Shown piece after piece: positions 1-64,000 of a DNA stretch of 64,000 bases (the stretch's first letter is position 1; every line of letters begins with the position of its first letter). The DNA is from Hallella colorans. GTDB taxonomy: Bacteria; Bacteroidota; Bacteroidia; Bacteroidales; Bacteroidaceae. The DNA is taken from positions 124,001-188,000 of the forward strand of contig NZ_QENY01000003.1 in NCBI RefSeq assembly GCF_003096815.1. Reading direction: 5' to 3'. Under the pieces are notes generated by a model, which was not told the DNA's origin, ran no database searches, and saw nothing but the letters and a program-made list of their open reading frames with translations. A program made the position numbers and the translations under genes.

Positions 1-1
1 C

Positions 2-421
2 AAGAAGTGGGACGTGTCGATGATGTTTCAAGGAGCGGCGCGCGTGAGCCTGATGATGAGAGACATCCATCCCTTCGTTGACAAGGAGGGCGACGGACTG
101 GGTATAGCCCAGTATATCGTGAAAAACCACTGGTCAGAGGCCAACAACAACGCCAATGCGGCCTATCCGCGCCTGTCCCAATCGTTTGTGAACAACAACG
201 TGGTGCCAAGCACTTTCTACATGCGTGACGGCAGCTACTTACGCCTCAAGACCATGGAGGTGGGCTTCACGCCTACCAAGTGGATGCGCGTTTATGTGGC
301 GGGGACCAACCTTCTCACCTTCTCGAAGTTCAAGACGTGGGATCCCGAGATGGGAAGCGGTAACGGTTTGAGTTACCCATTGCAGCGAACCGTCAAAGTT
401 GGCGTACAGTTTCATTATTAA
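2..421 (+). CDS. SusC/RagA-family TonB-linked outer membrane protein, C-terminal end (5' cut by window)
   Basis: The reading frame is open from base 2, so the start lies outside the window; only about 139 residues remain. The visible part looks like the last beta-strands of a 22-strand barrel. It has an alternating hydrophobic pattern, a segment on strand geometry and plug exit (YMRDGSYLRLKTMEVGF, near residues 73-89) that is typical of SusC ends, and a C-terminal aromatic residue (FHY), as outer membrane barrels need for assembly. SusC proteins import glycans or other large nutrients with TonB energy. The SusD lipoprotein follows after 21 bases on the same strand, which supports the call. 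The substrate cannot be told from this fragment. Confidence 0.9.
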   Translation, partial: KKWDVSMMFQGAARVSLMMRDIHPFVDKEGDGLGIAQYIVKNHWSEANNNANAAYPRLSQSFVNNNVVPSTFYMRDGSYLRLKTMEVGFTPTKWMRVYVAGTNLLTFSKFKTWDPEMGSGNGLSYPLQRTVKVGVQFHY

Positions 422-442
422 TAGCGACAAAAATACATAACG

Positions 443-2356
443 ATGAAAACCAAATCATACATCAAAATAGCGTTAGCCACCGTTTTGGCGGGAACGCTGT
501 CGGCATGCGACTTTCTCGATGTGGTGCCCACAGGAAACGCCACCGAGGCCGATATTTACAAGACACAAACCCAAGCGGAGCGTATGGTGGTGGGCTGTTA
601 TAGCGAGATACCCGACATCATGCAGCCACAAAAGGGATTTCCCGGCTTGATGGGGTCAGACGAAATGGTGGTGGGCCACCGAGGAACGACACGATGGTTT
701 CACTACAAAAGCCTTATGAACGGCGACGAGTCGTCGTCCAACACCTACTTCGCGATGTGGAGCAATACGGCTGACCATTACCCCACGGATGCCCAAAAGA
801 AAGACATTTGGGGGGCCATTCGCAAGTGTTACAATGTGTTGAATAACCTTGACAAGGTGCCCGACATCACCAATGAGAACAAAAATGTGTGGAAAGGAGA
901 GGCTCTTTTCCTCATAGGCTATTATCATCAGTTGTTGTTGGAGTATTACGGCCCGATATTCTTGGCCAAGGAAGAGTACTCGCAGAATGCTGAAAACGGG
1001 CAGATGCGCGTGCCATACGATGAGTGCGTGAACTTTATCGCTGAGAAATACGACGAGGCCGCCAAGCTGCTTCCTGCTGTTCGTACCAATGGCGAGAAGA
1101 ATAGGGCCACTTCGGCCACCGCGCTCGGATTCAAGGCGCGCTTGCTTTTGTACGCCGCGTCGCCCTTGGTAAATGGTAATGCGGAGTTTTACGCCAATTT
1201 CAAAAACCCGGATGGCAAACCATTGATGAACCTGACGTACGACCGGGAGAAGTGGAAGAAGGCCATGGACGCCGCCGAGGACGCCATCAAACTGTGCGAG
1301 ACGAATGGCTACAAGCTATACGGTGGCAGCACAAGCGACATGTTGCAGGGTGGCAAAAACTATCACGAGGCTTTCGTTGGCCCAAAGACGGGTAACTTTA
1401 ACAACTGGGACGAGATACTCTTCGGTTTAGCCAACCAGGATGAAATAAAATATTGCATCAAGAATTTCGCGCCGCGCATAGGCTTCACCAAGTATAGTCG
1501 CGATGGGTTCAGGGGATACGTGTTCCCCACATGGAGTTGCGTGACCCGATACTTTACATTAAAAGGTTTGCCATGGGAAGACGACCCGGACACGAAGAAC
1601 CTTCAACCCACAGACTTAGTGCCCTCTCCTTTCTTTCCTAAAGAGCAGACATCTGCCTACAATGCGTTCAGAGAGCCGAGGTTCTATGCCTCTGTCGGTT
1701 TCGACCGTGGACCGTTTGAGGTCAACAATGGCGTGACAATGCTGAAGTGTCGCAGGGGTGAGCCTCAACAGGAAGATGGCATAAAGGGCAACGAGTATCA
1801 AAGCGACAATGGCTATTACTGCCAAAAATGGGTCTCGTCCAAAGACACTTACAACCCCAGAAACAAGCAGTTCACGTACAACAAGTGGGTTTTCCCTTAT
1901 ATGCGTTTGGCCGGGTTGTACCTGAGCTACGTGGAAGCCGATTTTGAATATAACCATAAGTTGAGCGCCAAGAGCTTGGAATATCTCAACAAGGTGCGCA
2001 CGCGCAGCGGGCTTCCCACGTTCCAAAAGTCGTGGAGCTACGCCGGAGGCATACCTACCGACGAGGCTAAGCTACGGCAGGTGATACACGACGAGCGGTC
2101 CAATGAATTGGCTATGGAGGGTCGTCGTTTCCATGACATTCGTCGATGGAAGATACTTGAGAAGGTGTTGAGGCCCAAGGAAAAAGCGTGGAATACAGCT
2201 GGCAGAAGCGCCAAAGACTATTATCGCCTCACTGACATGAACGATGGAGCGTATGTCAACCGATCTACTATCGTGGCTCCCAAGTGCTACTGGCTTGCCA
2301 TTCCTATCGACCAGATACAGATAGACCCCAACTTGGTACAAAATCCGGGCTATTAA
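443..2356 (+). CDS. SusD/RagB-family nutrient-binding outer membrane lipoprotein
   Basis: This 637-residue protein begins with a lipoprotein signal peptide whose lipobox is LSAC, so Cys22 should be lipidated, followed by the DFLDVVPTGN start common in SusD proteins. The tetratricopeptide-like fold typical of the family spans the middle. The end has the SusD signature: DERSNELAMEGRRFHDIRRW near residue 555 and the closing LVQNPGY. SusD caps the SusC barrel on the cell surface and delivers substrate to it. It forms an operon with the SusC gene just upstream. At 637 residues it is somewhat longer than the usual 500-600. No polysaccharide-degrading enzyme follows, so the substrate is unknown. Confidence 0.95.
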   Translation: MKTKSYIKIALATVLAGTLSACDFLDVVPTGNATEADIYKTQTQAERMVVGCYSEIPDIMQPQKGFPGLMGSDEMVVGHRGTTRWFHYKSLMNGDESSSNTYFAMWSNTADHYPTDAQKKDIWGAIRKCYNVLNNLDKVPDITNENKNVWKGEALFLIGYYHQLLLEYYGPIFLAKEEYSQNAENGQMRVPYDECVNFIAEKYDEAAKLLPAVRTNGEKNRATSATALGFKARLLLYAASPLVNGNAEFYANFKNPDGKPLMNLTYDREKWKKAMDAAEDAIKLCETNGYKLYGGSTSDMLQGGKNYHEAFVGPKTGNFNNWDEILFGLANQDEIKYCIKNFAPRIGFTKYSRDGFRGYVFPTWSCVTRYFTLKGLPWEDDPDTKNLQPTDLVPSPFFPKEQTSAYNAFREPRFYASVGFDRGPFEVNNGVTMLKCRRGEPQQEDGIKGNEYQSDNGYYCQKWVSSKDTYNPRNKQFTYNKWVFPYMRLAGLYLSYVEADFEYNHKLSAKSLEYLNKVRTRSGLPTFQKSWSYAGGIPTDEAKLRQVIHDERSNELAMEGRRFHDIRRWKILEKVLRPKEKAWNTAGRSAKDYYRLTDMNDGAYVNRSTIVAPKCYWLAIPIDQIQIDPNLVQNPGY

Positions 2357-2608
2357 TCAATCGCTGACAAATAGGCGCTCAAGGCCAATCGCCATCAAGT
2401 TTGCGCCTGTCTTTTTAGTGAGAAGGCTGCCTTGAAAAAAGAGCGAGACGCGCTTGGCTACCGACAGAGTGCGGCCCAATCGCAAAAAAGCTGTAAGAGG
2501 ATGGTGGCAATGTTAAGCGGAAACCATACTGGGGTAAAACGCATGCTTTAACTTGAATGCCAGCTTAACCACTCAAAATGACTGCCTGTTTGTCTATGCG
2601 ACAACTCA

Positions 2609-2643
2609 AATCCCCGCGCTCTCATCGTGAGAACGCGGGGATT
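2609..2643. terminator. Bidirectional terminator hairpin between SusD and the LOG gene
   Basis: Bases 2609-2624 pair with 2628-2643 over 16 positions with one mismatch and a 3-base loop. The stem core is ccccgcg. It lies between convergent genes, so it probably ends transcription from both sides. I see no gene in the rest of 2357-2748. Confidence 0.7.
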
Positions 2644-2748
2644 TTCATGTGTTTACGCTTGTCGAGCGTCGTGTTTTCAATCTGCCGCTTGCCCACGACG
2701 ATTGCCGACCGGGCTTGCGCTCTCTCGATTGGGCAATGCGCAAAGCCC

Positions 2749-3285
2749 TTATGAGTTGGCTATCAACGATCGAAGTTCATCGAGGCTGTTGGCCACCTTG
2801 ATGAGATCTGGCCATTGCCCGCGAACAAATCCACGTTTTTGCAGGTCGTCCAGCAGGTCGATGGCACTCTGCCAAAAGCCTTTCATGTTGTACAGCACCA
2901 CTTTTTTATTGTGGTAGCCCACCGTTTTGGAGGCCGCCACGGTAAAAATCTCGTCCAAGGTACCCACGCCGCCTGGAAGCGCCACGAAAGCGTCGCTTTG
3001 CGCCATCAGTAGTTGCTTGCGGTCGTTCAGGTCGTCGCATGGCACGTGCACGTCCACATAGTCTGACATTTTGCCGCCTCGCTCCATGCGCGAGGGTATC
3101 ACCCCGATGGTCTGGCCACCGCCAAGGTGGACGGCCTTGGCCACGCACTCCATCAGGCCGATGTTGCATCCGCCGTAGACCAAGGTGTGGCCCTCGGTTG
3201 CCATCCACGTGCCCAACTCCTCGGTGAGCTTGAAAAAGTCTGGGTCGATATTGTCGTTGGCCGAACAAAATATGCCTATTTTCAT
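2749..3285 (-). CDS. LOG-family protein (TIGR00730-type nucleoside 5'-monophosphate phosphoribohydrolase)
   Basis: The 178-residue protein has the Rossmann fold of the LOG family, often misnamed lysine decarboxylase. It shows YGGCNIGLM near residue 38, which stands for the usual GGGxxGLM, and the diagnostic PGGVGTLDE motif (PGGxGTxxE) near residue 105. Family members split nucleoside monophosphates such as AMP or cytokinin riboside phosphate into base and ribose 5-phosphate. I start at ATG 3285 rather than the longer frame from 3318 because a promoter -7 box at 3307-3314 lies inside the longer version. It is a single gene, convergent with susD. Confidence 0.88.
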   Translation of the reverse strand: MKIGIFCSANDNIDPDFFKLTEELGTWMATEGHTLVYGGCNIGLMECVAKAVHLGGGQTIGVIPSRMERGGKMSDYVDVHVPCDDLNDRKQLLMAQSDAFVALPGGVGTLDEIFTVAASKTVGYHNKKVVLYNMKGFWQSAIDLLDDLQKRGFVRGQWPDLIKVANSLDELRSLIANS

Positions 3286-3306
3286 GTCTGTATAGTTTTG
3301 ATGGGG

Positions 3307-3314
3307 CAAATATA
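3307..3314 (-). promoter_or_regulatory. -7 box (TATATTTG) for the LOG gene
   Basis: On the minus strand this matches the Bacteroidota TAnnTTTG element, about 22 bases before the chosen start. Several TTG triplets lie upstream in the acaattt repeats (3326-3355), but none at the ideal 19-21 spacing. Confidence 0.5.
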
Positions 3315-3318
3315 GCAA

Positions 3319-4143
3319 TTTTTCAATTCACAATTTACAATTTACAATTAATAATTTTGCTTGCGCCTACCTGTTTTATCAGATTTCATCAGGTTTCATC
3401 TGTCGTAAAAACATACATTATTATCCCGTCAATAGGAGGTTGGGAATATTCCCATATAGTATAACGCATGGCGCGACAAACAATAATTTTCATATCGTTT
3501 TTGTCAATTATAAATCATAAAAACTGGTCCTTGAGAAACTAACGTTTTAGACGAGAAATTCTAATGATTTGTTAATAATTTGTCAATATGCGCGTCATTG
3601 GTTTTTGATTGGTGTGGCCTTTAGCGCTTAATGGCAATGCGAAAAGAGCCTGAACGTGTGTCGAATAAGTGCTAATTGTCTCGCCAATAGGCACTAATCG
3701 CAGTGTGATTGGGCGTTAAACACATTTGAAAACGAGCGCAAACCAACTATAAATAGACAAAACATATTGTAACTTCCAGATTGATAGCGACTAACATTTG
3801 TGGGCTTATTTTTGGCGTATTTGTAGCCAGCGATTTCTTTTTTCATAATAAGCTCTGTATTTTCGCACTTTTGTCGGATAATTTCAAAGTGTAAAAGATG
3901 ACTGTCCGCAATAGTTGACTTTCGGCGCGGATTGCCCCGACGTTAGCCCATGATGGCAGTTGGAGCGTTGTTTTTCGTTCCATTGGAAGAAGCGTTACAT
4001 GGATTAAGCCGTCTGACAATGAAAGAGACGGCGTGCCCCAATTTGGCCCTCGCAGGCAGTGTGCGTGGCTTTCATGCTGTCTTTTGTGATAAAATACATG
4101 CCAAGTGTTGAAAAAAGATATTATGGTATTGAATTTTTTTTTG
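3319..4143. other. Long intergenic region without a gene
   Basis: About 820 bases with no convincing coding frame. It holds short direct repeats (caatttacaatttacaatta near 3336-3355 and two nearby copies of tttcatc) and AT-rich stretches. I see no RNA gene in it. Confidence 0.6.
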
Positions 4144-4151
4144 TATATTTG
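4144..4151 (+). promoter_or_regulatory. -7 box (TATATTTG) for lplA-lipA
   Basis: This matches TAnnTTTG and ends 25 bases before ATG 4177, giving a short leader. A TTG at the ideal spacing is not present; a ttatgg at 4121-4126 is the nearest candidate. The position argues for the downstream start over the longer frame from 4105. Confidence 0.55.
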
Positions 4152-4176
4152 CGCCCATAACCTTTATAACCTTAAA

Positions 4177-6000
4177 ATGAAATACATCATTATACCACAC
4201 CCCGAGAAGATACGCCAACTGCCTTTTTATTTTGCCGTGGAAGAGTATGTGGCTTGCCACTATACCGACGACGACTATTTCATGGGCTGGCGTGTGGCGC
4301 CCACAGTGATGTTAGGCCGCAACCAGCTCATCGAAAATGAAGTAAACATAGATTACTGTAAGGCTAACAACATAGATATTTTTCGCCGTAAGAGCGGTGG
4401 AGGCTGCATATACAGCGATCTTGGCTGTATACAGTTTTCTTATATATCTTACACTGATCATGTTAACGAGGCTTTTGTACAATACATGCGTGGTATGGCC
4501 GATGTGCTGCGCAGCTTGGGTGTAGAAGCCCAACTATCTGGTCGGAACGATATCTTGGTGGATGGCCGCAAGGTGTCGGGTAGTGCGTTTTATGCGCTTC
4601 GCGGCCGTAGTGTGCTCCACAATTCGTTGTTGTATGACACCCAGTTGGACCATTTGGAACAGTCGCTCACTCCGTCTCGCGAGAAGTTGCAGAGCAAGGG
4701 TGTGGCTTCGGTGAGCCAGCGTGTCAACAATGTGGCGCCACATGTTAAGCTCAGTGTAGAGGAGTTTATGGATTATGTGCGTCATTACATGTGTGGCGAC
4801 GAAGTGCTCGAGCTGACCGACGATGACCTGAGGGGCATAGCCGAGATAGAGAAGACGCTGGCGGATGACGACTTCGTTTATGGCAACAATCCCAAATATT
4901 CCATCGTGCGCAAGCACCGTTTTGAGGGCGTTGGCACCTTGGAAGCGCGCGTGGAGTTGAAAAATAACACCATCGTGAAGATGAATTTGATGGGTGATTA
5001 TTTTCTTTTGGGCGACATTGACCTTGGTCTGCTCAACCGCTTGCGTGGTGTAGCACTCAGTCGCGAGGCTGTGGCCGAGGCGTTGGTGGGCGTAGACCTG
5101 TCGGCCATCGTGCGAGGCCTGACGCTTAAGCAGTTCTTGCGTTTGCTCTTTGGACGAGAGCCCCACGTGATGAAACCCGAGTGGTTGAAAATAGACCTCA
5201 CGTCTAAGAAGTCGACCACGGAGACGGCCAAGATTTTGGCGGGACATCACATGAACACCATTTGCACCGACGGCCTGTGTCCCAACCGCGCCGAATGCTG
5301 GATGGCCCGAACGGCCACGTTGATGATAGGCGGCAATATCTGTACCCGCAAGTGCCGTTTTTGTAACACGCCCACGGGCAGGCCGGCACCTTTGGATTGC
5401 GCTGAGCCACGCCATGTGGCCGAGACCGTGAAGGCTCTCGGTCTGCGCTACGCTGTCATCACGTCGGTGGACCGCGACGACTTGCCAGATCATGGAGCGG
5501 CTCATTGGGTCAAAACGATAGAGGAAGTTAAATCCTTGAACCCTGATACCAAGATAGAAGTGCTCATACCCGACTTCATGGGGCGCGCCAATCTCGTTCA
5601 GATGGTTATGGCCACCCGTCCCCACGTGGCTGGGCACAACATGGAAACCGTGCGCAGGCTCACGCCGTCTGTTCGTAGCGTGGCACGCTACGAGCGCAGC
5701 CTGGGCGTGCTGAGCGAGATAGCGCGTTGTGGCATAGCGGCCAAAACAGGTTTTATGGTGGGGCTGGGAGAGACGCGTGAGGAGGTGCTTGAGCTGATGG
5801 ACGACATTTTGGGCACCGGCTGCCGGCGTCTCACCATCGGCCAATACCTGCAGCCCACCGCCGCTCATTTGCCTGTGTCGGCCTACATCACGCCACAACA
5901 GTTTGCCGAATACAAGAATATCGCCCTCGCCAAGGGTTTTGAGCATGTGGAGAGTGGGCCTTTGGTGCGCTCGTCATACCATGCCGCCGAGGGCGCGTGA
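4177..6000 (+). CDS. lipA: Lipoate-protein ligase/lipoyl synthase fusion
   Basis: One 607-residue protein joins two steps of lipoate metabolism. Residues 1-330 are an LplA-type ligase: RRKSGGGCIY near 70 and GRNDILVDGRKVSGSA near 122 match the ligase active-site motifs. Residues from about 335 are lipoyl synthase, a radical SAM enzyme. The auxiliary cluster motif CTDGLCPNRAEC (CX4CX5C) is followed by CTRKCRFC (CX3CX2C) for the SAM cluster, and the protein ends with the RSSYHA motif whose serine binds the auxiliary cluster. The first half can attach exogenous lipoate or octanoate, and the second inserts sulfur at C6 and C8 of octanoyl chains. ATG 4177 fits the promoter and the alignment start MKYIIIPHPE. 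No separate lipB is nearby. Confidence 0.93.
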   Translation: MKYIIIPHPEKIRQLPFYFAVEEYVACHYTDDDYFMGWRVAPTVMLGRNQLIENEVNIDYCKANNIDIFRRKSGGGCIYSDLGCIQFSYISYTDHVNEAFVQYMRGMADVLRSLGVEAQLSGRNDILVDGRKVSGSAFYALRGRSVLHNSLLYDTQLDHLEQSLTPSREKLQSKGVASVSQRVNNVAPHVKLSVEEFMDYVRHYMCGDEVLELTDDDLRGIAEIEKTLADDDFVYGNNPKYSIVRKHRFEGVGTLEARVELKNNTIVKMNLMGDYFLLGDIDLGLLNRLRGVALSREAVAEALVGVDLSAIVRGLTLKQFLRLLFGREPHVMKPEWLKIDLTSKKSTTETAKILAGHHMNTICTDGLCPNRAECWMARTATLMIGGNICTRKCRFCNTPTGRPAPLDCAEPRHVAETVKALGLRYAVITSVDRDDLPDHGAAHWVKTIEEVKSLNPDTKIEVLIPDFMGRANLVQMVMATRPHVAGHNMETVRRLTPSVRSVARYERSLGVLSEIARCGIAAKTGFMVGLGETREEVLELMDDILGTGCRRLTIGQYLQPTAAHLPVSAYITPQQFAEYKNIALAKGFEHVESGPLVRSSYHAAEGA

Positions 6001-6786
6001 GCGATGAGTGCATGGATAAATTGACACTTTTTCACGATCAGAAAATTATTGCCTCGCCAACCTTGGCACAAGCGTTTTCTTTCGATGAGATGGGTAGTTT
6101 GACACGCGCGACGTTGTCTTGAGCCTTGTCCTGTATTTTGCTTGGAGCTGCGTGGTATCGAAAATATGAAAGTTGGGATGCCACGGAGCGTGTCTGCGAT
6201 GCGCCCAAGTGTACAGCTTGCTATCGTTTTGAAGACGGAGATAGTTTCTTCGACAATTTCAAAAACTATGAAAAGCGTTGTGGGTAGGAAGACTCTCCGT
6301 GGGGAGGATGCGCTATTCCTGATAGTTGGAACCTCGACTGGCAGGACAAATGTGGCGTTTGGAAACCTGTTGCGGCTGTCGAGCGGTAATCCGCCGAACG
6401 CAGATTGCCTTGCGCTGTCAACTTCGAGCCTGCGAACCCCATGGCTGTAAGAATTGTCGTCGACCTGCCAAAAGGCCCATCTTGTGGTTTGTTCGAGTGG
6501 ATAACGAGATAAAACTGTATGGTGTTATACCACCTTCTTATGGGTTGGAAAAGCGTTCCCGACATGGCATGTTGGCGCCATGTCGGGAATTTTTGGCTTA
6601 TAAGGAAATGTTTATGCTTGGCCGTCATCCTATTTTTGTGTGTTTTTTCGCCCATCCCCCAGTCTTGTGCAAGGAGTGTTGTGGCTCGGAAGACCTGTAA
6701 AAGGCGATGAATTGGCCAAAAACAGACGCATGGATGATGGTAACGCGAGACGCATGGACCATGCCTCTAACTATGCGTTGGGGGCT
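6001..6786. other. Intergenic region without a convincing gene
   Basis: Open frames of about 100 codons exist on both strands, but none has a recognisable domain, a good start or plausible composition. The only clear element is the hairpin at 6556-6594. Confidence 0.55.
6556..6594 (+). terminator. Rho-independent terminator hairpin
   Basis: Bases 6556-6568 (ttcccgacatggc) pair perfectly with 6577-6589, and five T follow. The orientation fits the plus strand. It lies 550 bases past lipA, so it may end a long 3' tail or an unrecognised transcript. Confidence 0.7.
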
Positions 6787-7188
6787 CTACCGCCCACCCA
6801 ACAACTGGGCTATCTCCTTGGCATGTTCGCCCTTGATGACCTTAAGGTCGGAGAATGGGCGATGTTTGAAATCGACAAACTTGAACATTTGCATCAGCAA
6901 CAGGTTGCCGTCCTCTGTCAATAAGGTTTCTAATCGGAAGTTGCCCAAGCCTGCGGGGCGTGGCTTTCGGTCGGCGAGAGCTTGCACCATGCCCTCCGTG
7001 TCCATGTTAATGACACGCGATAGCAGCTCGCCCTCGGTGGAGTCGAACTCCTCCACGGTCACGGTCATGGGTTGTCCAGACTTGTTATCTATTACTTTTC
7101 CTCCCATGCCGAGAAATCCTTTCTTGATAGTCACTATGTTTTTGTCGGCGTTTGCCTTCACTATTTCTAATTTGTTAATATTTGCCAT
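6787..7188 (-). CDS. Conserved-looking hypothetical protein
   Basis: A 133-residue soluble protein starting at MANINKLEIV. It has no signal peptide and no membrane segment. The first 60 residues look beta-rich (KNIVTIKKGFLGMGGKVID), and the second half contains PRPAGLGNFRLETLLTEDGN. I do not recognise a family. The reading frame goes upstream to 7305, but that part has poor composition, so I use the ATG at 7188. It is probably a single gene. The coding pattern is believable, but the function is unknown. Confidence 0.6.
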   Translation of the reverse strand: MANINKLEIVKANADKNIVTIKKGFLGMGGKVIDNKSGQPMTVTVEEFDSTEGELLSRVINMDTEGMVQALADRKPRPAGLGNFRLETLLTEDGNLLLMQMFKFVDFKHRPFSDLKVIKGEHAKEIAQLLGGR

Positions 7189-7375
7189 GTTGTTAAATAC
7201 GTCTTTTAAATGAATGAATGGGTTAACGAGACGACGCTTGGCTTTTGGGCCACTCGTCGCTCTCGCGCATGCCCACAAGGAGAACGGTGCGCCCGTTATG
7301 GCCAATGAAAATAGGCTGGACGGCGCTGCCGCTATCGGAGCGGGAATGAAGTTTAAATTGAAAAAGACGTGATTT

Positions 7376-7786
7376 TCAGCAAATGATATGTCTCAGCGCG
7401 TAGACATAGTATCGAATCGAGCTGCCTTTCCTAATCGGAGCGCTCTGTTTGAGATGTGAAGATTGTCTGTATGCGATGATAGTCGCATGGTAAGAACGTG
7501 CGTTTTGTGCGATGAAATGGCCAAAATTAGGCTCGCACGAAGGTAGAATGCGTTGTGGCCTTGAGCTGCAAACACGGTACGTTTCGGCCGTGTTTTCAAT
7601 AATAGCCGTGGCTTTTTCTTCACTTTTCTCAAAGCCGTGGAGCGTGTCTTTGCGCTCGTGCTCGTCGAGACCAGAAAGCTCTTTGGGTGTGATCGGACTT
7701 TTACCAATGTTTGCCGCATGTATGCTCATTTGGCAACAAACGAACAGCGAGACGGCGAGCGATAAAATATGGAAAAGCCTTTTCAT
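7376..7786 (-). CDS. Possible small secreted protein, doubtful C-terminal half
   Basis: The frame opens with a fair signal peptide (MKRLFHILSLAVSLFVCC, cleavage near HAA) and a plausible polar stretch up to about residue 70 (SPITPKELSGLDEHERKDTL). The rest is rich in Arg, Ser and His and does not look like real protein, so the gene may be frameshifted or decayed. No family is recognised. Confidence 0.3.
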   Translation of the reverse strand: MKRLFHILSLAVSLFVCCQMSIHAANIGKSPITPKELSGLDEHERKDTLHGFEKSEEKATAIIENTAETYRVCSSRPQRILPSCEPNFGHFIAQNARSYHATIIAYRQSSHLKQSAPIRKGSSIRYYVYALRHIIC

Positions 7787-7853
7787 AGGGATTGAACCTG
7801 CTTGGTGATTGAAAACTATTGGCAATCGTTAGCCAAGCATTTTCATTGAAAAG

Positions 7854-7941
7854 CGGAAGATGAGGGATTCAAACCCCCGATACCCAAAAAGGGTATACCG
7901 GATTTCGAGTCCAGCGCATTCGATCACTCTGCCAATCTTCC
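7854..7941 (-). tRNA. tRNA-Ser (anticodon CGA)
   Basis: On the minus strand the acceptor GGAAGAT pairs with ATCTTCC, with discriminator G at 7854. The anticodon loop is CTCGAAA, giving CGA. The long variable arm (TATACCC-TTTTT-GGGTATC) is the mark of tRNA-Ser. The T arm is GGGGG-TTTGAAT-CCCTC, with T where most tRNAs have C56. CCA is not encoded. Confidence 0.95.
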
Positions 7942-8198
7942 CGATAATCGGATGCAAATGTACGTAAAACCTTGGATAAAAAGAAGACTTTAACATAAAT
8001 TGACATGTAAAAACGAAAGATAATTTGAATGGGAAAGCATGCGATGCGTTACTTGTCAGAAAGTGGTAAGATTTGACGTGCGTGAGGCTTTTATAGCCGT
8101 GCGCCTTTGGATGTGACAAAATCAACGGTTAAAGGCCATTGGTCGCCATCGCCAATGGTATTCATGTGCTTGCTTGTCCCATGTCCATGCAAAAAGGC

Positions 8199-9620
8199 TT
8201 AGCCTCTGTTGATGTCTTTTGCCACACCCACGGCTTGCTTGATACGGTCTGCCATGCCGATGCCTCCCCATAGGTTGCCGGCGATAGTGAGTGTGGGATA
8301 TTGGGCGGCGAGCTCCTCAATCGTGTCAAATCGCTCTTGGCTGCTCAACTCATACTGTGGTATAGCTCGCTTGTGGCGGTATATTTGGATGGAGTCCGCG
8401 TGCATGTCGGCAGGATATTTCAGCATGTCATGCAATGTGTCGTCTATAATTTTTTTCAGTTCCTCGTCACTCTTTTCCACATATTCTGGATGTCGAGTGC
8501 CACCCAAGAAAAAGGTGTAGCTCACCCCCTCTTTAGGGGCACGACCATCGAAACAGGCCGATGGGAAGAGTATTCCTAATACTTTTTTATGCTCTTTGGA
8601 TGGCACCAACCCACCAAATGCGTTGTATTTGATCCCTCCATGGTGTGTCAAGCCTACTCCAATTTGCACTATGGGCGCATAGTACAGGTTGCTCAGTTTG
8701 GCCATTTGCGCCTTGTCGATGAACGGAAGAAGTGTGGGCAGTGCGTAGGCTGGGCACGTTGTGACAACCCGTTGGCATGCGATGGTGGTCTCTATGCCGT
8801 CTTTCGAACGGAAAGTAACCACCCAACCTTTGTCTTTGGGCATGACCGAGACGTTTTGGGCGGAGGTATGTATTCGGTCCATACCAATGGATTGGGCCAA
8901 AGCATTGGTCAGGTTGCTCAGGCCACCACGCGCCGAGAACACACCCTTGGTGGCCATTCGGTCGGCCGTAGACTTGCGCTCCTTGAGCTTGGCCAGCGCT
9001 CCACGAATGAAGCTGCCGTAGTTTTGCTCCAAATTATACAGTTTGGGAAGCGCCAGTCTTGTGGGTAGACGGTCAGGGTCGCTGGCGTAAACACCAGACA
9101 AAAAAGGGTCCACGGCATAGTCTACGAACGATTTTCCAAGTCGGCGCGCGGCCATGTCGCCCACGCTCTCGTTTGGATTGGTACCCTTCTTTCGCCACGG
9201 CTCGAACAAAATTCTTATCTTGTCGTGCCACGTGAACAGCGGTGTGCGCAGTCCACTGATGGGTCCAGAGGGCAACTCGTGAAACTTATGGCCTTTCCAA
9301 ATGAGTCGTCGTTTGGATGACTTGTGGGCTTCCTCCAGTTCGCAAGAAGGCTTCAAATCTTCGAAAAGCCGTACCACTTCCGGATAGGATATTGCCCCTG
9401 TGTTGGGTCCGCTCTCAAAGATGAAGTCGCCTACGCGGTGTGAGTGTATTTGTCCTCCAACGCGGTCAGAGGTCTCTATCATAGCCACGTTTTTTCCGCC
9501 ACGTGTCAGATAGAACGCGGTGGTGAGGCCAGTGAGCCCCGCTCCAATTACGACGACATCAGCCTCGTGGTTCGCGGAGGGTGTCACAGGAGTGTTTGTG
9601 GATTGTTTTTTCTGTTCCAT
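8199..9620 (-). CDS. hemG: Protoporphyrinogen oxidase (HemY/HemG flavoprotein type)
   Basis: This 473-residue FAD protein oxidises protoporphyrinogen IX, or coproporphyrinogen III in the alternative route, in haem synthesis. The N-terminal dinucleotide fold reads VVVIGAGLTGLTTAFYLTRG near residue 24, followed by ETSDRVGGQI. The C-terminal FAD-contact segment is NLWGGIGMADRIK near 450. The start at 9620 (MEQKKQSTN) is preferred over the longer frame to 9671, whose extra residues have no family counterpart. hemN lies upstream on the same strand with a 96-base gap, so the two probably form a haem operon. Confidence 0.93.
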   Translation of the reverse strand: MEQKKQSTNTPVTPSANHEADVVVIGAGLTGLTTAFYLTRGGKNVAMIETSDRVGGQIHSHRVGDFIFESGPNTGAISYPEVVRLFEDLKPSCELEEAHKSSKRRLIWKGHKFHELPSGPISGLRTPLFTWHDKIRILFEPWRKKGTNPNESVGDMAARRLGKSFVDYAVDPFLSGVYASDPDRLPTRLALPKLYNLEQNYGSFIRGALAKLKERKSTADRMATKGVFSARGGLSNLTNALAQSIGMDRIHTSAQNVSVMPKDKGWVVTFRSKDGIETTIACQRVVTTCPAYALPTLLPFIDKAQMAKLSNLYYAPIVQIGVGLTHHGGIKYNAFGGLVPSKEHKKVLGILFPSACFDGRAPKEGVSYTFFLGGTRHPEYVEKSDEELKKIIDDTLHDMLKYPADMHADSIQIYRHKRAIPQYELSSQERFDTIEELAAQYPTLTIAGNLWGGIGMADRIKQAVGVAKDINRG

Positions 9621-9716
9621 TTTTTCGAGTTTATTCTTTAATTGAACGAGGGTGATAGCCCATGGGCTCATCCAAGTGATTGCCTGCGTGGCGCATGAAA
9701 TGTCTTGCCGTGCAGT

Positions 9717-11108
9717 CTATATGGGTTTGGAGAATTTTCGCGTGGTGTTCACCATAAGCGGATCGAGTGCCGCCACCACGTTGCGCACGAATGGAGTGCC
9801 CTCTGTTGTCATGGTGAGCGTGTCTTCTGTGCGCATGAACAAGCCGTCGGCTTCCATCTCCCGGAGTTGGCTCTCGTCCCAGTGCAAAGCCTCGCGAAGC
9901 TCCTCTCGACTCACGCCCATACGCTTGGCTATGTCTTTCCAGTCTGCATGATAGTTGCACATGAGATTTTCCACCACCTCGCGCACCATTTGGTCGCGGT
10001 GCGTGAGCGCATAGCCTCGTCTCACGTCGAGCCTGCCAGCCTCTATGTTAGCCATGTAGCCGTCTATGTCATGACTGTTCTGTGCGTAGGCCGTGGATAG
10101 TTGGCTGATGCCCGTCACCCCCAACGCGTACACTTGCCCGGTGGTGCGCAGGGTGCAATAACCTTGGAAATTGCGGCGCAAAAAGTGGTTGTCCAAAGCC
10201 TTGCTCAATTCGTCTTCGGGCAAAACATAATGATCCATGCCAATGCTTCGGTAGCCGGCTTGGCGCATGATGGCCCTCGCGTTGGCGCCCATGCGCTGTT
10301 TGGCGCCTTCCTCAGGCAGCCCAATCTTCTCCAACACGAGCTGGCGCTTGTGCACCCAAGGCACATGTCCATAGCTGAAGGTGACCACCCGGTCTGGGTG
10401 CAACTCCACCGCCGCCTCTATATTACGGGCAAAACTTTCGGGTGTTTGCAGCGGCAGGCCATAGAGAAAATCGAGGTTGATGGTGGCCCCAGCGCTCCGC
10501 AGCAGGCCAAATATGTCTCGCAGAGGCATCAGCGACGGCTCCCTGTTCACCACTTTCAGCACATGTTCGTCCAAGTCTTGCACGCCGATACTGAACCTGT
10601 TAAACCCACAGTCCAGCAGTTCGTTCCAGTCTTTAGCTTGGAGATAGCCCGGATGGCACTCTATAGCGATTTCCGGGCGGTCTATGGTGGCGTGTAATGA
10701 TAGCAGGTGGTCGTTGATCTCTTTGAGGAAACGCGGCGCGATGGCCGTAGGGCTGCCCCCTCCATAGTGTATCTGCGATATCTTTCGATCAGGGCGTAGG
10801 TGTGGCGCCATGAGGTCTATCTCATGATGTATGGCGTTGATGTAGCGTTCCACGGCCTCGGGTTTCTGCATGGGGTACGAGTTGCAACCGCAGTAATGGC
10901 ACAGTTTTCGGCAGAAAGGCATGTGTATGTACCACGATATATTGTTCTCGTCACGGTCTGTCTGGGCCACGGCCGCCAAGTATTGGTCTGGCGTGAAATC
11001 AGCGAAATAGTTGGCTGGCGGATAGCTTGTGTACCTCGGCGCGGGTACATTGTACTTGGCTATCAGCCCCTCGTTAGCCTGAGAACTCGTTTGTTGTGTA
11101 ACGTTCAT
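9717..11108 (-). CDS. hemN: Oxygen-independent coproporphyrinogen III oxidase
   Basis: The 463-residue radical SAM enzyme decarboxylates two propionates of coproporphyrinogen III without oxygen. The cluster motif is CRKLCHYCGC (CX3CX2CxC) near residue 67, followed by the GGGSPTA segment that helps bind SAM. The beginning, YNVPAPRYTSYPP, is typical of true HemN and unlike the shorter HemW chaperones. It lies upstream of hemG in the same direction. The length is normal for HemN (about 455). Confidence 0.94.
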   Translation of the reverse strand: MNVTQQTSSQANEGLIAKYNVPAPRYTSYPPANYFADFTPDQYLAAVAQTDRDENNISWYIHMPFCRKLCHYCGCNSYPMQKPEAVERYINAIHHEIDLMAPHLRPDRKISQIHYGGGSPTAIAPRFLKEINDHLLSLHATIDRPEIAIECHPGYLQAKDWNELLDCGFNRFSIGVQDLDEHVLKVVNREPSLMPLRDIFGLLRSAGATINLDFLYGLPLQTPESFARNIEAAVELHPDRVVTFSYGHVPWVHKRQLVLEKIGLPEEGAKQRMGANARAIMRQAGYRSIGMDHYVLPEDELSKALDNHFLRRNFQGYCTLRTTGQVYALGVTGISQLSTAYAQNSHDIDGYMANIEAGRLDVRRGYALTHRDQMVREVVENLMCNYHADWKDIAKRMGVSREELREALHWDESQLREMEADGLFMRTEDTLTMTTEGTPFVRNVVAALDPLMVNTTRKFSKPI

Positions 11109-11196
11109 AATCTCAATGTTTTTGTATAATATTTCTCTCGCGGCGCGACAACTGCGCTTGGCGTCTTTTCGGAGGGTCTCTTTGTTTTCATCGCAA

Positions 11197-11250
11197 AGCG
11201 TAAGCTTGGTCGATAGCGTATGTCAATACGCTTGCTCACCAGCTTACGCT
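11197..11250 (-). other. Nested inverted repeat between the TonB receptor and hemN
   Basis: Bases 11197-11206 (agcgtaagct) pair with 11241-11250, and inside them 11215-11221 (agcgtat) pair with 11226-11232. It lies in the 197-base gap after the receptor gene and before hemN on the minus strand. No T-run follows, so it may be an RNA structure or a processing site rather than a simple terminator. Confidence 0.45.
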
Positions 11251-11305
11251 CCGCCCTCGAAGAGCCGGTGCTCGGCTCGACAGGGGCTATCTATACAAAT
11301 CTAAG

Positions 11306-13363
11306 TTAAATATTTACGATAACGCTTGTGCCCCATGACATGGGCTTGCCTTGTTGGGCGAAATATTCGTGCGACTTAAAGCAGTACACATTGTATTTGG
11401 CATCTGCGATGTTTTTGCCGTATATGTCCCATGTGAAACGCCCCTTGGTTATGGAAATCTTTGCGTTGAGCAACGTGTAGAAGTTTTGGGCCACTGCGTT
11501 GTCCTCTTGCCAGAACAGCTTTCCAACCCCCGTGACGCCAGCTGTCAGCACGATGCGGTCTATCAGCGATGTGCGCGGTTTCACCACGTAACTGCCGTTG
11601 ACGGCCAAGGTGTGCCGCGGAACGAATGGCAGCATTTTGCCAGAGTAGTCCAATTTGTCGGTCTTTTTGTAGTTAAGGAAGCGCGCATAGGTGTAGCCGT
11701 AATCCATTTGCAGTATCAAGTTGTTAACGGGGCGGGCGGCTATGGTCAACTCAAGGCCTTTGCTGTCGGAGTGCCCGGCGTTGTGCAAGATGTTGCCCAC
11801 TCCGGGAACAAGCTGCGCCACTTGTTGGTCTCGCCAATCAATGTAGAAGAGGGTGAGGTCAGTGGTTAGCTTGTCATCCCAAAATCTCAGTTTGGCGCCC
11901 ATCTCGTAGTTCCAGTTGTACTCGGGGTTGAACGTCCGCTCGCTTTCGTTTCTTATGCTCTGGTTGAAGCCGCCAGCTTTGTATCCGCGCACCACCGAGG
12001 CGTAATAGAGGTTGCCTTCCGTGGTGAGATATTGTAAGGAGAACTTTGGCGTGAACTGCTTGAAATGCAGTTTGGCATCGAAAGCCGACAACACTTTACT
12101 CTTGCCGGTCTTCATGGAGAGCGTTTGTTTCTCGTAAGTGTCTTGTGCGTGCTCATAGTCGAAGCGCAATCCAGCTGTGGCCGACAGCCCGCGCCAGATG
12201 TTATAAGATGACTGGTGGTACATGGCCAAGGCGTAAGTGGGTATGCGGTTGTGGGTGGGCGTGCTGAACTTCTTGGCTATATACTCCACCTCCACGTTGT
12301 TACGCAGGTTTTGAGCCATGCCAAAGAGTCCCACAATCCATTGGTATCGGCTGTCATCGTTTGATTTCAGGGTGAAATCTTGGCTTACCATATTCTGCCA
12401 ATTCTTATTTGTAACATAGTACATGTCGGCTGGCGTGAAGTCTTGGTCCATTCCTTGCTTGTCTTGCACAAATTGGAACGACGTTTGCGAGTTGAAGCTC
12501 ACGTGGCTGCCTTCGTACCGAGCGTTCAGGCCAGAGGTAGACACCACTCGCCTGTATGTGCAGTCGCGGTTGTAGCTGACGGGCGCGACGAAATCCTTCT
12601 TTATGTCGTATTTGCCATACGGGTAGCCGTTTTGGTCGCTGTAATCGAGCATGGAGTTGAGACGAAGCGTCCATGATGCGGCTGGTTTCCACTCTAAGGA
12701 TAGCCGTCCCATGCCACCGTTGATGGCGTCGGCCGTGGCGTTGGTGGTATGGTTCAAGAAGAAACCGCTGTTGTGATGATATCCGCCAGCTATGGCGATG
12801 CCGAGGTTGTCGCCCAACTTATTATAAGAAGAGAACTGTGCCACCACGTCGTTTTTACTGCCATAGCCCACTTTAATTCTTGTGCCCTGGTAGTCTAACG
12901 GCGAGCGGTAATGCACGGCGATGAGCCCACCGATGGAGTTTCGGCCGTAGAGCGTGCCTTGTGGTCCTCTATAAACCTCAACGTTGGCCACGTCGTTCAT
13001 GTCTATGTCAAAAGCCGATGTTTCGAAATGGGGCACGCCGTCCACGTAAAAGCCTGTGGTTGCTCCTTTCACCCTCGTGCCGATGCCGCGGATATAGATG
13101 GGTGAGTTTTGCTTGGACCCATAGTCTGGCATGAAGAAATTGGGCACCACGGCTGTTAGTTCCTTAACCGATCTCACTTCCAATGTTTTAAGTATACGGC
13201 TGTTTATGGCCGAAATGGAAGTTGGTGATAGGTTGCGACGGTTGGATTTAAATTCCGTAATGATCACTTCGTCTATGTCTCCGCCTTTGTATGTGGTCGA
13301 ATCTGCTGGGTTTTCGGGCGTTGTGATGCCTAAAGAGAGAAACAGGAGCGTGTGGAATAACAT
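11306..13363 (-). CDS. TonB-dependent outer membrane receptor
   Basis: A 685-residue barrel receptor. A short signal-like start (MLFHTLLFLSLG) is followed by a plug: VKELTAVVPNFF, IYIRGIGTR, and the plug signature VEVYRGPQGTLYGRNSIGG near residue 130. The barrel then runs to the end, with typical late-strand segments such as NPEYNWNYEMGAKLRFWDD. It lacks the N-terminal carboxypeptidase-like domain of SusC proteins, so it belongs to the siderophore/haem/vitamin type. It lies upstream of hemN and hemG on the same strand, which makes iron or porphyrin import tempting, but that is inference. Confidence 0.9.
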   Translation of the reverse strand: MLFHTLLFLSLGITTPENPADSTTYKGGDIDEVIITEFKSNRRNLSPTSISAINSRILKTLEVRSVKELTAVVPNFFMPDYGSKQNSPIYIRGIGTRVKGATTGFYVDGVPHFETSAFDIDMNDVANVEVYRGPQGTLYGRNSIGGLIAVHYRSPLDYQGTRIKVGYGSKNDVVAQFSSYNKLGDNLGIAIAGGYHHNSGFFLNHTTNATADAINGGMGRLSLEWKPAASWTLRLNSMLDYSDQNGYPYGKYDIKKDFVAPVSYNRDCTYRRVVSTSGLNARYEGSHVSFNSQTSFQFVQDKQGMDQDFTPADMYYVTNKNWQNMVSQDFTLKSNDDSRYQWIVGLFGMAQNLRNNVEVEYIAKKFSTPTHNRIPTYALAMYHQSSYNIWRGLSATAGLRFDYEHAQDTYEKQTLSMKTGKSKVLSAFDAKLHFKQFTPKFSLQYLTTEGNLYYASVVRGYKAGGFNQSIRNESERTFNPEYNWNYEMGAKLRFWDDKLTTDLTLFYIDWRDQQVAQLVPGVGNILHNAGHSDSKGLELTIAARPVNNLILQMDYGYTYARFLNYKKTDKLDYSGKMLPFVPRHTLAVNGSYVVKPRTSLIDRIVLTAGVTGVGKLFWQEDNAVAQNFYTLLNAKISITKGRFTWDIYGKNIADAKYNVYCFKSHEYFAQQGKPMSWGTSVIVNI

Positions 13364-13448
13364 TTTGTTTTTGTATTATTTTAGGTTGGTATTATGCCAT
13401 TCTCTAACCGGTTGGGGATTGTTGTAATGGCTTATTTCATTCCGTTTG

Positions 13449-13479
13449 CAAAGTTATGCAAACCTAAAAAAACTCACAA
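13449..13479 (-). promoter_or_regulatory. Promoter of the TonB receptor (TTG-N20-TAACTTTG)
   Basis: Minus strand: TTG at 13479-13477, 20 bases, then TAACTTTG at 13456-13449. This is a full match to the Bacteroidota primary sigma promoter, about 85 bases before the start codon. No operator is evident. Confidence 0.75.
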
Positions 13480-14083
13480 CCCTCTTTTATAAGGATTTTT
13501 TAAGGCTGTTAGGAGTTATGCAACAAGGCCTTGCACCCTTGCGAAGAAATGGGAGAGGTTGGCGTGGTAGTCTTCATTACTTGTGAGAAAAACACAGGTA
13601 ATAATCTTGACAAACACCCTCGTGTATTTCGTTTATTTTCAAAAAATATTTCCATAGTTCTGAATATGCCAAAAAAACAGCATTTTTATAAGTTGCTCAT
13701 AGTAAGACGTTTATCCGTTTGATGGTGTAAAATGGCATACCATCAGCTTCTGTTGGTATTGCCTTTGATGCTTAAACGAGTTGAGATTAATGCCTAATCA
13801 TCAGACGAACAGGTGTTATTTACGTGATGTTTACGTGCTAAACGCATTGCGATAAAATACTAATGGCTCAATGCGCAAACTTTGATGCGTTTTTTTTGAT
13901 AGTGTTTTTCTTTTTAAAAGTATTTTTAGTCTCTAAAACATGCTTTTTAGATGGTCAAGTTTTTATGATTTTATTTTAACGAATTGGTAGGAGCGCGCTT
14001 ATTTGTTTCGATATTGATATATGGTCCGCAATGGCTTAGGCAGGCAAAGTTTCCATTTGAGCAAATGATATTTGCCCATTTCT
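13480..14083. other. AT-rich intergenic region between divergent genes
   Basis: It separates the divergent TonB receptor and BPL_N genes and is very AT-rich. A small open frame at 13531-13722 has no start context or domain and is not called. Confidence 0.5.
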
Positions 14084-14114
14084 TTGGATAATCGAGTTAA
14101 AATGCTGACATTTG
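14084..14114 (+). promoter_or_regulatory. Probable promoter of the BPL_N gene (TTG-N20-GACATTTG)
   Basis: TTG at 14084-14086 and GACATTTG at 14107-14114 are spaced by 20 bases. The -7 box differs from TAnnTTTG at one position. It ends 26 bases before ATG 14141. Confidence 0.5.
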
Positions 14115-14140
14115 CAAATGATAACAACCTTATTTTAAAG

Positions 14141-15289
14141 ATGAAAAACCAAACGTTAACAACGATGATGAAAGGATGGGTGTTGAGCATTGTTTTGCTG
14201 GCAATGCCATTGATTGGCAGCGCTGTCGATTTATCAAGCCCAATCAGGGTGGGCGTGTTTCGTGGTCATGGAGGGGCCGAAACGTGTATATGGGAAGCTG
14301 TCGCGGCTATCAGGCTCGATCCTGAGATGACGGTGCGGACGGTTACTACGGCCCAAATAGCGGGTGGAGTGCTCGATAGTTTGGATGCCATTATCGTGCC
14401 CGGTGGTGGCGGCTCTACGCAATTTCTCAATCTTGGCACAGAAAACCAAAGGCGCATCAAGGCGTTTGTGGCTGCGGGAAAGGGAGCTGTGGGCATCTGC
14501 GCGGGTGCATATCTGTTTTCTGATACGCCTAACTATGCGTGCATGCGCATCAATGGCGCCAAGGCCATCGACATAGAGCACGACAATCGTGGCCACGGTA
14601 TAGCCAAATTCTCGCTGACTAAGGTGGGGCGAGACCTGTTTCCGGAGTTGGCTGCAAGGACATTGTCATACGTGATGTATTATGAGGGACCAGTGTTTGT
14701 GAAAAGTGACACCTCGTCCATTCATTACACCACCTTTGCCATGATGGAGAGTGATGTGCATGAGGAGGGAGACGCCCCGGCCAATATGACCAACGACAAA
14801 CCTTTTTTTATAGGCAATGACTACGGCCGAGGACGAGTGTTTTGCAGCATAGCACATCCTGAGGCTACGCCCGGCATGATGTGGATGATACCACGAATAG
14901 TGAGGTGGACCTTGCGCAAACCTGTCAAAACGTACAAGTCGCGGGTGGTGAACGCCGATATATATAATAGGGAATATCTTATGACCAAGGCTGATCTGAA
15001 ACGTGAGCGGCTATGTTACGAGACGTTTTTATATGGCTCCGCGGGTGAAAAGATAGCGGCTTTGGACTGGTTGCAGGAGCGCCGCTCGTGGGATGCGAAG
15101 CGCTGGGTGCAAGGATTGCTCTTTGATGGAGCCCCACAGGTGCGCGTGCGAGCTGCTCGTTTCATCGCCGAGACCGACTACCTGCCTTTCTTACCCGATA
15201 TGGAGGCGGCATGTAGCACGGAGAGCGACGTTGCTACCAAAATGGAGATAGAGCGATATTTGCAATCGTTGAGACATTGCCTGCCCTGA
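14141..15289 (+). CDS. Secreted BPL_N-domain protein (class I glutamine amidotransferase-like)
   Basis: This 382-residue protein has a signal peptide (MKNQTLTTMMKGWVLSIVLL, cleavage near GSA). A domain like the N-terminal part of eukaryotic biotin-protein ligase follows. It shows IRVGVFRGHGG at the fold start, AIIVPGGGGS near residue 85, and the nucleophile elbow GICAGAYLF with its Cys near 118. Residues 260-382 are a helical tail, possibly HEAT-like repeats (AALDWLQERRSWDAKRWV). Biotin ligation is unlikely because the catalytic ligase domain is absent and the protein is exported. The activity of bacterial secreted BPL_N proteins is not known to me. It stands alone behind its own promoter. 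Confidence 0.75.
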   Translation: MKNQTLTTMMKGWVLSIVLLAMPLIGSAVDLSSPIRVGVFRGHGGAETCIWEAVAAIRLDPEMTVRTVTTAQIAGGVLDSLDAIIVPGGGGSTQFLNLGTENQRRIKAFVAAGKGAVGICAGAYLFSDTPNYACMRINGAKAIDIEHDNRGHGIAKFSLTKVGRDLFPELAARTLSYVMYYEGPVFVKSDTSSIHYTTFAMMESDVHEEGDAPANMTNDKPFFIGNDYGRGRVFCSIAHPEATPGMMWMIPRIVRWTLRKPVKTYKSRVVNADIYNREYLMTKADLKRERLCYETFLYGSAGEKIAALDWLQERRSWDAKRWVQGLLFDGAPQVRVRAARFIAETDYLPFLPDMEAACSTESDVATKMEIERYLQSLRHCLP

Positions 15290-15660
15290 TGGTGGTGGGC
15301 TGTCGCTGGTTTCTTATGCGCCGGCGCACAATTGGTGAGGGGTAGACACACGCCAATATCGTTGACAGACACGTTTTTAAGTAGGCGCTTACTATTAAAA
15401 GTATCGTTTATTTTCATATTTTTCCGTTTTGTCTCGCCACTCTCTTCACCTCTTTATTGGGTTGTTGCGCCATCCCGAATCGGCAGCTTGGTTAGCCAAG
15501 CCATGTCCGCGAAAAAACATGCTGAATGTAAGAACAATCAGCAAACATGATGACGTTTAATTACAAGCGCCTACTTGTCTATATGCAGTAGAAAACCACA
15601 AGGCGCGTGCCATCATGATGGCACGCGCCTTGTGGTAGGAGGATTGATAGAGGGCTGAGG
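15290..15660. other. Intergenic region between convergent genes
   Basis: No gene is supported here. The notable content is the palindromic terminator at 15596-15635. Confidence 0.55.
15596..15635. terminator. Bidirectional terminator, 40-bp perfect palindrome
   Basis: Bases 15596-15615 are the exact reverse complement of 15616-15635, with the core aaggcgcgtgccatca. It lies between the convergent BPL_N and S41 genes and should end both transcripts. Confidence 0.75.
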
Positions 15661-17370
15661 CTATTTCACGGTTTGCTTAGGTGCAAGGATTGAGCGATAT
15701 CTATCGTGGTCTTTCAGCATCTCAAAAGCTGCTTGTACTTGAGCGTCATTCTTCAGAGCGTTCTCGATGGCTCCACGTTGGAAATAATAGGCGCTCACGA
15801 TGTCGCTGTTGATGATTTGTTTAATTTTCTTTTTGTTGTACTCCAAGTCCTTGGCCAAGTTGGGCTTAAGTTTTTTGCGTAGCGTCTCAAACTCGTCGCG
15901 CGCGTCATCGTAGTATCCCTCGAACTTGGCCACTTTCACAAGATTGTCTAACGTCTTCTCGCTGATAGCGTCGTACTTGAAATTGTTGGTTATGGCCAAC
16001 TGCTTGAACCGCTCGTAGTCGGCGTCGCTCAAGTCGAACTTTGCCGCTGGGGCAATGGTGGGGTGCTTGGCAATATAATCGATCTCAAAGGTTTGCAACA
16101 CTTCGGACGAGTCTCTCACGTTTACTAAATAATATGCTATGTTGGGCAGCGAGTCTGACTTTACTTCCACGTCTGGCTCTATGCCGCCGCTATCTTTCAC
16201 GGGTCGACCATTTGCCGTATAGAAAGTTTTGGCCAAGGAGTCTGCCTTTTCTTCAGTGGAGCCGCCGTTTTCGTGGCGGTATTTTATTTTTTGGATACAT
16301 CTTCCGGAGGGGATGTAATATTTGTGGGTGGTGAGTTTCATCTGTCCATTGTAGGGCAGGTCTATCAATGTTTGCACCAATCCCTTGCCATAGGTCTTGG
16401 TGCCCATTACCACGGCTCGATCCAAGTCTTGCAAAGCGCCACTTGTAATTTCTGACGATGAGGCGGAATTTCCGTTCACCAATACGACGATGGGCATGAG
16501 GGAGTCTACGGGTTCAACGGTGGTTTTGTAGTCTCTGTTCACGCTTTTGAGTTTGCCACGGTTTGAGACCACTAACTTTCCTTTTGGAATAAAACAGTTC
16601 ACGACGTTTACCGCCTCCATCTCCGATCCGCCACCATTGCCTCTAAGGTCGAGCACGAGACCTTTCATGCCACTGCGTTTCATCTCGATGACTGCGTTTC
16701 TGACGTCTTTGCCGCAACCCTCGGTGAAACCGTTGAGATTGAGATAGCCCATGCCGTCAGGTTGCAGGCCATAGTAAGGCACTGATGGCAGTTTGATGGA
16801 ACGTCGTCTAATCTTGAACTTCATGGTCTTGTTGGTGGACGGCCGCATGATTTTCAGCTCGAAAGTGGTGCCGGCGTCTCCTCGCAGGTGGTTGCTGACG
16901 TAGCTGTTGTCGCGCGTGGTCATATCCTCGCCATCGATGGACAAGATGATGTCGCCTTTTTTAAGACCTGCCTCAGCCGCTGGCATATTCTCGTAAGGCT
17001 CGTCTATGCACACGCGCCCGAGCTTGTAATTGTAGCGTATCAAGGCACCGATACCAGCGTATTTGCCTTGCAGCATCATCTTCACCTCTTTGTTTTTCTG
17101 CTCTGAATAGTATTCGGTGTAGGGGTCGAGGCTGCGCAGCATGGCATCGATGCCATTGCCTATCACCTCGTCTGCGTCAAGCGTGTCTACATAGATCATG
17201 TCCAAATTTTTGTAGATGGTGTTGAACACGTCCAAGTTTTTGGCCACTTTGAAAAGATGGTCGTTGTCTTGCGCGTGCGTAGTCATAACCAAGAGCATGG
17301 AGATAGCGATGGTAAGGTGGGTTTTGTGGCTCTGTTTTAGCCATTTGAGGTATGAATTGATATGCTTCAT
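15661..17370 (-). CDS. S41-family C-terminal processing peptidase with PDZ domain
   Basis: A 569-residue periplasmic protease with a signal peptide up to about THA at residue 33. A PDZ domain covers residues 95-185 (EAGLKKGDIILSIDG), and the S41 domain follows. It contains the strand LVLDLRGNGGG near 242, the serine motif NGNSASSSEI near 300-308, and the general-base lysine in GTKTYGKG (Lys329). Enzymes of this type trim or degrade envelope proteins from the C-terminus. About 200 residues after the catalytic core form a helical extension common in Bacteroidota members. It is monocistronic with its own promoter. Confidence 0.92.
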   Translation of the reverse strand: MKHINSYLKWLKQSHKTHLTIAISMLLVMTTHAQDNDHLFKVAKNLDVFNTIYKNLDMIYVDTLDADEVIGNGIDAMLRSLDPYTEYYSEQKNKEVKMMLQGKYAGIGALIRYNYKLGRVCIDEPYENMPAAEAGLKKGDIILSIDGEDMTTRDNSYVSNHLRGDAGTTFELKIMRPSTNKTMKFKIRRRSIKLPSVPYYGLQPDGMGYLNLNGFTEGCGKDVRNAVIEMKRSGMKGLVLDLRGNGGGSEMEAVNVVNCFIPKGKLVVSNRGKLKSVNRDYKTTVEPVDSLMPIVVLVNGNSASSSEITSGALQDLDRAVVMGTKTYGKGLVQTLIDLPYNGQMKLTTHKYYIPSGRCIQKIKYRHENGGSTEEKADSLAKTFYTANGRPVKDSGGIEPDVEVKSDSLPNIAYYLVNVRDSSEVLQTFEIDYIAKHPTIAPAAKFDLSDADYERFKQLAITNNFKYDAISEKTLDNLVKVAKFEGYYDDARDEFETLRKKLKPNLAKDLEYNKKKIKQIINSDIVSAYYFQRGAIENALKNDAQVQAAFEMLKDHDRYRSILAPKQTVK

Positions 17371-17500
17371 TTTGTTGCTTATTTTTAGATCTGTGATATT
17401 GCCTATTTATGGTGAGACATGGGCTTTCGCGGTCGATGCTAAACACTCTGATGGCTAAAGGCTTTGACAGAAGTGTTGCCTTCGGCTATTGTACACAGTG

Positions 17501-17530
17501 CAAAGGTATGTAAATATTGACGGTTCACAA
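17501..17530 (-). promoter_or_regulatory. Promoter of the S41 protease gene (TTG-N19-TACCTTTG)
   Basis: Minus strand: TTG at 17530-17528, 19 bases, TACCTTTG at 17508-17501. This is a complete match to the Bacteroidota consensus, about 130 bases before the start codon. Confidence 0.7.
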
Positions 17531-17569
17531 ATTTTTTTCGGGTTATTTAAAATTTTTTCTTGAAAAAAT

Positions 17570-17600
17570 TTGGAGATTTCGGTTAATCTGCTTACCTTTG
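17570..17600 (+). promoter_or_regulatory. Promoter of tRNA-Asn (TTG-N20-TACCTTTG)
   Basis: TTG at 17570-17572 and TACCTTTG at 17593-17600, 20 bases apart. The mature tRNA begins 20 bases downstream, as expected. Confidence 0.75.
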
Positions 17601-17619
17601 CACACGCTATTTAAGAATT

Positions 17620-17693
17620 GCTTCAGTAGCTCAGTTGGTTAGAGCACCTGACTGTTAATCAGGGGGTCGTTGGTTCAAGCCCATCCTGGAGCG
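17620..17693 (+). tRNA. tRNA-Asn (anticodon GTT)
   Basis: Acceptor GCTTCAG pairs with CTGGAGC (one G-T pair) and the discriminator is G17693. The anticodon loop is CTGTTAA, giving GTT. The D arm (GCTCAGTTGGTTAGAGC) and T arm are intact. An integrase relic lies just downstream, so this tRNA probably served as an insertion site. Confidence 0.95.
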
Positions 17694-17698
17694 CACAG

Positions 17699-17735
17699 AC
17701 GGAAGTCCTTTTATTTAAGGATTTCCGTTTTTTTT
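17699..17735 (+). terminator. Terminator of tRNA-Asn
   Basis: acggaagtcctt (17699-17710) pairs with aaggatttccgt (17717-17728) with one mismatch, followed by a run of T to about 17735. Confidence 0.8.
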
Positions 17736-17839
17736 GCTATAATACAGTCCTTGGTGGCCTTTCAAATCATCAGAAAATTCACAATATATAAATTGCATTT
17801 TTACGGGTACGGCTTGTAAGCCACAAGTAAACTTAAATT

Positions 17840-17872
17840 ATTGACCGATAATTGACCGATAATTGACTGAAA
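17840..17872 (+). repeat. Three 11-bp tandem repeats before an integrase relic
   Basis: ATTGACCGATA occurs at 17840-17850 and 17851-17861. A third copy, changed to ATTGACTGAAA, lies at 17862-17872. The ATG of the integrase fragment starts 4 bases later. Confidence 0.8.
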
Positions 17873-17876
17873 TGAT

Positions 17877-18239
17877 ATGGCTACATTAAAAGCCGTTATT
17901 AAGAAATGCAACAAACGTTTAGATGGAACTTGGAATGTTGTTATTCGTTTCACACATAATGAAAAAGTAATATTTCTCCATACAACAATGTTTGTCAGCA
18001 AAAAAGACATCAAGGCGTCTTTCATAATAAAAGATGCGAGCATTCGCGAGAGGGGTAATGATTTGATAGAAAACTATCGAAAACGTGTAAGTGAATTCAA
18101 TCTTGAATTTAATGACATTGACATAGACATAGGCACCAATGCGAACTTTATTAAACGCAAGCAAGAATCAAGGGGGATTTCTTTTTCAGACTTTGCGGAT
18201 AAATGCAGAAAACACAACTCCAAGAAAAAGGGAATGTAG
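17877..18239 (+). pseudogene. Tyrosine recombinase, N-terminal fragment
   Basis: The 120-residue frame begins MATLKAVIKKCNKRLDGTWN and matches the arm-binding N-terminal domain of Bacteroidota phage-type integrases, followed by the start of the SAM-like core-binding domain (ISFSDFADKCRK). It stops there, so the whole catalytic domain is missing and the gene is dead. It lies 183 bases after tRNA-Asn in the same direction, which marks an old integration event. A related fragment is found at 22490-22630. Confidence 0.75.
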
Positions 18240-18734
18240 AATTGCGAAACGGCTATAAAGGCATAGGTGTTTTTTTACGGACGTAAAGACATTTTGTGCC
18301 AAGAGAATCGAACGTGAAGTCAATAAAAACGTTTGAAGCGAGCCTTAAAGACCGCCCACGGGCCGCAATTAGTCTACCTAATCTGTCTCAAGGTTATATT
18401 CAATGCGGCGCGAGATTATCATAACGACGAGGGAAATGGTGTCATTCCGGTAAAAATTCTCTCGACAAATATAAACCCGTGCCATAGAACGTAGCCAAGA
18501 AACATACGTTGGACGTAGCCGCGACAAGGCGCATGTCCGTCTCCTTTATGATGGCAAGAATGTAAGAGGCTGACACAACAGGCGTGACATGGCACTCGAT
18601 TGCTTTAAGCGATGTGGCCACGTCGCGCCTGAAATCATGATATATTGCGTAGAGTATGAGTAGCTTTTAGCAGCTATTCGATATGGAAGTTACATACATT
18701 TTTCGAAACATGAAGGTATGCAGTGACACCAAAA
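18240..18734. other. Region without a gene between the integrase relic and nadC
   Basis: I see no coding frame, RNA or clear repeat. It may be decayed sequence of the former mobile element. Confidence 0.45.
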
Positions 18735-19607
18735 TCATATATTCAACTTGTCGCTCCCAGCTGCCTTCAGACTCATATCAAGACCTTTTACGCTGTGGGT
18801 GAGCGCACCGAACGAGATGAAATCCACCCCAGCCTTGGCATAGGGTATCATTGTCTCAAAGGTAATGCCACCGCTTGACTCTGTCTCGCAACGCCCAGCA
18901 ACCATCTCCACGGCCTCTCGCGTCTGACCTGGCGTGAAGTTGTCAAACATGATACGGTCGCACCCTTCAGCCAAGGCCTCTTCCAACTCCTTGAAATTGC
19001 GCACCTCACACTCTATCTTAAGTTTTTTGTGATGCTCCTCGCAATATTTCTTGGCGCGAGAAATGGCATTGCGAACACCACCGCAAAAGTCGATATGATT
19101 ATCTTTAAGGAGGATCATGTCGAAAAGGCCGATGCGGTGATTCATGCCTCCGCCAATCTTTACGGCCTCTTTTTCGAGCATGCGCATGCCCGGAGTGGTC
19201 TTTCGGGTGTCCAAAACACGAGTCTTTGTGCCTGCGTCTCTCAATGCCTTTTGATACTTATGCGTCATCGTGGCAATGCCGCTCATACGCTGCAGAATGT
19301 TGAGCACAAGGCGCTCTGTCTGCAATAAGCTACGCTCTCGCCCTTTGACGGAGAGTGCAATGTCTCCCGGTTTGACAAGTGTGCCATCTTGAATAAAAAC
19401 TTTGACTTCCATGTCGGGGTCAAAACGGTGAAATACTTCCTTGGCTATTTCAACGCCAGCGAATATCCCCGCCTCTTTGATAAGTAGCTTACATTCGCCC
19501 ATGGCATCCTCGGGGATGCAGCAAAGGGTGGTGTGGTCGCCGTCGCCAATATCCTCACTAAAAGCGAGGTCTAATAGTTTGTCGTTCAATTCTTTTACGG
19601 AAAGCAT
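18735..19607 (-). CDS. nadC: Quinolinate phosphoribosyltransferase (NadC)
   Basis: The 290-residue enzyme converts quinolinate and PRPP to nicotinate mononucleotide, the third step of de novo NAD synthesis. Family motifs are clear: EDIGDGDHTT at the start, RVLDTRKTTPGMR near residue 142, KIGGGMNHRIGLFD near 162, LLKDNHI near 178, and the C-terminal SSGGITFE and VDFISFGALTHS. It is the last gene of nadB-nadA-nadC on the minus strand, 65 bases after nadA. Confidence 0.96.
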   Translation of the reverse strand: MLSVKELNDKLLDLAFSEDIGDGDHTTLCCIPEDAMGECKLLIKEAGIFAGVEIAKEVFHRFDPDMEVKVFIQDGTLVKPGDIALSVKGRERSLLQTERLVLNILQRMSGIATMTHKYQKALRDAGTKTRVLDTRKTTPGMRMLEKEAVKIGGGMNHRIGLFDMILLKDNHIDFCGGVRNAISRAKKYCEEHHKKLKIECEVRNFKELEEALAEGCDRIMFDNFTPGQTREAVEMVAGRCETESSGGITFETMIPYAKAGVDFISFGALTHSVKGLDMSLKAAGSDKLNI

Positions 19608-19672
19608 ATATTTTCGGTTTTAAGAATAAATGATCAATGTGGAATTACAAATGTGCGCAAGTCTAAAAAAAC

Positions 19673-20665
19673 TTATAGCCCTAATCGTTTAGATATTTCT
19701 AACATGCGATTGATGGGGCGAATGGCCTTTTCTGCCACCTCGGCAGGCACTTCTATCGTGGGCCATTCATATTTCAAGCAGTTGTATAGCTTGCGCATAT
19801 TAATGAGTTTCATAAAGTTACACTCGTTGCAAGCGCACGTGCTATCATCAGGCGGAGCGGGTATAAACGTTTTGTGCGGAGCCGATTTTTGCATTTCATG
19901 AAGTATACCGCTCTCAGTGGCAACGATAAACTCTTGCGCCTCGTCAGCTATGCTGTATTTCAAAAGGGCCGCCGTGCTACCCACTTTGTCGGCCATTTTT
20001 ACCACTGGGCCTTTGCACTCTGGGTGCGCCAAAATCTTGGCACCGGGGTGTTCGGCCTTAAGTTTAAGTATCTTTTCCACCGAAAATTTCTCGTGTACGT
20101 GGCATGCGCCATTCCAAAGCAGCATGTTTCGCCCGGTCAGGCTGTTGATATAGCCACCCAAATTCTCGTCCGGACCGAAGATTATCGGCGTGTCTTCCGG
20201 GAAGGATTCCACGATTTGGCGTGTGTTGCTGCTTGTCACAACCACGTCGGTAACGGCCTTGGTGGCCGCGGTGGTGTTGACATAGCTGATAACAGTGTGC
20301 TCGGGATGAGCCTCGACAAACTGCTTAAACTCGTCGGCCGGACAGCTCTCGGCCAGCGAGCACGATGCGTTGAGATCAGGCACGAGCACCGTTTTTTCAG
20401 GGCAGAGTATTTTGTTGGTCTCGCCCATGAAATGAACGCCGCACATAACAATGATGCTTGCGTCGGTAGTGGCGGCCTTTTGTGCTAATGCCAAGCTGTC
20501 TCCCACGAAATCGGCAATGTCTTGCACATCGCTCTCTGTATAATAATGCGCCATGATAATGGCATTTTTTTCCTTGCACATACGGCGTATTTCTGCCTTG
20601 ACATCTGTACCTTCAGGAATAGGCTCGTCCACGAAGCCCTTTTCTTTCCATTCTTGTTTAATCAT
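19673..20665 (-). CDS. nadA: Quinolinate synthase (NadA)
   Basis: A 330-residue iron-sulfur enzyme that condenses iminoaspartate with dihydroxyacetone phosphate. The conserved MAHYYTESDVQDIADFVGDS segment is near residue 39. The three cluster cysteines appear to be in VMCGVHFMGE, HPECKGPV and CACNECNFM. The length is normal for NadA. It follows nadB by 19 bases and is surely co-transcribed, so the product iminoaspartate is handed from NadB to NadA. Confidence 0.97.
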   Translation of the reverse strand: MIKQEWKEKGFVDEPIPEGTDVKAEIRRMCKEKNAIIMAHYYTESDVQDIADFVGDSLALAQKAATTDASIIVMCGVHFMGETNKILCPEKTVLVPDLNASCSLAESCPADEFKQFVEAHPEHTVISYVNTTAATKAVTDVVVTSSNTRQIVESFPEDTPIIFGPDENLGGYINSLTGRNMLLWNGACHVHEKFSVEKILKLKAEHPGAKILAHPECKGPVVKMADKVGSTAALLKYSIADEAQEFIVATESGILHEMQKSAPHKTFIPAPPDDSTCACNECNFMKLINMRKLYNCLKYEWPTIEVPAEVAEKAIRPINRMLEISKRLGL

Positions 20666-20684
20666 AATGTTATTGTTATAAAAC

Positions 20685-22274
20685 TTACTTTTGGTCGTAA
20701 GCGTGTTTGGGATAGTCTATGGTGTAATGCAAACCCCTGCTCTCTTTGCGCTCAATGGCTTGACGGGTGATGAGGTATCCAACGTTGATCATGTTGCGCA
20801 ATTCGCATATATCGCTCGTGGGCTTTACCCGTTTGAACAGTTCCTCGGTCTCTTCGTACAGCAGATCGAGTCGTTTCCATGCCCGGCGTAAACGAAGGTC
20901 GCTGCGCACTATGCCTACATAGTTGGACATGATCTGCCCCACCTCTCGTTTGTCTTGGGCAATGAGCACCTTCTCCTCGTTGCTCATGGTACCCTCGTCA
21001 TCCCATTCAGGCACCTTTTCATTAAAGCAGTAGCCATCTATAACACGCACGGCGTGCTCAGCTGCCGATTTGGCATAGACCACGGCCTCTATCAGAGAGT
21101 TGCTTGCCAAACGATTGCCGCCGTGCAATCCAGTGCATGAACATTCGCCCACGGCATAGAGCCTATGTATTGAACTCTCGCCATTGAGATCCACTTTGAT
21201 TCCTCCGCACATATAGTGTGCGCTCGGGCAAACGGGTATATAGTTTTTTGTGATGTCTATACCAATGGATAGGCATTTGTTATATATGTGCGGAAAATGT
21301 TTTCTTGTCTCATCCGCGTTCTTATGCGTCACGTCTAAACATACGTGGTTTAGGCCGTGCAGTTTCATCTCTCGGTCTATGGCGCGCGCCACAATGTCGC
21401 GTGGCGCCAATGACAATCGTTTGTCATATTTCTGCATAAACTCCTCTCCATTGGGCAAGCGGAGCACGGCGCCATATCCGCGCATGGCCTCAGTGATGAG
21501 AAAGGCGGGATGGGTCTCGGCGGGATTATAAAGCACCGTTGGATGAAACTGCACAAACTCCATGTCTTTTACCGTGCCCTTGGCCCTATAAACCATGGCT
21601 ATGCCGTCACCGGTGGCAATGTTCGGGTTTGATGTGGTGGCGTAGACGGCTCCCGTTCCACCCGTGGCCATCAGGGTGACACGGCTCAAAAAAGTGTCTA
21701 TCTTGTGTGTGTCGGGATCCAATATGTAAGCGCCATAGCACTCTATGTCAGGTGTTTTGCGTGTCACCTCGATACCAAGGTGATGCTGGGTAATAATCTC
21801 AACGGCGTAATGGTTTTCTAAAACGGTGATATTTTTGCAGGCCCTCACGGCCGCCATCAGTCCGCGTTGTATCTCAAACCCCGTATCATCTTCGTGGTGC
21901 AAGATTCTAAACTCGCTGTGTCCACCCTCACGATGCAGGTCAAAGCAGCCTTCAGACGTCTTGTCGAAATTAACGCCCCACTTCACCAAGTCGTCAATGG
22001 CATTAGGAGCATGACGCACTACGTGTTCAACGGCTTTGCGATCGGAAATGTAATCGCCAGCTATCATGGTGTCTTCGATGTGCTTTTCGAAGTTGTCCAC
22101 TTTAAGATTTGTTACTGAAGCGATGCCTCCTTGAGCCTTGGATGTGTTGGATTCGTCGAGTGAGGTCTTGCATACCAAGGCCACCTTACCCTTGCCACTA
22201 TTAGCGACTTTGAGCGCAAAGGTCATGCCTGCAACTCCAGAGCCAATGACAAGAAAATCAAATTTTCGTATCAT
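20685..22274 (-). CDS. nadB: L-aspartate oxidase (NadB)
   Basis: The 529-residue flavoprotein oxidises aspartate to iminoaspartate. The FAD fold is FLVIGSGVAGMTFALKVA near residue 7. SNTSKAQGGIASV near 42, PRDIVARAIDREM near 285 and GNRLASNSLIEAVV near 380 are typical of NadB. A C-terminal helical domain like that of succinate dehydrogenase flavoproteins follows. It is the first gene of the operon. Confidence 0.97.
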   Translation of the reverse strand: MIRKFDFLVIGSGVAGMTFALKVANSGKGKVALVCKTSLDESNTSKAQGGIASVTNLKVDNFEKHIEDTMIAGDYISDRKAVEHVVRHAPNAIDDLVKWGVNFDKTSEGCFDLHREGGHSEFRILHHEDDTGFEIQRGLMAAVRACKNITVLENHYAVEIITQHHLGIEVTRKTPDIECYGAYILDPDTHKIDTFLSRVTLMATGGTGAVYATTSNPNIATGDGIAMVYRAKGTVKDMEFVQFHPTVLYNPAETHPAFLITEAMRGYGAVLRLPNGEEFMQKYDKRLSLAPRDIVARAIDREMKLHGLNHVCLDVTHKNADETRKHFPHIYNKCLSIGIDITKNYIPVCPSAHYMCGGIKVDLNGESSIHRLYAVGECSCTGLHGGNRLASNSLIEAVVYAKSAAEHAVRVIDGYCFNEKVPEWDDEGTMSNEEKVLIAQDKREVGQIMSNYVGIVRSDLRLRRAWKRLDLLYEETEELFKRVKPTSDICELRNMINVGYLITRQAIERKESRGLHYTIDYPKHAYDQK

Positions 22275-22308
22275 AATATCCTAAAAATTGGTCATCTTCA
22301 TCTCAATG

Positions 22309-22316
22309 CAAAAATA
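22309..22316 (-). promoter_or_regulatory. -7 box (TATTTTTG) of the nadBAC operon
   Basis: Minus strand match to TAnnTTTG, 35 bases before the nadB start. No TTG at ideal spacing was found. Confidence 0.45.
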
Positions 22317-22489
22317 ATAAAAAATTCTTAGAGTATTAATGTAGTAATCAATTAATGCTTAAAAAGCGTTAAGATAGTCAGCTTTTAACATCTCACAGCA
22401 TTTCCGCAAGGTGTATCAGCTAATTCCCAATATACTTTAATCCTGTCATTACACTTATCAAGGATAACAGTATTTTAAATTTTAAAATA

Positions 22490-22630
22490 TCATGCCAAGT
22501 TTTTTGGGGGCACATACGTTGTTGTTGGCATGAAGCTAACTTTCCCATTATGTGTGAAGCCAATAACAATGTTCCATGTTTCGTCTGCACGTTTGTTTCC
22601 TTTTTTATAATGGTTTTTTAATGTTGCCAT
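22490..22630 (-). pseudogene. Tyrosine recombinase, 46-codon N-terminal relic
   Basis: On the minus strand an ATG at 22630 opens a frame beginning MATLKNHYKKGNKRADETWN, continuing through GFTHNGKVSF and ending in a stop at 22490-22492. It is clearly related to the fragment at 17877 (MATLK, NKR, ETWN/GTWN, FTHN, KV). Only the arm-binding domain start survives. It lies downstream of the tRNA piece and terminator in the same orientation, a mirror image of the tRNA-Asn side. Confidence 0.75.
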
Positions 22631-22632
22631 AT

Positions 22633-22654
22633 TTTTCAGTCAATATTCAGTCAA
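22633..22654 (-). repeat. Two 11-bp tandem repeats before the second integrase relic
   Basis: On the minus strand TTGACTGAATA is followed directly by TTGACTGAAAA, and the relic's ATG follows after 2 bases. Confidence 0.7.
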
Positions 22655-22762
22655 AATTTATAATTCACTTGTGTGTTTTAAAACCTACTTGTACTGTTCA
22701 TAATAGTAAGGTTAGGAGGAAATAAACTTATAACTTTTTGTATTTCGTGCGTTATTTTATAT

Positions 22763-22805
22763 AAAAAAGAGGCGGAAATCCTTTATTATTAAGAATTTCC
22801 GTCTC
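22763..22805 (-). terminator. Terminator after the tRNA piece
   Basis: On the minus strand 22805-22791 pair with 22783-22769 (15 positions, two mismatches), and six T follow (22768-22763). It resembles the tRNA-Asn terminator in the cggaa/ttccg stem. Confidence 0.75.
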
Positions 22806-22852
22806 TTGTGTGTTAGCATGGATTCTAACTGCGAATGCCTTGATTTCCATCG

Positions 22853-22898
22853 TGGACCAGACAGGGCTTGAACCTGTGACCTCCAGATTATGAGTCTG
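22853..22898 (-). other. 3' piece of tRNA with anticodon CAT; attachment-site scar
   Basis: Read on the minus strand, this gives the anticodon arm CAGA-CTCATAA-TCTG (anticodon CAT, probably Met), a variable loop, a complete T arm ACAGG-TTCAAGC-CCTGT, the acceptor strand CTGGTCC and discriminator A. The D arm and 5' acceptor are missing. Pairing breaks at base 22899, where the fifth anticodon-stem pair would be. This is how an element that inserts in the 3' half of a tRNA leaves its distal end. The intact tRNA should lie at the other end of the island, outside this window. Confidence 0.8.
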
Positions 22899-22947
22899 TT
22901 GAAATATGGTTTTATAAGATTTTATAAATTTTTTGTTTTTAATATAT

Positions 22948-22978
22948 TTGCTTGGTATTCAATGATTTACTATATTTG
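22948..22978 (+). promoter_or_regulatory. Promoter of the integrase gene (TTG-N20-TATATTTG)
   Basis: TTG at 22948-22950 and TATATTTG at 22971-22978 are spaced 20 bases. The four 11-bp repeats lie downstream, within the transcribed leader. Confidence 0.65.
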
Positions 22979-23022
22979 CATCAAAAATATGAAATCTTGC
23001 GAAATGGCATAAAATAAGCGTT

Positions 23023-23066
23023 GGTGTTCGCACGGTGTTCGCACGGTGTTCGCAAAATGTTCGCAA
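23023..23066 (+). repeat. Four 11-bp tandem repeats in the integrase leader
   Basis: GGTGTTCGCAC occurs at 23023-23033 and 23034-23044. GGTGTTCGCAA follows at 23045-23055 and AATGTTCGCAA at 23056-23066. They end 25 bases before the integrase ATG. They could be integrase arm sites or an operator. Confidence 0.8.
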
Positions 23067-23091
23067 GATTACATGAAATAGCTGAGGAAAA

Positions 23092-24540
23092 ATGAAGACT
23101 GTAAAAACATCAATCAACTGTAATCGGGTGGGTAACTGTTCTCTTACTCTTGTGTTGGATAAGCGTACTAATAAAGAGACGATGGAATATCCAATGGCTA
23201 TCTGCTTCACCATAGAACGAAAGCGGTACTATCATAAGTTGACCGATATGCCATTTCAAACGGAAAAGTACTTCAATAGTGTTTGTAGTGTAACAAGTTC
23301 TCGTAGTAACCTGATGGATGTTTATAAAGGTTGGCAGAAAATCTTAGAGGACTTTAGAGACAAGATCGTGAAACTTAGTAAGTCGCATGAACTGACTATT
23401 GGGCTGATTAAGACAATGCTTTCTGGAGTGGAATATCAAGACGAGCATTCTTTGTCGTTTGTTGGCATGTGGGAAGGGCTTATTGCAAGGTATCGGGATG
23501 ATAATAGAGTGGGCTGTGCCGAAAATTACCAGTGGGCTCTTAACTCTTTTCTGAAGATAGTTGGTCGGACAGAAGGCTTCAAGGTGGACAAGGATGTTAT
23601 AGCCAAGTGGAATGATGGAATGAAGAACGGCATAATGATTGATGGTATGCTGGTTGGGAAAATCGCTGATGCAACACGGGGAATGTATTTAAGAACTTGT
23701 CGTGTTGTTTGGAATGAATGTATTAAACGAGGCTTTCTTCCGGCTGACAAATACCCATTCTCAAATAAAGACAATGACCTCATTTCCATTCCAAGAGGGA
23801 AAAGAAGACAACAATCCTACTTGTCTATCGCTGAAATGACAGAACTCTATCATGTCTTTGAGGAGAAACGATACCCAGAAATGTGGGACAAAGAATATAC
23901 GAAACGTGTACACGATTCCTTGGGATTGTTTCTTGCGCAATATTTGTGCAATGGCTTCAATCTTGCCGACGCAGGTAGACTAACTTATAATCGAACCTAT
24001 TTTGCTGAGGGCGGTAGGGCTTTTGAATTTATGCGAAAGAAAACATCGGCACGAAGTAATAGTATGTCGGTGGTAGTAGTGCCTATTATTCAGCCTTTGC
24101 AATTCATCTTGGACGAAATAGCAGCCAAGCCTAAGAAAGATGCCTATGTGTTTCCACAGATATTTCAAGGTGAAGAGGATGAGTTGAAACGAAGAAAGCT
24201 CACAGTACAAGAGAATTCAAATATTAAAGATCGGGTAATCAGAGTTTGCAAGGAAGTGTTGAAGTGGAACAAAGAGCCTTCGGGAACATGGGCGAGGCAT
24301 TCTTTTGCCACGAATCTCAAGTTGGCGGGAGTGGAAGAGTTGTACATATCGGAGAGCATGGGACATTCTATGGGTAACAATATTACGGTCGGGTATCAGG
24401 ATATGTATCCATTGGAGACCAGATTCGAGAATAACTCAAAGTTGCTGAATCTTGTACCGAGTCCTCAGGCTGTTGATGTTGACAGTATGACACCAGAGCA
24501 AGCAAAGGAGATGCTGAAGGCAATATTAGGACAGAAATAG
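23092..24540 (+). CDS. Tyrosine recombinase (island integrase)
   Basis: A 482-residue integrase with an arm-binding N-terminus (NCSLTLVLDKRTNKET), a SAM-like core-binding domain (about residues 125-215) and a catalytic domain. The second catalytic group is RHSFATNL near residue 403, then GHSMGNN, with the nucleophile probably the Tyr of GYQDMY. The first catalytic arginine is not obvious: where GxR is expected the protein reads YLCNGFNLADAGRL. Replacement of this Arg is known for IntDOT of CTnDOT, so the enzyme may still be active. It reads away from the tRNA piece and is the probable integrase of the island to its right. The tail (QAVDVDSMTPEQAKEMLKAI) looks like a small helical extension. 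Confidence 0.92.
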   Translation: MKTVKTSINCNRVGNCSLTLVLDKRTNKETMEYPMAICFTIERKRYYHKLTDMPFQTEKYFNSVCSVTSSRSNLMDVYKGWQKILEDFRDKIVKLSKSHELTIGLIKTMLSGVEYQDEHSLSFVGMWEGLIARYRDDNRVGCAENYQWALNSFLKIVGRTEGFKVDKDVIAKWNDGMKNGIMIDGMLVGKIADATRGMYLRTCRVVWNECIKRGFLPADKYPFSNKDNDLISIPRGKRRQQSYLSIAEMTELYHVFEEKRYPEMWDKEYTKRVHDSLGLFLAQYLCNGFNLADAGRLTYNRTYFAEGGRAFEFMRKKTSARSNSMSVVVVPIIQPLQFILDEIAAKPKKDAYVFPQIFQGEEDELKRRKLTVQENSNIKDRVIRVCKEVLKWNKEPSGTWARHSFATNLKLAGVEELYISESMGHSMGNNITVGYQDMYPLETRFENNSKLLNLVPSPQAVDVDSMTPEQAKEMLKAILGQK

Positions 24541-24620
24541 TACAGCTAATGCGAATATTCTTCAAGAACAAATGAAATTCTTTCTTTTTTACTAAATTTG
24601 TAGCATCAATATTAAAGGTT

Positions 24621-26180
24621 ATGACAGAACAAGACGTGATTGCATTGCGTGATCTGGCTGAGGTTGGAAGTGCCCAGTTTAAGGAGCGAATCAATGATAA
24701 ATACGATATAGGCTGCGAACTTGTTGCTTTTAGCAATAGCCATGGTGGTCGATTGGTCATTGGTATCAATGATAAGACGGGCAATATCAATGCTTTGTCT
24801 TACAAGGAACTTCAGGAGACAACAAATATGTTGACCAGTATGGCTTCAGAGAATGTTCTCCCTGGCATACTCATTGATATAGAGAATGTCCCGGTAAAAG
24901 GCGGTGCTGTCGTCGTGGCTACAATCCCTGAAGGAAAGAATAAGCCCTACCATGATAACAAAGGGGTTATTTGGGTAAAGAATGGTACCGATAAGCGAAA
25001 GATCTTTGATAATGCTGAAATTGCAGAGATGATGACTGGTTGTGGAGCATTCTTTCCCGATGTGGCAGCTGTCAATGATATAACCGTTGATGACCTTGAC
25101 GAGAGGACGCTGAAGATTTATCTTCAGAACCGTTTTACAAAAGTGTTAGGTCTGAAAGGGTTTGTTGGTGATAAATACAAGAAGGCCTCGCTCGATGAGA
25201 TAGCTAATGCCATAGCTAAAAATCATGATATTAGTCAGTTGCTGCGTAATCTACATTTTATACTGCCTACCGGTAGGCTTACGGTGGCTGCAGTTCTTCT
25301 GTTTGCCTCATATACTCAACGATGGTTGCCAGTGATAACAGCAAAATGTATCTGTTACGTTGGCAATTCTGTTGGTGGAACACAGTTTCGTGACAAGGTA
25401 GATGATGCTGATATGGAAGGAAACTTGCTCCATCAGTTTGATACCATCATGGCATTCTATACACGTAATCTCCGCACAGTACAAGCTAATGATGAGTTTA
25501 ATTCTAAAGGTGAACTGGAAATTCCTTATGTTAGTCTTGTAGAATTTACCGTTAATGCTCTGGTACACCGTTCACTTAACTGGAGAGCTCCTATCCGTAT
25601 CTTTATCTTTGATGACAGATTGGAAATCCATAGTCCCGGAACACTTCCTGATGGGCTGACTGTAGATGACATCAAAGCAGGTACCTCTATGCCTCGAAAC
25701 GTGTTCCTTTTTAATAATGCGAATTACTTACTACCCTACACAGGTGTTGGTAGTGGTATTCAGCGTTCTTTGGAAACGGGACTTGATGTGCAGTTTGAGA
25801 ATAATGAGAAATCACGGGAGTTCTTGGTCACAATTTATCGTCATACTAATCTGGAAAGTAGCCAAGAAACAGATAAAAGTAACCAAGATAAGGCGAAAAG
25901 TAACCAAGAAGCCGCTCATTCAATTCAAAGGAGTTATGGAAAACTAACCAAGAAACAAATTGATTTACTCAACTTCTGCAGCGTACCTCGAACAGCTCAG
26001 GAAATAATGGATAGGCTGCGAATTACCAATCAAACTAGGAATAGAAAGAAGCATATCAATCCCCTCTTAGAGATGGGTATGCTGGAAATGACCATTCCAG
26101 AACACCCGAACGATAAGAATCAGAAGTATCGTAAGATAAGGTCTGGCGACAATCCCACTTTGCCCATTGCTGAATGTTGA
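24621..26180 (+). CDS. AlbA_2 (Schlafen-type) DNA-binding/HATPase_c_4 protein
   Basis: The 519-residue protein starts with an AlbA_2 domain: VGSAQFKERIN, FSNSHGGRLVIGIND near residue 35, and the KPYHDNKGVIWVKNGTDKRK segment near 113. A GHKL-like ATPase domain follows (VEFTVNALVHRSLNWRAPI near 305; LPDGLTVDDIKAG near 345). A linker rich in SNQ repeats (SNQDKAKSNQE) and a C-terminal winged helix (RTAQEIMDRLRIT) end it. Proteins of this kind are common beside integrases in islands. Roles in transcription control and in phage defence have been proposed, but this one's role is unknown. Confidence 0.85.
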   Translation: MTEQDVIALRDLAEVGSAQFKERINDKYDIGCELVAFSNSHGGRLVIGINDKTGNINALSYKELQETTNMLTSMASENVLPGILIDIENVPVKGGAVVVATIPEGKNKPYHDNKGVIWVKNGTDKRKIFDNAEIAEMMTGCGAFFPDVAAVNDITVDDLDERTLKIYLQNRFTKVLGLKGFVGDKYKKASLDEIANAIAKNHDISQLLRNLHFILPTGRLTVAAVLLFASYTQRWLPVITAKCICYVGNSVGGTQFRDKVDDADMEGNLLHQFDTIMAFYTRNLRTVQANDEFNSKGELEIPYVSLVEFTVNALVHRSLNWRAPIRIFIFDDRLEIHSPGTLPDGLTVDDIKAGTSMPRNVFLFNNANYLLPYTGVGSGIQRSLETGLDVQFENNEKSREFLVTIYRHTNLESSQETDKSNQDKAKSNQEAAHSIQRSYGKLTKKQIDLLNFCSVPRTAQEIMDRLRITNQTRNRKKHINPLLEMGMLEMTIPEHPNDKNQKYRKIRSGDNPTLPIAEC

Positions 26181-26318
26181 TAAATTCAGCAAGTTTTTAG
26201 CATAAATTCAGCAATTCCTGTTGGCAAGTAGTTGATAATCAGTGACTATACATTCTTCAGCAAGATGTTGGCTTTGTGCGTTTTTCGGCAAGATACTAAA
26301 GCCCGTATAGTTCATGCT

Positions 26319-26449
26319 AAAAAGTAACCAAGCTGTTGAAGAAGTGATCGAGGATGGACGAAAAGTAACCAAGATACAATTAAAAGTAACCAAGTAACTC
26401 TCAAAAAGTAACCAAGTAAGTAATCAAGATAATAAGGGAAGTAACCAAG
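26319..26449 (+). repeat. Irregular array of AAAAGTAACCAAG repeats
   Basis: Copies occur at about 26320-26332, 26361-26373, 26382-26394 and 26404-26416. A weaker one is near 26417-26428 and a last one (GGAAGTAACCAAG) at 26437-26449. The same unit lies twice inside the preceding gene (25870-25910), where it encodes its SNQ linker. The frame from 26320 reads KSNQAVEEVIEDGRKVTK before a stop, so this looks like the remnant of a second linker and not a regulatory array. Confidence 0.65.
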
Positions 26450-26468
26450 AAATAAAGCAATAAAAGTT

Positions 26469-27140
26469 ATGAAGATAAGCGACAAAGCCTTTAAGGTGTT
26501 TGTGTATTCAGGGTTTGGTGTGGCCTGCCCTATTCTGGTGGTGACGCTTGGCATGCTGCTCGCCGGATATCATATATCTACCGAGGCTAAGTTCTGGTTG
26601 TGGTTGGTAGCTTTGGTTTCCTTAATCATAATGATTATGGCTTTGATTCGGATTTTATGTGATTTCTTACCAGTAGATAGACTGGCGAATAAAATAAGAA
26701 ACCATCATTACACTTCAGAAGTTCAAGCTGCCTTAGACAAGATAGAAATAGAAGATCAAAAGATTTCAACCAGTGAGAAGATTCAGGAAGAGAATCCCTT
26801 GAAATCATACTTTGTTTGGCAATTTGTCAATAAGGATTATGTTAATCAGCCTGTTTTTGAAACCTATCAGAAGTTGTTTAAGGAAAAGAACGGAGGAAAA
26901 AATGTTGTCCTGGCTTTCTATTGCGGTGCAGATACAAATATGAACTGGTTAATATCCATCCCGACCCATGCCGAAGCTGTTAGGATATTTGGGGAAGAGA
27001 CAGTTGGCAGCAAGAATAATTATAGTGTGCAGAAAGGTAATTTCACCCCTGGAAATCTTGATGATAAGAAACTATCAGAAATAAGGGCCATGAAACTATT
27101 GATGAAAAAGATATTGGCAGGCTTGCAAGAGCAAGCGTAA
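26469..27140 (+). CDS. Membrane protein of unknown function
   Basis: A 223-residue protein with two predicted membrane helices: about residues 10-32 (VFVYSGFGVACPILVVTLGM) and 42-66 (FWLWLVALVSLIIMIMALI). A cytoplasmic part of some 150 residues follows, containing FVWQFVNKDYVNQPVFETYQ and AFYCGADTNMNWLISIPTHA. I do not recognise a domain. It lies behind the repeat array and is followed by a clear terminator, so it may be the last gene of the integrase-side unit. Confidence 0.7.
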   Translation: MKISDKAFKVFVYSGFGVACPILVVTLGMLLAGYHISTEAKFWLWLVALVSLIIMIMALIRILCDFLPVDRLANKIRNHHYTSEVQAALDKIEIEDQKISTSEKIQEENPLKSYFVWQFVNKDYVNQPVFETYQKLFKEKNGGKNVVLAFYCGADTNMNWLISIPTHAEAVRIFGEETVGSKNNYSVQKGNFTPGNLDDKKLSEIRAMKLLMKKILAGLQEQA

Positions 27141-27162
27141 GACTACAGAAGATAAGAAAAAT

Positions 27163-27197
27163 AACCTCCAACAGTTTGTTCTGCTGGAGTTTTTTTG
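27163..27197 (+). terminator. Rho-independent terminator
   Basis: ctccaacag pairs with ctgctggag (one mismatch) around the loop tttgtt, followed by seven T (about 27190-27197). Confidence 0.75.
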
Positions 27198-27325
27198 ATT
27201 GAATCTTGGAGAACTACTTGGGACGATATGGTACATCTTGCAGAACATGATGGAATGTCTAAGAACCTTATTGTGAAAAGTTGATTTATAGCCTTTATTC
27301 TTAGCCTTTGTGTCATTGGATAGCA

Positions 27326-27333
27326 TAATTTTG
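27326..27333 (+). promoter_or_regulatory. -7 box (TAATTTTG) before the HTH gene
   Basis: Matches TAnnTTTG. The nearest TTTG upstream (27307-27310) is only 15 bases away, so the -33 element is imperfect. Confidence 0.4.
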
Positions 27334-27445
27334 CATTGTGCTTTAAAGGACGGAACCTTCCACCGTAACCTGAAATGCAATGCCAACATATGCTATGGAA
27401 GGTAGCAGTGAGGTTGGTCATGTCAAACTATTCAATGATAGAACA

Positions 27446-27757
27446 ATGGAAGATCATAATTCGATTATTGGTACCCAGCTCATCGTGATGACAAAATCAG
27501 ATTTAGACGAGTTAATTCATAAGGCTGCGTACAAAACGGAAGACTCCTCTTCTGATAGCAACGGTGCAGAAAAACCTGCTATACCCAATGAGGAACGCTT
27601 TATTACACGTGAGGAAGCCTCCCGACTTCTTCATGTGGATTTGAGTACTTTGTGGCGGTGGAACAAGACAAAGGTGTTATGCGCAAGAAAAGTAGGCCCC
27701 CGCAGAGTGATGTACAACTATGCAGAGGTTCTGTGTCTATTGAACGATTCTAAATAA
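27446..27757 (+). CDS. Helix-turn-helix (excisionase/MerR-like) protein
   Basis: A 103-residue protein with an N-terminal coiled segment (TQLIVMTKSDLDELIHKAA). At the end it has the HTH_17 domain ITREEASRLLHVDLSTLWRW-NK, with the wing RKVGPRRVMYN. Such proteins act as excisionases or as regulators of element replication genes. An in-frame ATG at 27380 would add 22 residues; I prefer 27446 because family members usually begin near this point. It is the first gene of a run with the DUF6291-like and DnaC-like genes. Confidence 0.78.
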   Translation: MEDHNSIIGTQLIVMTKSDLDELIHKAAYKTEDSSSDSNGAEKPAIPNEERFITREEASRLLHVDLSTLWRWNKTKVLCARKVGPRRVMYNYAEVLCLLNDSK

Positions 27758-27764
27758 TACAGCT

Positions 27765-28463
27765 ATGGAGAAGGAAATCAAGGGCTTTATGCTGTTTACA
27801 GACCAAAAGGAGGCCATCTGCTGTTTGGACGATGCAGAGGCAGGAATCCTCTTCAAGGCTCTTTATGGCTATGCTGCCAGTGGGGATAGACCAACGTTTG
27901 AGGACAAGGCTTTGATGTCCCTCTTTTGTATGCTTCGTATCCAGATTGATCGTAGCCAAAGCTCATACGAGAAGAGATGTCGGGCGAATAGGGCCAATGC
28001 CCTGAAACGTCAGGCATCTCGATTGGTTACAAGTAAGGTAGAGAACCAAACACAACTATCGTCGGCCATCGTTAGCGATGGCAATCCGTCGCAGGATAAG
28101 AATAAGACTAAGAGTAAGGATAAGAATAACATTGATGAAGAAGCTATCACTTCTGTCATCAATGTTGGTGATATGATGGACTCGTTTGAGATGATTTGGA
28201 AGATGTATGGTAAGCCTGTGGGAAACATTGTGACCTTGAGGGAAAAGTGGATGCTGCTAACTGATGAAGACAGGACGAAAATCATGCAGTATATCCCGCA
28301 GTATGTAGCTTCCCGCCCAGAAGTGCAATACCGCAAGAACTTTGAGAACTTTCTCTCCCAAAGAATATGGGAAACCGAGCCTATCCGAAATGCTAACATA
28401 AAAGTGGGTATTGTGCTGCAAGACAATGCCCCCAATAAATACGAAAACGATGAATCATGGTAA
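27765..28463 (+). CDS. DUF6291-like replication-module protein
   Basis: A 232-residue protein. The N-terminal 75 residues (KGFMLFTDQKEAICCLDDAE, ALYGYAASGDRP, YEKRCRANRANA) match the DUF6291 pattern seen in phage and island replication proteins. A charged linker (KNKTKSKDKNN) and a C-terminal helical domain follow. It resembles phage replisome organisers, where an N-terminal domain binds origin DNA and the tail contacts the helicase loader. The next gene, a DnaC-like loader, overlaps it by 7 bases, in keeping with that role. The function itself is inferred. Confidence 0.7.
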   Translation: MEKEIKGFMLFTDQKEAICCLDDAEAGILFKALYGYAASGDRPTFEDKALMSLFCMLRIQIDRSQSSYEKRCRANRANALKRQASRLVTSKVENQTQLSSAIVSDGNPSQDKNKTKSKDKNNIDEEAITSVINVGDMMDSFEMIWKMYGKPVGNIVTLREKWMLLTDEDRTKIMQYIPQYVASRPEVQYRKNFENFLSQRIWETEPIRNANIKVGIVLQDNAPNKYENDESW

Positions 28464-29047
28464 CAATGAATATAGATACTTTTAACGCAACAGTGGAAAA
28501 GCTACGCAATACGGGATTCAGCCCGGATGCCTCAAACGTGTATCTCCATATCCCAGAGGCAAAGCAGGCACTGGCTATTGGATTAAAACGTTTTGTTGCT
28601 AATCCACAATGGTTGCCAGAATACGATTTGATAGCAGATTGGCTGTCAGATAATCATGGCAGAGGATTGCTTTGTATTGGCCATGTAGGACGTGGAAAAA
28701 CGGTAATCTGTGCTAAAATTCTTCCAGTGATCCTCAATTACTACTGCCATCTGATAGTTAATGTGGCAGATGCCACCGAATTCAATACAAAACATGAGGA
28801 GTTGAAACAACGCCATATCCTTTGCATTGATGATGTAGGCGTGGAAAATGAGGCTATCAGGTATGGTGAGCGGAAAGTGCCATTTGCAGAATTGGTTGAC
28901 TTGGCAGAGAAGAAAGGTAAGTTATTGCTGATTACTACCAATCTCACTACGGCGGAACTGTCGGCAAAGTATGGTGCAAGGACGCTCGACCGTTTAAAAG
29001 CTATTACACATGTCGTGCACTTTGAGGGTGAAAGCCTACGTCGGTAA
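28457..29047 (+). CDS. DnaC-like helicase loader (AAA+ ATPase)
   Basis: A 196-residue AAA+ protein with Walker A GHVGRGKT near residue 75, Walker B HILCIDDVG near 120, sensor LLITTNLT near 156 and the arginine-finger region YGARTLDRLKAIT near 173. It should load the replicative helicase at the element's origin. It overlaps the previous gene and is followed by iteron-like repeats, so the three may form a replication unit. Confidence 0.88.
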   Translation: MVTMNIDTFNATVEKLRNTGFSPDASNVYLHIPEAKQALAIGLKRFVANPQWLPEYDLIADWLSDNHGRGLLCIGHVGRGKTVICAKILPVILNYYCHLIVNVADATEFNTKHEELKQRHILCIDDVGVENEAIRYGERKVPFAELVDLAEKKGKLLLITTNLTTAELSAKYGARTLDRLKAITHVVHFEGESLRR

Positions 29048-29077
29048 GTTACTAAGACGAGAATTCACAAGTCCGAA

Positions 29078-29160
29078 AGATAGTGAAATACCGATTTAGT
29101 GAAATAAAGATTTAGTGAAATAAAGATTAGTAAATCACTATTTTGTAAAATCACGATTTT
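29078..29160 (+). repeat. Iteron-like direct repeats after the helicase loader
   Basis: The 16-base unit GATTTAGTGAAATAAA occurs at 29093-29108 and 29109-29124. It is preceded by a partial copy (TAGTGAAATA, 29081-29090) and followed by a degenerate one (GATTAGTAAATCACTA). An AT-rich flank follows. No gene is seen in the rest of 29048-29458. Confidence 0.65.
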
Positions 29161-29458
29161 TACATACTGAGGAGCATGTTACTCTTACAGAATTTGATTA
29201 GCAAGTTGTACTTTTGTGCGGACAAATCGTTTCTGGGAAACGCCCTATCCTGCAAAAGTGACTTGCCAGCCGTTCCTGCTGGAGGATAATGCTCGCAACT
29301 CGTATTATCAAAATCCATGGAAAAATGAGCGGCACAATATCGCCAAAAGGCAGACAAGATAAATAAAACAGAGCAAACTCAGATTTGGACCATATTTGGT
29401 GTTATTAGAAAATACGATATATTCTTAAATTTCAAAGTATTTTTAATTCTATCTGAAT

Positions 29459-29710
29459 ATGATTTACGGTTACATTAGAGTAAGTAGTGACAAGCAAACT
29501 GTTGAAAACCAACGATTTGAAATCAATAATTTTTGCGAGAAACAGCACCTTCAAGTCAATGATTGGATTGAGGAGACTATCAGTGGCACAAAGAACTATA
29601 CTAAACGGCAACTCGGCAACCTCCTCAAAAAGGTTGGTAAGGATGACGTTATCATCTGTAGCGAGCTCTCTCGTCTGGGGCGCAACCTTTTTATGATTAT
29701 GGAGATATAA
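29459..29710 (+). pseudogene. Serine recombinase (resolvase/invertase), truncated
   Basis: The 83-residue frame begins IYGYIRVSSDKQTVENQR, which carries the catalytic serine, and reaches SELSRLGRN near residue 70. It then ends abruptly where an IS982 remnant begins. Full enzymes of this family have 180-200 residues and a C-terminal HTH, both missing here. The gene was probably cut by the insertion. Confidence 0.85.
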
Positions 29711-30243
29711 CTTCAGTTCGGGTTAAGCCTGTCCCTATTTTGACAAGTTAGGAGCATTGTTCCTTGTTAGAGTCATGTGCATGCTCATACATCCCACTCT
29801 ATCATGAATGGGATATGATTTAGATAAAAAATGTTGCTTAAAACAACGCCAACTGCTTAGTGTCTTCTATGCAATATCCCTGGAGAGCTTCTGCCTTGTT
29901 TTCAAAGAAGCAGTATGCCCCCAAGGCAGATACAAGATTCATGATAAAGTTTGTCATAGACCTATGGCGTGAATGTACAATTTGGGCAGTGTTTTTCAGA
30001 AGATCATTGATGGTTTTTATGATATATCTTTTGCGCAGCATCATTCTATCATAGAAAGGCATGAGTTTGTTTTTCATATTTACTCTGAGCCCCGTCATCA
30101 ACTGAATACCATCTTCAAAAAGAAAGTCAAAAAGTTTTTGTGATATGTATCCTTTGTCAGCGAACAGTTTGCCATCCAGACGTTTGGCAAGAACCTTGAA
30201 AACCTTTGGGTCTTTGTCATTCATCATTGTTTTCTTTTTCATT
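29711..30243 (-). mobile_element. IS982-family remnant with C-terminal transposase half
   Basis: On the minus strand the frame ending at 29838 encodes about 130 residues of a DDE transposase. GKLFADKGYISQKLFDFLF and LMPFYDRMMLRKRYIIKTIN, then AQIVHSRHRSMTNF, are typical of IS982. The N-terminal half and the other IS end are gone: the sequence runs straight into the 3' end of the primase gene near 30243. The end near 29711 (cagttcgggttaagc) may be the original terminal repeat. Confidence 0.75.
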
Positions 30244-30246
30244 TCT

Positions 30247-31239
30247 CTATCTGATTTTATGTTTGCCTTGTTTTGATTCCTTGTTTTGATTTTGGACTGT
30301 AACCGACATGTGTGCCTGTATCTTCCCTTTATGCTTCTGTCGCTCACGGACACGGCTGACATGAAACTCGTTGAGGTCTTTGAAATCCTTGTAGTGTATG
30401 CTCATGTTCTCAACATGAAAGCCTGCCCCTGCAAACTCCTGTACGGCTCTCCGCCCTGCATCGTCATTATCAAGGAAGGTACGAATGGAAGATATTCCCT
30501 GTGCATTCATATAACGAATTGCTTTGGCGGTATTGCTCACGGAGTTTAGCACAAGGCAGGCACTTGTTACTTTTTCTTTCATTGAAAGGAAGGAGAGGAA
30601 GTCCATAAATCCCTCGAACACGAAACTTGGCTGTATTTGTTTTGTTATCTTATACATAAATATGGGAGTGATGTCTTTCGGAGCTATCGTTCCCTTGAAC
30701 GATCCGTTATCCCGAAGCTCATACCCTCCCGACAGGTTGGCAAAGCCGATGGCTTGATAGCGCCTGCCCCTTACCTCATAGCTGATACATTTGAGGAAAG
30801 GCGTAGCCTTTTCCAAGTTGATGCAACGCACCTTTGTAAGGTATTCCTGAAAATGTGGTGGCAGAGTGTCTGATATTTCTATCAGTCTCCTTGCTCCATT
30901 TACAGCCATCACAGGCTGGGAATTATTTGGCACGAAGTCATTAAGAGAACTATATGTGCCATTATCGGAAACGTTCTGCCCCAAACGACGGATGGCTTCC
31001 GATAGCGTGCATCCCTCCATACGCATACAGAGGTCGATGATGCTTCCGCCCCGTCCTTCGCCATAATCTATCCAAAGGTTCTTCTCTGTGTCCACCTTGA
31101 AGCTTGGATGCGTTTCCTCCCTGAGCGGTGAACAATACAGGGCATAGGCAGCAGTCCTACGTACAGGCTTGATGCCTTTCCTTTCAAGATACTCTACGAT
31201 GGGGTATCGCTTGATACGTGATAAATCTTCTTCTTTCAT
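30247..31239 (-). CDS. DNA primase, CHC2 zinc finger and Toprim domains
   Basis: The 330-residue protein has an N-terminal CHC2-type zinc finger region (YALYCSPLREETHPSFKVD; GGSIIDLCMRMEG) and a Toprim domain with FEGFMDFLSFL near residue 200 and TFLDNDDAG near 258, the acidic motifs that bind metal. It synthesises primers for replication of the mobile element. The VirE-type helicase gene lies upstream on the same strand, the standard pair in Bacteroidales mobilizable elements. Its last residues (KGKIQAHMSVTVQNQNKES) lie beside the IS982 junction and may be altered. Confidence 0.85.
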   Translation of the reverse strand: MKEEDLSRIKRYPIVEYLERKGIKPVRRTAAYALYCSPLREETHPSFKVDTEKNLWIDYGEGRGGSIIDLCMRMEGCTLSEAIRRLGQNVSDNGTYSSLNDFVPNNSQPVMAVNGARRLIEISDTLPPHFQEYLTKVRCINLEKATPFLKCISYEVRGRRYQAIGFANLSGGYELRDNGSFKGTIAPKDITPIFMYKITKQIQPSFVFEGFMDFLSFLSMKEKVTSACLVLNSVSNTAKAIRYMNAQGISSIRTFLDNDDAGRRAVQEFAGAGFHVENMSIHYKDFKDLNEFHVSRVRERQKHKGKIQAHMSVTVQNQNKESKQGKHKIR

Positions 31240-31464
31240 TGTGATATGTTTTAATTGAATTGATTAAATAATTTTTGTTTGAATGACAATAGTTCGTCTG
31301 AATTATATTTGAATGAATTTCCCTTTTCCTAAGTCTTTCCCCTCCAAACTTTTTCATCTTTCTTCTTACTACAAACTACTCTACTCTAAGTTGTTGTTAA
31401 TCAGTTATATATTATGATTTTGAAGAAACTACACATCCAACTACATTTGCCTATTACACATAGT

Positions 31465-32735
31465 TTACGACATCTGACTGCTGCAACTATTCAGCAAAGG
31501 ACACGGCAGAATCTTTCTTACCTTATACACATAGATGGGGCTGCCACCGTCACGCCTTCGGCTTACTTTCTCAAAGCCTGCCTTTCTAAGGGCTTCGCCC
31601 ATGTGCTTTAAGGACAAGGGATGATGCGTATAGTAGCCTAAGTAGGTGATTATCTCGGTGGTGGTCATATAGGTACAATAGGGATTATCCTCCGTTGGCT
31701 TCTCAAAGCAGCGTAGCAGTAGTTCCATTTCTGCGGTCTGCACTTGGAAATCCTCGCTCTCCTGTATAGTTCCGTTATCTCTTCATCGTCAAACCAATAG
31801 CGGAAACCTATGCTCAACAAGGCTTTAGATTCCGCATATACTCTGTCCATTGAAATACGTTTTGCTCTCTCAATATCTATGGAAAGCACTTCAAAGGGCA
31901 GGAACCGTCTGCTTCCTGTAGGGTCTGTAAGAAAGTCATTGCCGTTCACTGATGCCACAAAGCTTGCCAAGTGGGGATGCTCTTCCACGTATTTGTCGTA
32001 GGGTATATGGTATTTGACCATCGGACAGGTGATGAGGTTTTTGAGCTCGTTCTCGTCCCGTTTGTTGAGGGCTTTGAGCTGGTCGTCAATGTTTACGATG
32101 AGGTTTTGCTCGATATAGGTGAGCGTGTCCTTCTCCTGCGGATATATCTTGCCGGTATAACTGTAACCGTGCAGTTTGGGTGGACAAAGTAAATCGAGAA
32201 ACGTTGTCTTGAACTTTCCCTGCTCACCTGTGAGCACAAGGCAGGTATGGTTACGGCATTCACGGTTGTCCATGGCATTAGCGACCACCGCCACAAGCCA
32301 TTTGGTAAGATACGGCAACCACTTGTCAGAGTTGCGCACGACCACGCAACTTGCCAAGTTGGGAATGGCTTTCAGTGAAAGGGAAGAACTACTGCTTATA
32401 TCCACCGATGGTAAGTTTTTGAAATACTCCTGTATAGGGTTGATACGTGGAGAGAAGCTGCTCTCGATAATGGAGTAGAGATTATCAGAAGATGTGATAA
32501 TCCCGATGTCGTTGTCTATCTCTCTGCGGAGCGTGTTGATTTCATAGCGACCCACTTTTGAGAAGTGAGTATCGTCCTTGTCCCTGTATTCAGTTCTTCC
32601 CAACACCGTGTTGTATCTGAACTCATAATAAGAGGAGAGATAAGTTTCTATCTCACCATTTTTGGAGGAAGTCTTCCTTTGCTTAGGCATATTGTTTCCT
32701 CCCTTCGATTTGCTTTTATCTGCATTCTTCTTCAT
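31465..32735 (-). pseudogene. VirE-type P-loop helicase/DUF3874 protein, frameshifted
   Basis: The gene starts at ATG 32735 (MKKNADKSKSK). The first frame carries the VirE ATPase core: LTGEQGKFKTTFLDLL near residue 165, LIVNIDDQL near 210, and DPTGSRRFLPFE near 270, then reaches DDEEITELYR. There the frame is lost: the expected ESEDFQVQTAEMELLLRCFE continues one frame over, at 31760-31763, and runs to 31465. One missing G in agg-gag explains it. The C-terminal part has the usual YMTTTEIITYLGY winged-helix segment. The downstream primase may still be made. Confidence 0.82.
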
Positions 32736-33325
32736 TATATGCTTAGTTTGGTTTCCGAGAGTGAAGTTATGAAGAGAACAGGAAAGTTCCAAGCATTCAA
32801 AGAGTGCTTGCATAATGTTGCATTCATTGGCAATAAAGTTCGCACGGATTTTTATGGAGACAGAAAAAGAAATGACTGATTTAAACACGAATTAAGTCAA
32901 AACTGGGTATAAAATAGCAAGGAAAGACAGAGATAGAAGTGTACCTTTTGCACTCGTTTGCAGTATTCTGCATCGATATTGCAAACAATAGAATCAGCAC
33001 AGAAATAGGGTATCGTTTGTCCACACTAAAAGTGTTACAAGGTGTCACTTGAACGAAGAATGATTGAATAGGACATACCCCGCTCTATCTTTGCACCAAA
33101 CGGACGGTGAAAGAAGAAAACAGAGAAAGAATGCGCAAACGGCTGCCGATAAAATGCGTTAGTTTTCCTTGAAGTTCCCGATATTTCCCAGCCATTCCTT
33201 AATGCTTTGAAGTATGACAAACTCATCATACTTTTGCAGGCATAAACGTGCGATGAAACGCAGAACAGACAAAGGTGTTGTCAATACCAATAAGACAAAA
33301 GTACAAACAAAACAACAATAGAATT
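32736..33325. other. Divergent intergenic region of the primase/HTH module
   Basis: No gene is supported in these 590 bases. It separates the minus-strand VirE/primase unit from the plus-strand HTH genes and holds the promoter at 33207-33236. Confidence 0.5.
33207..33236 (+). promoter_or_regulatory. Promoter of the two HTH genes (TTG-N19-TACTTTTG)
   Basis: TTG at 33207-33209, 19 bases, TACTTTTG at 33229-33236. This is a full consensus match, leaving a leader of about 80 bases before ATG 33326. Confidence 0.65.
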
Positions 33326-33628
33326 ATGGGATATTTTATCATTACGGATTCAAACTGGGCAAAACTGAGGAACGAGATACTCAGTCTTGCCGAGACCTGC
33401 CACAAGGCATTCGGAGAACAGAGCAGGCACACCGATTGGCTGCACAACGGCGATGTATGCAGGTTGCTTAATATCAGCAAGCGTACATTGCAGCACTATC
33501 GGGATACAGGTGTGTTGCCTTTTGCCCAAATAGGGCATAAGTGTTATTACAAGCATGAGGACGTGGAGTGGCTGTTGCAGACTAAATCGGAGAAGCCTAA
33601 AACAGATAAATCTAAGAATAACAAATAA
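33326..33628 (+). CDS. Helix-turn-helix protein 1 (mobile-element type)
   Basis: A 100-residue protein starting MGYFIITDSNWAKLRNEI. It has an HTH_17 domain in the second half (VCRLLNISKRTLQHYRDTGV, wing QIGHKCYYKHEDVEWLL) and a Lys-rich tail. Such pairs of small HTH proteins lie beside VirE and primase genes in Bacteroidales mobilizable elements and probably regulate excision or mobilization. The ATG at 33326 is preferred because the longer frame starts with low-quality sequence. Six bases separate it from the second HTH gene. Confidence 0.82.
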   Translation: MGYFIITDSNWAKLRNEILSLAETCHKAFGEQSRHTDWLHNGDVCRLLNISKRTLQHYRDTGVLPFAQIGHKCYYKHEDVEWLLQTKSEKPKTDKSKNNK

Positions 33629-33634
33629 AATAAG

Positions 33635-33928
33635 ATGACAATGGAGTCAATAAAGGACTTGAATATGGAAGCGGATGATATGCAGGTGGTGCTGTCCGCA
33701 CTTGAAGGAGTGAACAGACGGATAAAGGAAGTGGCACAGACACATAAACCGCTGTTTGGAGGTGAGCATTTCCTAACGAGCAAGGACATATGCGAGCGAC
33801 TGTATATCAGCCCTCGTACCTTGCAGGACTATCGGGACAGGAAAGTTATCCCCTATACGCAATTCGCAGGGAAGATACTCTATAAGGAGTCGGATTTGGA
33901 AAGGCTGTTAGAGGAGAATTATAAGTGA
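33635..33928 (+). CDS. Helix-turn-helix protein 2 (mobile-element type)
   Basis: A 97-residue partner of the preceding protein. The HTH domain reads LTSKDICERLYISPRTLQDY with the wing FAGKILYKESDLERLL. It is co-transcribed with HTH protein 1. In related elements mobilization genes (mobA/mobB-like) usually come next; here only a 180-base gap and an IS30 element follow. Confidence 0.82.
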   Translation: MTMESIKDLNMEADDMQVVLSALEGVNRRIKEVAQTHKPLFGGEHFLTSKDICERLYISPRTLQDYRDRKVIPYTQFAGKILYKESDLERLLEENYK

Positions 33929-34008
33929 TAGCGCAAGTTCAACATAGAACTGCAATCCCAAGTACGGGTGTAGCTTAATAATCCATACCTGAAAACACCG
34001 AGGGGTTT

Positions 34009-34025
34009 GGGGGCGAGCAGCCCCC
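34009..34025 (+). other. GC-rich hairpin in the expected oriT/mob region
   Basis: gggggc (34009-34014) pairs with gccccc (34020-34025) around a 5-base loop, with no T-run after it. It follows a ggggttt tract. Similar G-rich hairpins occur near mobilization regions of Bacteroides elements, but the link is only inferred. Confidence 0.4.
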
Positions 34026-34109
34026 ATGAGTGGAAAAATCAGCAAGCAATGCATAAAAATGAAAAAGGGAGACCTCTGTCTCCCAAAGATTAATTAAATT
34101 TGCATTGCT

Positions 34110-35057
34110 ATGTACAAACAATTAACCTCGGAGCAAAGGTACACAATTTCTGTGCTACTCCAAAACGGAATGAAACAAAAAGACATTGCCAAAGCGATAA
34201 ATGTAAGTCCAAGTACAGTGTCACGTGAAATAAGACGTAACAGTGGGATTAGAGGACACTACAACTGGGAGACAGCCCAAGCAAATGCAGTACGCACAAA
34301 ACGCAAGAAGCCAGGTAATCGTTCAGTTGACAAGGATGTCATGGAAGAGGCGAAACGCTTTCTTGTTACCGAACAGTGGTCTCCGAAACAAATATACGGT
34401 GCATTGGCCAATGATGGCAAGTATATTTGTCATGAAACCATATACCGTATGATACGTAAAGACAAGGCAGAAGGAGGGAAACTATACCAACACTGTCGTC
34501 ACAGGCTAAAGCATCGTGCCAGACCTGTCGGGGGCAGACGCATATCCATAGTCAACAGAACAAGCATCAGCGAAAGACCTGCAGAAGCTGACGGCAAGCG
34601 CTTTGGGGACTTCGAGATGGATACTATCGTAGGAAGAGGAAATCACGGTGCCATCGTTACACTGATAGAACGCAGTACAAACATGCTGTTTATGAGAAAA
34701 CTTAAAAAGGGAAAGAATGCCATAGAGCTGGCACGTACTGTAATACATCTGCTATCTCCATTCAAAGGGCATGTCAAGTCTATTACAACAGACAACGGTA
34801 CTGAATTCGCTTGCCATGAAATGATAGGAAAAAGCCTTGGTGTCAACATCTATTTTGCCGATCCATACTCTTCATGGCAGAAGGGCGGCATAGAAAATGC
34901 AAACGGACTGATTAGGCAATACGTGCCAAAATCAGAAACTTTTGAACATGTCAGCCATCAACAAATCACAAAGTGTTCAAGGAAAATTAACATGAGACCA
35001 AGAAAGAAATTAGGATTTAAAACACCATACGAGTGCTTTTACGAACAAATTAAGTAA
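34110..35057 (+). CDS. IS30-family transposase, intact copy
   Basis: The 315-residue transposase has the IS30 N-terminal HTH (LTSEQRYTISVLLQNGMKQK; NVSPSTVSREIRRN) and a DDE domain: FEMDTIVG near residue 170, SITTDNGTEF near 227 and KGGIENANGLIRQY near 262. A -7-like TAAATTTG lies at 34095-34102. Just before it a perfect hairpin (gggagac-ctct-gtctccc, 34067-34084) lies beside five A, which would stop minus-strand transcription. By comparison with the next copy, the right end of the IS is near 35067. The element spans about 34067-35067. Confidence 0.92.
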   Translation: MYKQLTSEQRYTISVLLQNGMKQKDIAKAINVSPSTVSREIRRNSGIRGHYNWETAQANAVRTKRKKPGNRSVDKDVMEEAKRFLVTEQWSPKQIYGALANDGKYICHETIYRMIRKDKAEGGKLYQHCRHRLKHRARPVGGRRISIVNRTSISERPAEADGKRFGDFEMDTIVGRGNHGAIVTLIERSTNMLFMRKLKKGKNAIELARTVIHLLSPFKGHVKSITTDNGTEFACHEMIGKSLGVNIYFADPYSSWQKGGIENANGLIRQYVPKSETFEHVSHQQITKCSRKINMRPRKKLGFKTPYECFYEQIK

Positions 35058-35084
35058 ATTTGCACTTGCTTGTTGAATTCACGG

Positions 35085-35967
35085 ATTGCCAAAGCGATAA
35101 ATGTAAGTCCAAGTACAGTGTCTCGTGAAATAAGACGTAATAGTGGAGTCAGAGGACGCTATAATTGGGAAACAGCCCAAGCAAATGCAGTACAGACAAA
35201 GCGCAGAAAGCCAGGCAATCGTTCAATCGACAAGGATGTCATGGAAGAGACAAGGCATCTTCTTGTTACCGAGCAATGGTCTCCGGAACGAATATCCGGT
35301 GTATTGGCCAAGGACGGCAAGTATATTAGCCATGAAACCATATATCGTATGATACGTAAGGACAAGGCAGAAGGAGGAACATTATATAAACACTGTCGTC
35401 ACAAGCTGAAGCGTCGCACCAGACCTGTTGGTGGTAGGCGCATATCCATACCCAACAGAACAAGCATCAGTGAGAGACCTGCTGAAGTTAACGGAAAACG
35501 CTTTGGAGACTTCGAGATGGACACGATTGTTGTAAGAGGAAACCATGGGGCCATCGTGACACTGATAGAGCGCAGTACAAGTATGCTGTTTATGAGAAAA
35601 CTCAAAAAGGGGAAAAATGCCAAAGAACTGGCACGTACTGTAATACATTTGCTGTCTCCATTCAAAGAGCATGTCAAGTCTATTACAACTGACAACGGTA
35701 CTGAATTCGCTTATCATGAAATGATAGGCAAAAGCCTTGGTGTCACCATCTATTTTGCTGACCCATACGCTTCATGGCAGAAAGGGGCCATAGAAAATGC
35801 AAACGGACTGATTAGGCAATACGTGCCAAAAACAGAAACGTTTGAACATGTCAGCCATCAACAAATCACAAAGTATTCAAAGAAAATTAACATGAGACCA
35901 AGAAAGAAATTAGAATTTAAAACACCATATGAGTGCTTTTACGAACAAATTAAGTAAATTTGCACTT
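35085..35967 (+). pseudogene. Second IS30 copy, 5'-truncated
   Basis: From 35085 the sequence matches the first copy from base 34185, so the first 25 codons and the left end are missing. The remaining frame, open from about 35070, keeps the HTH end, FEMDTIV, SITTDNGTEF and the AIENANGLIRQY glutamate. Scattered differences from copy 1 (VVRGN for VGRGN, EFKTP for GFKTP) show that it is not a recent duplicate. Only 18 bases separate the copies. Without the N-terminus it is probably inactive. Its right end lies 40 bases before the first gene of the polyene cluster. Confidence 0.85.
35933..35962 (+). promoter_or_regulatory. Possible outward promoter at the IS30 right end
   Basis: GTG at 35933-35935 (one base off TTG), 19 bases, and TAAATTTG at 35955-35962 fit the Bacteroidota promoter and point into the polyene cluster, 45 bases before its first ATG. 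No native promoter is visible in the remaining 40 bases. Confidence 0.45.
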
Positions 35968-36007
35968 TCACGTTCTTCAAAAAATATAATAAAACAATTA
36001 ATAAAAT

Positions 36008-36736
36008 ATGAAATATGCTTTAGTAACAGGAGCCTCGCGAGGTATAGGACGTGCAGTGGCTTTGCGCTTAGCAAATGAGTATCCTGTCATAATCAATTAT
36101 CATTCTAATTCCGAAAGTGCTAATGAGGTAAAGGAACTAATAGAGGCGAACGGGGGTTATGCAGAGTTGCTACCTTTTGATGTTGCAGATTCACAATCTA
36201 TAGAAAATGCGATTGACCTGTGGGAACAAAGACATCCTGATGATTATATTTCTGTGTTAGTAAACAATGCAGGTATTCGTCGAGACAATGTTATGTTTAT
36301 GATGGCAAATGAGGAATGGCATGATGTCATCAATACGAATCTTAATGGCTTTTTCTATATCACAAGACGCCTATTGAAACATATGATGCCTCGTAAACGA
36401 GGTGGAAGAATTATAAACATGTCATCGCTTTCTGGTTTGAAAGGAATGGTAGGTCAGGTAAATTATAGTACTGCAAAAGCAGCGCTAATAGGAGCGACGA
36501 AAGCTTTAGCTCAAGAGGTAGCCCCTCGTAACATCACAGTGAATGCAGTGGCTCCAGGTTTCATACAAACAGATATGACTAAGGATTTGCCACAGGACGA
36601 ACTTAAAAAGTTAGTACCTGTAGGACGTTTTGGAAAACCAGAAGAAGTGGCAGCATTGGTAGGCTTCTTGGTTTCGGATGACGCAGCCTACATCACTGGT
36701 GAGGTAATCAGTATAAATGGTGGTCTTTATACATAA
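36008..36736 (+). CDS. 3-oxoacyl-ACP reductase, FabG-like (polyene cluster KR)
   Basis: The 242-residue short-chain dehydrogenase has the NADPH motif TGASRGIGRA near residue 7, NNAG near 85, the catalytic Ser in MSSLSG near 138, and YSTAK (Tyr/Lys) near 151. It ends with the FabG-like DAAYITGEVISINGG. It should reduce the 3-keto group in each elongation round. It is the first gene of the cluster and the ketosynthase follows after 49 bases. Aryl-polyene clusters carry a dedicated KR of this type, which is why I do not call it housekeeping FabG. Confidence 0.9.
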   Translation: MKYALVTGASRGIGRAVALRLANEYPVIINYHSNSESANEVKELIEANGGYAELLPFDVADSQSIENAIDLWEQRHPDDYISVLVNNAGIRRDNVMFMMANEEWHDVINTNLNGFFYITRRLLKHMMPRKRGGRIINMSSLSGLKGMVGQVNYSTAKAALIGATKALAQEVAPRNITVNAVAPGFIQTDMTKDLPQDELKKLVPVGRFGKPEEVAALVGFLVSDDAAYITGEVISINGGLYT

Positions 36737-36785
36737 TCGCTATTACATTCCAATCATTCATAATATAATTAAGGTATAATAAGTA

Positions 36786-38009
36786 ATGGAAAGAAGAGTC
36801 GTAATTACAGGTATGGGTATTTGGTCATGCCTTGGTACTGACCTAGAAACGGTCAAGAATTCATTATATAATGGAAAATCAGGTATAGGCGTACAGCCCG
36901 AACGTTTAACATATGGTTACCGTTCTGCGTTGACTGGCATTGTTGAGGAACCTGTCATAACAAAGAAGATGCTTGACCGTCATACACGCGCAGGAATGTC
37001 AGAAGAGGCAAAATATGCTTACATGTCTAGTCTGCAAGCATTTAATCAAGCTAAAATTTCTGATGAGTATTTGCTAAACAATGAAGTTGGATGTATTTTT
37101 GGCAATGATTCTTCTGCAAAACCTGTGATTGAAGCTTCGAAAATTATGGATGAGAAGCATGATTCTGCCATGTTGGGCTATGGTATTATCTTTCAGTCTA
37201 TGAATTCCACAGTTAATATGAATCTCAGTACAATTTTCCACCTTAGAGGAGTTAACTTTACTGTTAGTTCAGCTTGTGCAAGTGGAAGTCATTCCATTGG
37301 CCTAGGTTTTATGATGATAAAGCAAGGTTTACAAGATATTGTATTATGTGGGGGTGCTCAGGAAACCAATTATTATTCTATGGCTTCCTTTGACGCGCTC
37401 GGTGCGTTTTCTATTCGTATGGACGAGCCGACAAAAGCGAGTCGTCCTTTTGACCGTGACTGAGATGGTCTGATACCAAGCGGTGGTGCTGCCTCTTTGG
37501 TTTTGGAAGAGTATGAGCATGCTAAGGCTCGTGGTGCTAATATTCTTGCAGAAGTCGTTGGCTATGGTTTTTCAAGCAATGGTGGCGGTATCAGTCAGCC
37601 GTCTGATGATGGTAGTGTTATAGCCATGACTCGTGCGCTCAATATGGCAGGAATAAAGGAAGACGATATTGATTATATCAATGCTCATGCAACCAGCACT
37701 CATCAAGGCGACATGTATGAAGCGATAGCTCTCAACCGTATGTTCAAAGGAAAACACGCTCTGATTTCATCGACTAAAGGTATGACAGGACATGAATGTT
37801 GGATGGCAGGAGCCTCTGAGATTGTTTACAGCACTTTGATGCTGCAAAACAACTTTGTGGCTCCTAATGTCAACTTCGAAAATCCTGATGAATACTCGGA
37901 GAGATTGAACATTGCAACCAAGACTGTAGATAAAGAAATAAATACGGTGTTGAGTAACAGTTTTGGGTTCGGAGGCACAAACTCTGCATTGGTTATCAAA
38001 AGAATATAA
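36786..38009 (+). pseudogene. FabF-like 3-oxoacyl-ACP synthase with one in-frame TGA (KS1)
   Basis: Reading through, this is a 407-residue ketosynthase. The active-site Cys164 lies in SSACASGSHS, the two histidines in NAHATSTHQGD and STKGMTGHECWMAG, and the end is NSFGFGGTNSALV. Codon 226 (37461-37463) is TGA, in the context FDRD-stop-DGLIPSGGA, where KS enzymes have Arg (FDRDRDG). A single C-to-T change of CGA would cause it, and the frame is otherwise intact. Translation would give a 225-residue piece with the Cys but without the histidines. TGA ends other genes here, so recoding is unlikely. A sequencing error or a recent mutation fits best. Confidence 0.88.
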
Positions 38010-38030
38010 ATTACTTTTAAATAAATAATT

Positions 38031-38552
38031 ATGAAGCATATATTGTTTGTGATTGCTGCATGTCTGGTTTGTCTTAACGCTTTAGCAGGCAGCGACATCA
38101 AGGTAAAAAGTGGAAAATCTGTTGTTGTCAAGGAAAATGCAAACGCAGTAATAGTTTTCGATTTCTCAAATGCTCGTTGGGAACAAAAGGAGAGTTTCAA
38201 GGATTGGAGTGGAACTGATTACGAAAAACGAGTCAATGTGGCCTCAGAATGCTTTGTAAACTCTTTTAATGAGAACACCAAAGGGTTAAAATTGGTTACA
38301 AACAAAGATCTAGCCGAATACTCGATTATTTTTAAAGTGACAAATTTAGAAAAGCACCAAGCTTTTACAGGTATGTGGGGGCAAGGCAAGATTTCTGTAA
38401 CGGGAACCATTGATATTTTAAACATCAAAACCCAGGAACAAGTGTGTTCTATATTTATTGACGGATATGGCGCTTCGAAGGACTATAACGTCACTGATGG
38501 CATAGGTAAATGTTTCAAGGCGTTAGGAAAAGATATGACTAAGTTAAAATAA
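38031..38552 (+). CDS. Secreted protein of unknown function, paired member 1
   Basis: A 173-residue protein with a signal peptide (MKHILFVIAACLVCLNALAG). The mature part contains VVVKENANAVIVFDFSNARW, IIFKVTNLEK near residue 103, and GMWGQGKISVTGTIDI, which suggests beta strands. The end reads DGIGKCFKALGKDM. The next gene has a similar size, signal and end (YEDAAKKIASFILKCFK), so the two may be distant paralogues. I recognise no family. Its place between the KS and the methyltransferase suggests an envelope role in this pathway, but G+C is lower here than in the cluster core. Confidence 0.75.
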   Translation: MKHILFVIAACLVCLNALAGSDIKVKSGKSVVVKENANAVIVFDFSNARWEQKESFKDWSGTDYEKRVNVASECFVNSFNENTKGLKLVTNKDLAEYSIIFKVTNLEKHQAFTGMWGQGKISVTGTIDILNIKTQEQVCSIFIDGYGASKDYNVTDGIGKCFKALGKDMTKLK

Positions 38553-38575
38553 ATACAACAATATTACTAAGCAAA

Positions 38576-39103
38576 ATGAAAAAAATAGCATTAATTTTGA
38601 TGGCGATAATGGTCACGTTAACCACAGACGCACAGAAAATATTAGACGGCTCAATACCTTCTTTAAAAGGAGAAGGTAAAATTAATCTTAAAATTGATTT
38701 TTCAGAAACGAAAATCGACGATAAATCAATTGCAGATTGGTTAGAATACCGTCAAGCTACTCAGCCTAAATATGATGCCCAAAAAGAGTTGGAGAACGAG
38801 CTTAAACCTGTTGTTCAAGAGAAAATTTTAAAGAACTTGAATAACAAATTATCTAAAAAAGGAGCCTTTGTTACAATTAATACCAATGCAAAATATACTT
38901 TATCAGTAAAACCCATTAGTGTTTCTAAAAAAGGCGATAACACGAATGAATGCTACATATTGGACGAGGATGGCAATGCTCTTGTAAAATTTCAGATTTC
39001 TGGTTCTGGTGGTCATTGGGGGAGTATGAGCAATTTGTGGGGTGACGGCTATGAAGATGCCGCAAAAAAAATAGCTTCTTTTATATTAAAATGCTTTAAA
39101 TAA
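38576..39103 (+). CDS. Secreted protein of unknown function, paired member 2
   Basis: A 175-residue protein with a signal peptide (MKKIALILMAIMVTLTTDAQ). The mature region has a charged helix (YDAQKELENELKPVVQEKIL) and beta segments (YTLSVKPISVSKKGD; ALVKFQISGSGGHWG), then WGDGYEDAAKKIASF. It resembles the preceding protein in plan. The region is very AT-rich: I count 13 G+C in the 60 bases from 38821. The methyltransferase gene follows after 6 bases, so it is in the operon. The function is unknown. Confidence 0.72.
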   Translation: MKKIALILMAIMVTLTTDAQKILDGSIPSLKGEGKINLKIDFSETKIDDKSIADWLEYRQATQPKYDAQKELENELKPVVQEKILKNLNNKLSKKGAFVTINTNAKYTLSVKPISVSKKGDNTNECYILDEDGNALVKFQISGSGGHWGSMSNLWGDGYEDAAKKIASFILKCFK

Positions 39104-39109
39104 GATAGT

Positions 39110-40204
39110 ATGAATCTTTTTAAATCTGAAAGCGATAGATATACAAAAGAGCAACTTTCCGCTCGTGAAGCTCAACGCCAGGCTGAGTTTATCGCTTGGG
39201 GACCTGTCATTTTTCAGGTTTCCCGACTTATGGTAAAATGGGGAATATTGGATGAACTGCGTGATAGTACTGATGGACTTACTTTAATAGAGTTGCAACA
39301 GAAAACAAAATTGTCGGAGTATGTTCTTAAGATATTATTGGAGGCATCACTCAGTGCTGGTACTGTTTTAATAGACAAGAAAACAGACAAGTACTATATT
39401 TCCAAGACTGGATGGTTCTTGCTCAACGATCCTGCCACACGAGTCAACATCGACTTTAATCATGATGTGAATTATCGTGGAATGTTCTATCTTGACGAAG
39501 CTCTGAAAGAAGGTAAGCCTGCAGGCTTGAAAACACTTGGTGAATGGCCTACTATTTATGAGGGACTTTCAAAACTCGCTCCACAGGTACAGCAGAGTTG
39601 GTTTGGTTTTGATCATTTCTATAGCGATCATTCTTTTGATACAGCTTTGAATATTGTTTTTGGTAAAAAAACTAAGCACTTGATGGATGTCGGTGGTAAT
39701 ACTGGACGTTTTGCGCTTCGTTGTGTAAACTATGATAAAGATGTAAACGTTACAATCGTAGATCTTCCTGGACAAATCGGCATGATGAAGAAAAATGTAG
39801 AGGGGCTAACGGGTGCAGACAGAATAGAAGGCTACCCAACCAATATTCTTGAAGTAGAAAATGAGTTGCCGACAGGAAAATGGGATGCCATTTGGATGAG
39901 CCAGTTCTTGGACTGTTTTTCCGAAGAAGAAATATATAGCATTCTTGCCCGTACTGCAAAGGTGATGAACGAGAATACCACCTTATATATAATGGAAACC
40001 TTCTGGGATCGCCAAAAATATGAACCAGCATCGCTCTGCTTGACTATGACAAGTGTTTATTTTACGGTAATGGCAAATGGAAATAGCAAGATGTATCATT
40101 CTGATGACATGATAAAGCAAATTGAACGTGCCGGATTGAAAGTTGTGGCTACTCATGATGGTATAGGGCAAGGACATACAATATTAGAAGTAAAACTTAA
40201 ATAA
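39110..40204 (+). CDS. SAM-dependent O-methyltransferase (polyene cluster)
   Basis: The 364-residue protein has an N-terminal winged-helix dimerisation domain (QVSRLMVKWGILDELRD; LIELQQKTKLSEYVLKILLE) and a Rossmann methyltransferase domain. The SAM motif is LMDVGGNTGRFALR near residue 186, followed by VTIVDLPGQIGMM and WMSQFLDCFSEEE. The plan is that of family 2 O-methyltransferases. In aryl-polyene and flexirubin clusters such an enzyme methylates the aromatic head group, and that is the likely role here. Confidence 0.85.
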   Translation: MNLFKSESDRYTKEQLSAREAQRQAEFIAWGPVIFQVSRLMVKWGILDELRDSTDGLTLIELQQKTKLSEYVLKILLEASLSAGTVLIDKKTDKYYISKTGWFLLNDPATRVNIDFNHDVNYRGMFYLDEALKEGKPAGLKTLGEWPTIYEGLSKLAPQVQQSWFGFDHFYSDHSFDTALNIVFGKKTKHLMDVGGNTGRFALRCVNYDKDVNVTIVDLPGQIGMMKKNVEGLTGADRIEGYPTNILEVENELPTGKWDAIWMSQFLDCFSEEEIYSILARTAKVMNENTTLYIMETFWDRQKYEPASLCLTMTSVYFTVMANGNSKMYHSDDMIKQIERAGLKVVATHDGIGQGHTILEVKLK

Positions 40205-40218
40205 TTAGATAAATAAAA

Positions 40219-40461
40219 ATGGAAAGAAAAGTAATTGAAGAGAAAGTAAGAAATTTCCTCATTGAGGATTTGGAAATTGAGGAAGAGAAGATTGCACCAG
40301 AAGCAAAGTTAAAGGACGATCTTGGTATTGATAGTCTTGACTTCGTTGATATTGTTGTTATCGTGGAGAAGAACTTTGGTTTCAAGATTAAGCCTGAGGA
40401 AATGCAGGGGGTTGTAACCCTTAGCCAGTTCTGCGACTATATTGAGAGCAAGGTAGGCTAA
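40219..40461 (+). CDS. Acyl carrier protein 1
   Basis: An 80-residue acidic carrier protein. LGIDSLDFVDIVV places the phosphopantetheine site at Ser39. It lies between the methyltransferase and an acyltransferase. The cluster contains two more carrier proteins. No phosphopantetheinyl transferase is in the cluster, so a chromosomal one must act on it. Confidence 0.93.
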   Translation: MERKVIEEKVRNFLIEDLEIEEEKIAPEAKLKDDLGIDSLDFVDIVVIVEKNFGFKIKPEEMQGVVTLSQFCDYIESKVG

Positions 40462-41331
40462 GTGAAGAATACGACATTCGGCAGTGCTTGGATGCATCGC
40501 CAATTAGTCAACTCTTTAAGAGTGCTGGATGTGCGGGCACTGTACCTCTTTTCCACCCTCTTTATCATGCCAGTATGTCTGCTTCTCAATACCAATCATA
40601 GTCGTACAATGGCATATCGCTATTTTCGCAAGCGGTTGGGGTATAGCAGATTTCGTGCAGCATGGTGTACTTATCGAAACCATTGCTTGTTTGGTACGGT
40701 GGTCATCGACCGATTCGCCATGTTTGCTGGCAGAAAGTTTGACTTGAAGATAGAAGGCTACGAGAACTTCTCACGCTTGGCAGTACAGGAGAATGGGTTC
40801 ATGATACTCAGTTCTCACATAGGTTGCTATGAAGTAGCAGGTTTTTCTTTAGTTGCTAAGACCAAGCGTTTCAATGCCTTAGTCTTTGGTGGCGAGAAAA
40901 CAATTGTGATGGAAGGACGTAGGGAAAAATTGGGAAATAACAATATCCGCATGATTCCTGTCATGCCAGACATGAGTCATCTCTTCTTGGTTAATGAAGC
41001 ACTGAGCAACCAGGAGATTGTCAGTATGCCAGCCGATCGCATTGTAGGGTCGGCAAAGACATTGACTGTCAACTTCCTTGGAGCTAAAGCTCGTCTTCCG
41101 ATGGGGCCGTTCTCTGTAGCGACGATGAGAGAACTGAAAGTCATAGCTGTCAATGTTATGAAGACCTCGTTCAAGGGATATACGGTATTCGTTTCTCCTC
41201 TCTTTTACGATAAAGAAGCCTCTCGTAAAGTACAAATACAGCAATTGGCTGAGAGCTATGCGACAGAACTAGAAAAACGAGTGCGCCAATTTCCTACACA
41301 ATGGTATAACTTTTATGATTTCTGGTCATAA
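40462..41331 (+). CDS. LpxL/HtrB-like lipid acyltransferase
   Basis: A 289-residue protein of the lauroyl-acyltransferase type. The catalytic HX4E motif is SHIGCYEV near residue 113, and a membrane-associated segment lies near residues 25-45 (LYLFSTLFIMPVCLLL). GTG 40462 follows the ACP stop directly; ATG 40492 is a possible alternative. Such enzymes in aryl-polyene clusters are thought to attach an acyl chain to the lipid anchor of the pigment. Contact with the ACP encoded just upstream is likely. Confidence 0.85.
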   Translation: MKNTTFGSAWMHRQLVNSLRVLDVRALYLFSTLFIMPVCLLLNTNHSRTMAYRYFRKRLGYSRFRAAWCTYRNHCLFGTVVIDRFAMFAGRKFDLKIEGYENFSRLAVQENGFMILSSHIGCYEVAGFSLVAKTKRFNALVFGGEKTIVMEGRREKLGNNNIRMIPVMPDMSHLFLVNEALSNQEIVSMPADRIVGSAKTLTVNFLGAKARLPMGPFSVATMRELKVIAVNVMKTSFKGYTVFVSPLFYDKEASRKVQIQQLAESYATELEKRVRQFPTQWYNFYDFWS

Positions 41332-41348
41332 TGTTATTTTAAAGAAAT

Positions 41349-41819
41349 ATGATAGAATTTGATGCAGAGAATCCAACGGAACAAGATCTTCGTCAGATAG
41401 ATATTCATGAGTTGTTGCCTCAGCAAGAACCTTTCGTCATGATAGGTACGCTGACGCATTTCGACAGAACGCTTACCGTGACGGAGACAGAGGTGAAGGC
41501 GAATAATATCTTCGTGGACAATGGACACTTCACCGCTTCAGGATTGATGGAGAATATAGCACAGACCTGCGCAGCTCGCATTGGCTATGTCAATAAGTAC
41601 ATCTTGAAGAAAGGTATTCAGTTGGGATTTATCGGAGCCGTTCGCAACTTTGAGGTGGTGGAACTACCTCAGGTAGGCTCTTTATTGACCACTCGTGTGG
41701 ACGTGAAAGAAGAGGTATTCGGTATGACTTTGGCAGAGGCCACCATCGAATGTGCAGGTAAGACATTTGTGACGACGGAGATGAAAATCGCAGTCAAGGA
41801 AATGGAGAACAATGAGTGA
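41349..41819 (+). CDS. Hotdog-fold 3-hydroxyacyl-ACP dehydratase (DH1)
   Basis: The 156-residue protein has the FabZ-like start ELLPQQEPFVMIGTL near residue 22 and the active-site helix NGHFTASGLMENIAQ near 55-72. His and Glu stand where the FabZ dyad is. Chains of this aryl-polyene type dehydrate the 3-hydroxyacyl intermediate in each round, leaving conjugated double bonds. A second dehydratase-like protein is encoded at 47391-47789. The thioesterase gene follows after 9 bases. Confidence 0.85.
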   Translation: MIEFDAENPTEQDLRQIDIHELLPQQEPFVMIGTLTHFDRTLTVTETEVKANNIFVDNGHFTASGLMENIAQTCAARIGYVNKYILKKGIQLGFIGAVRNFEVVELPQVGSLLTTRVDVKEEVFGMTLAEATIECAGKTFVTTEMKIAVKEMENNE

Positions 41820-41828
41820 CAAGAAAGC

Positions 41829-42257
41829 ATGAATGAACTAAAGGTGTCCAAGATATTTAACATTCGTTTTAGCGAGGTAGATTCCATGAATGTAGTATGG
41901 CATGGTTCATATCCACTCTATTTCGAAGATGCCCGAGAGGCATTTGGCAAGAAATATGGATTGGAATATATGAGTTTCTTCGACCACGGATATTTCGCAC
42001 CGTTGGTGGAACTTACTTTCCATTACAAGAAGCCCATCAAGTATGGGATGTGTCCTCGTATCGACATAATCTATCGGCCAACAGAAGCGGCAAAGATAGT
42101 CTTCGACTATGAAATCCATGACCCTAAGGATGAGAGTCTGATTGCAATGGGACATTCCGTACAGGTGTTTATGGACTTGAATTACCAACTGGTATGGGAT
42201 AATCCTCCTTTCTATCAAGAATGGAAGAAACATTGGGGAGTGATAAGTGAAGAGTGA
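41829..42257 (+). CDS. 4HBT-type acyl thioesterase
   Basis: A 142-residue hotdog protein of the YbgC/4-hydroxybenzoyl-CoA thioesterase type. The motif FSEVDSMNVVWHGSYPLYFE near residue 14 has the family aspartate and the HxxY/N group, followed by EDAREAF. It probably hydrolyses or edits acyl-ACP intermediates. The gene for the next ketosynthase starts close to its stop. Confidence 0.87.
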   Translation: MNELKVSKIFNIRFSEVDSMNVVWHGSYPLYFEDAREAFGKKYGLEYMSFFDHGYFAPLVELTFHYKKPIKYGMCPRIDIIYRPTEAAKIVFDYEIHDPKDESLIAMGHSVQVFMDLNYQLVWDNPPFYQEWKKHWGVISEE

Positions 42258-42273
42258 AGAATTCAGTGGTTGT

Positions 42274-43944
42274 ATGGCATACGTTTTAGCAGATAATATC
42301 ATTTCACCATTAGGTGAGACTTCTGAGGAGAATTACTTGGCGGTCAAGGCTGGCAAGTCGGGCATCCATGCCTATGCCAAGGGCAGTCATGGTATTCCAG
42401 ACGGCTTTGTTGCCTCATTGATGTCACTTGATTTTGAGGAACTGGTCATTAATTCTGCAAAGAAGGCTATTGGAGCTTCTCACGTAGACGTAGCTCACGA
42501 AAAGGTGGTATTGATTCTAAGTTCTACCAAGGGGGCCATTGAAAGATTGGGAAAGGTGGATGACGAGGACATCGAATTAGGTACGTTAGCAGAACGTATA
42601 GCGCAGCAATTAGGCATCTTGACTAAGCCATTCGTGGTTTGCAATGCCTGTATTTCTGGCCTGTCTGCCTTGATACTTGCCTCCCGCTTGTTGTCGGCAG
42701 AGAAATATGACTATGCTGTCGTCTGTGGTTGTGACTGTCCTGATCGTTTTATCGTATCTGGTTTCCAGTCGCTCAAGGCTTTGTCTACAGAACCATGTCG
42801 TCCTTTTGACATAGAACGCTTTGGGCTGAACCTTGGAGAAGCTGTGGCAACTATAGTTCTTGCCAAGAATGCCCCAAGACTGGACGGTGAGTGTGTATGG
42901 CAAATCGGTCATGGTTTTGTTAGAAACGACGCTTTTCACATCAGTGCACCTTCCAAAACCAGCGAGGGACTATATCAAGCTTTATCGCAAACCATGTTAG
43001 GAGTAGATAAAAGTTGGTTGGCATTTGTGAATGCGCATGGTACAGCCACATTGTTTAATGACCAAATGGAATCCATCGCTATCCAGCGTGCTGGTTTGTC
43101 GGAAATTCCTACAGATGCTTTGAAAGGTTACTTCGGACATACTTTGGGAGCTGCAGGAGTATTGGAAACCATCTTGAGTATGAAGGCTGTAGATGATCAT
43201 ACCATAATCGGTACGCTCGGATATGAGGAGTTAGGCGTATCGGGCAAGGTGAATGTTTCTGCGGAAAATCGACCTACCGACAAGAAAACATTCGTCAAGA
43301 TGTTGTCAGGATTTGGAGGATGTAATGCCACTATGTTGGCGAGTAAGAGCTCTGCTACATTTAGGGAAGAAAAACCTTCCATAAAGGCTTTTGTCATAAC
43401 ACATCGGGTGTCTATCTCCACCAAGGGTGTCATTGTGGATGGAACGCCACTTTCTATAGAACAAGGTGGTAATGGACTACTGACAAACATCTATAAGCAG
43501 AAGATTGGTGAATATCCTAAGTATTATAAGATGGATGGGCTCTGTCGATTAGGCTTTGTGGCTTCTGAGTTACTTCTGCAAGCAGAGGGAAATGTGAGAT
43601 TTAAGGAATGCTATGATAGAGCTATTGTGCTCTTCAATCGTTCTTCTTCCATATTTTCTGATAAAAAGTTTTTGGAGTCAATACAGAACAAAGAAAACTA
43701 TTTTCCAAGTCCATCGGTGTTTGTCTATACGTTGCCAAATATCGTGACTGGTGAGATTGCCATCCGTAACCACTATCATGGCGAGACCTCTTTTTATATT
43801 TTGCCATCGAAGGACGAAAGGCAGATGAATGAAGTCTTGGAGACGATGTTCATGGACACTCAAAGCAAAAGTGTACTGACTGGATGGATAGACTATGAGG
43901 ATGGGGAACACTTTGAGGCAGACCTTATGCTCATAGAAATTTAA
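42274..43944 (+). CDS. Ketosynthase with degenerate C-terminal KS-like domain (KS2)
   Basis: The ATG at 42274 gives 556 residues; a GTG at 42247 overlapping the thioesterase gene would give 565. The first 380 residues form a ketosynthase: CNACISGLSALI (active Cys), NAHGTATLFND and GYFGHTLGAAG (two His). About 180 more residues follow. They contain PSPSVFVYTLPNIVTGEIAI, which resembles the ketoacyl-synt_2 (PF13723) domain, without a catalytic Cys. In proteobacterial aryl-polyene clusters a comparable domain is a separate small protein. It may serve as a chain-length or heterodimer partner. A carrier protein follows. Confidence 0.85.
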   Translation: MAYVLADNIISPLGETSEENYLAVKAGKSGIHAYAKGSHGIPDGFVASLMSLDFEELVINSAKKAIGASHVDVAHEKVVLILSSTKGAIERLGKVDDEDIELGTLAERIAQQLGILTKPFVVCNACISGLSALILASRLLSAEKYDYAVVCGCDCPDRFIVSGFQSLKALSTEPCRPFDIERFGLNLGEAVATIVLAKNAPRLDGECVWQIGHGFVRNDAFHISAPSKTSEGLYQALSQTMLGVDKSWLAFVNAHGTATLFNDQMESIAIQRAGLSEIPTDALKGYFGHTLGAAGVLETILSMKAVDDHTIIGTLGYEELGVSGKVNVSAENRPTDKKTFVKMLSGFGGCNATMLASKSSATFREEKPSIKAFVITHRVSISTKGVIVDGTPLSIEQGGNGLLTNIYKQKIGEYPKYYKMDGLCRLGFVASELLLQAEGNVRFKECYDRAIVLFNRSSSIFSDKKFLESIQNKENYFPSPSVFVYTLPNIVTGEIAIRNHYHGETSFYILPSKDERQMNEVLETMFMDTQSKSVLTGWIDYEDGEHFEADLMLIEI

Positions 43945-43988
43945 AAAACAGACATAGAAAATCATTTGATAAAATAAAGAATAAGACA

Positions 43989-44246
43989 ATGGTAGAATTG
44001 ATAAAAGAATTGAAGGAAGAAATCATTGAGGTATTGAATCTTGAGGATATGACAGTAGAAGACATTGACGAGAACGATGCTCTCTTTGGTGAAGGCTTGG
44101 GATTGGACTCTATTGATGCTTTGGAGTTGATTGTCATGCTGGAAAAAAAATACGGCATTAAGTTGGCTAATCCTGCTGCTGGTAAGGAAATTTTTAAGAG
44201 TGTGGCAACCATCGCTGACTATGTAAGCAAGAATAGAAAGAAATAA
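43989..44246 (+). CDS. Acyl carrier protein 2
   Basis: An 85-residue acidic protein with the phosphopantetheine site Ser41 in LGLDSIDALELIV. It is encoded between KS2 and KS3, the usual place for the carrier that holds the growing polyene. Confidence 0.93.
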   Translation: MVELIKELKEEIIEVLNLEDMTVEDIDENDALFGEGLGLDSIDALELIVMLEKKYGIKLANPAAGKEIFKSVATIADYVSKNRKK

Positions 44247-44258
44247 AGTTTTGGTAAG

Positions 44259-46037
44259 ATGAATATCGCAATTACTGGTGAAGGTATTGTTTCTGCAATT
44301 GGTCTGAACAAGCAGGAGGTTTTACAGTCCTTGCAGGAAGGTCGGACGGGTATAGGAGAGATGAAATATCTCCAGTCTGTCCACCATGAACTGCCAGTTG
44401 GGGAGGTAGACTTGTCGAATGAGCAGATTAAAGAGATGCTGGGCATCCCATCGAGGCAGATGATGAGTCGCACATCGTTGATGGGCATGTTAGCTATCGA
44501 CCAGGCCTTGAAGGAGGCGCATGTGGATGTTGCAAACATGAAGGCAAGAAAGCCAGATGGTAAACCTTTGCGTATCGTACTCGTGTCAGGTACGACAGTG
44601 GGCGGTATGGACATTACCGAATTATGTTTCGATCAATTAGAGAACCTGACTAACGTTGAGTTCTTGCAGCATCATGATTGCGGCAAGTGTACTCAACAGA
44701 TGGCTGATCACTTTGGTATCTTTGATGAGGTGACCACCTTGTCGACGGCTTGTTCTTCAGCAGCTAATGCCATCATGTTGGGTGCTCGTTTGCTCAAGGC
44801 TGGTGAGGCTGACTTAGTGGTGGCAGGTGGTACGGAGGCCCTTTCTCGTTTCCATCTCAATGGCTTCAATTCCTTGATGATTCTCGATCATGAGCCGTGT
44901 CGCCCTTTTGATACGACCCGTGCAGGCTTGAATCTCGGAGAAGGTGCAGCCTTTCTCGTCTTGGAATCGGAAGAAATGGCACAACTGAGAAAAGTCACCC
45001 CTCATGCTTATCTTACGGGATATGGCAATGCCTGTGATGCTTTCCATCAGACTGCATCCTCGGAAAATGGCGAGGGAGCATATCTTGCGATGACTGAGGC
45101 TTTGGCGATGGCGCATCTCTCGGCAAAGGACATCCAATATGTCAATGCGCATGGCACGGGTACTCCTAATAATGACCAAAGCGAGAGCGTCTCACTGAAA
45201 CGAGTATTCGGTGACGAGATGCCTATGGTATCAAGTACCAAATCATTTACTGGTCATACCACCAGTGCCTCTGGAAGCATAGAAACAGTCATTTGCATCC
45301 TTGCCATGCAGCATCATTTCGTGCCAGCCAACTTAGGATGGAAAAATCCTATGGAGAATGGTATTCTTCCAACGATGGGAACTCAAAATGTAGACTTAGA
45401 GAATGTGCTCTGCAATTCCTTTGGTTTCGGTGGAAACGACTCTTCATTGGTCATATCTTTGCATCCAAAGGAGAGCACAAGCACTATAATGAGGGATGCT
45501 AAGATAGAGGTACTTTCCAAAGTGGAAATAACTTCTGAGGAACAGTTAATGGATATTCGCAAATATGTTAAACCATTAGAGGCTCGCCGCATGGGAAAAA
45601 TCATGAAAAGTTCTCTTCTTTCTTCCTTGGAGGCCTTGCAACAAGCTGGTATTGAAGTGCCAGATTCCATTATCACTGGTACGGCGTATGGGTGTTTGGA
45701 GAACAGCGAACGCCTCATGGAGCAAATCAAGGAAGAAGGTGAGGGTATGTTGAAACCTACCTTTTTCATGCAGAGTACTCACAATACGATAGGCAGCAAT
45801 ATCGCCATCAAGACACATTGCCATGGCTATAATGTCACTTATACCCAAGAAAGTCATTCTTTGGAGTGGGCTATTCGAGACGCAGAGTTGCTCTTGAGAA
45901 GCGGAAAGGTGAAAAACGTATTGGTGGGATGCCATGATGAGAGCACGTCTCTCTTCAACACTCTGTTGAAAAAGGTTGGCGAGAAACCACTACCTTCAGT
46001 ACATTCTGTAGCCATGGTGTTGTCATGTGGAGAGTAA
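44259..46037 (+). CDS. Ketosynthase fused to a ketoacyl-synt_2-like domain (KS3)
   Basis: The 592-residue protein has a complete ketosynthase domain: STACSSAANAIM (Cys165), NAHGTGTPNND and STKSFTGHTTSASG, ending NSFGFGGNDSSLVI near residue 405. The extra 180 residues begin IEVLSKVEITSEEQLMDIRK and continue KPLEARRMGKIMKSSLLSSL, IITGTAYGCLENSERLMEQI and STHNTIGSNIAI. This is the layout of PF13723. KS2 has the same architecture in a more degenerate form, so the two may work as a condensing/chain-length pair. The next gene overlaps its end by 13 bases. Confidence 0.88.
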   Translation: MNIAITGEGIVSAIGLNKQEVLQSLQEGRTGIGEMKYLQSVHHELPVGEVDLSNEQIKEMLGIPSRQMMSRTSLMGMLAIDQALKEAHVDVANMKARKPDGKPLRIVLVSGTTVGGMDITELCFDQLENLTNVEFLQHHDCGKCTQQMADHFGIFDEVTTLSTACSSAANAIMLGARLLKAGEADLVVAGGTEALSRFHLNGFNSLMILDHEPCRPFDTTRAGLNLGEGAAFLVLESEEMAQLRKVTPHAYLTGYGNACDAFHQTASSENGEGAYLAMTEALAMAHLSAKDIQYVNAHGTGTPNNDQSESVSLKRVFGDEMPMVSSTKSFTGHTTSASGSIETVICILAMQHHFVPANLGWKNPMENGILPTMGTQNVDLENVLCNSFGFGGNDSSLVISLHPKESTSTIMRDAKIEVLSKVEITSEEQLMDIRKYVKPLEARRMGKIMKSSLLSSLEALQQAGIEVPDSIITGTAYGCLENSERLMEQIKEEGEGMLKPTFFMQSTHNTIGSNIAIKTHCHGYNVTYTQESHSLEWAIRDAELLLRSGKVKNVLVGCHDESTSLFNTLLKKVGEKPLPSVHSVAMVLSCGE

Positions 46038-46378
46038 TAGTATTGGCCGTCGTCCAAAGTGCACTTTTGGCTATAGGACAGGTGTTTTTGAAGTTCGCTT
46101 TGCAGAAGATGCACCCTTTCGGATTGACGAAGGATTTCTGGTGGCATTTGCTCATCAACTGGCAGTTCGCTTGTAGTGGTGCTTTTTTTGGAGCCAGCTC
46201 TGTGCTTTGGATGTATATCGTAAAGCATTATCCGCTCAGTGTAGCTTATCCGATGATTAGTTTGAGCTATGTATTTGGCATGTTGGCGGCAATAGCGTTT
46301 TTCCATGAGTCAGTGTCGGCAGTAAAGTGGATTGGTATTGGCTTTATTATGATAGGATGTTGTTTAATAGCAAAATAA
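46025..46378 (+). CDS. Small EamA/ArnE-like membrane protein
   Basis: A 117-residue protein with four predicted membrane helices, near residues 3-18, 38-60, 70-90 and 96-115. SVLWMYIVKHYPLSVAYPM and the acidic FFHESVSAVKWIGIGFIMIG resemble ArnE/ArnF and other small EamA transporters. ArnE/F flips undecaprenyl-linked sugar. Here it may flip a lipid- or sugar-linked polyene precursor, which would fit the glycosyltransferase in the cluster. It overlaps KS3 by 13 bases. Confidence 0.8.
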   Translation: MWRVIVLAVVQSALLAIGQVFLKFALQKMHPFGLTKDFWWHLLINWQFACSGAFFGASSVLWMYIVKHYPLSVAYPMISLSYVFGMLAAIAFFHESVSAVKWIGIGFIMIGCCLIAK

Positions 46379-46380
46379 AG

Positions 46381-47004
46381 ATGAAAAGAGTATTGTTTTT
46401 TTTGATGGCTTTGTGCCTATGCTTGCTCAACCTTTCCGCACAGAAAGTCGATGAGGCAAAAGTAAAACAGCAAATCAACGCTGTAGCTTCGAAAATGAAG
46501 ACTATGCAATGTGATTTTGTGCAGACTAAATATCTCAAGATGCTCAATGATAAGATGGTGTCAAGAGGTAAAATGTATTATCAACAGAGTAACAAGCTCC
46601 GATGGGAATATACCTCTCCTTATACTTATACCTTTGTACTCAATGGTTCCAAGGTACTTATCAGCAAGGGGAATCGTAATGATGTTATCAATGTCAATCA
46701 GAGTAAGTTCTTCAAGGAGATAGCTCGTATCATGATGAATAGTGTCGTGGGCAAATGCCTGACTGATAGCAAGGACTTCAAAGTAAGCATTGCAGGTTCT
46801 TCGGCTGAGTATGTGGCGACACTCTATCCGCAGCAAAAGCAGATGAAGCAGATGTTCCAGAAGATAATCCTGCATTTCAATAAGCAGAAGTCTACGGTTT
46901 TCAAGGTGGAACTCATAGAGAAAAAAGGAGATAGAACTATAATAGAGTTGAAAAATGTCAAGAACAATGTGCCTATCAATGCAAAAGTTTTTGGTATCAA
47001 TTAG
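46381..47004 (+). CDS. LolA-like periplasmic lipoprotein/lipid carrier
   Basis: A 207-residue protein with a signal peptide (MKRVLFFLMALCLCLLNLSA). The LolA-type region includes MKTMQCDFVQTKYLKML near residue 40, GKMYYQQSNKLRWEYTSPYT near 63 and FVLNGSKVLIS. LolA homologues are a standard part of aryl-polyene clusters and are thought to carry the lipidated product across the periplasm. I start at 46381 because the longer frame begins inside the upstream gene. Confidence 0.85.
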   Translation: MKRVLFFLMALCLCLLNLSAQKVDEAKVKQQINAVASKMKTMQCDFVQTKYLKMLNDKMVSRGKMYYQQSNKLRWEYTSPYTYTFVLNGSKVLISKGNRNDVINVNQSKFFKEIARIMMNSVVGKCLTDSKDFKVSIAGSSAEYVATLYPQQKQMKQMFQKIILHFNKQKSTVFKVELIEKKGDRTIIELKNVKNNVPINAKVFGIN

Positions 47005-47407
47005 TATAGCTTTGCTGAGCCTCTTGGTTTTGCCGCTTCAAGCACAGCAAGAGCGACATTTCCCAGATAGTGTGGGAAGCAAAGTGAAGTACAATGCCAC
47101 AATAGAGATGTCGAAAGGTTATGTCAGTGGTGTCTGCATCATGGTCAATGATGGAGGTGTCATTAAAGGTAGCTTGTTTAATGAATTTGGCATTTCTGCC
47201 ATCGATTTCACCTATCAACCAGACAAAAAGAAGGTCAAACTGCTAAGTGTTATCAAGATGCTCAACAAGTGGTACATTAAGAAAGTGCTGAGGAAGGACT
47301 TGGTACAAGTCGTGGTGAATCTTTCCAAAGGCATATATTCCTACCACGACAAGAAATTTAAGATAGACTATAATTTTACTATTTTAAAAGATGCAACTGA
47401 GGAATAA
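46979..47407 (+). CDS. Secreted protein of unknown function (polyene cluster)
   Basis: About 142 residues beginning MQKFLVSISIALLSLLVLPL with cleavage near AQA. The mature part has KYNATIEMSKGYVSGVCIMV, GSLFNEFGISAIDFTYQPDK and VNLSKGIYSYHD, probably a small beta-structure like the lipocalin/LolB-type helpers. It overlaps the lolA gene by 26 bases and the following hotdog gene by 17. Several ATGs are possible (46955, 46967, 46979); the last gives the best signal peptide. I do not recognise the family. Confidence 0.7.
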   Translation: MQKFLVSISIALLSLLVLPLQAQQERHFPDSVGSKVKYNATIEMSKGYVSGVCIMVNDGGVIKGSLFNEFGISAIDFTYQPDKKKVKLLSVIKMLNKWYIKKVLRKDLVQVVVNLSKGIYSYHDKKFKIDYNFTILKDATEE

Positions 47408-47789
47408 TCTTTATACGGTAACCGAGAAGATGGTGGACGGTTTGACGGGGTACTTCGAACTTGCGCTCACTCCGTCTTGTTTTATCTATCAGGCTCATTT
47501 CCCTGGTGAGCCGATCACTCCTGGTGTCTGTATCGTGCAGATTGGAACGGAACTTTTGGAAGACCTCTTGGGTGAGGGCTTGCAGAAGAAAGTGAAATTG
47601 GAAATCTACAAGGTAAAGAACGTTAAGTTTCTTTCTGTTATATCACCAAACGAATCCACCGTCATTACTTACCAGATGAAGAAAGTGGAGATGTCGGAGG
47701 ACGGCTCGGAGGTGAAAGTCCAAATGGTGGTTACTTCGGGCGATGAGGCAAAGGCAAAGATTTCTTTAGTGTTGAGTGTGAAATGTTAA
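47391..47789 (+). CDS. Hotdog-fold dehydratase-like protein (DH2, ApeI-like)
   Basis: A 132-residue protein with the FabZ/FabA signature HFPGEPITPG near residue 35. Where FabZ has Glu (PGVLILEA) it reads PGVCIVQIG, so the dyad glutamate is Gln. The second dehydratase of aryl-polyene clusters is of this kind, and that change may be a group feature. It may form a mixed complex with DH1. It overlaps the next gene by 7 bases. Confidence 0.8.
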   Translation: MQLRNNLYTVTEKMVDGLTGYFELALTPSCFIYQAHFPGEPITPGVCIVQIGTELLEDLLGEGLQKKVKLEIYKVKNVKFLSVISPNESTVITYQMKKVEMSEDGSEVKVQMVVTSGDEAKAKISLVLSVKC

Positions 47790-49279
47790 GCATGAAGTTG
47801 AAAAGCCAATTAAGGTCAAGGGGCATCTGTGTCATTATTCCTACCTATAATAATGAGAAGAGCATTCGGCAGGTAGTGACTGACACATTGAACTATTGTG
47901 ACGATGTCATCGTCGTGAACGATGGCAGCACAGATTGTACCACAGCTACCCTTCACGAGATGGGTGGCATCACTCTTGTCTCGTATCCACAAAACAAGGG
48001 CAAGGGTTGTGCCTTGCGTGAGGGTTTTAGAAAAGCTCTCTCCATGGGATTCGCATATGCCATAACTCTTGATGCGGATGGGCAACATTATCCTGCGGAC
48101 ATCGCACTCTTTCTCAAGGCAAACCAAGAACATCCTGGAGCTTTGATTATTGGGCGTCGCCTGTTAGAAGGAGTTGATCGCTCCAAGGGCAGTAGCTTTG
48201 CCAACAAATTCTCCAACTTCTGGTTTTATGTGCAGACAGGCAAGGCATTGGAGGATACCCAAACGGGTTATCGACTTTATCCTTTGCATAAGTTGTATGG
48301 GGTAGGATTGTTGACTTCTCGCTATGAGGCTGAGTTAGAACTTCTTGTCTTTGCATCATGGCATGGTGTGGAATTGGTCTCGATACCTGTCAATGTGTAT
48401 TATCCTCCTCGTGAGGAACGTGTGAGTCATTTCCGCCCAGGCAAAGATTTTGCCAGAATCAGTGTACTTAACACAGTGCTCTGTTTTTTGGCGGTAGTCT
48501 ATGGCTTGCCTTTACGGTTGGGCCGTAAGTTGATGGTGTTCTTGCGCACATTTTATTCCTTATTGTTCTTCTTATTCTTTACGATGGTGGTGTTTACACC
48601 TGCCGCTTGGCTTTATCTCAAGATAGGAAAGGTAACGGAGAAGAAACGTTATCGCTTGCATCAGCTTATCTACCATGCCTCTCGTTTTGTCATGATACAT
48701 CACGGTATACCAGGTACGAAGTTCCGTTATCAAGTGAAAGAGAAAACCGACTTTGACAAGCCACGCATTATCATCTGCAACCATCAGTCACACCTTGACT
48801 TGATGTGTCAGTTGGTTTTTACACCGAAGGTGGTGTTCCTTACCAACCAGTGGGTATGGAACAACCCCTTGTACGGTTTCTTGATTCGTCATGCTGAGTA
48901 TGTGCCAGTGATAGACGGCTTGGAATCCAACTTGCCACAATTGCGTTCGTTGATAGACCGGGGTTATAGTGTCGCCTTGTATCCAGAGGGCACTCGCTCC
49001 AAGGATTGCCGTATCGGTCGTTTCCATCAAGGAGCATTCTACTTGGCTGAACAATTAGGCGTAGAAATCTTGCCCATGTATCTCTATGGGCCAGGCAAGA
49101 TTCTTCCCAAAAAATCCTATCACTTACGTAAGGGTATATTCTATGTAGAAGTTGACCGTCCGATAACATTACAGCAATTGAAAACAATGGGCGACTGGAG
49201 AGCCCAAGCTTCACAGATGCGCAAGCACTATATACAGAAGCATGAGGAGATAGCGAATCGCATAGAGCAAGAGTTATAA
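47783..49279 (+). CDS. Glycosyltransferase 2/acyltransferase fusion
   Basis: The 498-residue protein joins a GT2 domain with a PlsC-type acyltransferase. GT2 has CVIIPTYNNEKSIRQVV near residue 16, VVNDGSTD near 44 and LDADGQHYP near 97. A transmembrane stretch lies near residues 240-280 (FYSLLFFLFFTMVVFTPAAWLYL, interrupted). The acyltransferase has the HX4D motif NHQSHLDL at His334 and YPEGTRS near 395. This two-domain plan occurs in other aryl-polyene clusters and is expected to place sugar and acyl groups on the lipid anchor. A start at 47792 is also possible. Confidence 0.88.
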   Translation: MLSMKLKSQLRSRGICVIIPTYNNEKSIRQVVTDTLNYCDDVIVVNDGSTDCTTATLHEMGGITLVSYPQNKGKGCALREGFRKALSMGFAYAITLDADGQHYPADIALFLKANQEHPGALIIGRRLLEGVDRSKGSSFANKFSNFWFYVQTGKALEDTQTGYRLYPLHKLYGVGLLTSRYEAELELLVFASWHGVELVSIPVNVYYPPREERVSHFRPGKDFARISVLNTVLCFLAVVYGLPLRLGRKLMVFLRTFYSLLFFLFFTMVVFTPAAWLYLKIGKVTEKKRYRLHQLIYHASRFVMIHHGIPGTKFRYQVKEKTDFDKPRIIICNHQSHLDLMCQLVFTPKVVFLTNQWVWNNPLYGFLIRHAEYVPVIDGLESNLPQLRSLIDRGYSVALYPEGTRSKDCRIGRFHQGAFYLAEQLGVEILPMYLYGPGKILPKKSYHLRKGIFYVEVDRPITLQQLKTMGDWRAQASQMRKHYIQKHEEIANRIEQEL

Positions 49280-49306
49280 AAACAAAGGAACATTAAACGT
49301 TGAGGA

Positions 49307-50809
49307 ATGAGTGAAAAGAAAAAAGTAATCATTATCGGAAGTGGACTGGGAGGCTTGTCTACTGGTGTCATCTTGGCAAAGAATGGCTATCAGGTCACTG
49401 TGCTCGAACAAGGCGTACAGATAGGAGGATGCTTACAATGCTTCTTTCGTCAAGGGGCCAAGTTTGAGACAGGAATGCACTTTATAGGAAGCGCAGGCAA
49501 GGGGCAGACTTTGGATAAAATGATGAAATATTTGGAGATAGATAAGGATGTACAACTCTCGCAACTCGATACAACTGGTTATGATGTCGTGGCTTTGAAT
49601 GGAAAAAGGTATAAGTTTCCTAATGGTAGGGAAGCTTTCATCAGTCAGATGACGGAATATTTTCCCAATCAGCACGATAACTTAGAAAGATACTTTGATT
49701 TGGTGGAGAAGGTATCCAATGCTTCTTCTTTACATTCTCTCAAGGAAGCAGAGACTGATTCTATGGTTAGTCCAGAATACCAACTACGTTCCATCAATGA
49801 GGTTATTGATGAGGTAATTACCGATTCGACATTGGCAAAAGTATTAGTGGGCAACCTTCCGCTTTATGCGGCAGAGAAAGACAAAACTCCGTTTGCCACA
49901 CATGCTTTTATTATGGATTTCTATAACAAGAGTGCCTTTCGTTTTCAAGGAGGAAGTGACTTTGTTGCAAAGTCGTTGGCTGCAACCATTCAGAGATATG
50001 GTGGCGAGGTGCTGACTCGAAAGAAGGTGACTCGTATCATTTGTGATGATGTCCATGCCGTGGCTGTCAAAATCAATGGCAAAGAGCAAATGTCTTGTGA
50101 TTATATCATCTCGGATGCACATCCTATCCGAACCTTGGAATTGATAGATAACAAGCTGATTCGCCCGGCTTTCAGAAAACGTATCAATACTATACCACAG
50201 ACTGTGGGAGGTTTTGTTGTCTACTTGCGTTTTAAAGAGAATAAAGTACCTTATCAAAACTACAACTATTATGGTTACCAAGGAGACACACCTTGGGATT
50301 GTGAGAAATATACGGAAGCAACATGGCCTAAAGGCTTTCTCTATATGCATTTTTGTCAAGAGGAACATCCTAAGTTTGCTTCTACAGGTGTAGTGCTTTC
50401 TTACATGCAAATGAAGGATGTAGAGAAATGGGGAAAAAATGCTACTGGAAGACGGGGACAAGACTATGAGGACTTCAAAAGAAAAAAAGCGGAAAAATTA
50501 CTGGATGTCTTGGAACAGCATTTTCCTGGTGTCAGAGAACAAATACAGCAATATTATACCTCAACTCCTCTTACCTACTTGGATTACACGGGGACGGCAG
50601 AAGGTTCTATGTATGGAAACGCTAAGGACATTAATATGGGTGCAGCATGTAGAGTTCCGCAACGTACAAGGATTCCAAATGTTTATCTGACAGGGCAGAA
50701 TATTAACTCACATGGTATGTTAGGCGTTTTAGTCGGTACAATAGTCACTTGCAGTGAGTTCCTAACGGCAAAAACGATTTATACACAAATAAAAGGGGCT
50801 AATGAATAA
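49307..50809 (+). CDS. CrtI-like FAD-dependent oxidoreductase 1
   Basis: A 500-residue flavoprotein of the phytoene desaturase/retinol saturase type. The N-terminal FAD fold is VIIIGSGLGGLSTGVILAKN near residue 7, then VLEQGVQIGGCLQCF. The C-terminal FAD-contact segment is VYLTGQNINSHGMLGVL near 465. Members add, remove or isomerise double bonds in polyenes such as carotenoids. No carotenoid genes accompany it, so the target is more likely the aryl polyene or its ring. It overlaps its paralogue by 8 bases. Confidence 0.87.
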   Translation: MSEKKKVIIIGSGLGGLSTGVILAKNGYQVTVLEQGVQIGGCLQCFFRQGAKFETGMHFIGSAGKGQTLDKMMKYLEIDKDVQLSQLDTTGYDVVALNGKRYKFPNGREAFISQMTEYFPNQHDNLERYFDLVEKVSNASSLHSLKEAETDSMVSPEYQLRSINEVIDEVITDSTLAKVLVGNLPLYAAEKDKTPFATHAFIMDFYNKSAFRFQGGSDFVAKSLAATIQRYGGEVLTRKKVTRIICDDVHAVAVKINGKEQMSCDYIISDAHPIRTLELIDNKLIRPAFRKRINTIPQTVGGFVVYLRFKENKVPYQNYNYYGYQGDTPWDCEKYTEATWPKGFLYMHFCQEEHPKFASTGVVLSYMQMKDVEKWGKNATGRRGQDYEDFKRKKAEKLLDVLEQHFPGVREQIQQYYTSTPLTYLDYTGTAEGSMYGNAKDINMGAACRVPQRTRIPNVYLTGQNINSHGMLGVLVGTIVTCSEFLTAKTIYTQIKGANE

Positions 50810-52295
50810 AACAGCTATCATCATAGGAGGCGGATTGGGAGGATTGTTTACGGGTGCCATCCTTGCCAAGGAAGGTTTGCGTGTGACTGTTCTTGAGAAG
50901 AACGCCACAGCTGGAGGAGGATTACAAACTTTCAGACGCTTTGGCGAAGAGTTTGATACAGGAATGCACGTTATAGGAGGTATGCAACCAGGTGGAAATA
51001 TACGTCGCATTTGCCAGTATCTAGGCATCATGGACAAGGTGGAACTGATGGATGTGGACGATGAGTGCACCGACAGTCTCTATTTTGCAGAAGATAAGAT
51101 GACCTATCGCATCCAAAAGGGTAAGGAAGGATTTGTTAAATCCTTGGCAACTTACTTTCCTGAGGAAAAGACACATTTGGAAGAATATCTTAAGGCGATT
51201 TTTGCTATTACAGATGCTGTTGATTTGTTCAACCTTCGACCAACTACCGACCTGTTCAAGGTGCATTCAGAAGACTTTTTGATGCCTGCAGATGTTTTTG
51301 TGGCAAAATACATTCCCAATACCAAATTGCGTAGTGTGTTAGCTTATATGAATCCTCTTTATGGTGGGCGTCATGACGAGACTCCAGCCTTTATCCATGC
51401 TATCATCAGTGCCCTGTATATCAATGGGGCAAGCCGTTTTGTTGGGGGTAGCGACAAGTTTGCCAACTTGTTGGTTTCCGTCATACAACAATCAGGAGGC
51501 TCTGTCATGACCAATGATGGAGTGGAATGGGTGGAAGTGAATGACAGACATGTTGATTTCGTCCGAACCCGAACGGGCACTGAATTTCGAGGAGATTATT
51601 ATATCTCTGCCATCCATCCTTGTACGCTCTTGAAACTGATGCCCGAAAAGGCTTTTCCGAAGGCTTATCGTAATCGCTTAGAGGCGATACCTAATGCTTA
51701 TTCGGCCTTTTCTGCATATATCAAGCTCAAACCAAACTCCTTCCCTTACATCAATCATTCGGAATATTATATGACGAAATATGATGAGATGTGGAACTTT
51801 GGCGAACATCACGATTCTTGGCCCCTTGGGTTTCTCTTTATGACTTCACCAGAGAACCATCAAGGCAAATACAGCACCAAGGTGCTCATTACTGCTCCTA
51901 TGCTCTATGACGAGGTTAGACGATGGGAGAATACCACGGTGGGACATCGTGGGGCTGATTATGAGGCTTGGAAAGAGAAAATGACAAAACAACTTTTGGA
52001 ACGTGTGGAGGAGATGCACCCAAACTTCAAGGAGTGCATAGACAAGGTTAATGCTTCCTCACCATTGACCATCCGTGATTTCTACGGTGTAAAGGAGGGA
52101 GCATTGTGTGGCTATAGCAAGGATTACAAGAATATGGCTCTCTCACAGCTTCCAGTTGTGACCAAGATAAGTAATCTCCTGTTGACAGGACAGAACAACA
52201 ACTTGCATGGATTTTGTGGAGTTCCTCTGACTGCTATTAGTACTGCAGAAGCCATATTGGGCAGAAATTATGTTTTGAACAAGTTGAACGAATAA
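50802..52295 (+). CDS. CrtI-like FAD-dependent oxidoreductase 2
   Basis: A 497-residue paralogue of the preceding protein with the same plan: AIIIGGGLGGLFTGAILAKE near residue 4, VLEKNATAGGGLQTF near 30, SRFVGGSDKFANLLV near 210 and LLTGQNNNLHGFCGVPL near 465. The overlap of 8 bases suggests co-translation, and the two may form a heterodimer. Both keep the FAD-binding motifs. Paired desaturases usually act in sequence or as a complex, so both may act on the same polyene. Confidence 0.87.
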   Translation: MNKTAIIIGGGLGGLFTGAILAKEGLRVTVLEKNATAGGGLQTFRRFGEEFDTGMHVIGGMQPGGNIRRICQYLGIMDKVELMDVDDECTDSLYFAEDKMTYRIQKGKEGFVKSLATYFPEEKTHLEEYLKAIFAITDAVDLFNLRPTTDLFKVHSEDFLMPADVFVAKYIPNTKLRSVLAYMNPLYGGRHDETPAFIHAIISALYINGASRFVGGSDKFANLLVSVIQQSGGSVMTNDGVEWVEVNDRHVDFVRTRTGTEFRGDYYISAIHPCTLLKLMPEKAFPKAYRNRLEAIPNAYSAFSAYIKLKPNSFPYINHSEYYMTKYDEMWNFGEHHDSWPLGFLFMTSPENHQGKYSTKVLITAPMLYDEVRRWENTTVGHRGADYEAWKEKMTKQLLERVEEMHPNFKECIDKVNASSPLTIRDFYGVKEGALCGYSKDYKNMALSQLPVVTKISNLLLTGQNNNLHGFCGVPLTAISTAEAILGRNYVLNKLNE

Positions 52296-52341
52296 TGAAG
52301 GACTTGAAGGAAAGTAAAGAACAAAAGACAGAAAGAAGCAA

Positions 52342-53205
52342 ATGAAGAGAAAATTATATACTTTGTGGATGTTGCTTTACTTAGGAGTCTTGACACTGAC
52401 GGCGCAAGAGAAAAATGGCAAGGTCAACATTTGGGAAGGAATTGATTGCCATAGGATAGTAGAGATGATCCCTTACTTAGCTCCTGGGCACAACAATGTT
52501 GCTGTAGTGGTCTGTCCTGGTGGTAGTTATTTTTGGCATGATATGGAAGCAGAGGGCAAAGCGGTAGGTGAATGGTTGCAGAAATATGGTATTTCTGCTT
52601 TTGTGCTTCATTATCGTACAGCAGGCTTCTGGGCTTATTTTACACACTATCGCTATATTTTTCGGGGAAATCGCTATCCTGATGCTTTGAATGACTTGCA
52701 TCAAGCTATGCGATATATCAAGGAACATTCACAACGATATGGTATCAATCCCGACAGTCTTGGTGCCATGGGCTTTTCGGCAGGTGGCCATCTTGTGATG
52801 TCGGCTGGCGAATTATTGCAACCGAAAGAGCGTCCAGCTTTTATCGCCCCTATCTATCCTGTCGTGACGATGGTAGACAAGTGTGTGCATAAGCGTTCAC
52901 GACGTGCTTTATTAGGGGATAGAAGAAAGAATAATCGACAATTGCGTGATTCTCTTTCCCTTGAGTTGCATGTTCCGGATGATTGTCCTCCTGTATTTTT
53001 GGTTAATTGCCAGGACGACCCTATCGTGAAATGCCATAATTCAGAACTTCTTGACTCTGCGCTTACGGTTCATCATGTCGATCACCGTTATATCCAATAT
53101 AAAACTGGTGGTCATGGTTTTGGTGCTACCGACTATAAAGGTACAGCAGAATGCCGACAATGGAAGGATGAGTTCCTGATTTGGCTGAGGGGATTAACTC
53201 GGTAA
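52342..53205 (+). CDS. Secreted alpha/beta hydrolase (acetyl-xylan esterase/BD-FAE-like)
   Basis: A 287-residue protein with a signal peptide (MKRKLYTLWMLLYLGVLTLT). The oxyanion region is VVCPGGSYF near 53. The nucleophile elbow is MGFSAGGH with Ser near residue 146, the acid is probably in CQDDPIV near 232, and the base is His in GGHGFG near 262. It is exported, so it may trim acyl or acetyl groups from the anchored product or from a sugar. The link to the pathway is by position. Confidence 0.8.
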   Translation: MKRKLYTLWMLLYLGVLTLTAQEKNGKVNIWEGIDCHRIVEMIPYLAPGHNNVAVVVCPGGSYFWHDMEAEGKAVGEWLQKYGISAFVLHYRTAGFWAYFTHYRYIFRGNRYPDALNDLHQAMRYIKEHSQRYGINPDSLGAMGFSAGGHLVMSAGELLQPKERPAFIAPIYPVVTMVDKCVHKRSRRALLGDRRKNNRQLRDSLSLELHVPDDCPPVFLVNCQDDPIVKCHNSELLDSALTVHHVDHRYIQYKTGGHGFGATDYKGTAECRQWKDEFLIWLRGLTR

Positions 53206-53265
53206 GCGATATTTATAATCAAATGTATAAAATAATAAGGTATAGATTTTAATCAAAAGAAGCTA

Positions 53266-54390
53266 ATGAAATCAACAATATTCGATGATATTCGTCCCTA
53301 TAATGCAGAGGAGATACCTGCAGCTATGCAGCGTATAGCTTATAGTTCTTCCTTCCCCATTTTGGCGGCATACGTCTACCCAGAGGAACCTTTGGATAAG
53401 GTGCGTAAGCGAATAGCCAACTATAAAACCGTGAAGGAATTCCAAACGGAGACGATGCGTATGGTCAACAAGCGTGTAATAGAGAATAGCATTACCGATT
53501 TTTCTTGTTCAGGATTGGATAAATTAGATCCTCACAAGCAATATCTTTATGTATCTAATCACCGAGACATCATGCTCGACTCCAGTCTTCTCCAGTATTT
53601 CCTCGTGCAGAATGGTTTTGATACAACGGAGATAACCTTCGGGGCAAACTTGATGATGAATCCTTTGATCATTGACATAGGCAAGAGTAATAAGATGTTT
53701 AAGGTGGAACGTCCAGGGGGGAGCATTAAGGAGTTCTATCGTTGTTCGAAGCACCTTTCTGATTATATTCGCCATGTCATTACAGAGAAAAAACAGTCGG
53801 TTTGGATTGCACAACGCAATGGAAGAACCAAGGATGGAAATGACGCTACAGACCAAGGTATCATCAAGATGTTTTGTATGTCTTGCTTGGATGACAAAAT
53901 CAAAGCGATAGACCAACTTCATATAGTGCCAGTGTCTATCTCTTATGAATGGGAATCTTGCGACATCCTCAAGACCTTAGAACTCTATGAGTCCCAGTTT
54001 TCCAAATATACTAAAAAGCCAGGAGAGGACTTGAATAGCATTCTTACGGGCATTGTGCAATCTAAGGGACGGGTACATATTGAACTTTGCGACCCTATCT
54101 CCCATGCCGAATTGGCTAAGTTTGAGAACTTGACCAATAACGAGTATCACAGGGCGGTAGCTCAGCTCTTGGATAGTAGAATCAATACGGCTTATCGTCT
54201 CTATCCGAACAACTATATTGCTTACGACTTGCGTTATGGTACAACGAAATATCAAGATTGCTATACGCAGGAGCAAAAAGAACTGTTCTTAAAGCGTGTC
54301 AAGGAGTTGGAACGATATGACACTTGTGACATCGGGAAACTGATGGATATTTTCTTGGGCATTTATTCAAATCCAATAAACAATAAGTAA
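53266..54390 (+). CDS. PlsC-like acyltransferase
   Basis: The 374-residue protein shows YVSNHRDIMLDSSLL near residue 95 as its active-site segment and VWIAQRNGRTKDGNDATDQG near 185 in place of the FPEG block. Its sequence is like a Bacteroidota acyltransferase family that differs from LpxL and the GT-linked domain. It lies one base before the exporter gene. This is the third acyltransferase type in the cluster after the LpxL-like and GT-fused ones, and the exporter carries a fourth. Confidence 0.8.
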   Translation: MKSTIFDDIRPYNAEEIPAAMQRIAYSSSFPILAAYVYPEEPLDKVRKRIANYKTVKEFQTETMRMVNKRVIENSITDFSCSGLDKLDPHKQYLYVSNHRDIMLDSSLLQYFLVQNGFDTTEITFGANLMMNPLIIDIGKSNKMFKVERPGGSIKEFYRCSKHLSDYIRHVITEKKQSVWIAQRNGRTKDGNDATDQGIIKMFCMSCLDDKIKAIDQLHIVPVSISYEWESCDILKTLELYESQFSKYTKKPGEDLNSILTGIVQSKGRVHIELCDPISHAELAKFENLTNNEYHRAVAQLLDSRINTAYRLYPNNYIAYDLRYGTTKYQDCYTQEQKELFLKRVKELERYDTCDIGKLMDIFLGIYSNPINNK

Positions 54391-54391
54391 A

Positions 54392-57300
54392 ATGCCAGAG
54401 TTTATTCTGAAGTTATATGACTATATGAAGATGCACCGTATGACGTGTTTCTTCTCATTCGTCGTCATTACTCTCTTGTTGGTGATGTCGGTGTTGCGCT
54501 TGGGTTATAAGGAAGACATTGCCGACTTCCTGCCAATTGATAGCGAACATCACAATGCGTTAAAAGTATATCAGGACATCTCAGGTGCAAACAAAGTCTT
54601 TGCTATTTTCCAGTATCGTGATACTACTAAGACGGATCCTGACGCCATGGTGAACAGCATCGATGCTTTTGTGGAAAAGTTAGAGAAGACTGACACTGCT
54701 CATATCCTCACCAATGTGATGTCGCAGATCGATGTGGAAAAGATGACCGAGGTGACAGACTTCGTATATAAAAACATCCCTTATTTCTTGACAGATGCTG
54801 ATTATGCGAGGATGGATAGTGTGATGACTCAGCCTGACTATGTGGCTCATCAGTTGAAGCAAGACAAGCAAATGCTGATGTTCCCTGCCGGTGGCATTCT
54901 TTCTGATAATATTCAGCGTGATCCACTCAATATCTTTACTCCTGTGGTAAAGAAATTGCAGCGTTCAGATACAGGTCTCAAACATGAGATGTATAATGGG
55001 TATATCTTTTCTCCCGACATGCAGAAGGCCATTGTCATGATGGATTCCCCTTATGGAGCGAGCGAGACAGAGAACAATGCCCGACTTACCAATATGTTGA
55101 AGACATGTGCAGACATAGTGACCAGTGGGCAGAAGAATATTGGCATCCATATCATCGGTGCCCCAGTTATAGCTGTAACTAATGCCTCTCAGATAAAGAC
55201 GGATAGTATCTTGGCAGTCATAATTTCCGTGACCTTGATATTGGCCTTGCTCCTGTTCTCTTTCCGTAGTTTCCATAATCTCCTTCTGATAGCATTCTCC
55301 ATAGCATGGGGATGGCTCTTTGCCATGGGTGGATTGGCTCTTTTCCATGACAAGGTTTCGGTCATTGTCATCGGCATATCTTCTGTCATCTTGGGTATCG
55401 CCGTCAATTATCCTTTGCATTTCATCGCCCATCTTTCTCATACACCTAATAAACGCAAGGCTTTGCGAGAAATAGTGATGCCTTTGTTGGTAGGAAATGT
55501 GACGACCGTGGGGGCTTTCTTGGCATTGGTGCCTTTGCAGTCTGTTGCTTTGCGTGACTTAGGCTTATTCAGTTCTTTCTTGCTCATCGGTACCATTATC
55601 TTTGTATTGATTTATCTTCCTCATCTTTCCAAGGAAACAAAGGAAGTGAAACATACTTTCTTAGATAAGTTGAGCAATGTATCTTTGGAAAACAAACCTG
55701 TCTTTGTGGTTGTGGTGATTGTCCTAACCTTGGTGTTTGGCTATTTCAGTTTGCAAACTCAGTTTGATGCCAACATGGGGCACATCAACTATATGACTGA
55801 TGAGCAGAAGGCAGACATGGCGTATTTCCAGCGTACGATGGTACAGAGTGGAGAATATCAGAAGGTATATGCCATCTCTTCTGATTCTACGATGGATGGT
55901 GCTTTGGACAAGAGTCTACATTTACAATCTTGTCTCAAGAAATTGCAAGCCCAAGGTAAGGTACACGATTACAATACGTGCAGTCAGTTTATAGTTTCAT
56001 ATAAGGAGCAGCAACGCCGTTTGCTTCTTTGGCAGGATTTTGTGCAACGTAACAAGGAAAAAATCAAGTCTTCCTTGCAAGTCGGTATGCGCTTGGAAGG
56101 TTTTGCTGACGATAGTTTTGATGAGTTCTATGCCTTGTTAGATAAGGATTATCAGCCACAAAACTTCTCTTACTTTAAACCTCTTACCCAGTCACTTTTT
56201 GTTTCCAACTTGAGTATGGATAGTGCCAATAGAAGATATAATGTAGTTAATATCCTTTCCGTGAAGGATAACAACGTGAAGGAAGTGGAGGATGTCTTGG
56301 ATTCGCATGATAGCTATAGCTTTGATGTGGTCAGTATGAATAGTGCTATCGCCAATCACTTGTCTGACGACTTCAACTACATCGGCTTTGCATGCGGATT
56401 CATAGTGTTCTTTTTCCTTTGGCTCTCTTTTGGCAGTATCGAGTTGGCAGTCCTCTCATTTGTCCCTATGGCAGTGAGTTGGTTGTGGATATTGGGTATC
56501 ATGGCTTTGTTTGGTATGCAGTTCAACATTGTCAATATCATTTTGGCTACCTTCATCTTTGGTCAGGGCGATGATTATACAATCTTCATGACTGAGGGTG
56601 CCATGTATGAGTATGCTTATCGTCGCAAGATGTTGGCTTCTTACAAGCATTCCATCATCATTTCGGCATTGATTATGTTTATTGGTATCGGTACTTTGAT
56701 CGTGGCACGTCATCCCGCACTCCATTCGCTTGCAGAAATTACAATTGCTGGTATGTTCTCTGTAGTTCTAATGGCTTACATTTTTCCACCACTCGTATTC
56801 AAATTCTTGGTGCGACACAATGACGAGTATCGTAAACGACCTGTTTCAATGATTCCTCTTCTCGTTATGGGATTATCTTCATTTGTTTTCTTCTGTCAGT
56901 TGACAACTGTTTATGTAAGAGGATTTTTGACTTTATGCTTGTTAAAACCTACGGCAAGTAAGAGGAGACATCTTCATAGATATGTACAACGACTTTATCA
57001 GTATAATCTTACGCATATACCTACAGTTAGATATCGTGTGGAGAAAACTTCTGATGAAGACTTTGAACAACCTGCCATGATAATTAGCAACCATCAATCA
57101 ATGTTGGATGCTGCTGTTTTTATGGCGTTGAGCTCTAAAATAGTACTAATTTCCAATAGACACCCAAGTAACAATTGGGTAGTAAAACGTATTTATCAAT
57201 GGTTGGGCTTTGTTACCCTATCAGAGGATATGAATAAGAACCTCTCAGTTCTTAAGGAACGTGTAAAACAGGGATATAGTCTTGTTGTATTTCCTGAAGG

Positions 57301-57979
57301 CGAACGAAATTCCAAGTCTTCTATTATGCGATTTCATAAAGGTGCATTCTATATAGCAGAACAATTGGGATTGGATATTGTGCCTGTGTTCTTACATGGT
57401 TTGAATGATGTTTTACCAAGAAATAGCTTTGCGGTGTATGGTGGAAATATTACAGTAAGTATTCGTGAGCGCATTTTATTGAATGATGCTCGATGGGGAG
57501 ATGGATATGTACAGCGGACAAAAAATATACATAGGTATTATGTTGAGGAGTATGTTAAAATGGCTTCATTGATAGAAACCTCTCATTATTATCATAATTT
57601 ACTGCTTGACCGCTATCGATATAAAGGAACGGAAATTTATCGTGCTGTACAGAACAATCTAAAGAAGTATAGCAACTTTTCTCAGTGGATAGATGGAGTT
57701 GTAACATCTTCCAATGTTCTTGTCTTCAATCATAGCTTTGGAGAATTCGCACTTCTCTACGCCTTAGTGCATAAGAATATTATAGTATCAGTATATGAAC
57801 CTGATGAGGAAAAATCAACATTGTTGTTCTATTGTTCAGAAGGATTAGTTCCTAATTTAAAAATACATAAGACAATAGATGTTGCAGAAATTAAAGCGGA
57901 TGAATGTCAGGTATTTATGTTTGATATGCACGACAAGAGTTTAGAGGGAATTAGTAATATTAAAGTTATAAGCGTATGA
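54392..57979 (+). CDS. RND/MMPL exporter fused to an acyltransferase and a C-terminal domain
   Basis: A 1195-residue three-part protein. Residues 1 to about 810 form an MMPL-type RND transporter with two sets of membrane helices and large periplasmic loops (helices near 18-38, 265-425, 445-465 and 665-815). Residues 860-1065 are a PlsC-type acyltransferase: ISNHQSMLDA (His901) and VFPEGERNSKSS near 967. The last 130 residues (VLVFNHSFGEFALLYALVHK, VSVYEPDEEK) look like a Rossmann fold related to methyltransferases but without a clear SAM motif. The exporter should move the lipid-linked product to the outer membrane. G+C falls near base 56820, at the joint between transporter and acyltransferase. 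The next gene overlaps by 4 bases. Confidence 0.86.
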   Translation: MPEFILKLYDYMKMHRMTCFFSFVVITLLLVMSVLRLGYKEDIADFLPIDSEHHNALKVYQDISGANKVFAIFQYRDTTKTDPDAMVNSIDAFVEKLEKTDTAHILTNVMSQIDVEKMTEVTDFVYKNIPYFLTDADYARMDSVMTQPDYVAHQLKQDKQMLMFPAGGILSDNIQRDPLNIFTPVVKKLQRSDTGLKHEMYNGYIFSPDMQKAIVMMDSPYGASETENNARLTNMLKTCADIVTSGQKNIGIHIIGAPVIAVTNASQIKTDSILAVIISVTLILALLLFSFRSFHNLLLIAFSIAWGWLFAMGGLALFHDKVSVIVIGISSVILGIAVNYPLHFIAHLSHTPNKRKALREIVMPLLVGNVTTVGAFLALVPLQSVALRDLGLFSSFLLIGTIIFVLIYLPHLSKETKEVKHTFLDKLSNVSLENKPVFVVVVIVLTLVFGYFSLQTQFDANMGHINYMTDEQKADMAYFQRTMVQSGEYQKVYAISSDSTMDGALDKSLHLQSCLKKLQAQGKVHDYNTCSQFIVSYKEQQRRLLLWQDFVQRNKEKIKSSLQVGMRLEGFADDSFDEFYALLDKDYQPQNFSYFKPLTQSLFVSNLSMDSANRRYNVVNILSVKDNNVKEVEDVLDSHDSYSFDVVSMNSAIANHLSDDFNYIGFACGFIVFFFLWLSFGSIELAVLSFVPMAVSWLWILGIMALFGMQFNIVNIILATFIFGQGDDYTIFMTEGAMYEYAYRRKMLASYKHSIIISALIMFIGIGTLIVARHPALHSLAEITIAGMFSVVLMAYIFPPLVFKFLVRHNDEYRKRPVSMIPLLVMGLSSFVFFCQLTTVYVRGFLTLCLLKPTASKRRHLHRYVQRLYQYNLTHIPTVRYRVEKTSDEDFEQPAMIISNHQSMLDAAVFMALSSKIVLISNRHPSNNWVVKRIYQWLGFVTLSEDMNKNLSVLKERVKQGYSLVVFPEGERNSKSSIMRFHKGAFYIAEQLGLDIVPVFLHGLNDVLPRNSFAVYGGNITVSIRERILLNDARWGDGYVQRTKNIHRYYVEEYVKMASLIETSHYYHNLLLDRYRYKGTEIYRAVQNNLKKYSNFSQWIDGVVTSSNVLVFNHSFGEFALLYALVHKNIIVSVYEPDEEKSTLLFYCSEGLVPNLKIHKTIDVAEIKADECQVFMFDMHDKSLEGISNIKVISV

Positions 57980-59223
57980 AGAACATGTTTATATTGTCAT
58001 TTATATTTTTCTTGCTTTCTACCTCGGTTAGAGGTCAGACTCCAAATGAACAAATGCCATTAATAGGCGAAGATCGGTCTATCACATTCAAATACAGAAG
58101 TCCTGAAGAAAGAAAGGTGACAATAGAAGGATCATTTACGGAAGCTAAAGATATGACATTCAAAGACAGTGCATGGATTTTACATATTGATTCTCTTCCA
58201 TCGGAGATGTATACATACCGTTTCTATGATGGCAATAAAAAGTTTTTGGATCCATGCAATCCAAATGTGGTACGTGATATTACTGACACCATAAATTATT
58301 TTATTATTGATGGAGTCCCAGGCTCTTATTATAAAAAGCAAAATGTGCCACATGGCAAAGTTTATCAACTTTGGTATCCTTCATCATTTAACGAGAATAT
58401 GAAGCAACGTCGCTTGTCTGTCTATCTACCTGCAGACTATGAAATGAATATTAAGAAGAAGTATCCAGTATTGTACCTTTTACATGGTACTGGTGGTGAT
58501 GAAATGGCGTGGCTTGATATGGGCCGTTTGGCTCAGATAATGGATAATATGATTGCACAAGGCAAGACAAAACCTATGATTGTAATTATGCCTAATGGAA
58601 TCGTAGATTTGGATGCAGCACCTGGACAAAGTCCTTATATGCAAGGAAAAGCGAGTCATTCTAATGTATCTTCATGGATGGGTCGAACAGAAAAAGCATT
58701 TCCCGAAGAAGTGGTAACTTTCGTCGAAAAGACGTTTAGGATAAAACCAGACAAACAACATAGAGCTATCGCTGGCCTTTCAATGGGAGGTCTACATGCT
58801 ATAGCCATTTCTGCTAACAATCCAATGATGTTTGATTATGTAGGTTTGTTCTCTCCCCAATCAATAAACCCATTGACTGACAAAAATATTATGCACATAC
58901 AAAAAGTAAATGCTCAAGTTGAGAAGATTAAAGACAAATTTCCAAGTTGGTTGAAGCAAAAATATGAGAAGGGAAAAGATGTTGTTGAAGATGTAGATAT
59001 TTATCAAAATTTAGACAACAAACTAAAAAATCAGTTTAAAACTCCTCCTCGACTTTATTATATTGCAATTGGGAGGAAAGACCCTTTAAAACCTTTCTTG
59101 GATAAATTTCGCAAACGCCTTTCTAAACAAGGAGCTACATCTCTCTATAAAGAAACAGATGGAGCACATAGTTGGGAAAATTGGCGGAAATATTTATTGG
59201 ATTTTTTACCTCGTATTTTTTAA
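57976..59223 (+). CDS. Secreted esterase (PF00756 type) with N-terminal E-set domain
   Basis: The 415-residue protein has a signal peptide (MKNMFILSFIFFLLSTSVRG), then a beta-sandwich like CBM48/E-set (ITFKYRSPEERKVTIEGSF) to about residue 115. The esterase-D domain follows: YLPADYEMNIKKKYPVLYLL, the nucleophile elbow AGLSMGGLHA with Ser near 271, and His in DGAHSWENW near 400. Enzymes of this plan cut ferulate, acetate or siderophore esters. In this cluster it may act on the aryl polyene ester, but that is not shown. It overlaps the exporter gene by ATGA. Confidence 0.83.
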   Translation: MKNMFILSFIFFLLSTSVRGQTPNEQMPLIGEDRSITFKYRSPEERKVTIEGSFTEAKDMTFKDSAWILHIDSLPSEMYTYRFYDGNKKFLDPCNPNVVRDITDTINYFIIDGVPGSYYKKQNVPHGKVYQLWYPSSFNENMKQRRLSVYLPADYEMNIKKKYPVLYLLHGTGGDEMAWLDMGRLAQIMDNMIAQGKTKPMIVIMPNGIVDLDAAPGQSPYMQGKASHSNVSSWMGRTEKAFPEEVVTFVEKTFRIKPDKQHRAIAGLSMGGLHAIAISANNPMMFDYVGLFSPQSINPLTDKNIMHIQKVNAQVEKIKDKFPSWLKQKYEKGKDVVEDVDIYQNLDNKLKNQFKTPPRLYYIAIGRKDPLKPFLDKFRKRLSKQGATSLYKETDGAHSWENWRKYLLDFLPRIF

Positions 59224-59240
59224 TTATTATTATTTTGACA

Positions 59241-59477
59241 ATGAAAGAAATTATTCGACAGACACTGGAGAATTTGTTGCCTCTAGTAGATTTAGACTCT
59301 GATTTTTTGTTTCAAGAGCTTGATTCTCTTGGAATAACAACAATTTTGATGACGCTTTCTGATATGTATGGAATAGAACTTAACCATTCGGATGTCACTC
59401 CAAAGAATTTCAAGACGCTTGATAGTCTTGTTGAGATGGTACAAAAAAAACTAGCAGGAAATGACGATAGAGGATAA
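59241..59477 (+). CDS. Acyl carrier protein 3 (starter carrier)
   Basis: A 78-residue carrier protein with Ser29 in QELDSLGITTILM as the phosphopantetheine site. It overlaps the AMP-ligase gene by 17 bases. In comparable clusters the adjacent ligase loads the aromatic starter on such a carrier. The in-frame upstream extension to 59172 lies inside the esterase gene and is not used. Confidence 0.85.
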   Translation: MKEIIRQTLENLLPLVDLDSDFLFQELDSLGITTILMTLSDMYGIELNHSDVTPKNFKTLDSLVEMVQKKLAGNDDRG

Positions 59478-60762
59478 ATTGCGTTCACATGCAGCGTATA
59501 GCCCAGAGAAGATAGCTTTAAAATGCGAGGGAAAGTCATATTCGTATTCAGCATTATTTAAAGCCGCTTGCCGTAAATCAACAGAATTGGGTGATGTTAC
59601 ACGAAAAATGGTACCAATCGTGGCAACTTCTACTTTTGATTTTGTTACATCTTATTTCGCAATCCATCTTGCAAATGCTGTAGCTGTGCCCTTAGATAAA
59701 GAATTACCATCCTGTAAAAGAAAGCAACTTATAGATTTTTTTTCTGGGAAGATTGCTCCAGAGGGTGTGGCAGATATTCTCTATACAACAGGTACAACAG
59801 GAAAATCCAAAGCAGTCATGATAAGTCATGAAACCATTATGGCTGATGCGGAAAATTTGGTTGAGGCACAAGAGTATGATGGTGATTTAACATTTATCAT
59901 CAATGGACCTTTGAATCATATTGGTAGTTTGTCGAAAATCTATCCCGTTATTTACACAGGAGGAACAATCCAGTTGATTGATGGAATGAAGGATATTAAC
60001 CGTTTCTTTGAGGTAATAGATGATGCGAATACCAAGGTGGCAACCTTCTTGGTTCCAGCTTGCATACGTATGCTCTTGACCTTTGCAAAGGATAAATTGA
60101 CATCGTATGCTAATAAGATAGATTTCATAGAAACGGGAGCAGCTCCCATGCCATTAGAAGATATGCGTCTGTTGTGTCAAGTTTTGCCTCAAACCCGACT
60201 TTACAACACCTATGCATCTACAGAAACAGGCATTATTTCTACTTTTAATTATAATGATGGCGAATGTTTGGCAGGTTGTTTGGGAATGCCAATGAAACGA
60301 TCCTCATTTTTCATTACAGACGACGGTGTCGTTGGGTGTAAGGGAAAAACACTTATGATGGGATATTGGAACGATACGGAAACAACAGCAAAAGTACTAA
60401 AAGATGGTACCATTATTACAGCAGATTTAGGGTCTATAGATATGAAAGGTAGGTTACGTCTGCATGGACGAAGTGACGATGTTATAAACGTTGGAGGTTA
60501 TAAGATTGCACCTACAGAGATTGAAGACATTGCATTGGCTTTTTCTGGCGTGAAAGATTGCATTTGTATCGAGGCTCCACATCCTGTTGTTGGAAAAGTA
60601 TTGAAACTGTTGATTGTACCAGATGTCGATTATAATCGAAAGAATCTGGTGAATTACCTCAAATCTAAATTAGAATCTCATAAAGTTCCTGTATTATATG
60701 GTGAGATTGCTGAAGTGCGGCGTACATTTAATGGAAAAATCGATCGCAAGAGTTATCGATAA
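59461..60762 (+). CDS. AMP-dependent acyl/aryl-ACP ligase
   Basis: A 433-residue adenylate-forming enzyme. The P-loop is YTTGTTGKSKAVMISH near residue 103, followed by YNTYASTETG near 247, the hinge HGRSDDVINVGGYKI near 335, and NGKIDRKSYR with the catalytic lysine at the end. It should activate an aryl or fatty acid and pass it to carrier protein 3. It is shorter than typical CoA ligases (500-550 residues), as is usual for ACP ligases in these clusters. It is the last gene, and the IS4-type element begins about 10 bases after its stop. Confidence 0.87.
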   Translation: MTIEDKLRSHAAYSPEKIALKCEGKSYSYSALFKAACRKSTELGDVTRKMVPIVATSTFDFVTSYFAIHLANAVAVPLDKELPSCKRKQLIDFFSGKIAPEGVADILYTTGTTGKSKAVMISHETIMADAENLVEAQEYDGDLTFIINGPLNHIGSLSKIYPVIYTGGTIQLIDGMKDINRFFEVIDDANTKVATFLVPACIRMLLTFAKDKLTSYANKIDFIETGAAPMPLEDMRLLCQVLPQTRLYNTYASTETGIISTFNYNDGECLAGCLGMPMKRSSFFITDDGVVGCKGKTLMMGYWNDTETTAKVLKDGTIITADLGSIDMKGRLRLHGRSDDVINVGGYKIAPTEIEDIALAFSGVKDCICIEAPHPVVGKVLKLLIVPDVDYNRKNLVNYLKSKLESHKVPVLYGEIAEVRRTFNGKIDRKSYR

Positions 60763-60806
60763 AAAATTATTACTGTCCGCTAAACTTTTGGGTAAGATAC
60801 AAATTT

Positions 60807-60845
60807 AGGGCTGACACTTCTCACGAGATATCAGCCCTTTTTGTT
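60807..60845 (+). terminator. Terminator hairpin after the polyene cluster
   Basis: agggctga (60807-60814) pairs with tcagccct (60831-60838), followed by five T. It seems to lie inside the end of the IS4-type element (probable end near 60773), so the IS may supply the terminator. Confidence 0.6.
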
Positions 60846-60876
60846 ATCATTGCTTTTGCTTCCAAACTCAGATAAC

Positions 60877-61354
60877 ATGGGCAAAAGTACACATTTCTTC
60901 GGACAGCCAGTATATGGTCAGCTGATAAAATCTCTCGACCATGATAAAATAGTTGAAATAAGCCGTCGAAACGGCGGTGAGCGGTATGTGAAAACCTTTG
61001 ACGGCTTCACCCATCTTCTTACGATGCTGTATGCAGTCATCATGCGCTTCAACTCCCTGCGCGAGATAGAGGCGGCAATGACGGCTGAGGTGCGCAAGCT
61101 TCACCACATAGGCACTGACAGGGTTCCTAAGCGCAGTACCCTGTCAGATGCAAACACCAGACACTCGGAAAAGTTCTTTGAGGACGTGTACCGCGACCTT
61201 TACGAGTCCAATAAGGACAGACTTTCTTCGGACAGCCGACGGCAATGGTACGGAGGAATGGATAAAACGTCTGAGAATCATCGATTCCACCACGATAGCC
61301 CTGTTCTCTAACGTCATCTTCAAGGGCGTGGGCCGGCATCCTAAGACGGGAAGG
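60877..61354 (+). pseudogene. IS4-family transposase (DUF4372 type), frameshifted and truncated
   Basis: The frame begins MGKSTHFFGQPVYGQLIKSL and carries the DUF4372 domain of Bacteroidota IS4 transposases. At 61240-61243 the frame is lost: one extra G turns the expected SRRNGTEEW into SRRQWYGG. The correct frame continues as RLRIIDSTTIALFSNVIFKG, including the first DDE aspartate, and ends at about 61354 where an IS256 copy begins. Two thirds of the gene are missing, so it is inactive. Confidence 0.85.
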
Positions 61355-62139
61355 TACTGTCCTTAAAAGTGTGTAATTCATCTTTCCTTTCTCTGTACTT
61401 CCACTGTTATTTTATTCTTTTCTTTCCAGTTCTTGAATTGATATATTCTCCTTTCATATGTTGTCTTTGTTTCCTCCATCGCCACGGCTGCCAGGAGGAA
61501 GATGACAGACTTCTCTGATGGCATGGATGTTCGCATTTGGATGGTTCTCCTGTACTTCCTATTGAGCCTTTCAATCCAGTTGGTCGTATATATGCACCTC
61601 TGCACTTGGGCCGGGAAGTCCATATACGTGAAGTAGGCACTGTTGCGTTCAGCCTTGTACTTTCTTAGTGCAGGATATTTCCTTTCCCATTTCTCGACAA
61701 AGGTAATGAATTGTTCGTATCCCTGCAAGGAATTCATCTCGTTGTTCTCCAATTGGAACACCTCACTGAGCTGCTGCGCCATTACCGGTTTGTCTTTATG
61801 TGATGCGCCGCTGAGTATCTGTCGCTTGACGTGTGCCACGCAGAACTGGTGTGCGGCACCGGGAAAGGCTGCACAGACGGCATTCTCTATTCCTTGCAAT
61901 GCATCGGAAACGACTAAGTCTATCTGTTCGACGCCTCTTTGCTTCAAGGCCTCAAGCTCGTCTTTCCAGCACAGAGCCCCTTCTGTGGGATGATTGACAA
62001 CCGTGAGCACCTCCCTGCTGCCGTCTTCCAATACCCCCAGAATGGTATAGTAGGCTTCCTTGGACACCTGTCTGTCCCTACGGGTGGAAATAAAGGTGGC
62101 GTCGATATAGACGGCTAAGTAGGGATACTCTGTAAATTC
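61355..62139 (-). mobile_element. IS256-family element, truncated
   Basis: On the minus strand about 253 codons of an IS256-type transposase remain (stop at 61378-61380). The first aspartate is in VYIDATFIS, the second in LVVSDALQGIENA and the glutamate in NWIERLNRKYRRTIQ. The first 150 residues are missing: the frame is cut at base 62139 by the next element. Its right end (tactgtccttaaaagtgtg) abuts the IS4 pseudogene near 61357, so it inserted there. Confidence 0.85.
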
Positions 62140-62244
62140 CTAACTAATTGTTTGCCAGAGTAATATATTATTTGTACCTTTACATAAAACCCCCGAACGA
62201 CCCATCACGGGCAGAATCGGGGGAAAATTCTTAAAAAAATCGTT

Positions 62245-63612
62245 GTGAAGATACAAAAAATTTCTGATATAACACCAACTTTGCCCTTTACGGAGTTCAA
62301 TATTTTACAAGCTTATCGTGATAGCTTTGTAAAAAGTGAACTTGGACGTATCCATTCCCAACTCCCGCTAAAGGAGTTGGCAGCTGAGTATACGAATTGC
62401 ATTCATAAGAGTAAGCGAGGGAAAAAGCCACTTTTCTCGCCAGAGGGGGAAATCGCTCTCATGTTTCTCAAACCCTACACAGGTCTGTCAGATGACGGTC
62501 TGATAGAGATGCTCAACGGAAGCATCCATATGCAGATGTTCTGTGGTGTGTTCATCAATCCTTCCCATCCCTTCAAGGATGGTAAGATTATAAGTGCCAT
62601 ACGCAATCGTCTTGCCAGAACTCTTGACATTGACAACTTTCAACGCATATTGTACGACAAATGGAAAGACAGCCTTAAGAACAAGGATCTGTGCCTGACG
62701 GATGCTACCTGCTATGAGAGCTACCTGCGCTTCCCGACAGACATCAAACTGCTTTGGGAGTGTTGTCAATGGCTTCACGATCTGCTCGTTTCTGAGAGCA
62801 AACACTTGTCAGAACGTGTTCCAAGAAGCAAGTACAATGATGTTGCCAAGGCCAGACTTGTATATGCCAAGCAACGCAAGCACACGGCTACGTCCACCCG
62901 AAAGCTTAAGAGAAGACTTCTGAAACTTCTCTCCAAGCTCCTCTTCCAGTGGAACCGTCTTTGCAAATTATACCGCCCCTGCATCAGCCTGTCGGCAGAA
63001 CAGGAAAAGCGTCTCTCTGCAATACGCACCGTACATCTTCAACAGTCAGACTTGTTCTCTGGCAAGGAGGTTAAACACCGTATCGTCAGTATCGACCGTC
63101 CCTATCTCCGTCCCATTGTCAGAGGCAAGGAAAACAAGCGTGTGGAGTTCGGGGCAAAAGTCAACAACATACAAATTGACGGCATATCATTTATAGAACA
63201 CCACTCCTTTGAAGCTTTCAACGAGGGTGTTCGTCTTAAGCAATGTATTGAATATCAGGAATCTCTAACGGGAATCAAGGTCAGCCGTGTAGGTGCCGAC
63301 TCCATATATGCCAACAATGCCAACCGCTCTATGTGTACAGAAAAAGGCATAATAACATGTTTCACCAGAAAAGGTCCGAAGCCCAAGGAAGAAGCCGAAT
63401 GTCTCAAGACGGCAAGACGAATTATCGGAAATCTTAGGGCAACGGCAATGGAGGGTAGCTTCGGAAATCAGAAACAGCATTATGACGTAGGACGCATCAA
63501 GGCACGCAATATGTTCAGCGAAAGATTGCTACTCTTTTTCGGCATACATACGGTAAATGCTGCTATTCTTGCCGCAAGGGAGATGGCGCAGACTATAAAG
63601 AAGACAGCTTGA
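62245..63612 (+). CDS. IS1182/IS5-like transposase, apparently complete
   Basis: The 455-residue transposase starts with GTG at 62245. DUF772-like N-terminal residues (LFSPEGEIALMFLKPYTGLS) are followed by the DDE domain: CLTDATCYES near residue 154, KVSRVGADSIYANNANR near 348 and TAMEGSFGNQKQHYDVG near 408. A C-rich/G-rich hairpin (cccccga with tcggggg, about 62191-62223) lies between the IS end and the start and may limit read-in translation. The element begins near 62140. Its right end could not be fixed. Confidence 0.85.
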   Translation: MKIQKISDITPTLPFTEFNILQAYRDSFVKSELGRIHSQLPLKELAAEYTNCIHKSKRGKKPLFSPEGEIALMFLKPYTGLSDDGLIEMLNGSIHMQMFCGVFINPSHPFKDGKIISAIRNRLARTLDIDNFQRILYDKWKDSLKNKDLCLTDATCYESYLRFPTDIKLLWECCQWLHDLLVSESKHLSERVPRSKYNDVAKARLVYAKQRKHTATSTRKLKRRLLKLLSKLLFQWNRLCKLYRPCISLSAEQEKRLSAIRTVHLQQSDLFSGKEVKHRIVSIDRPYLRPIVRGKENKRVEFGAKVNNIQIDGISFIEHHSFEAFNEGVRLKQCIEYQESLTGIKVSRVGADSIYANNANRSMCTEKGIITCFTRKGPKPKEEAECLKTARRIIGNLRATAMEGSFGNQKQHYDVGRIKARNMFSERLLLFFGIHTVNAAILAAREMAQTIKKTA

Positions 63613-63762
63613 CAAAAATTAAAGTAATTTTACGATTCCATAGATGGGTATGGAAGGAACAAGTGTGTCCATACGTCTCATAATTTAAGATTTTTGAGCG
63701 AAAGATACATCAAATTCTTTTCCAAGAACTTTTTCAAGGAAAAGAATATGATATTTTACTGC

Positions 63763-64000
63763 TTATGAGGATTTCCAAAAGGGAATTAGCTGAATTTCCC
63801 TAGCTAAACCTACATATCTGGCTATCCCACCATGAAACCATCTGTGAATAGATCCAATGGTACGTTCCACTTTGTACCGTGTCTTGCTGATAGCTACATT
63901 AACACGCTGCTCTCTTTCCGTTAGCTTACGTCCCCTTACTCCTTTGTGCATGATACGACTCTTGAGCTTCATACGTTTAAGTACATCCTTGTTTGCTGTA
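63763..64000 (-). CDS. IS5-family transposase, C-terminal end (5' beyond window)
   Basis: The minus-strand frame is open at the window edge and ends at 63763. It reads KDVLKRMKLKSRIMHKGVRG and then SKTRYKVERTIGSIHRWFHG, where the glutamate is the third DDE residue of IS5 transposases. The last ten residues (LAREIQLIPFWKSS) differ from the usual ending, so the 3' end may be cut or mutated. Confidence 0.75.
   Translation of the reverse strand, partial: TANKDVLKRMKLKSRIMHKGVRGRKLTEREQRVNVAISKTRYKVERTIGSIHRWFHGGIARYVGLAREIQLIPFWKSS

What the first reader, a model, noticed from the sequence alone, without database searches (positions are those of the whole stretch)
36008..60762. Aryl-polyene/flexirubin-type cluster with an unusual gene set
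Seen: KR, three KS, two hotdog DH, thioesterase, three ACPs, O-methyltransferase, LpxL-like and PlsC-like acyltransferases, GT2-acyltransferase, LolA, EamA-like protein, RND exporter and AMP ligase in one direction. This matches the known aryl-polyene logic. Not part of the core known set: two CrtI-like flavoproteins, two secreted hydrolases, two unknown secreted proteins and a triple-domain exporter. I infer a modified, lipid-anchored polyene that could differ from described pigments.
Basis: partly seen in the sequence, partly recalled or inferred. Interest (0 to 1): 0.8.

Follow-up and report, generated by a model that had tools for sequence, protein, structure and literature searches.

The report
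Prevotella flexirubin-type cluster, swapped starter module
A Prevotella bacterium carries a common type of yellow aryl-polyene pigment gene cluster; most of its "odd" genes are normal for its relatives, but the two enzymes that normally start the pigment from tyrosine are missing and a different carrier-and-ligase pair is there instead, here preceded by a relative of enzymes that cut plant phenolic esters.

Summary
The cluster is real: 25 genes, one strand, 36008-60762, flanked by insertion-sequence genes. It is a flexirubin/aryl-polyene cluster (FlxB, FlxJ, LolA2 models over cut-off) of a Prevotella near P. histicola. The class call is right; "unusual gene set" mostly is not: CrtI-like flavoproteins occur in 14 of 15 well-covered relatives, the GT2-acyltransferase in 15, the BD-FAE hydrolase in 14, the exporter in 12. 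The two small secreted proteins and the second hydrolase are sporadic. (1) The first ketosynthase gene has an in-frame TGA; none of the 70 other near-full-length orthologues listed has a stop. It is recent or a sequencing error. (2) The characterised flexirubin starters, FlxA (tyrosine ammonia-lyase) and FlxY (4-coumarate ligase), were not found in the genome; an ACP-AMP-ligase pair is present. Among 33 FlxJ-bearing genomes of 149, 24 carry that ligase, 8 FlxY, 1 neither, 0 both. The hydrolase before the pair is a CE1-CBM48 ferulic-acid-esterase relative. Most likely product: a ring-methylated aryl-polyene acid moved to the outer membrane, started from a phenolic acid not made by a tyrosine lyase. 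Boldest reading: a diet-derived hydroxycinnamate start.

The parts
34110..35957 (+). left flank: two tandem IS30-type transposase genes (HTH_38, rve); 300-nt stretches 87% alike
   Evidence: Pfam; direct repeat; IS30 name recalled
36008..36736 (+). ketoreductase FlxB / ApeQ-like
   Evidence: NF053542 397 bits, cut-off 340; 45% to ApeQ
36786..38009 (+). ketosynthase KS1, ApeR-like, interrupted by in-frame TGA 37461-37463
38031..38552 (+). small secreted protein, unknown, sporadic in relatives
   Evidence: no Pfam/NCBIfam match; matched in 10 of 80 named loci
38576..39103 (+). small secreted protein, unknown, sporadic in relatives
   Evidence: no Pfam match at cut-off; matched in 8 of 80 named loci
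39110..40204 (+). FlxJ-family methyltransferase, ApeB-like
   Evidence: NF053543 617 bits, cut-off 560; 44% to ApeB
40219..40461 (+). ACP1 (ApeF-like)
   Evidence: PP-binding; 46% to ApeF over 52 aa
40462..41331 (+). LpxL-like acyltransferase
   Evidence: PF03279; matches ApeJ residues 318-550
41349..41819 (+). hotdog dehydratase DH1 (FabZ-like, weak)
   Evidence: NCBIfam FabZ E 1e-4, far under cut-off; no Pfam match
41829..42257 (+). thioesterase (4HBT_2), ApeK-like
42247..43944 (+). KS2, ketosynthase with unidentified C-terminal part
   Evidence: (best PDB match 6qsp_A)
43989..44246 (+). ACP2 (ApeE-like)
   Evidence: 50% to ApeE
44259..46037 (+). KS3, ketosynthase fused to a Ketoacyl-synt_2 (chain-length-factor-like) half
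46025..46378 (+). EamA/ArnE-like small membrane protein
   Evidence: ArnE 57 bits, cut-off 92
46381..47004 (+). LolA2 (flexirubin-type LolA); ORF open from 46327
   Evidence: NF053544 236 bits, cut-off 125
46979..47407 (+). LolB2-like protein, weak; ORF open from 46955
   Evidence: NF053540 22.6 bits, cut-off 60
47391..47789 (+). hotdog dehydratase DH2 (ApeI-like)
   Evidence: PF07977
47783..49279 (+). GT2 glycosyltransferase-acyltransferase (N-terminal half ApeJ-like)
49307..50809 (+). CrtI/CrtD/CRTISO-like flavoprotein 1
   Evidence: all carotenoid models under cut-off
50802..52295 (+). CrtI/CrtD/CRTISO-like flavoprotein 2
   Evidence: all carotenoid models under cut-off
52342..53205 (+). 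secreted alpha/beta hydrolase, BD-FAE family
   Evidence: PF20434; PDB relatives
53266..54390 (+). PlsC-like acyltransferase
   Evidence: PF01553
54392..57979 (+). MMPL exporter fused to an acyltransferase and an unidentified C-terminal part
57976..59223 (+). secreted CE1-CBM48 ferulic-acid-esterase relative (Est) with Ser, Asp and His motifs
   Evidence: PF00756; 6rzn E 8e-70; alignment
59241..59477 (+). ACP3, carrier next to the ligase
   Evidence: PP-binding 27.5 bits, cut-off 20.8; adjacent to the ligase in 24 of 25 loci
59461..60762 (+). AMP-forming ligase, MenE-like in length and nearest PDB match, not FlxY
   Evidence: PF00501; orthologues in 26 of 149 genomes
60841..63612 (.). right flank: DUF4372 piece (+), Mutator-family transposase piece (-), DUF772/DDE transposase (+)
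   Evidence: Pfam

Best explanation
This is a flexirubin-type aryl-polyene cluster of a Prevotella, of a sub-type without the tyrosine start. SHOWN by sequence: homologues of the aryl-polyene core (KR, ApeR-like KS, ApeO-like KS, chain-length-factor-like half, dehydratases, thioesterase, carriers, ring methyltransferase, GT2-acyltransferase, MMPL exporter, LolA2); no FlxA, no FlxY and only one KASIII found in the whole genome; an ACP3-AMP-ligase pair in the cluster. INFERRED: the ligase adenylates a phenolic acid and loads it on ACP3; the KS/KR/DH set extends it with malonate units to a conjugated polyene; FlxJ methylates the ring; the CrtI-like flavoproteins isomerise or further desaturate the chain; acyltransferases link the acid to a lipid or glycolipid; MMPL, LolA2 and LolB2 carry it to the outer membrane. 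The product is thus an aryl-polyene lipid rather than a dialkylresorcinol ester. In this assembly KS1 is cut by a nonsense codon, so this strain may start chains poorly or not at all, unless the codon is an error, is read through, or another KS stands in.
For: NCBIfam FlxB 397/340 and FlxJ 617/560, LolA2 236/125. 13 of 18 E. coli CFT073 Ape proteins match a window protein at E 1e-3 in a 25-protein set. Same gene set and largely the same order in relatives. The genome's only aromatic ammonia-lyase is HutH in a hut run (HutH model 606 over 539, FlxA model 349 under 700); one PF08541 match; no FlxY relative at E 1e-50, the query of that search scoring 688 over 520 on the FlxY model. In 33 FlxJ-bearing genomes of 149 (the window's own counted): ligase 24, FlxY 8, neither 1, both 0 (Fisher P 6e-7 with no correction for kinship). 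11 of 11 FlxA genomes have FlxY. Of 26 ligase genomes 24 also have FlxJ; the other two are 50% and 81% complete. FlxA and FlxY activities were shown with purified Chitinophaga pinensis enzymes (PMC3992019, parts 1 and 2 of 5 of the text read).
Against: ApeH, the E. coli ligase, does not match the window ligase in BLASTP at E 1e-3, so 'aryl acid' rests on context. On the FlxJ tree the swap needs 4-5 changes, of which 2-3 are forced by well-supported branches, and the independent-pairs sign test has too few pairs to reach significance. No UbiC-type chorismate lyase, so the source of the acid is unknown. KS1 is broken as sequenced, and its E. coli-type counterpart ApeR is needed for initiation in vitro (PMC8253772, passages). 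That DarB belongs to PF08541 is recalled, not tested; DarA was not searched. FlxJ alone does not prove a full cluster (several class-wide FlxJ loci show little else). No product, expression or pigment data.
Confidence: 0.75

Rival explanations
1. Diet- or host-derived starter: the secreted CE1-CBM48 esterase (and perhaps the BD-FAE hydrolase) frees ferulate or p-coumarate from plant or dietary esters, the acid is taken up, and the AMP ligase loads it on ACP3. This supplies the same kind of molecule that FlxA makes from tyrosine, so the rest of the pathway need not change.
For: Est matches CBM48-bearing ferulic acid esterases over residues 28-293 (6rzn E 8e-70); Ser, Asp and His motifs are in place in the six aligned members. 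Est lies directly before ACP3-ligase in 5 of 25 ligase loci, 18-23 bases between the matches, and 1.3 kb before the ligase in a sixth, G011, where no ACP3 was found. It is the genome's only match at E 1e-30. The closest Est relatives (296 bits or more) occur in 9 of 149 genomes, all 9 with the ligase (P 4e-8 if genomes were independent). FlxA and the ligase never co-occur: 0 of 26.
Against: Est is near the pair in only 6 of 25 loci; in three further ligase genomes its relatives sit elsewhere, with no cluster gene matched nearby. Within the 33 FlxJ genomes the Est-ligase link is marginal (P 0.053), and the 296-bit line was drawn after seeing the list. Other CE1 relatives at lower scores are widespread: 71 of 149 genomes have a match at E 1e-30, some FlxY-type (G024, G090, G107). 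BD-FAE also occurs with FlxA (G076, G092). CE1/PF00756 includes transferases (recalled). No uptake gene was identified.
Confidence: 0.2
2. Canonical flexirubin: a tyrosine-derived aryl-polyene acid esterified with a dialkylresorcinol.
For: FlxB, FlxJ and LolA2 equivalog models over cut-off; flexirubin-like clusters are widespread in the phylum: 268 BGCs from 252 strains in one cloud (PMC9248904, passages).
Against: FlxA and FlxY not found in the genome; one KASIII only; no FlxA or FlxY remnant in the window at E 0.01 or below.
Confidence: 0.07
3. Decaying or silent cluster: the KS1 nonsense codon and insertion sequences on both sides, one ending 50 bases before the first gene, mean that no pigment is made.
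For: In-frame TGA in KS1, not seen in the 70 other near-full-length orthologues of the capped listing nor in the 76 named loci with a KS1 match (70 of them near full length); IS30-type genes end at 35957, KR starts at 36008; ApeR needed for initiation in vitro (PMC8253772, passages).
Against: The other 24 genes have no inner stop. KS1 is otherwise conserved: dN 0.067 to G016, second lowest of 11 genes, and its half behind the stop differs from G044, G035 and G082 as much as the intact G016 copy does, so any loss is recent. A draft error is possible. In E. coli the apeR deletion still made the primary APE lipid (PMC8253772, passages).
Confidence: 0.2
4. A chemically new pigment because of the extra genes that the first reader listed (CrtI-like pair, hydrolases, secreted proteins, triple-domain exporter).
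For: Those genes are present; the two small secreted proteins and Est are sporadic in relatives.
Against: The rest are common: CrtI-like in 14 of 15, BD-FAE in 14 of 15, MMPL in 12 of 15 relatives; CrtI-like genes also sit in 3 of 9 FlxJ loci of the class-wide sample, one of these from another genus of the window's own family.
Confidence: 0.1

Closest known systems
Flexirubin clusters of Chitinophaga pinensis (flxA-flxY) and Flavobacterium johnsoniae
   Same: FlxB, FlxJ and LolA2 models over cut-off; FAS-like core, exporter and LolA/LolB as described in the papers (PMC3992019 parts 1-2; PMC11885536 passages)
   Different: No FlxA (tyrosine ammonia-lyase), no FlxY (4-coumarate-CoA ligase), no second KASIII as DarB candidate; ACP3-AMP-ligase pair instead. 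The two reference clusters themselves were not at hand for a gene-by-gene comparison
E. coli CFT073 aryl polyene cluster (apeA-R)
   Same: BLASTP matches for 13 of 18: ApeR, Q, O, M, L, K, J, I, F, E, D, C (weak), B
   Different: No match for ApeH, ApeP, ApeN, ApeG, ApeA at E 1e-3; the chain-length-factor-like half is fused to a KS; extra CrtI-like, BD-FAE, PlsC, Est, ACP3
Flexirubin-type clusters of Bacteroidales (named loci such as Prevotella histicola, Alloprevotella sp. Lung230, P. lacticifex, Heminiphilus faecis)
   Same: Core genes found in most of 80 named loci, e.g. KS1 76, LpxL 77, KS2 77, KS3 77, as far as the stretches reach; order read only for P. histicola (L054), where it is that of the window without the second small protein
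   Different: FlxA in 16 of 80 named loci, in 13 of the 46 that have KR with over 2 kb before it, not in the window

Membership tests
Flexirubin biosynthesis cluster | FlxB ketoreductase | tested here: met
   397 bits, cut-off 340
Flexirubin biosynthesis cluster | FlxJ-family methyltransferase | tested here: met
   617 bits, cut-off 560
Flexirubin biosynthesis cluster | LolA2 / LolB2 transport pair | tested here: inconclusive
   LolA2 236 over 125; LolB2 22.6 under 60
Flexirubin biosynthesis cluster | FlxA tyrosine ammonia-lyase | tested here: not met
   only HutH found in the genome; FlxA model 349 under 700
Flexirubin biosynthesis cluster | FlxY 4-coumarate-CoA ligase | tested here: not met
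   no relative of a 688-bit FlxY at E 1e-50 in the genome
Flexirubin biosynthesis cluster | DarA/DarB dialkylresorcinol half | tested here: inconclusive
   one PF08541 KASIII in the genome, so no spare for DarB; family placement recalled; DarA not searched
Flexirubin biosynthesis cluster | yellow-orange pigment with alkali colour shift | not testable with these tools
   no strain
Aryl polyene (ape) cluster | ApeO/ApeC-like KS and chain-length half, ApeR-like KS, KR, DH, ACPs | tested here: met
   ApeC match weak (E 5e-4), DH1 not matched by ApeP, KS1 (ApeR-like) interrupted as sequenced
Aryl polyene (ape) cluster | methyltransferase, thioesterase, GT2-acyltransferase, MMPL exporter, LolA | tested here: met
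Aryl polyene (ape) cluster | ApeH-type ligase and 4-hydroxybenzoate supply (UbiC) | tested here: not met
   no BLASTP match of ApeH at E 1e-3; no PF04345 at E 1; another AMP ligase is present
CE1-CBM48 ferulic acid esterase (Est) | sequence relatives of that description, catalytic triad motifs | tested here: met
   activity itself not testable

The most novel reading that the evidence does not exclude
Bacteroidales flexirubin-type clusters exist in two exchangeable forms: a self-sufficient one (tyrosine lyase FlxA plus FlxY) and a dependent one (ACP3 plus AMP ligase, sometimes with its own secreted feruloyl esterase) that builds its pigment on hydroxycinnamic acids cut from dietary plant material, so that the pigment and its antioxidant protection depend on the host's diet.
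Probability: 0.2. Interest if true: 0.75.

Novelty: new variant of a known kind. Interest (0 to 1): 0.45.

Why it matters
Aryl-polyene clusters are common in mouth and gut bacteria, Prevotella included, and a 2021 survey says that no functional role had been shown for an aryl polyene of any human oral strain (PMC8549736, passages). A clean exchange of the starter module says where the chemistry should differ and gives a feeding experiment: labelled tyrosine against labelled p-coumarate or ferulate. If the acid comes from food, an outer-membrane antioxidant of common commensals would depend on diet. The KS1 nonsense codon warns against taking this very strain for the experiment without resequencing.

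Tried and rejected
A starter-making gene beside relocated ACP3-ligase pairs: none recurred; the neighbours in two genomes (G032, G051) look like a carbamoyl-phosphate synthase (named by eye). UbiC-type chorismate lyase in the genome: none; other routes to phenolic acids were not searched. BD-FAE as the specific replacement for FlxA: rejected, it also occurs with FlxA. Est as an obligatory part of the module: rejected, near the pair in 6 of 25. KS1 TGA as a lineage trait: rejected. KS1 as an old pseudogene: not supported. Searches of the paper library for flexirubin/aryl-polyene clusters in Prevotella or Bacteroidetes, for tyrosine ammonia-lyase, for hydroxycinnamic starters and for phytoene-desaturase-like genes showed, in the titles and abstracts listed, nothing that describes the swap; most of those papers were not opened and the library holds open-licence papers only. 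PMC2649909 (passages) reports phytoene-desaturase-like enzymes in other FAS-II-like clusters, so such pairings are not new.


Full report
What is there. The window lies in a 2.94 Mb, 61-contig genome whose nearest named relative at this locus is Prevotella histicola (86% identity in the methyltransferase; records of the window's own genome or one very near it may be left out of that list). From 36008 to 60762 there are 25 genes on the + strand with gaps of -26 to +60 bases (which mends two start positions that were three bases off), so probably one transcript. On the left two IS30-type genes end 50 bases before the first gene; on the right lie three transposase genes or pieces.

Identity of the genes. 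NCBIfam gives FlxB (397 bits, cut-off 340) and FlxJ (617, cut-off 560) and LolA2 (236, cut-off 125), all named for flexirubin biosynthesis; LolB2 stays under its cut-off (22.6, 60). The 18 E. coli CFT073 aryl-polyene proteins (DNA) were compared by BLASTP with 25 window proteins. Thirteen match at E 1e-3: ApeQ 45% (KR), ApeB 44% (methyltransferase), ApeR 35% (KS1), ApeO 33% (KS3) and 30% (part of KS2), ApeE 50% (ACP2), ApeF 46% (ACP1, 52 aa), ApeJ 33% (GT2 half; its other half matches the LpxL-like protein), and more weakly ApeK, ApeL, ApeM, ApeI, ApeD, ApeC. Five do not: ApeA, ApeG, ApeH, ApeN, ApeP. I gave the E. coli genes their ape letters by order, from memory and from PMC8253772 (passages); the record does not carry them.

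The first ketosynthase is broken as sequenced. KS1 runs 36786-38009 with a TGA at 37461-37463, between the half with the active-site cysteine and the half with the two histidines (read from the translation; motif roles recalled). The listing (249 genomes of the genus, own counted; listing capped) holds, by my count, 71 near-full-length orthologues of 68% identity or more; only the window's has a stop. In one search KS1 matched 76 of 80 named loci (70 over 380 aa or more), none with a stop in the best match. The 20 relatives whose alignment covers the site have a sense codon there, so intact copies exist. KS1 is otherwise conserved: dN 0.067 to G016, second lowest of 11 genes, with synonymous sites saturated. 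Its half behind the stop differs from G044 and G035 about twice as much as the first half does, but so does the intact G016 copy (0.162 and 0.188 for the window, 0.165 and 0.176 for G016), so there is no sign of decay. The lesion is recent or an error of the draft.

The 'unusual' genes are mostly usual. I fetched the locus from 21 relatives and compared all window proteins by tblastn. I set aside six in which the stretch or contig ends early or the cluster is rearranged or split (G144, G123, G051, G142, G143, G135). In the remaining 15: CrtI-like at least one in 14 (two in 11, none in G019), BD-FAE 14, GT2-acyltransferase 15, LpxL-like 15, EamA-like 14, LolB2-like 13, MMPL 12 (in G076, G020 and G038 the MMPL hit lies on the acyltransferase part of the GT2 gene, by its position), PlsC-like 10, Est 1, the two small secreted proteins 2 and 4. 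Of nine further FlxJ loci from a class-wide sample (one of them, G376, from another genus of the window's own family), three (G336, G483, G376) have CrtI-like genes in a recognisable cluster, all three with FlxA; the other six show only part of a cluster or little beyond the methyltransferase in the stretch held.

What is really different. The tyrosine ammonia-lyase FlxA and the 4-coumarate-CoA ligase FlxY start the pathway in Chitinophaga pinensis, shown with purified enzymes (PMC3992019, parts 1 and 2 of 5 of the text). The window's genome has one aromatic ammonia-lyase, in a run hutI-hutH-hutU-ftcD, scoring 606 on HutH (cut-off 539) and 349 on FlxA (cut-off 700). It has one KASIII C-terminal domain at E 0.001, no chorismate lyase PF04345 at E 1, and no relative of FlxY at E 1e-50. 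Instead, 59241-60762 encodes a small carrier (ACP3) overlapping an AMP ligase whose only PDB match at E 1e-25 is a succinylbenzoate-CoA ligase.

The swap. All four searches used the same 149 genomes, the window's own among them. FlxJ at 500 bits or more: 33 genomes (30 over the curated cut-off, three under it at 504-521 bits). Ligase orthologues: 27 genomes at E 1e-40, of which I dropped one with 31% identity (G036), leaving 26. FlxA over cut-off: 10, plus one split over two contigs (G135), 11. FlxY relatives: 13, the weakest 461 bits; the query, from G024, scores 688 on the FlxY model (cut-off 520); the other 12 were not scored on that model. Of the 33, 24 have the ligase, 8 FlxY, 1 neither (G020), none both; all 11 FlxA genomes have FlxY; no ligase genome has FlxA or FlxY; FlxY without FlxA occurs in G024 and G107 (and the listings). 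Fisher P is 6e-7 if genomes were independent, which they are not. On a tree of the 33 FlxJ proteins the states need 4-5 changes, 2-3 forced by well-supported branches; G076 (FlxA type) is sister to the window and G016 (ligase type) with 99/98 support. Only three independent pairs on supported branches are available, two of them with FlxY going the other way and one without difference, so no significance can be had from them. KS1 puts G076 further away (73% identity, against 85% for G044), so the cluster looks like a mosaic. Among 80 named loci FlxA is found in 16, and in 13 of the 46 that have the ketoreductase with over 2 kb before it. Only two named stretches reach a ligase (L101, L133), and neither holds a ketoreductase, so they say nothing about FlxA there.

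The esterase. I looked at the neighbours of the ligase in 25 of the 26 genomes (G021 was not fetched). ACP3 lies directly before the ligase in 24 of 25 (not found in G011). At least three of 13 core genes give a match within 12 kb in 18 of 25, though acyltransferase parts cross-match; of the other seven, four (G007, G018, G043, G052) are near a contig end or on a short contig. Est lies 18-23 bases before ACP3 in 5 of 25 (window, G001, G007, G043, G114) and 1.3 kb before the ligase in G011. Est matches CBM48-CE1 ferulic acid esterases over residues 28-293 (6rzn E 8e-70), and the six aligned members keep G[LM]SxGG, G[KR]xD and G[GA]H[ST]W motifs (motif roles recalled). It is the only match in the window's genome at E 1e-30, while 71 of 149 genomes have some match at that level; the nine genomes with relatives of 296 bits or more are all ligase genomes. 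In three of them (G030, G032, G051) the Est relatives lie away from cluster genes, and inside the 33 FlxJ genomes the link is marginal (P 0.053). It could instead be a periplasmic acyl transferase acting on the polyene ester: Ag85-type enzymes share PF00756 (recalled). I therefore give the diet-derived starter 0.2.

Mechanism, step by step. Shown: gene content, order, conservation, no FlxA, FlxY or second KASIII found. Inferred from families: ligase loads a phenolic acid on ACP3; KS/KR/DH/ACP extend it; FlxJ methylates the ring (a methionine-derived ring methyl was shown for flexirubin, PMC3992019); thioesterase and acyltransferases release and attach the acid; MMPL, LolA2 and LolB2 export it, as suggested for flexirubin (PMC11885536, passages). 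The CrtI-like pair may isomerise or desaturate the polyene; no test was made. [quoted passage not shown] coli leaves the primary APE lipid, so a broken KS1 need not abolish the pigment but may.

Known or new. Aryl-polyene and flexirubin-like clusters are well known in Bacteroidota and in oral Prevotella (PMC9248904, PMC8549736, PMC6469967, PMC12940132; passages). I saw no description of the starter swap in the listings, which cover open-licence papers only. I rate it a new variant of a known kind.

Noticed in passing
window 37461-37463: In-frame TGA in the first ketosynthase gene, not seen in any other orthologue listed.
   Followed up: yes
window 34110-35957 and 60841-63612: The cluster is bracketed by transposase genes; the left pair is a tandem IS30-type duplication (300-nt stretches 87% alike) ending 50 bases before the first cluster gene, the place where FlxA sits in FlxA-type relatives.
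   Followed up: partly
listing, for example G285:C3, G210:C4, G186:C26: Many genomes of the genus carry a second ketosynthase group, 52-60% identical to KS1, apart from the KS1 orthologues; perhaps a second polyene or lipid cluster.
   Followed up: no
L248, L249, L250: In three genomes the Est relative lies beside a gene for a secreted protein of about 240 aa with a shared stretch (DVVxLKNGSVIKGFYxELYP) of unknown role, apart from the pigment cluster.
   Followed up: no
G020 region (L144, L145): The one FlxJ genome with neither FlxA/FlxY nor the ligase has, just after its cluster, ORFs that look like a prephenate dehydratase / DAHP synthase / prephenate dehydrogenase run (read by eye). Its contig also ends before the ketoreductase.
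   Followed up: no
window 22000: G+C is 0.45-0.54 up to about 22 kb and 0.36-0.45 from there on, cluster included; the step is not at the cluster's edge.
   Followed up: no
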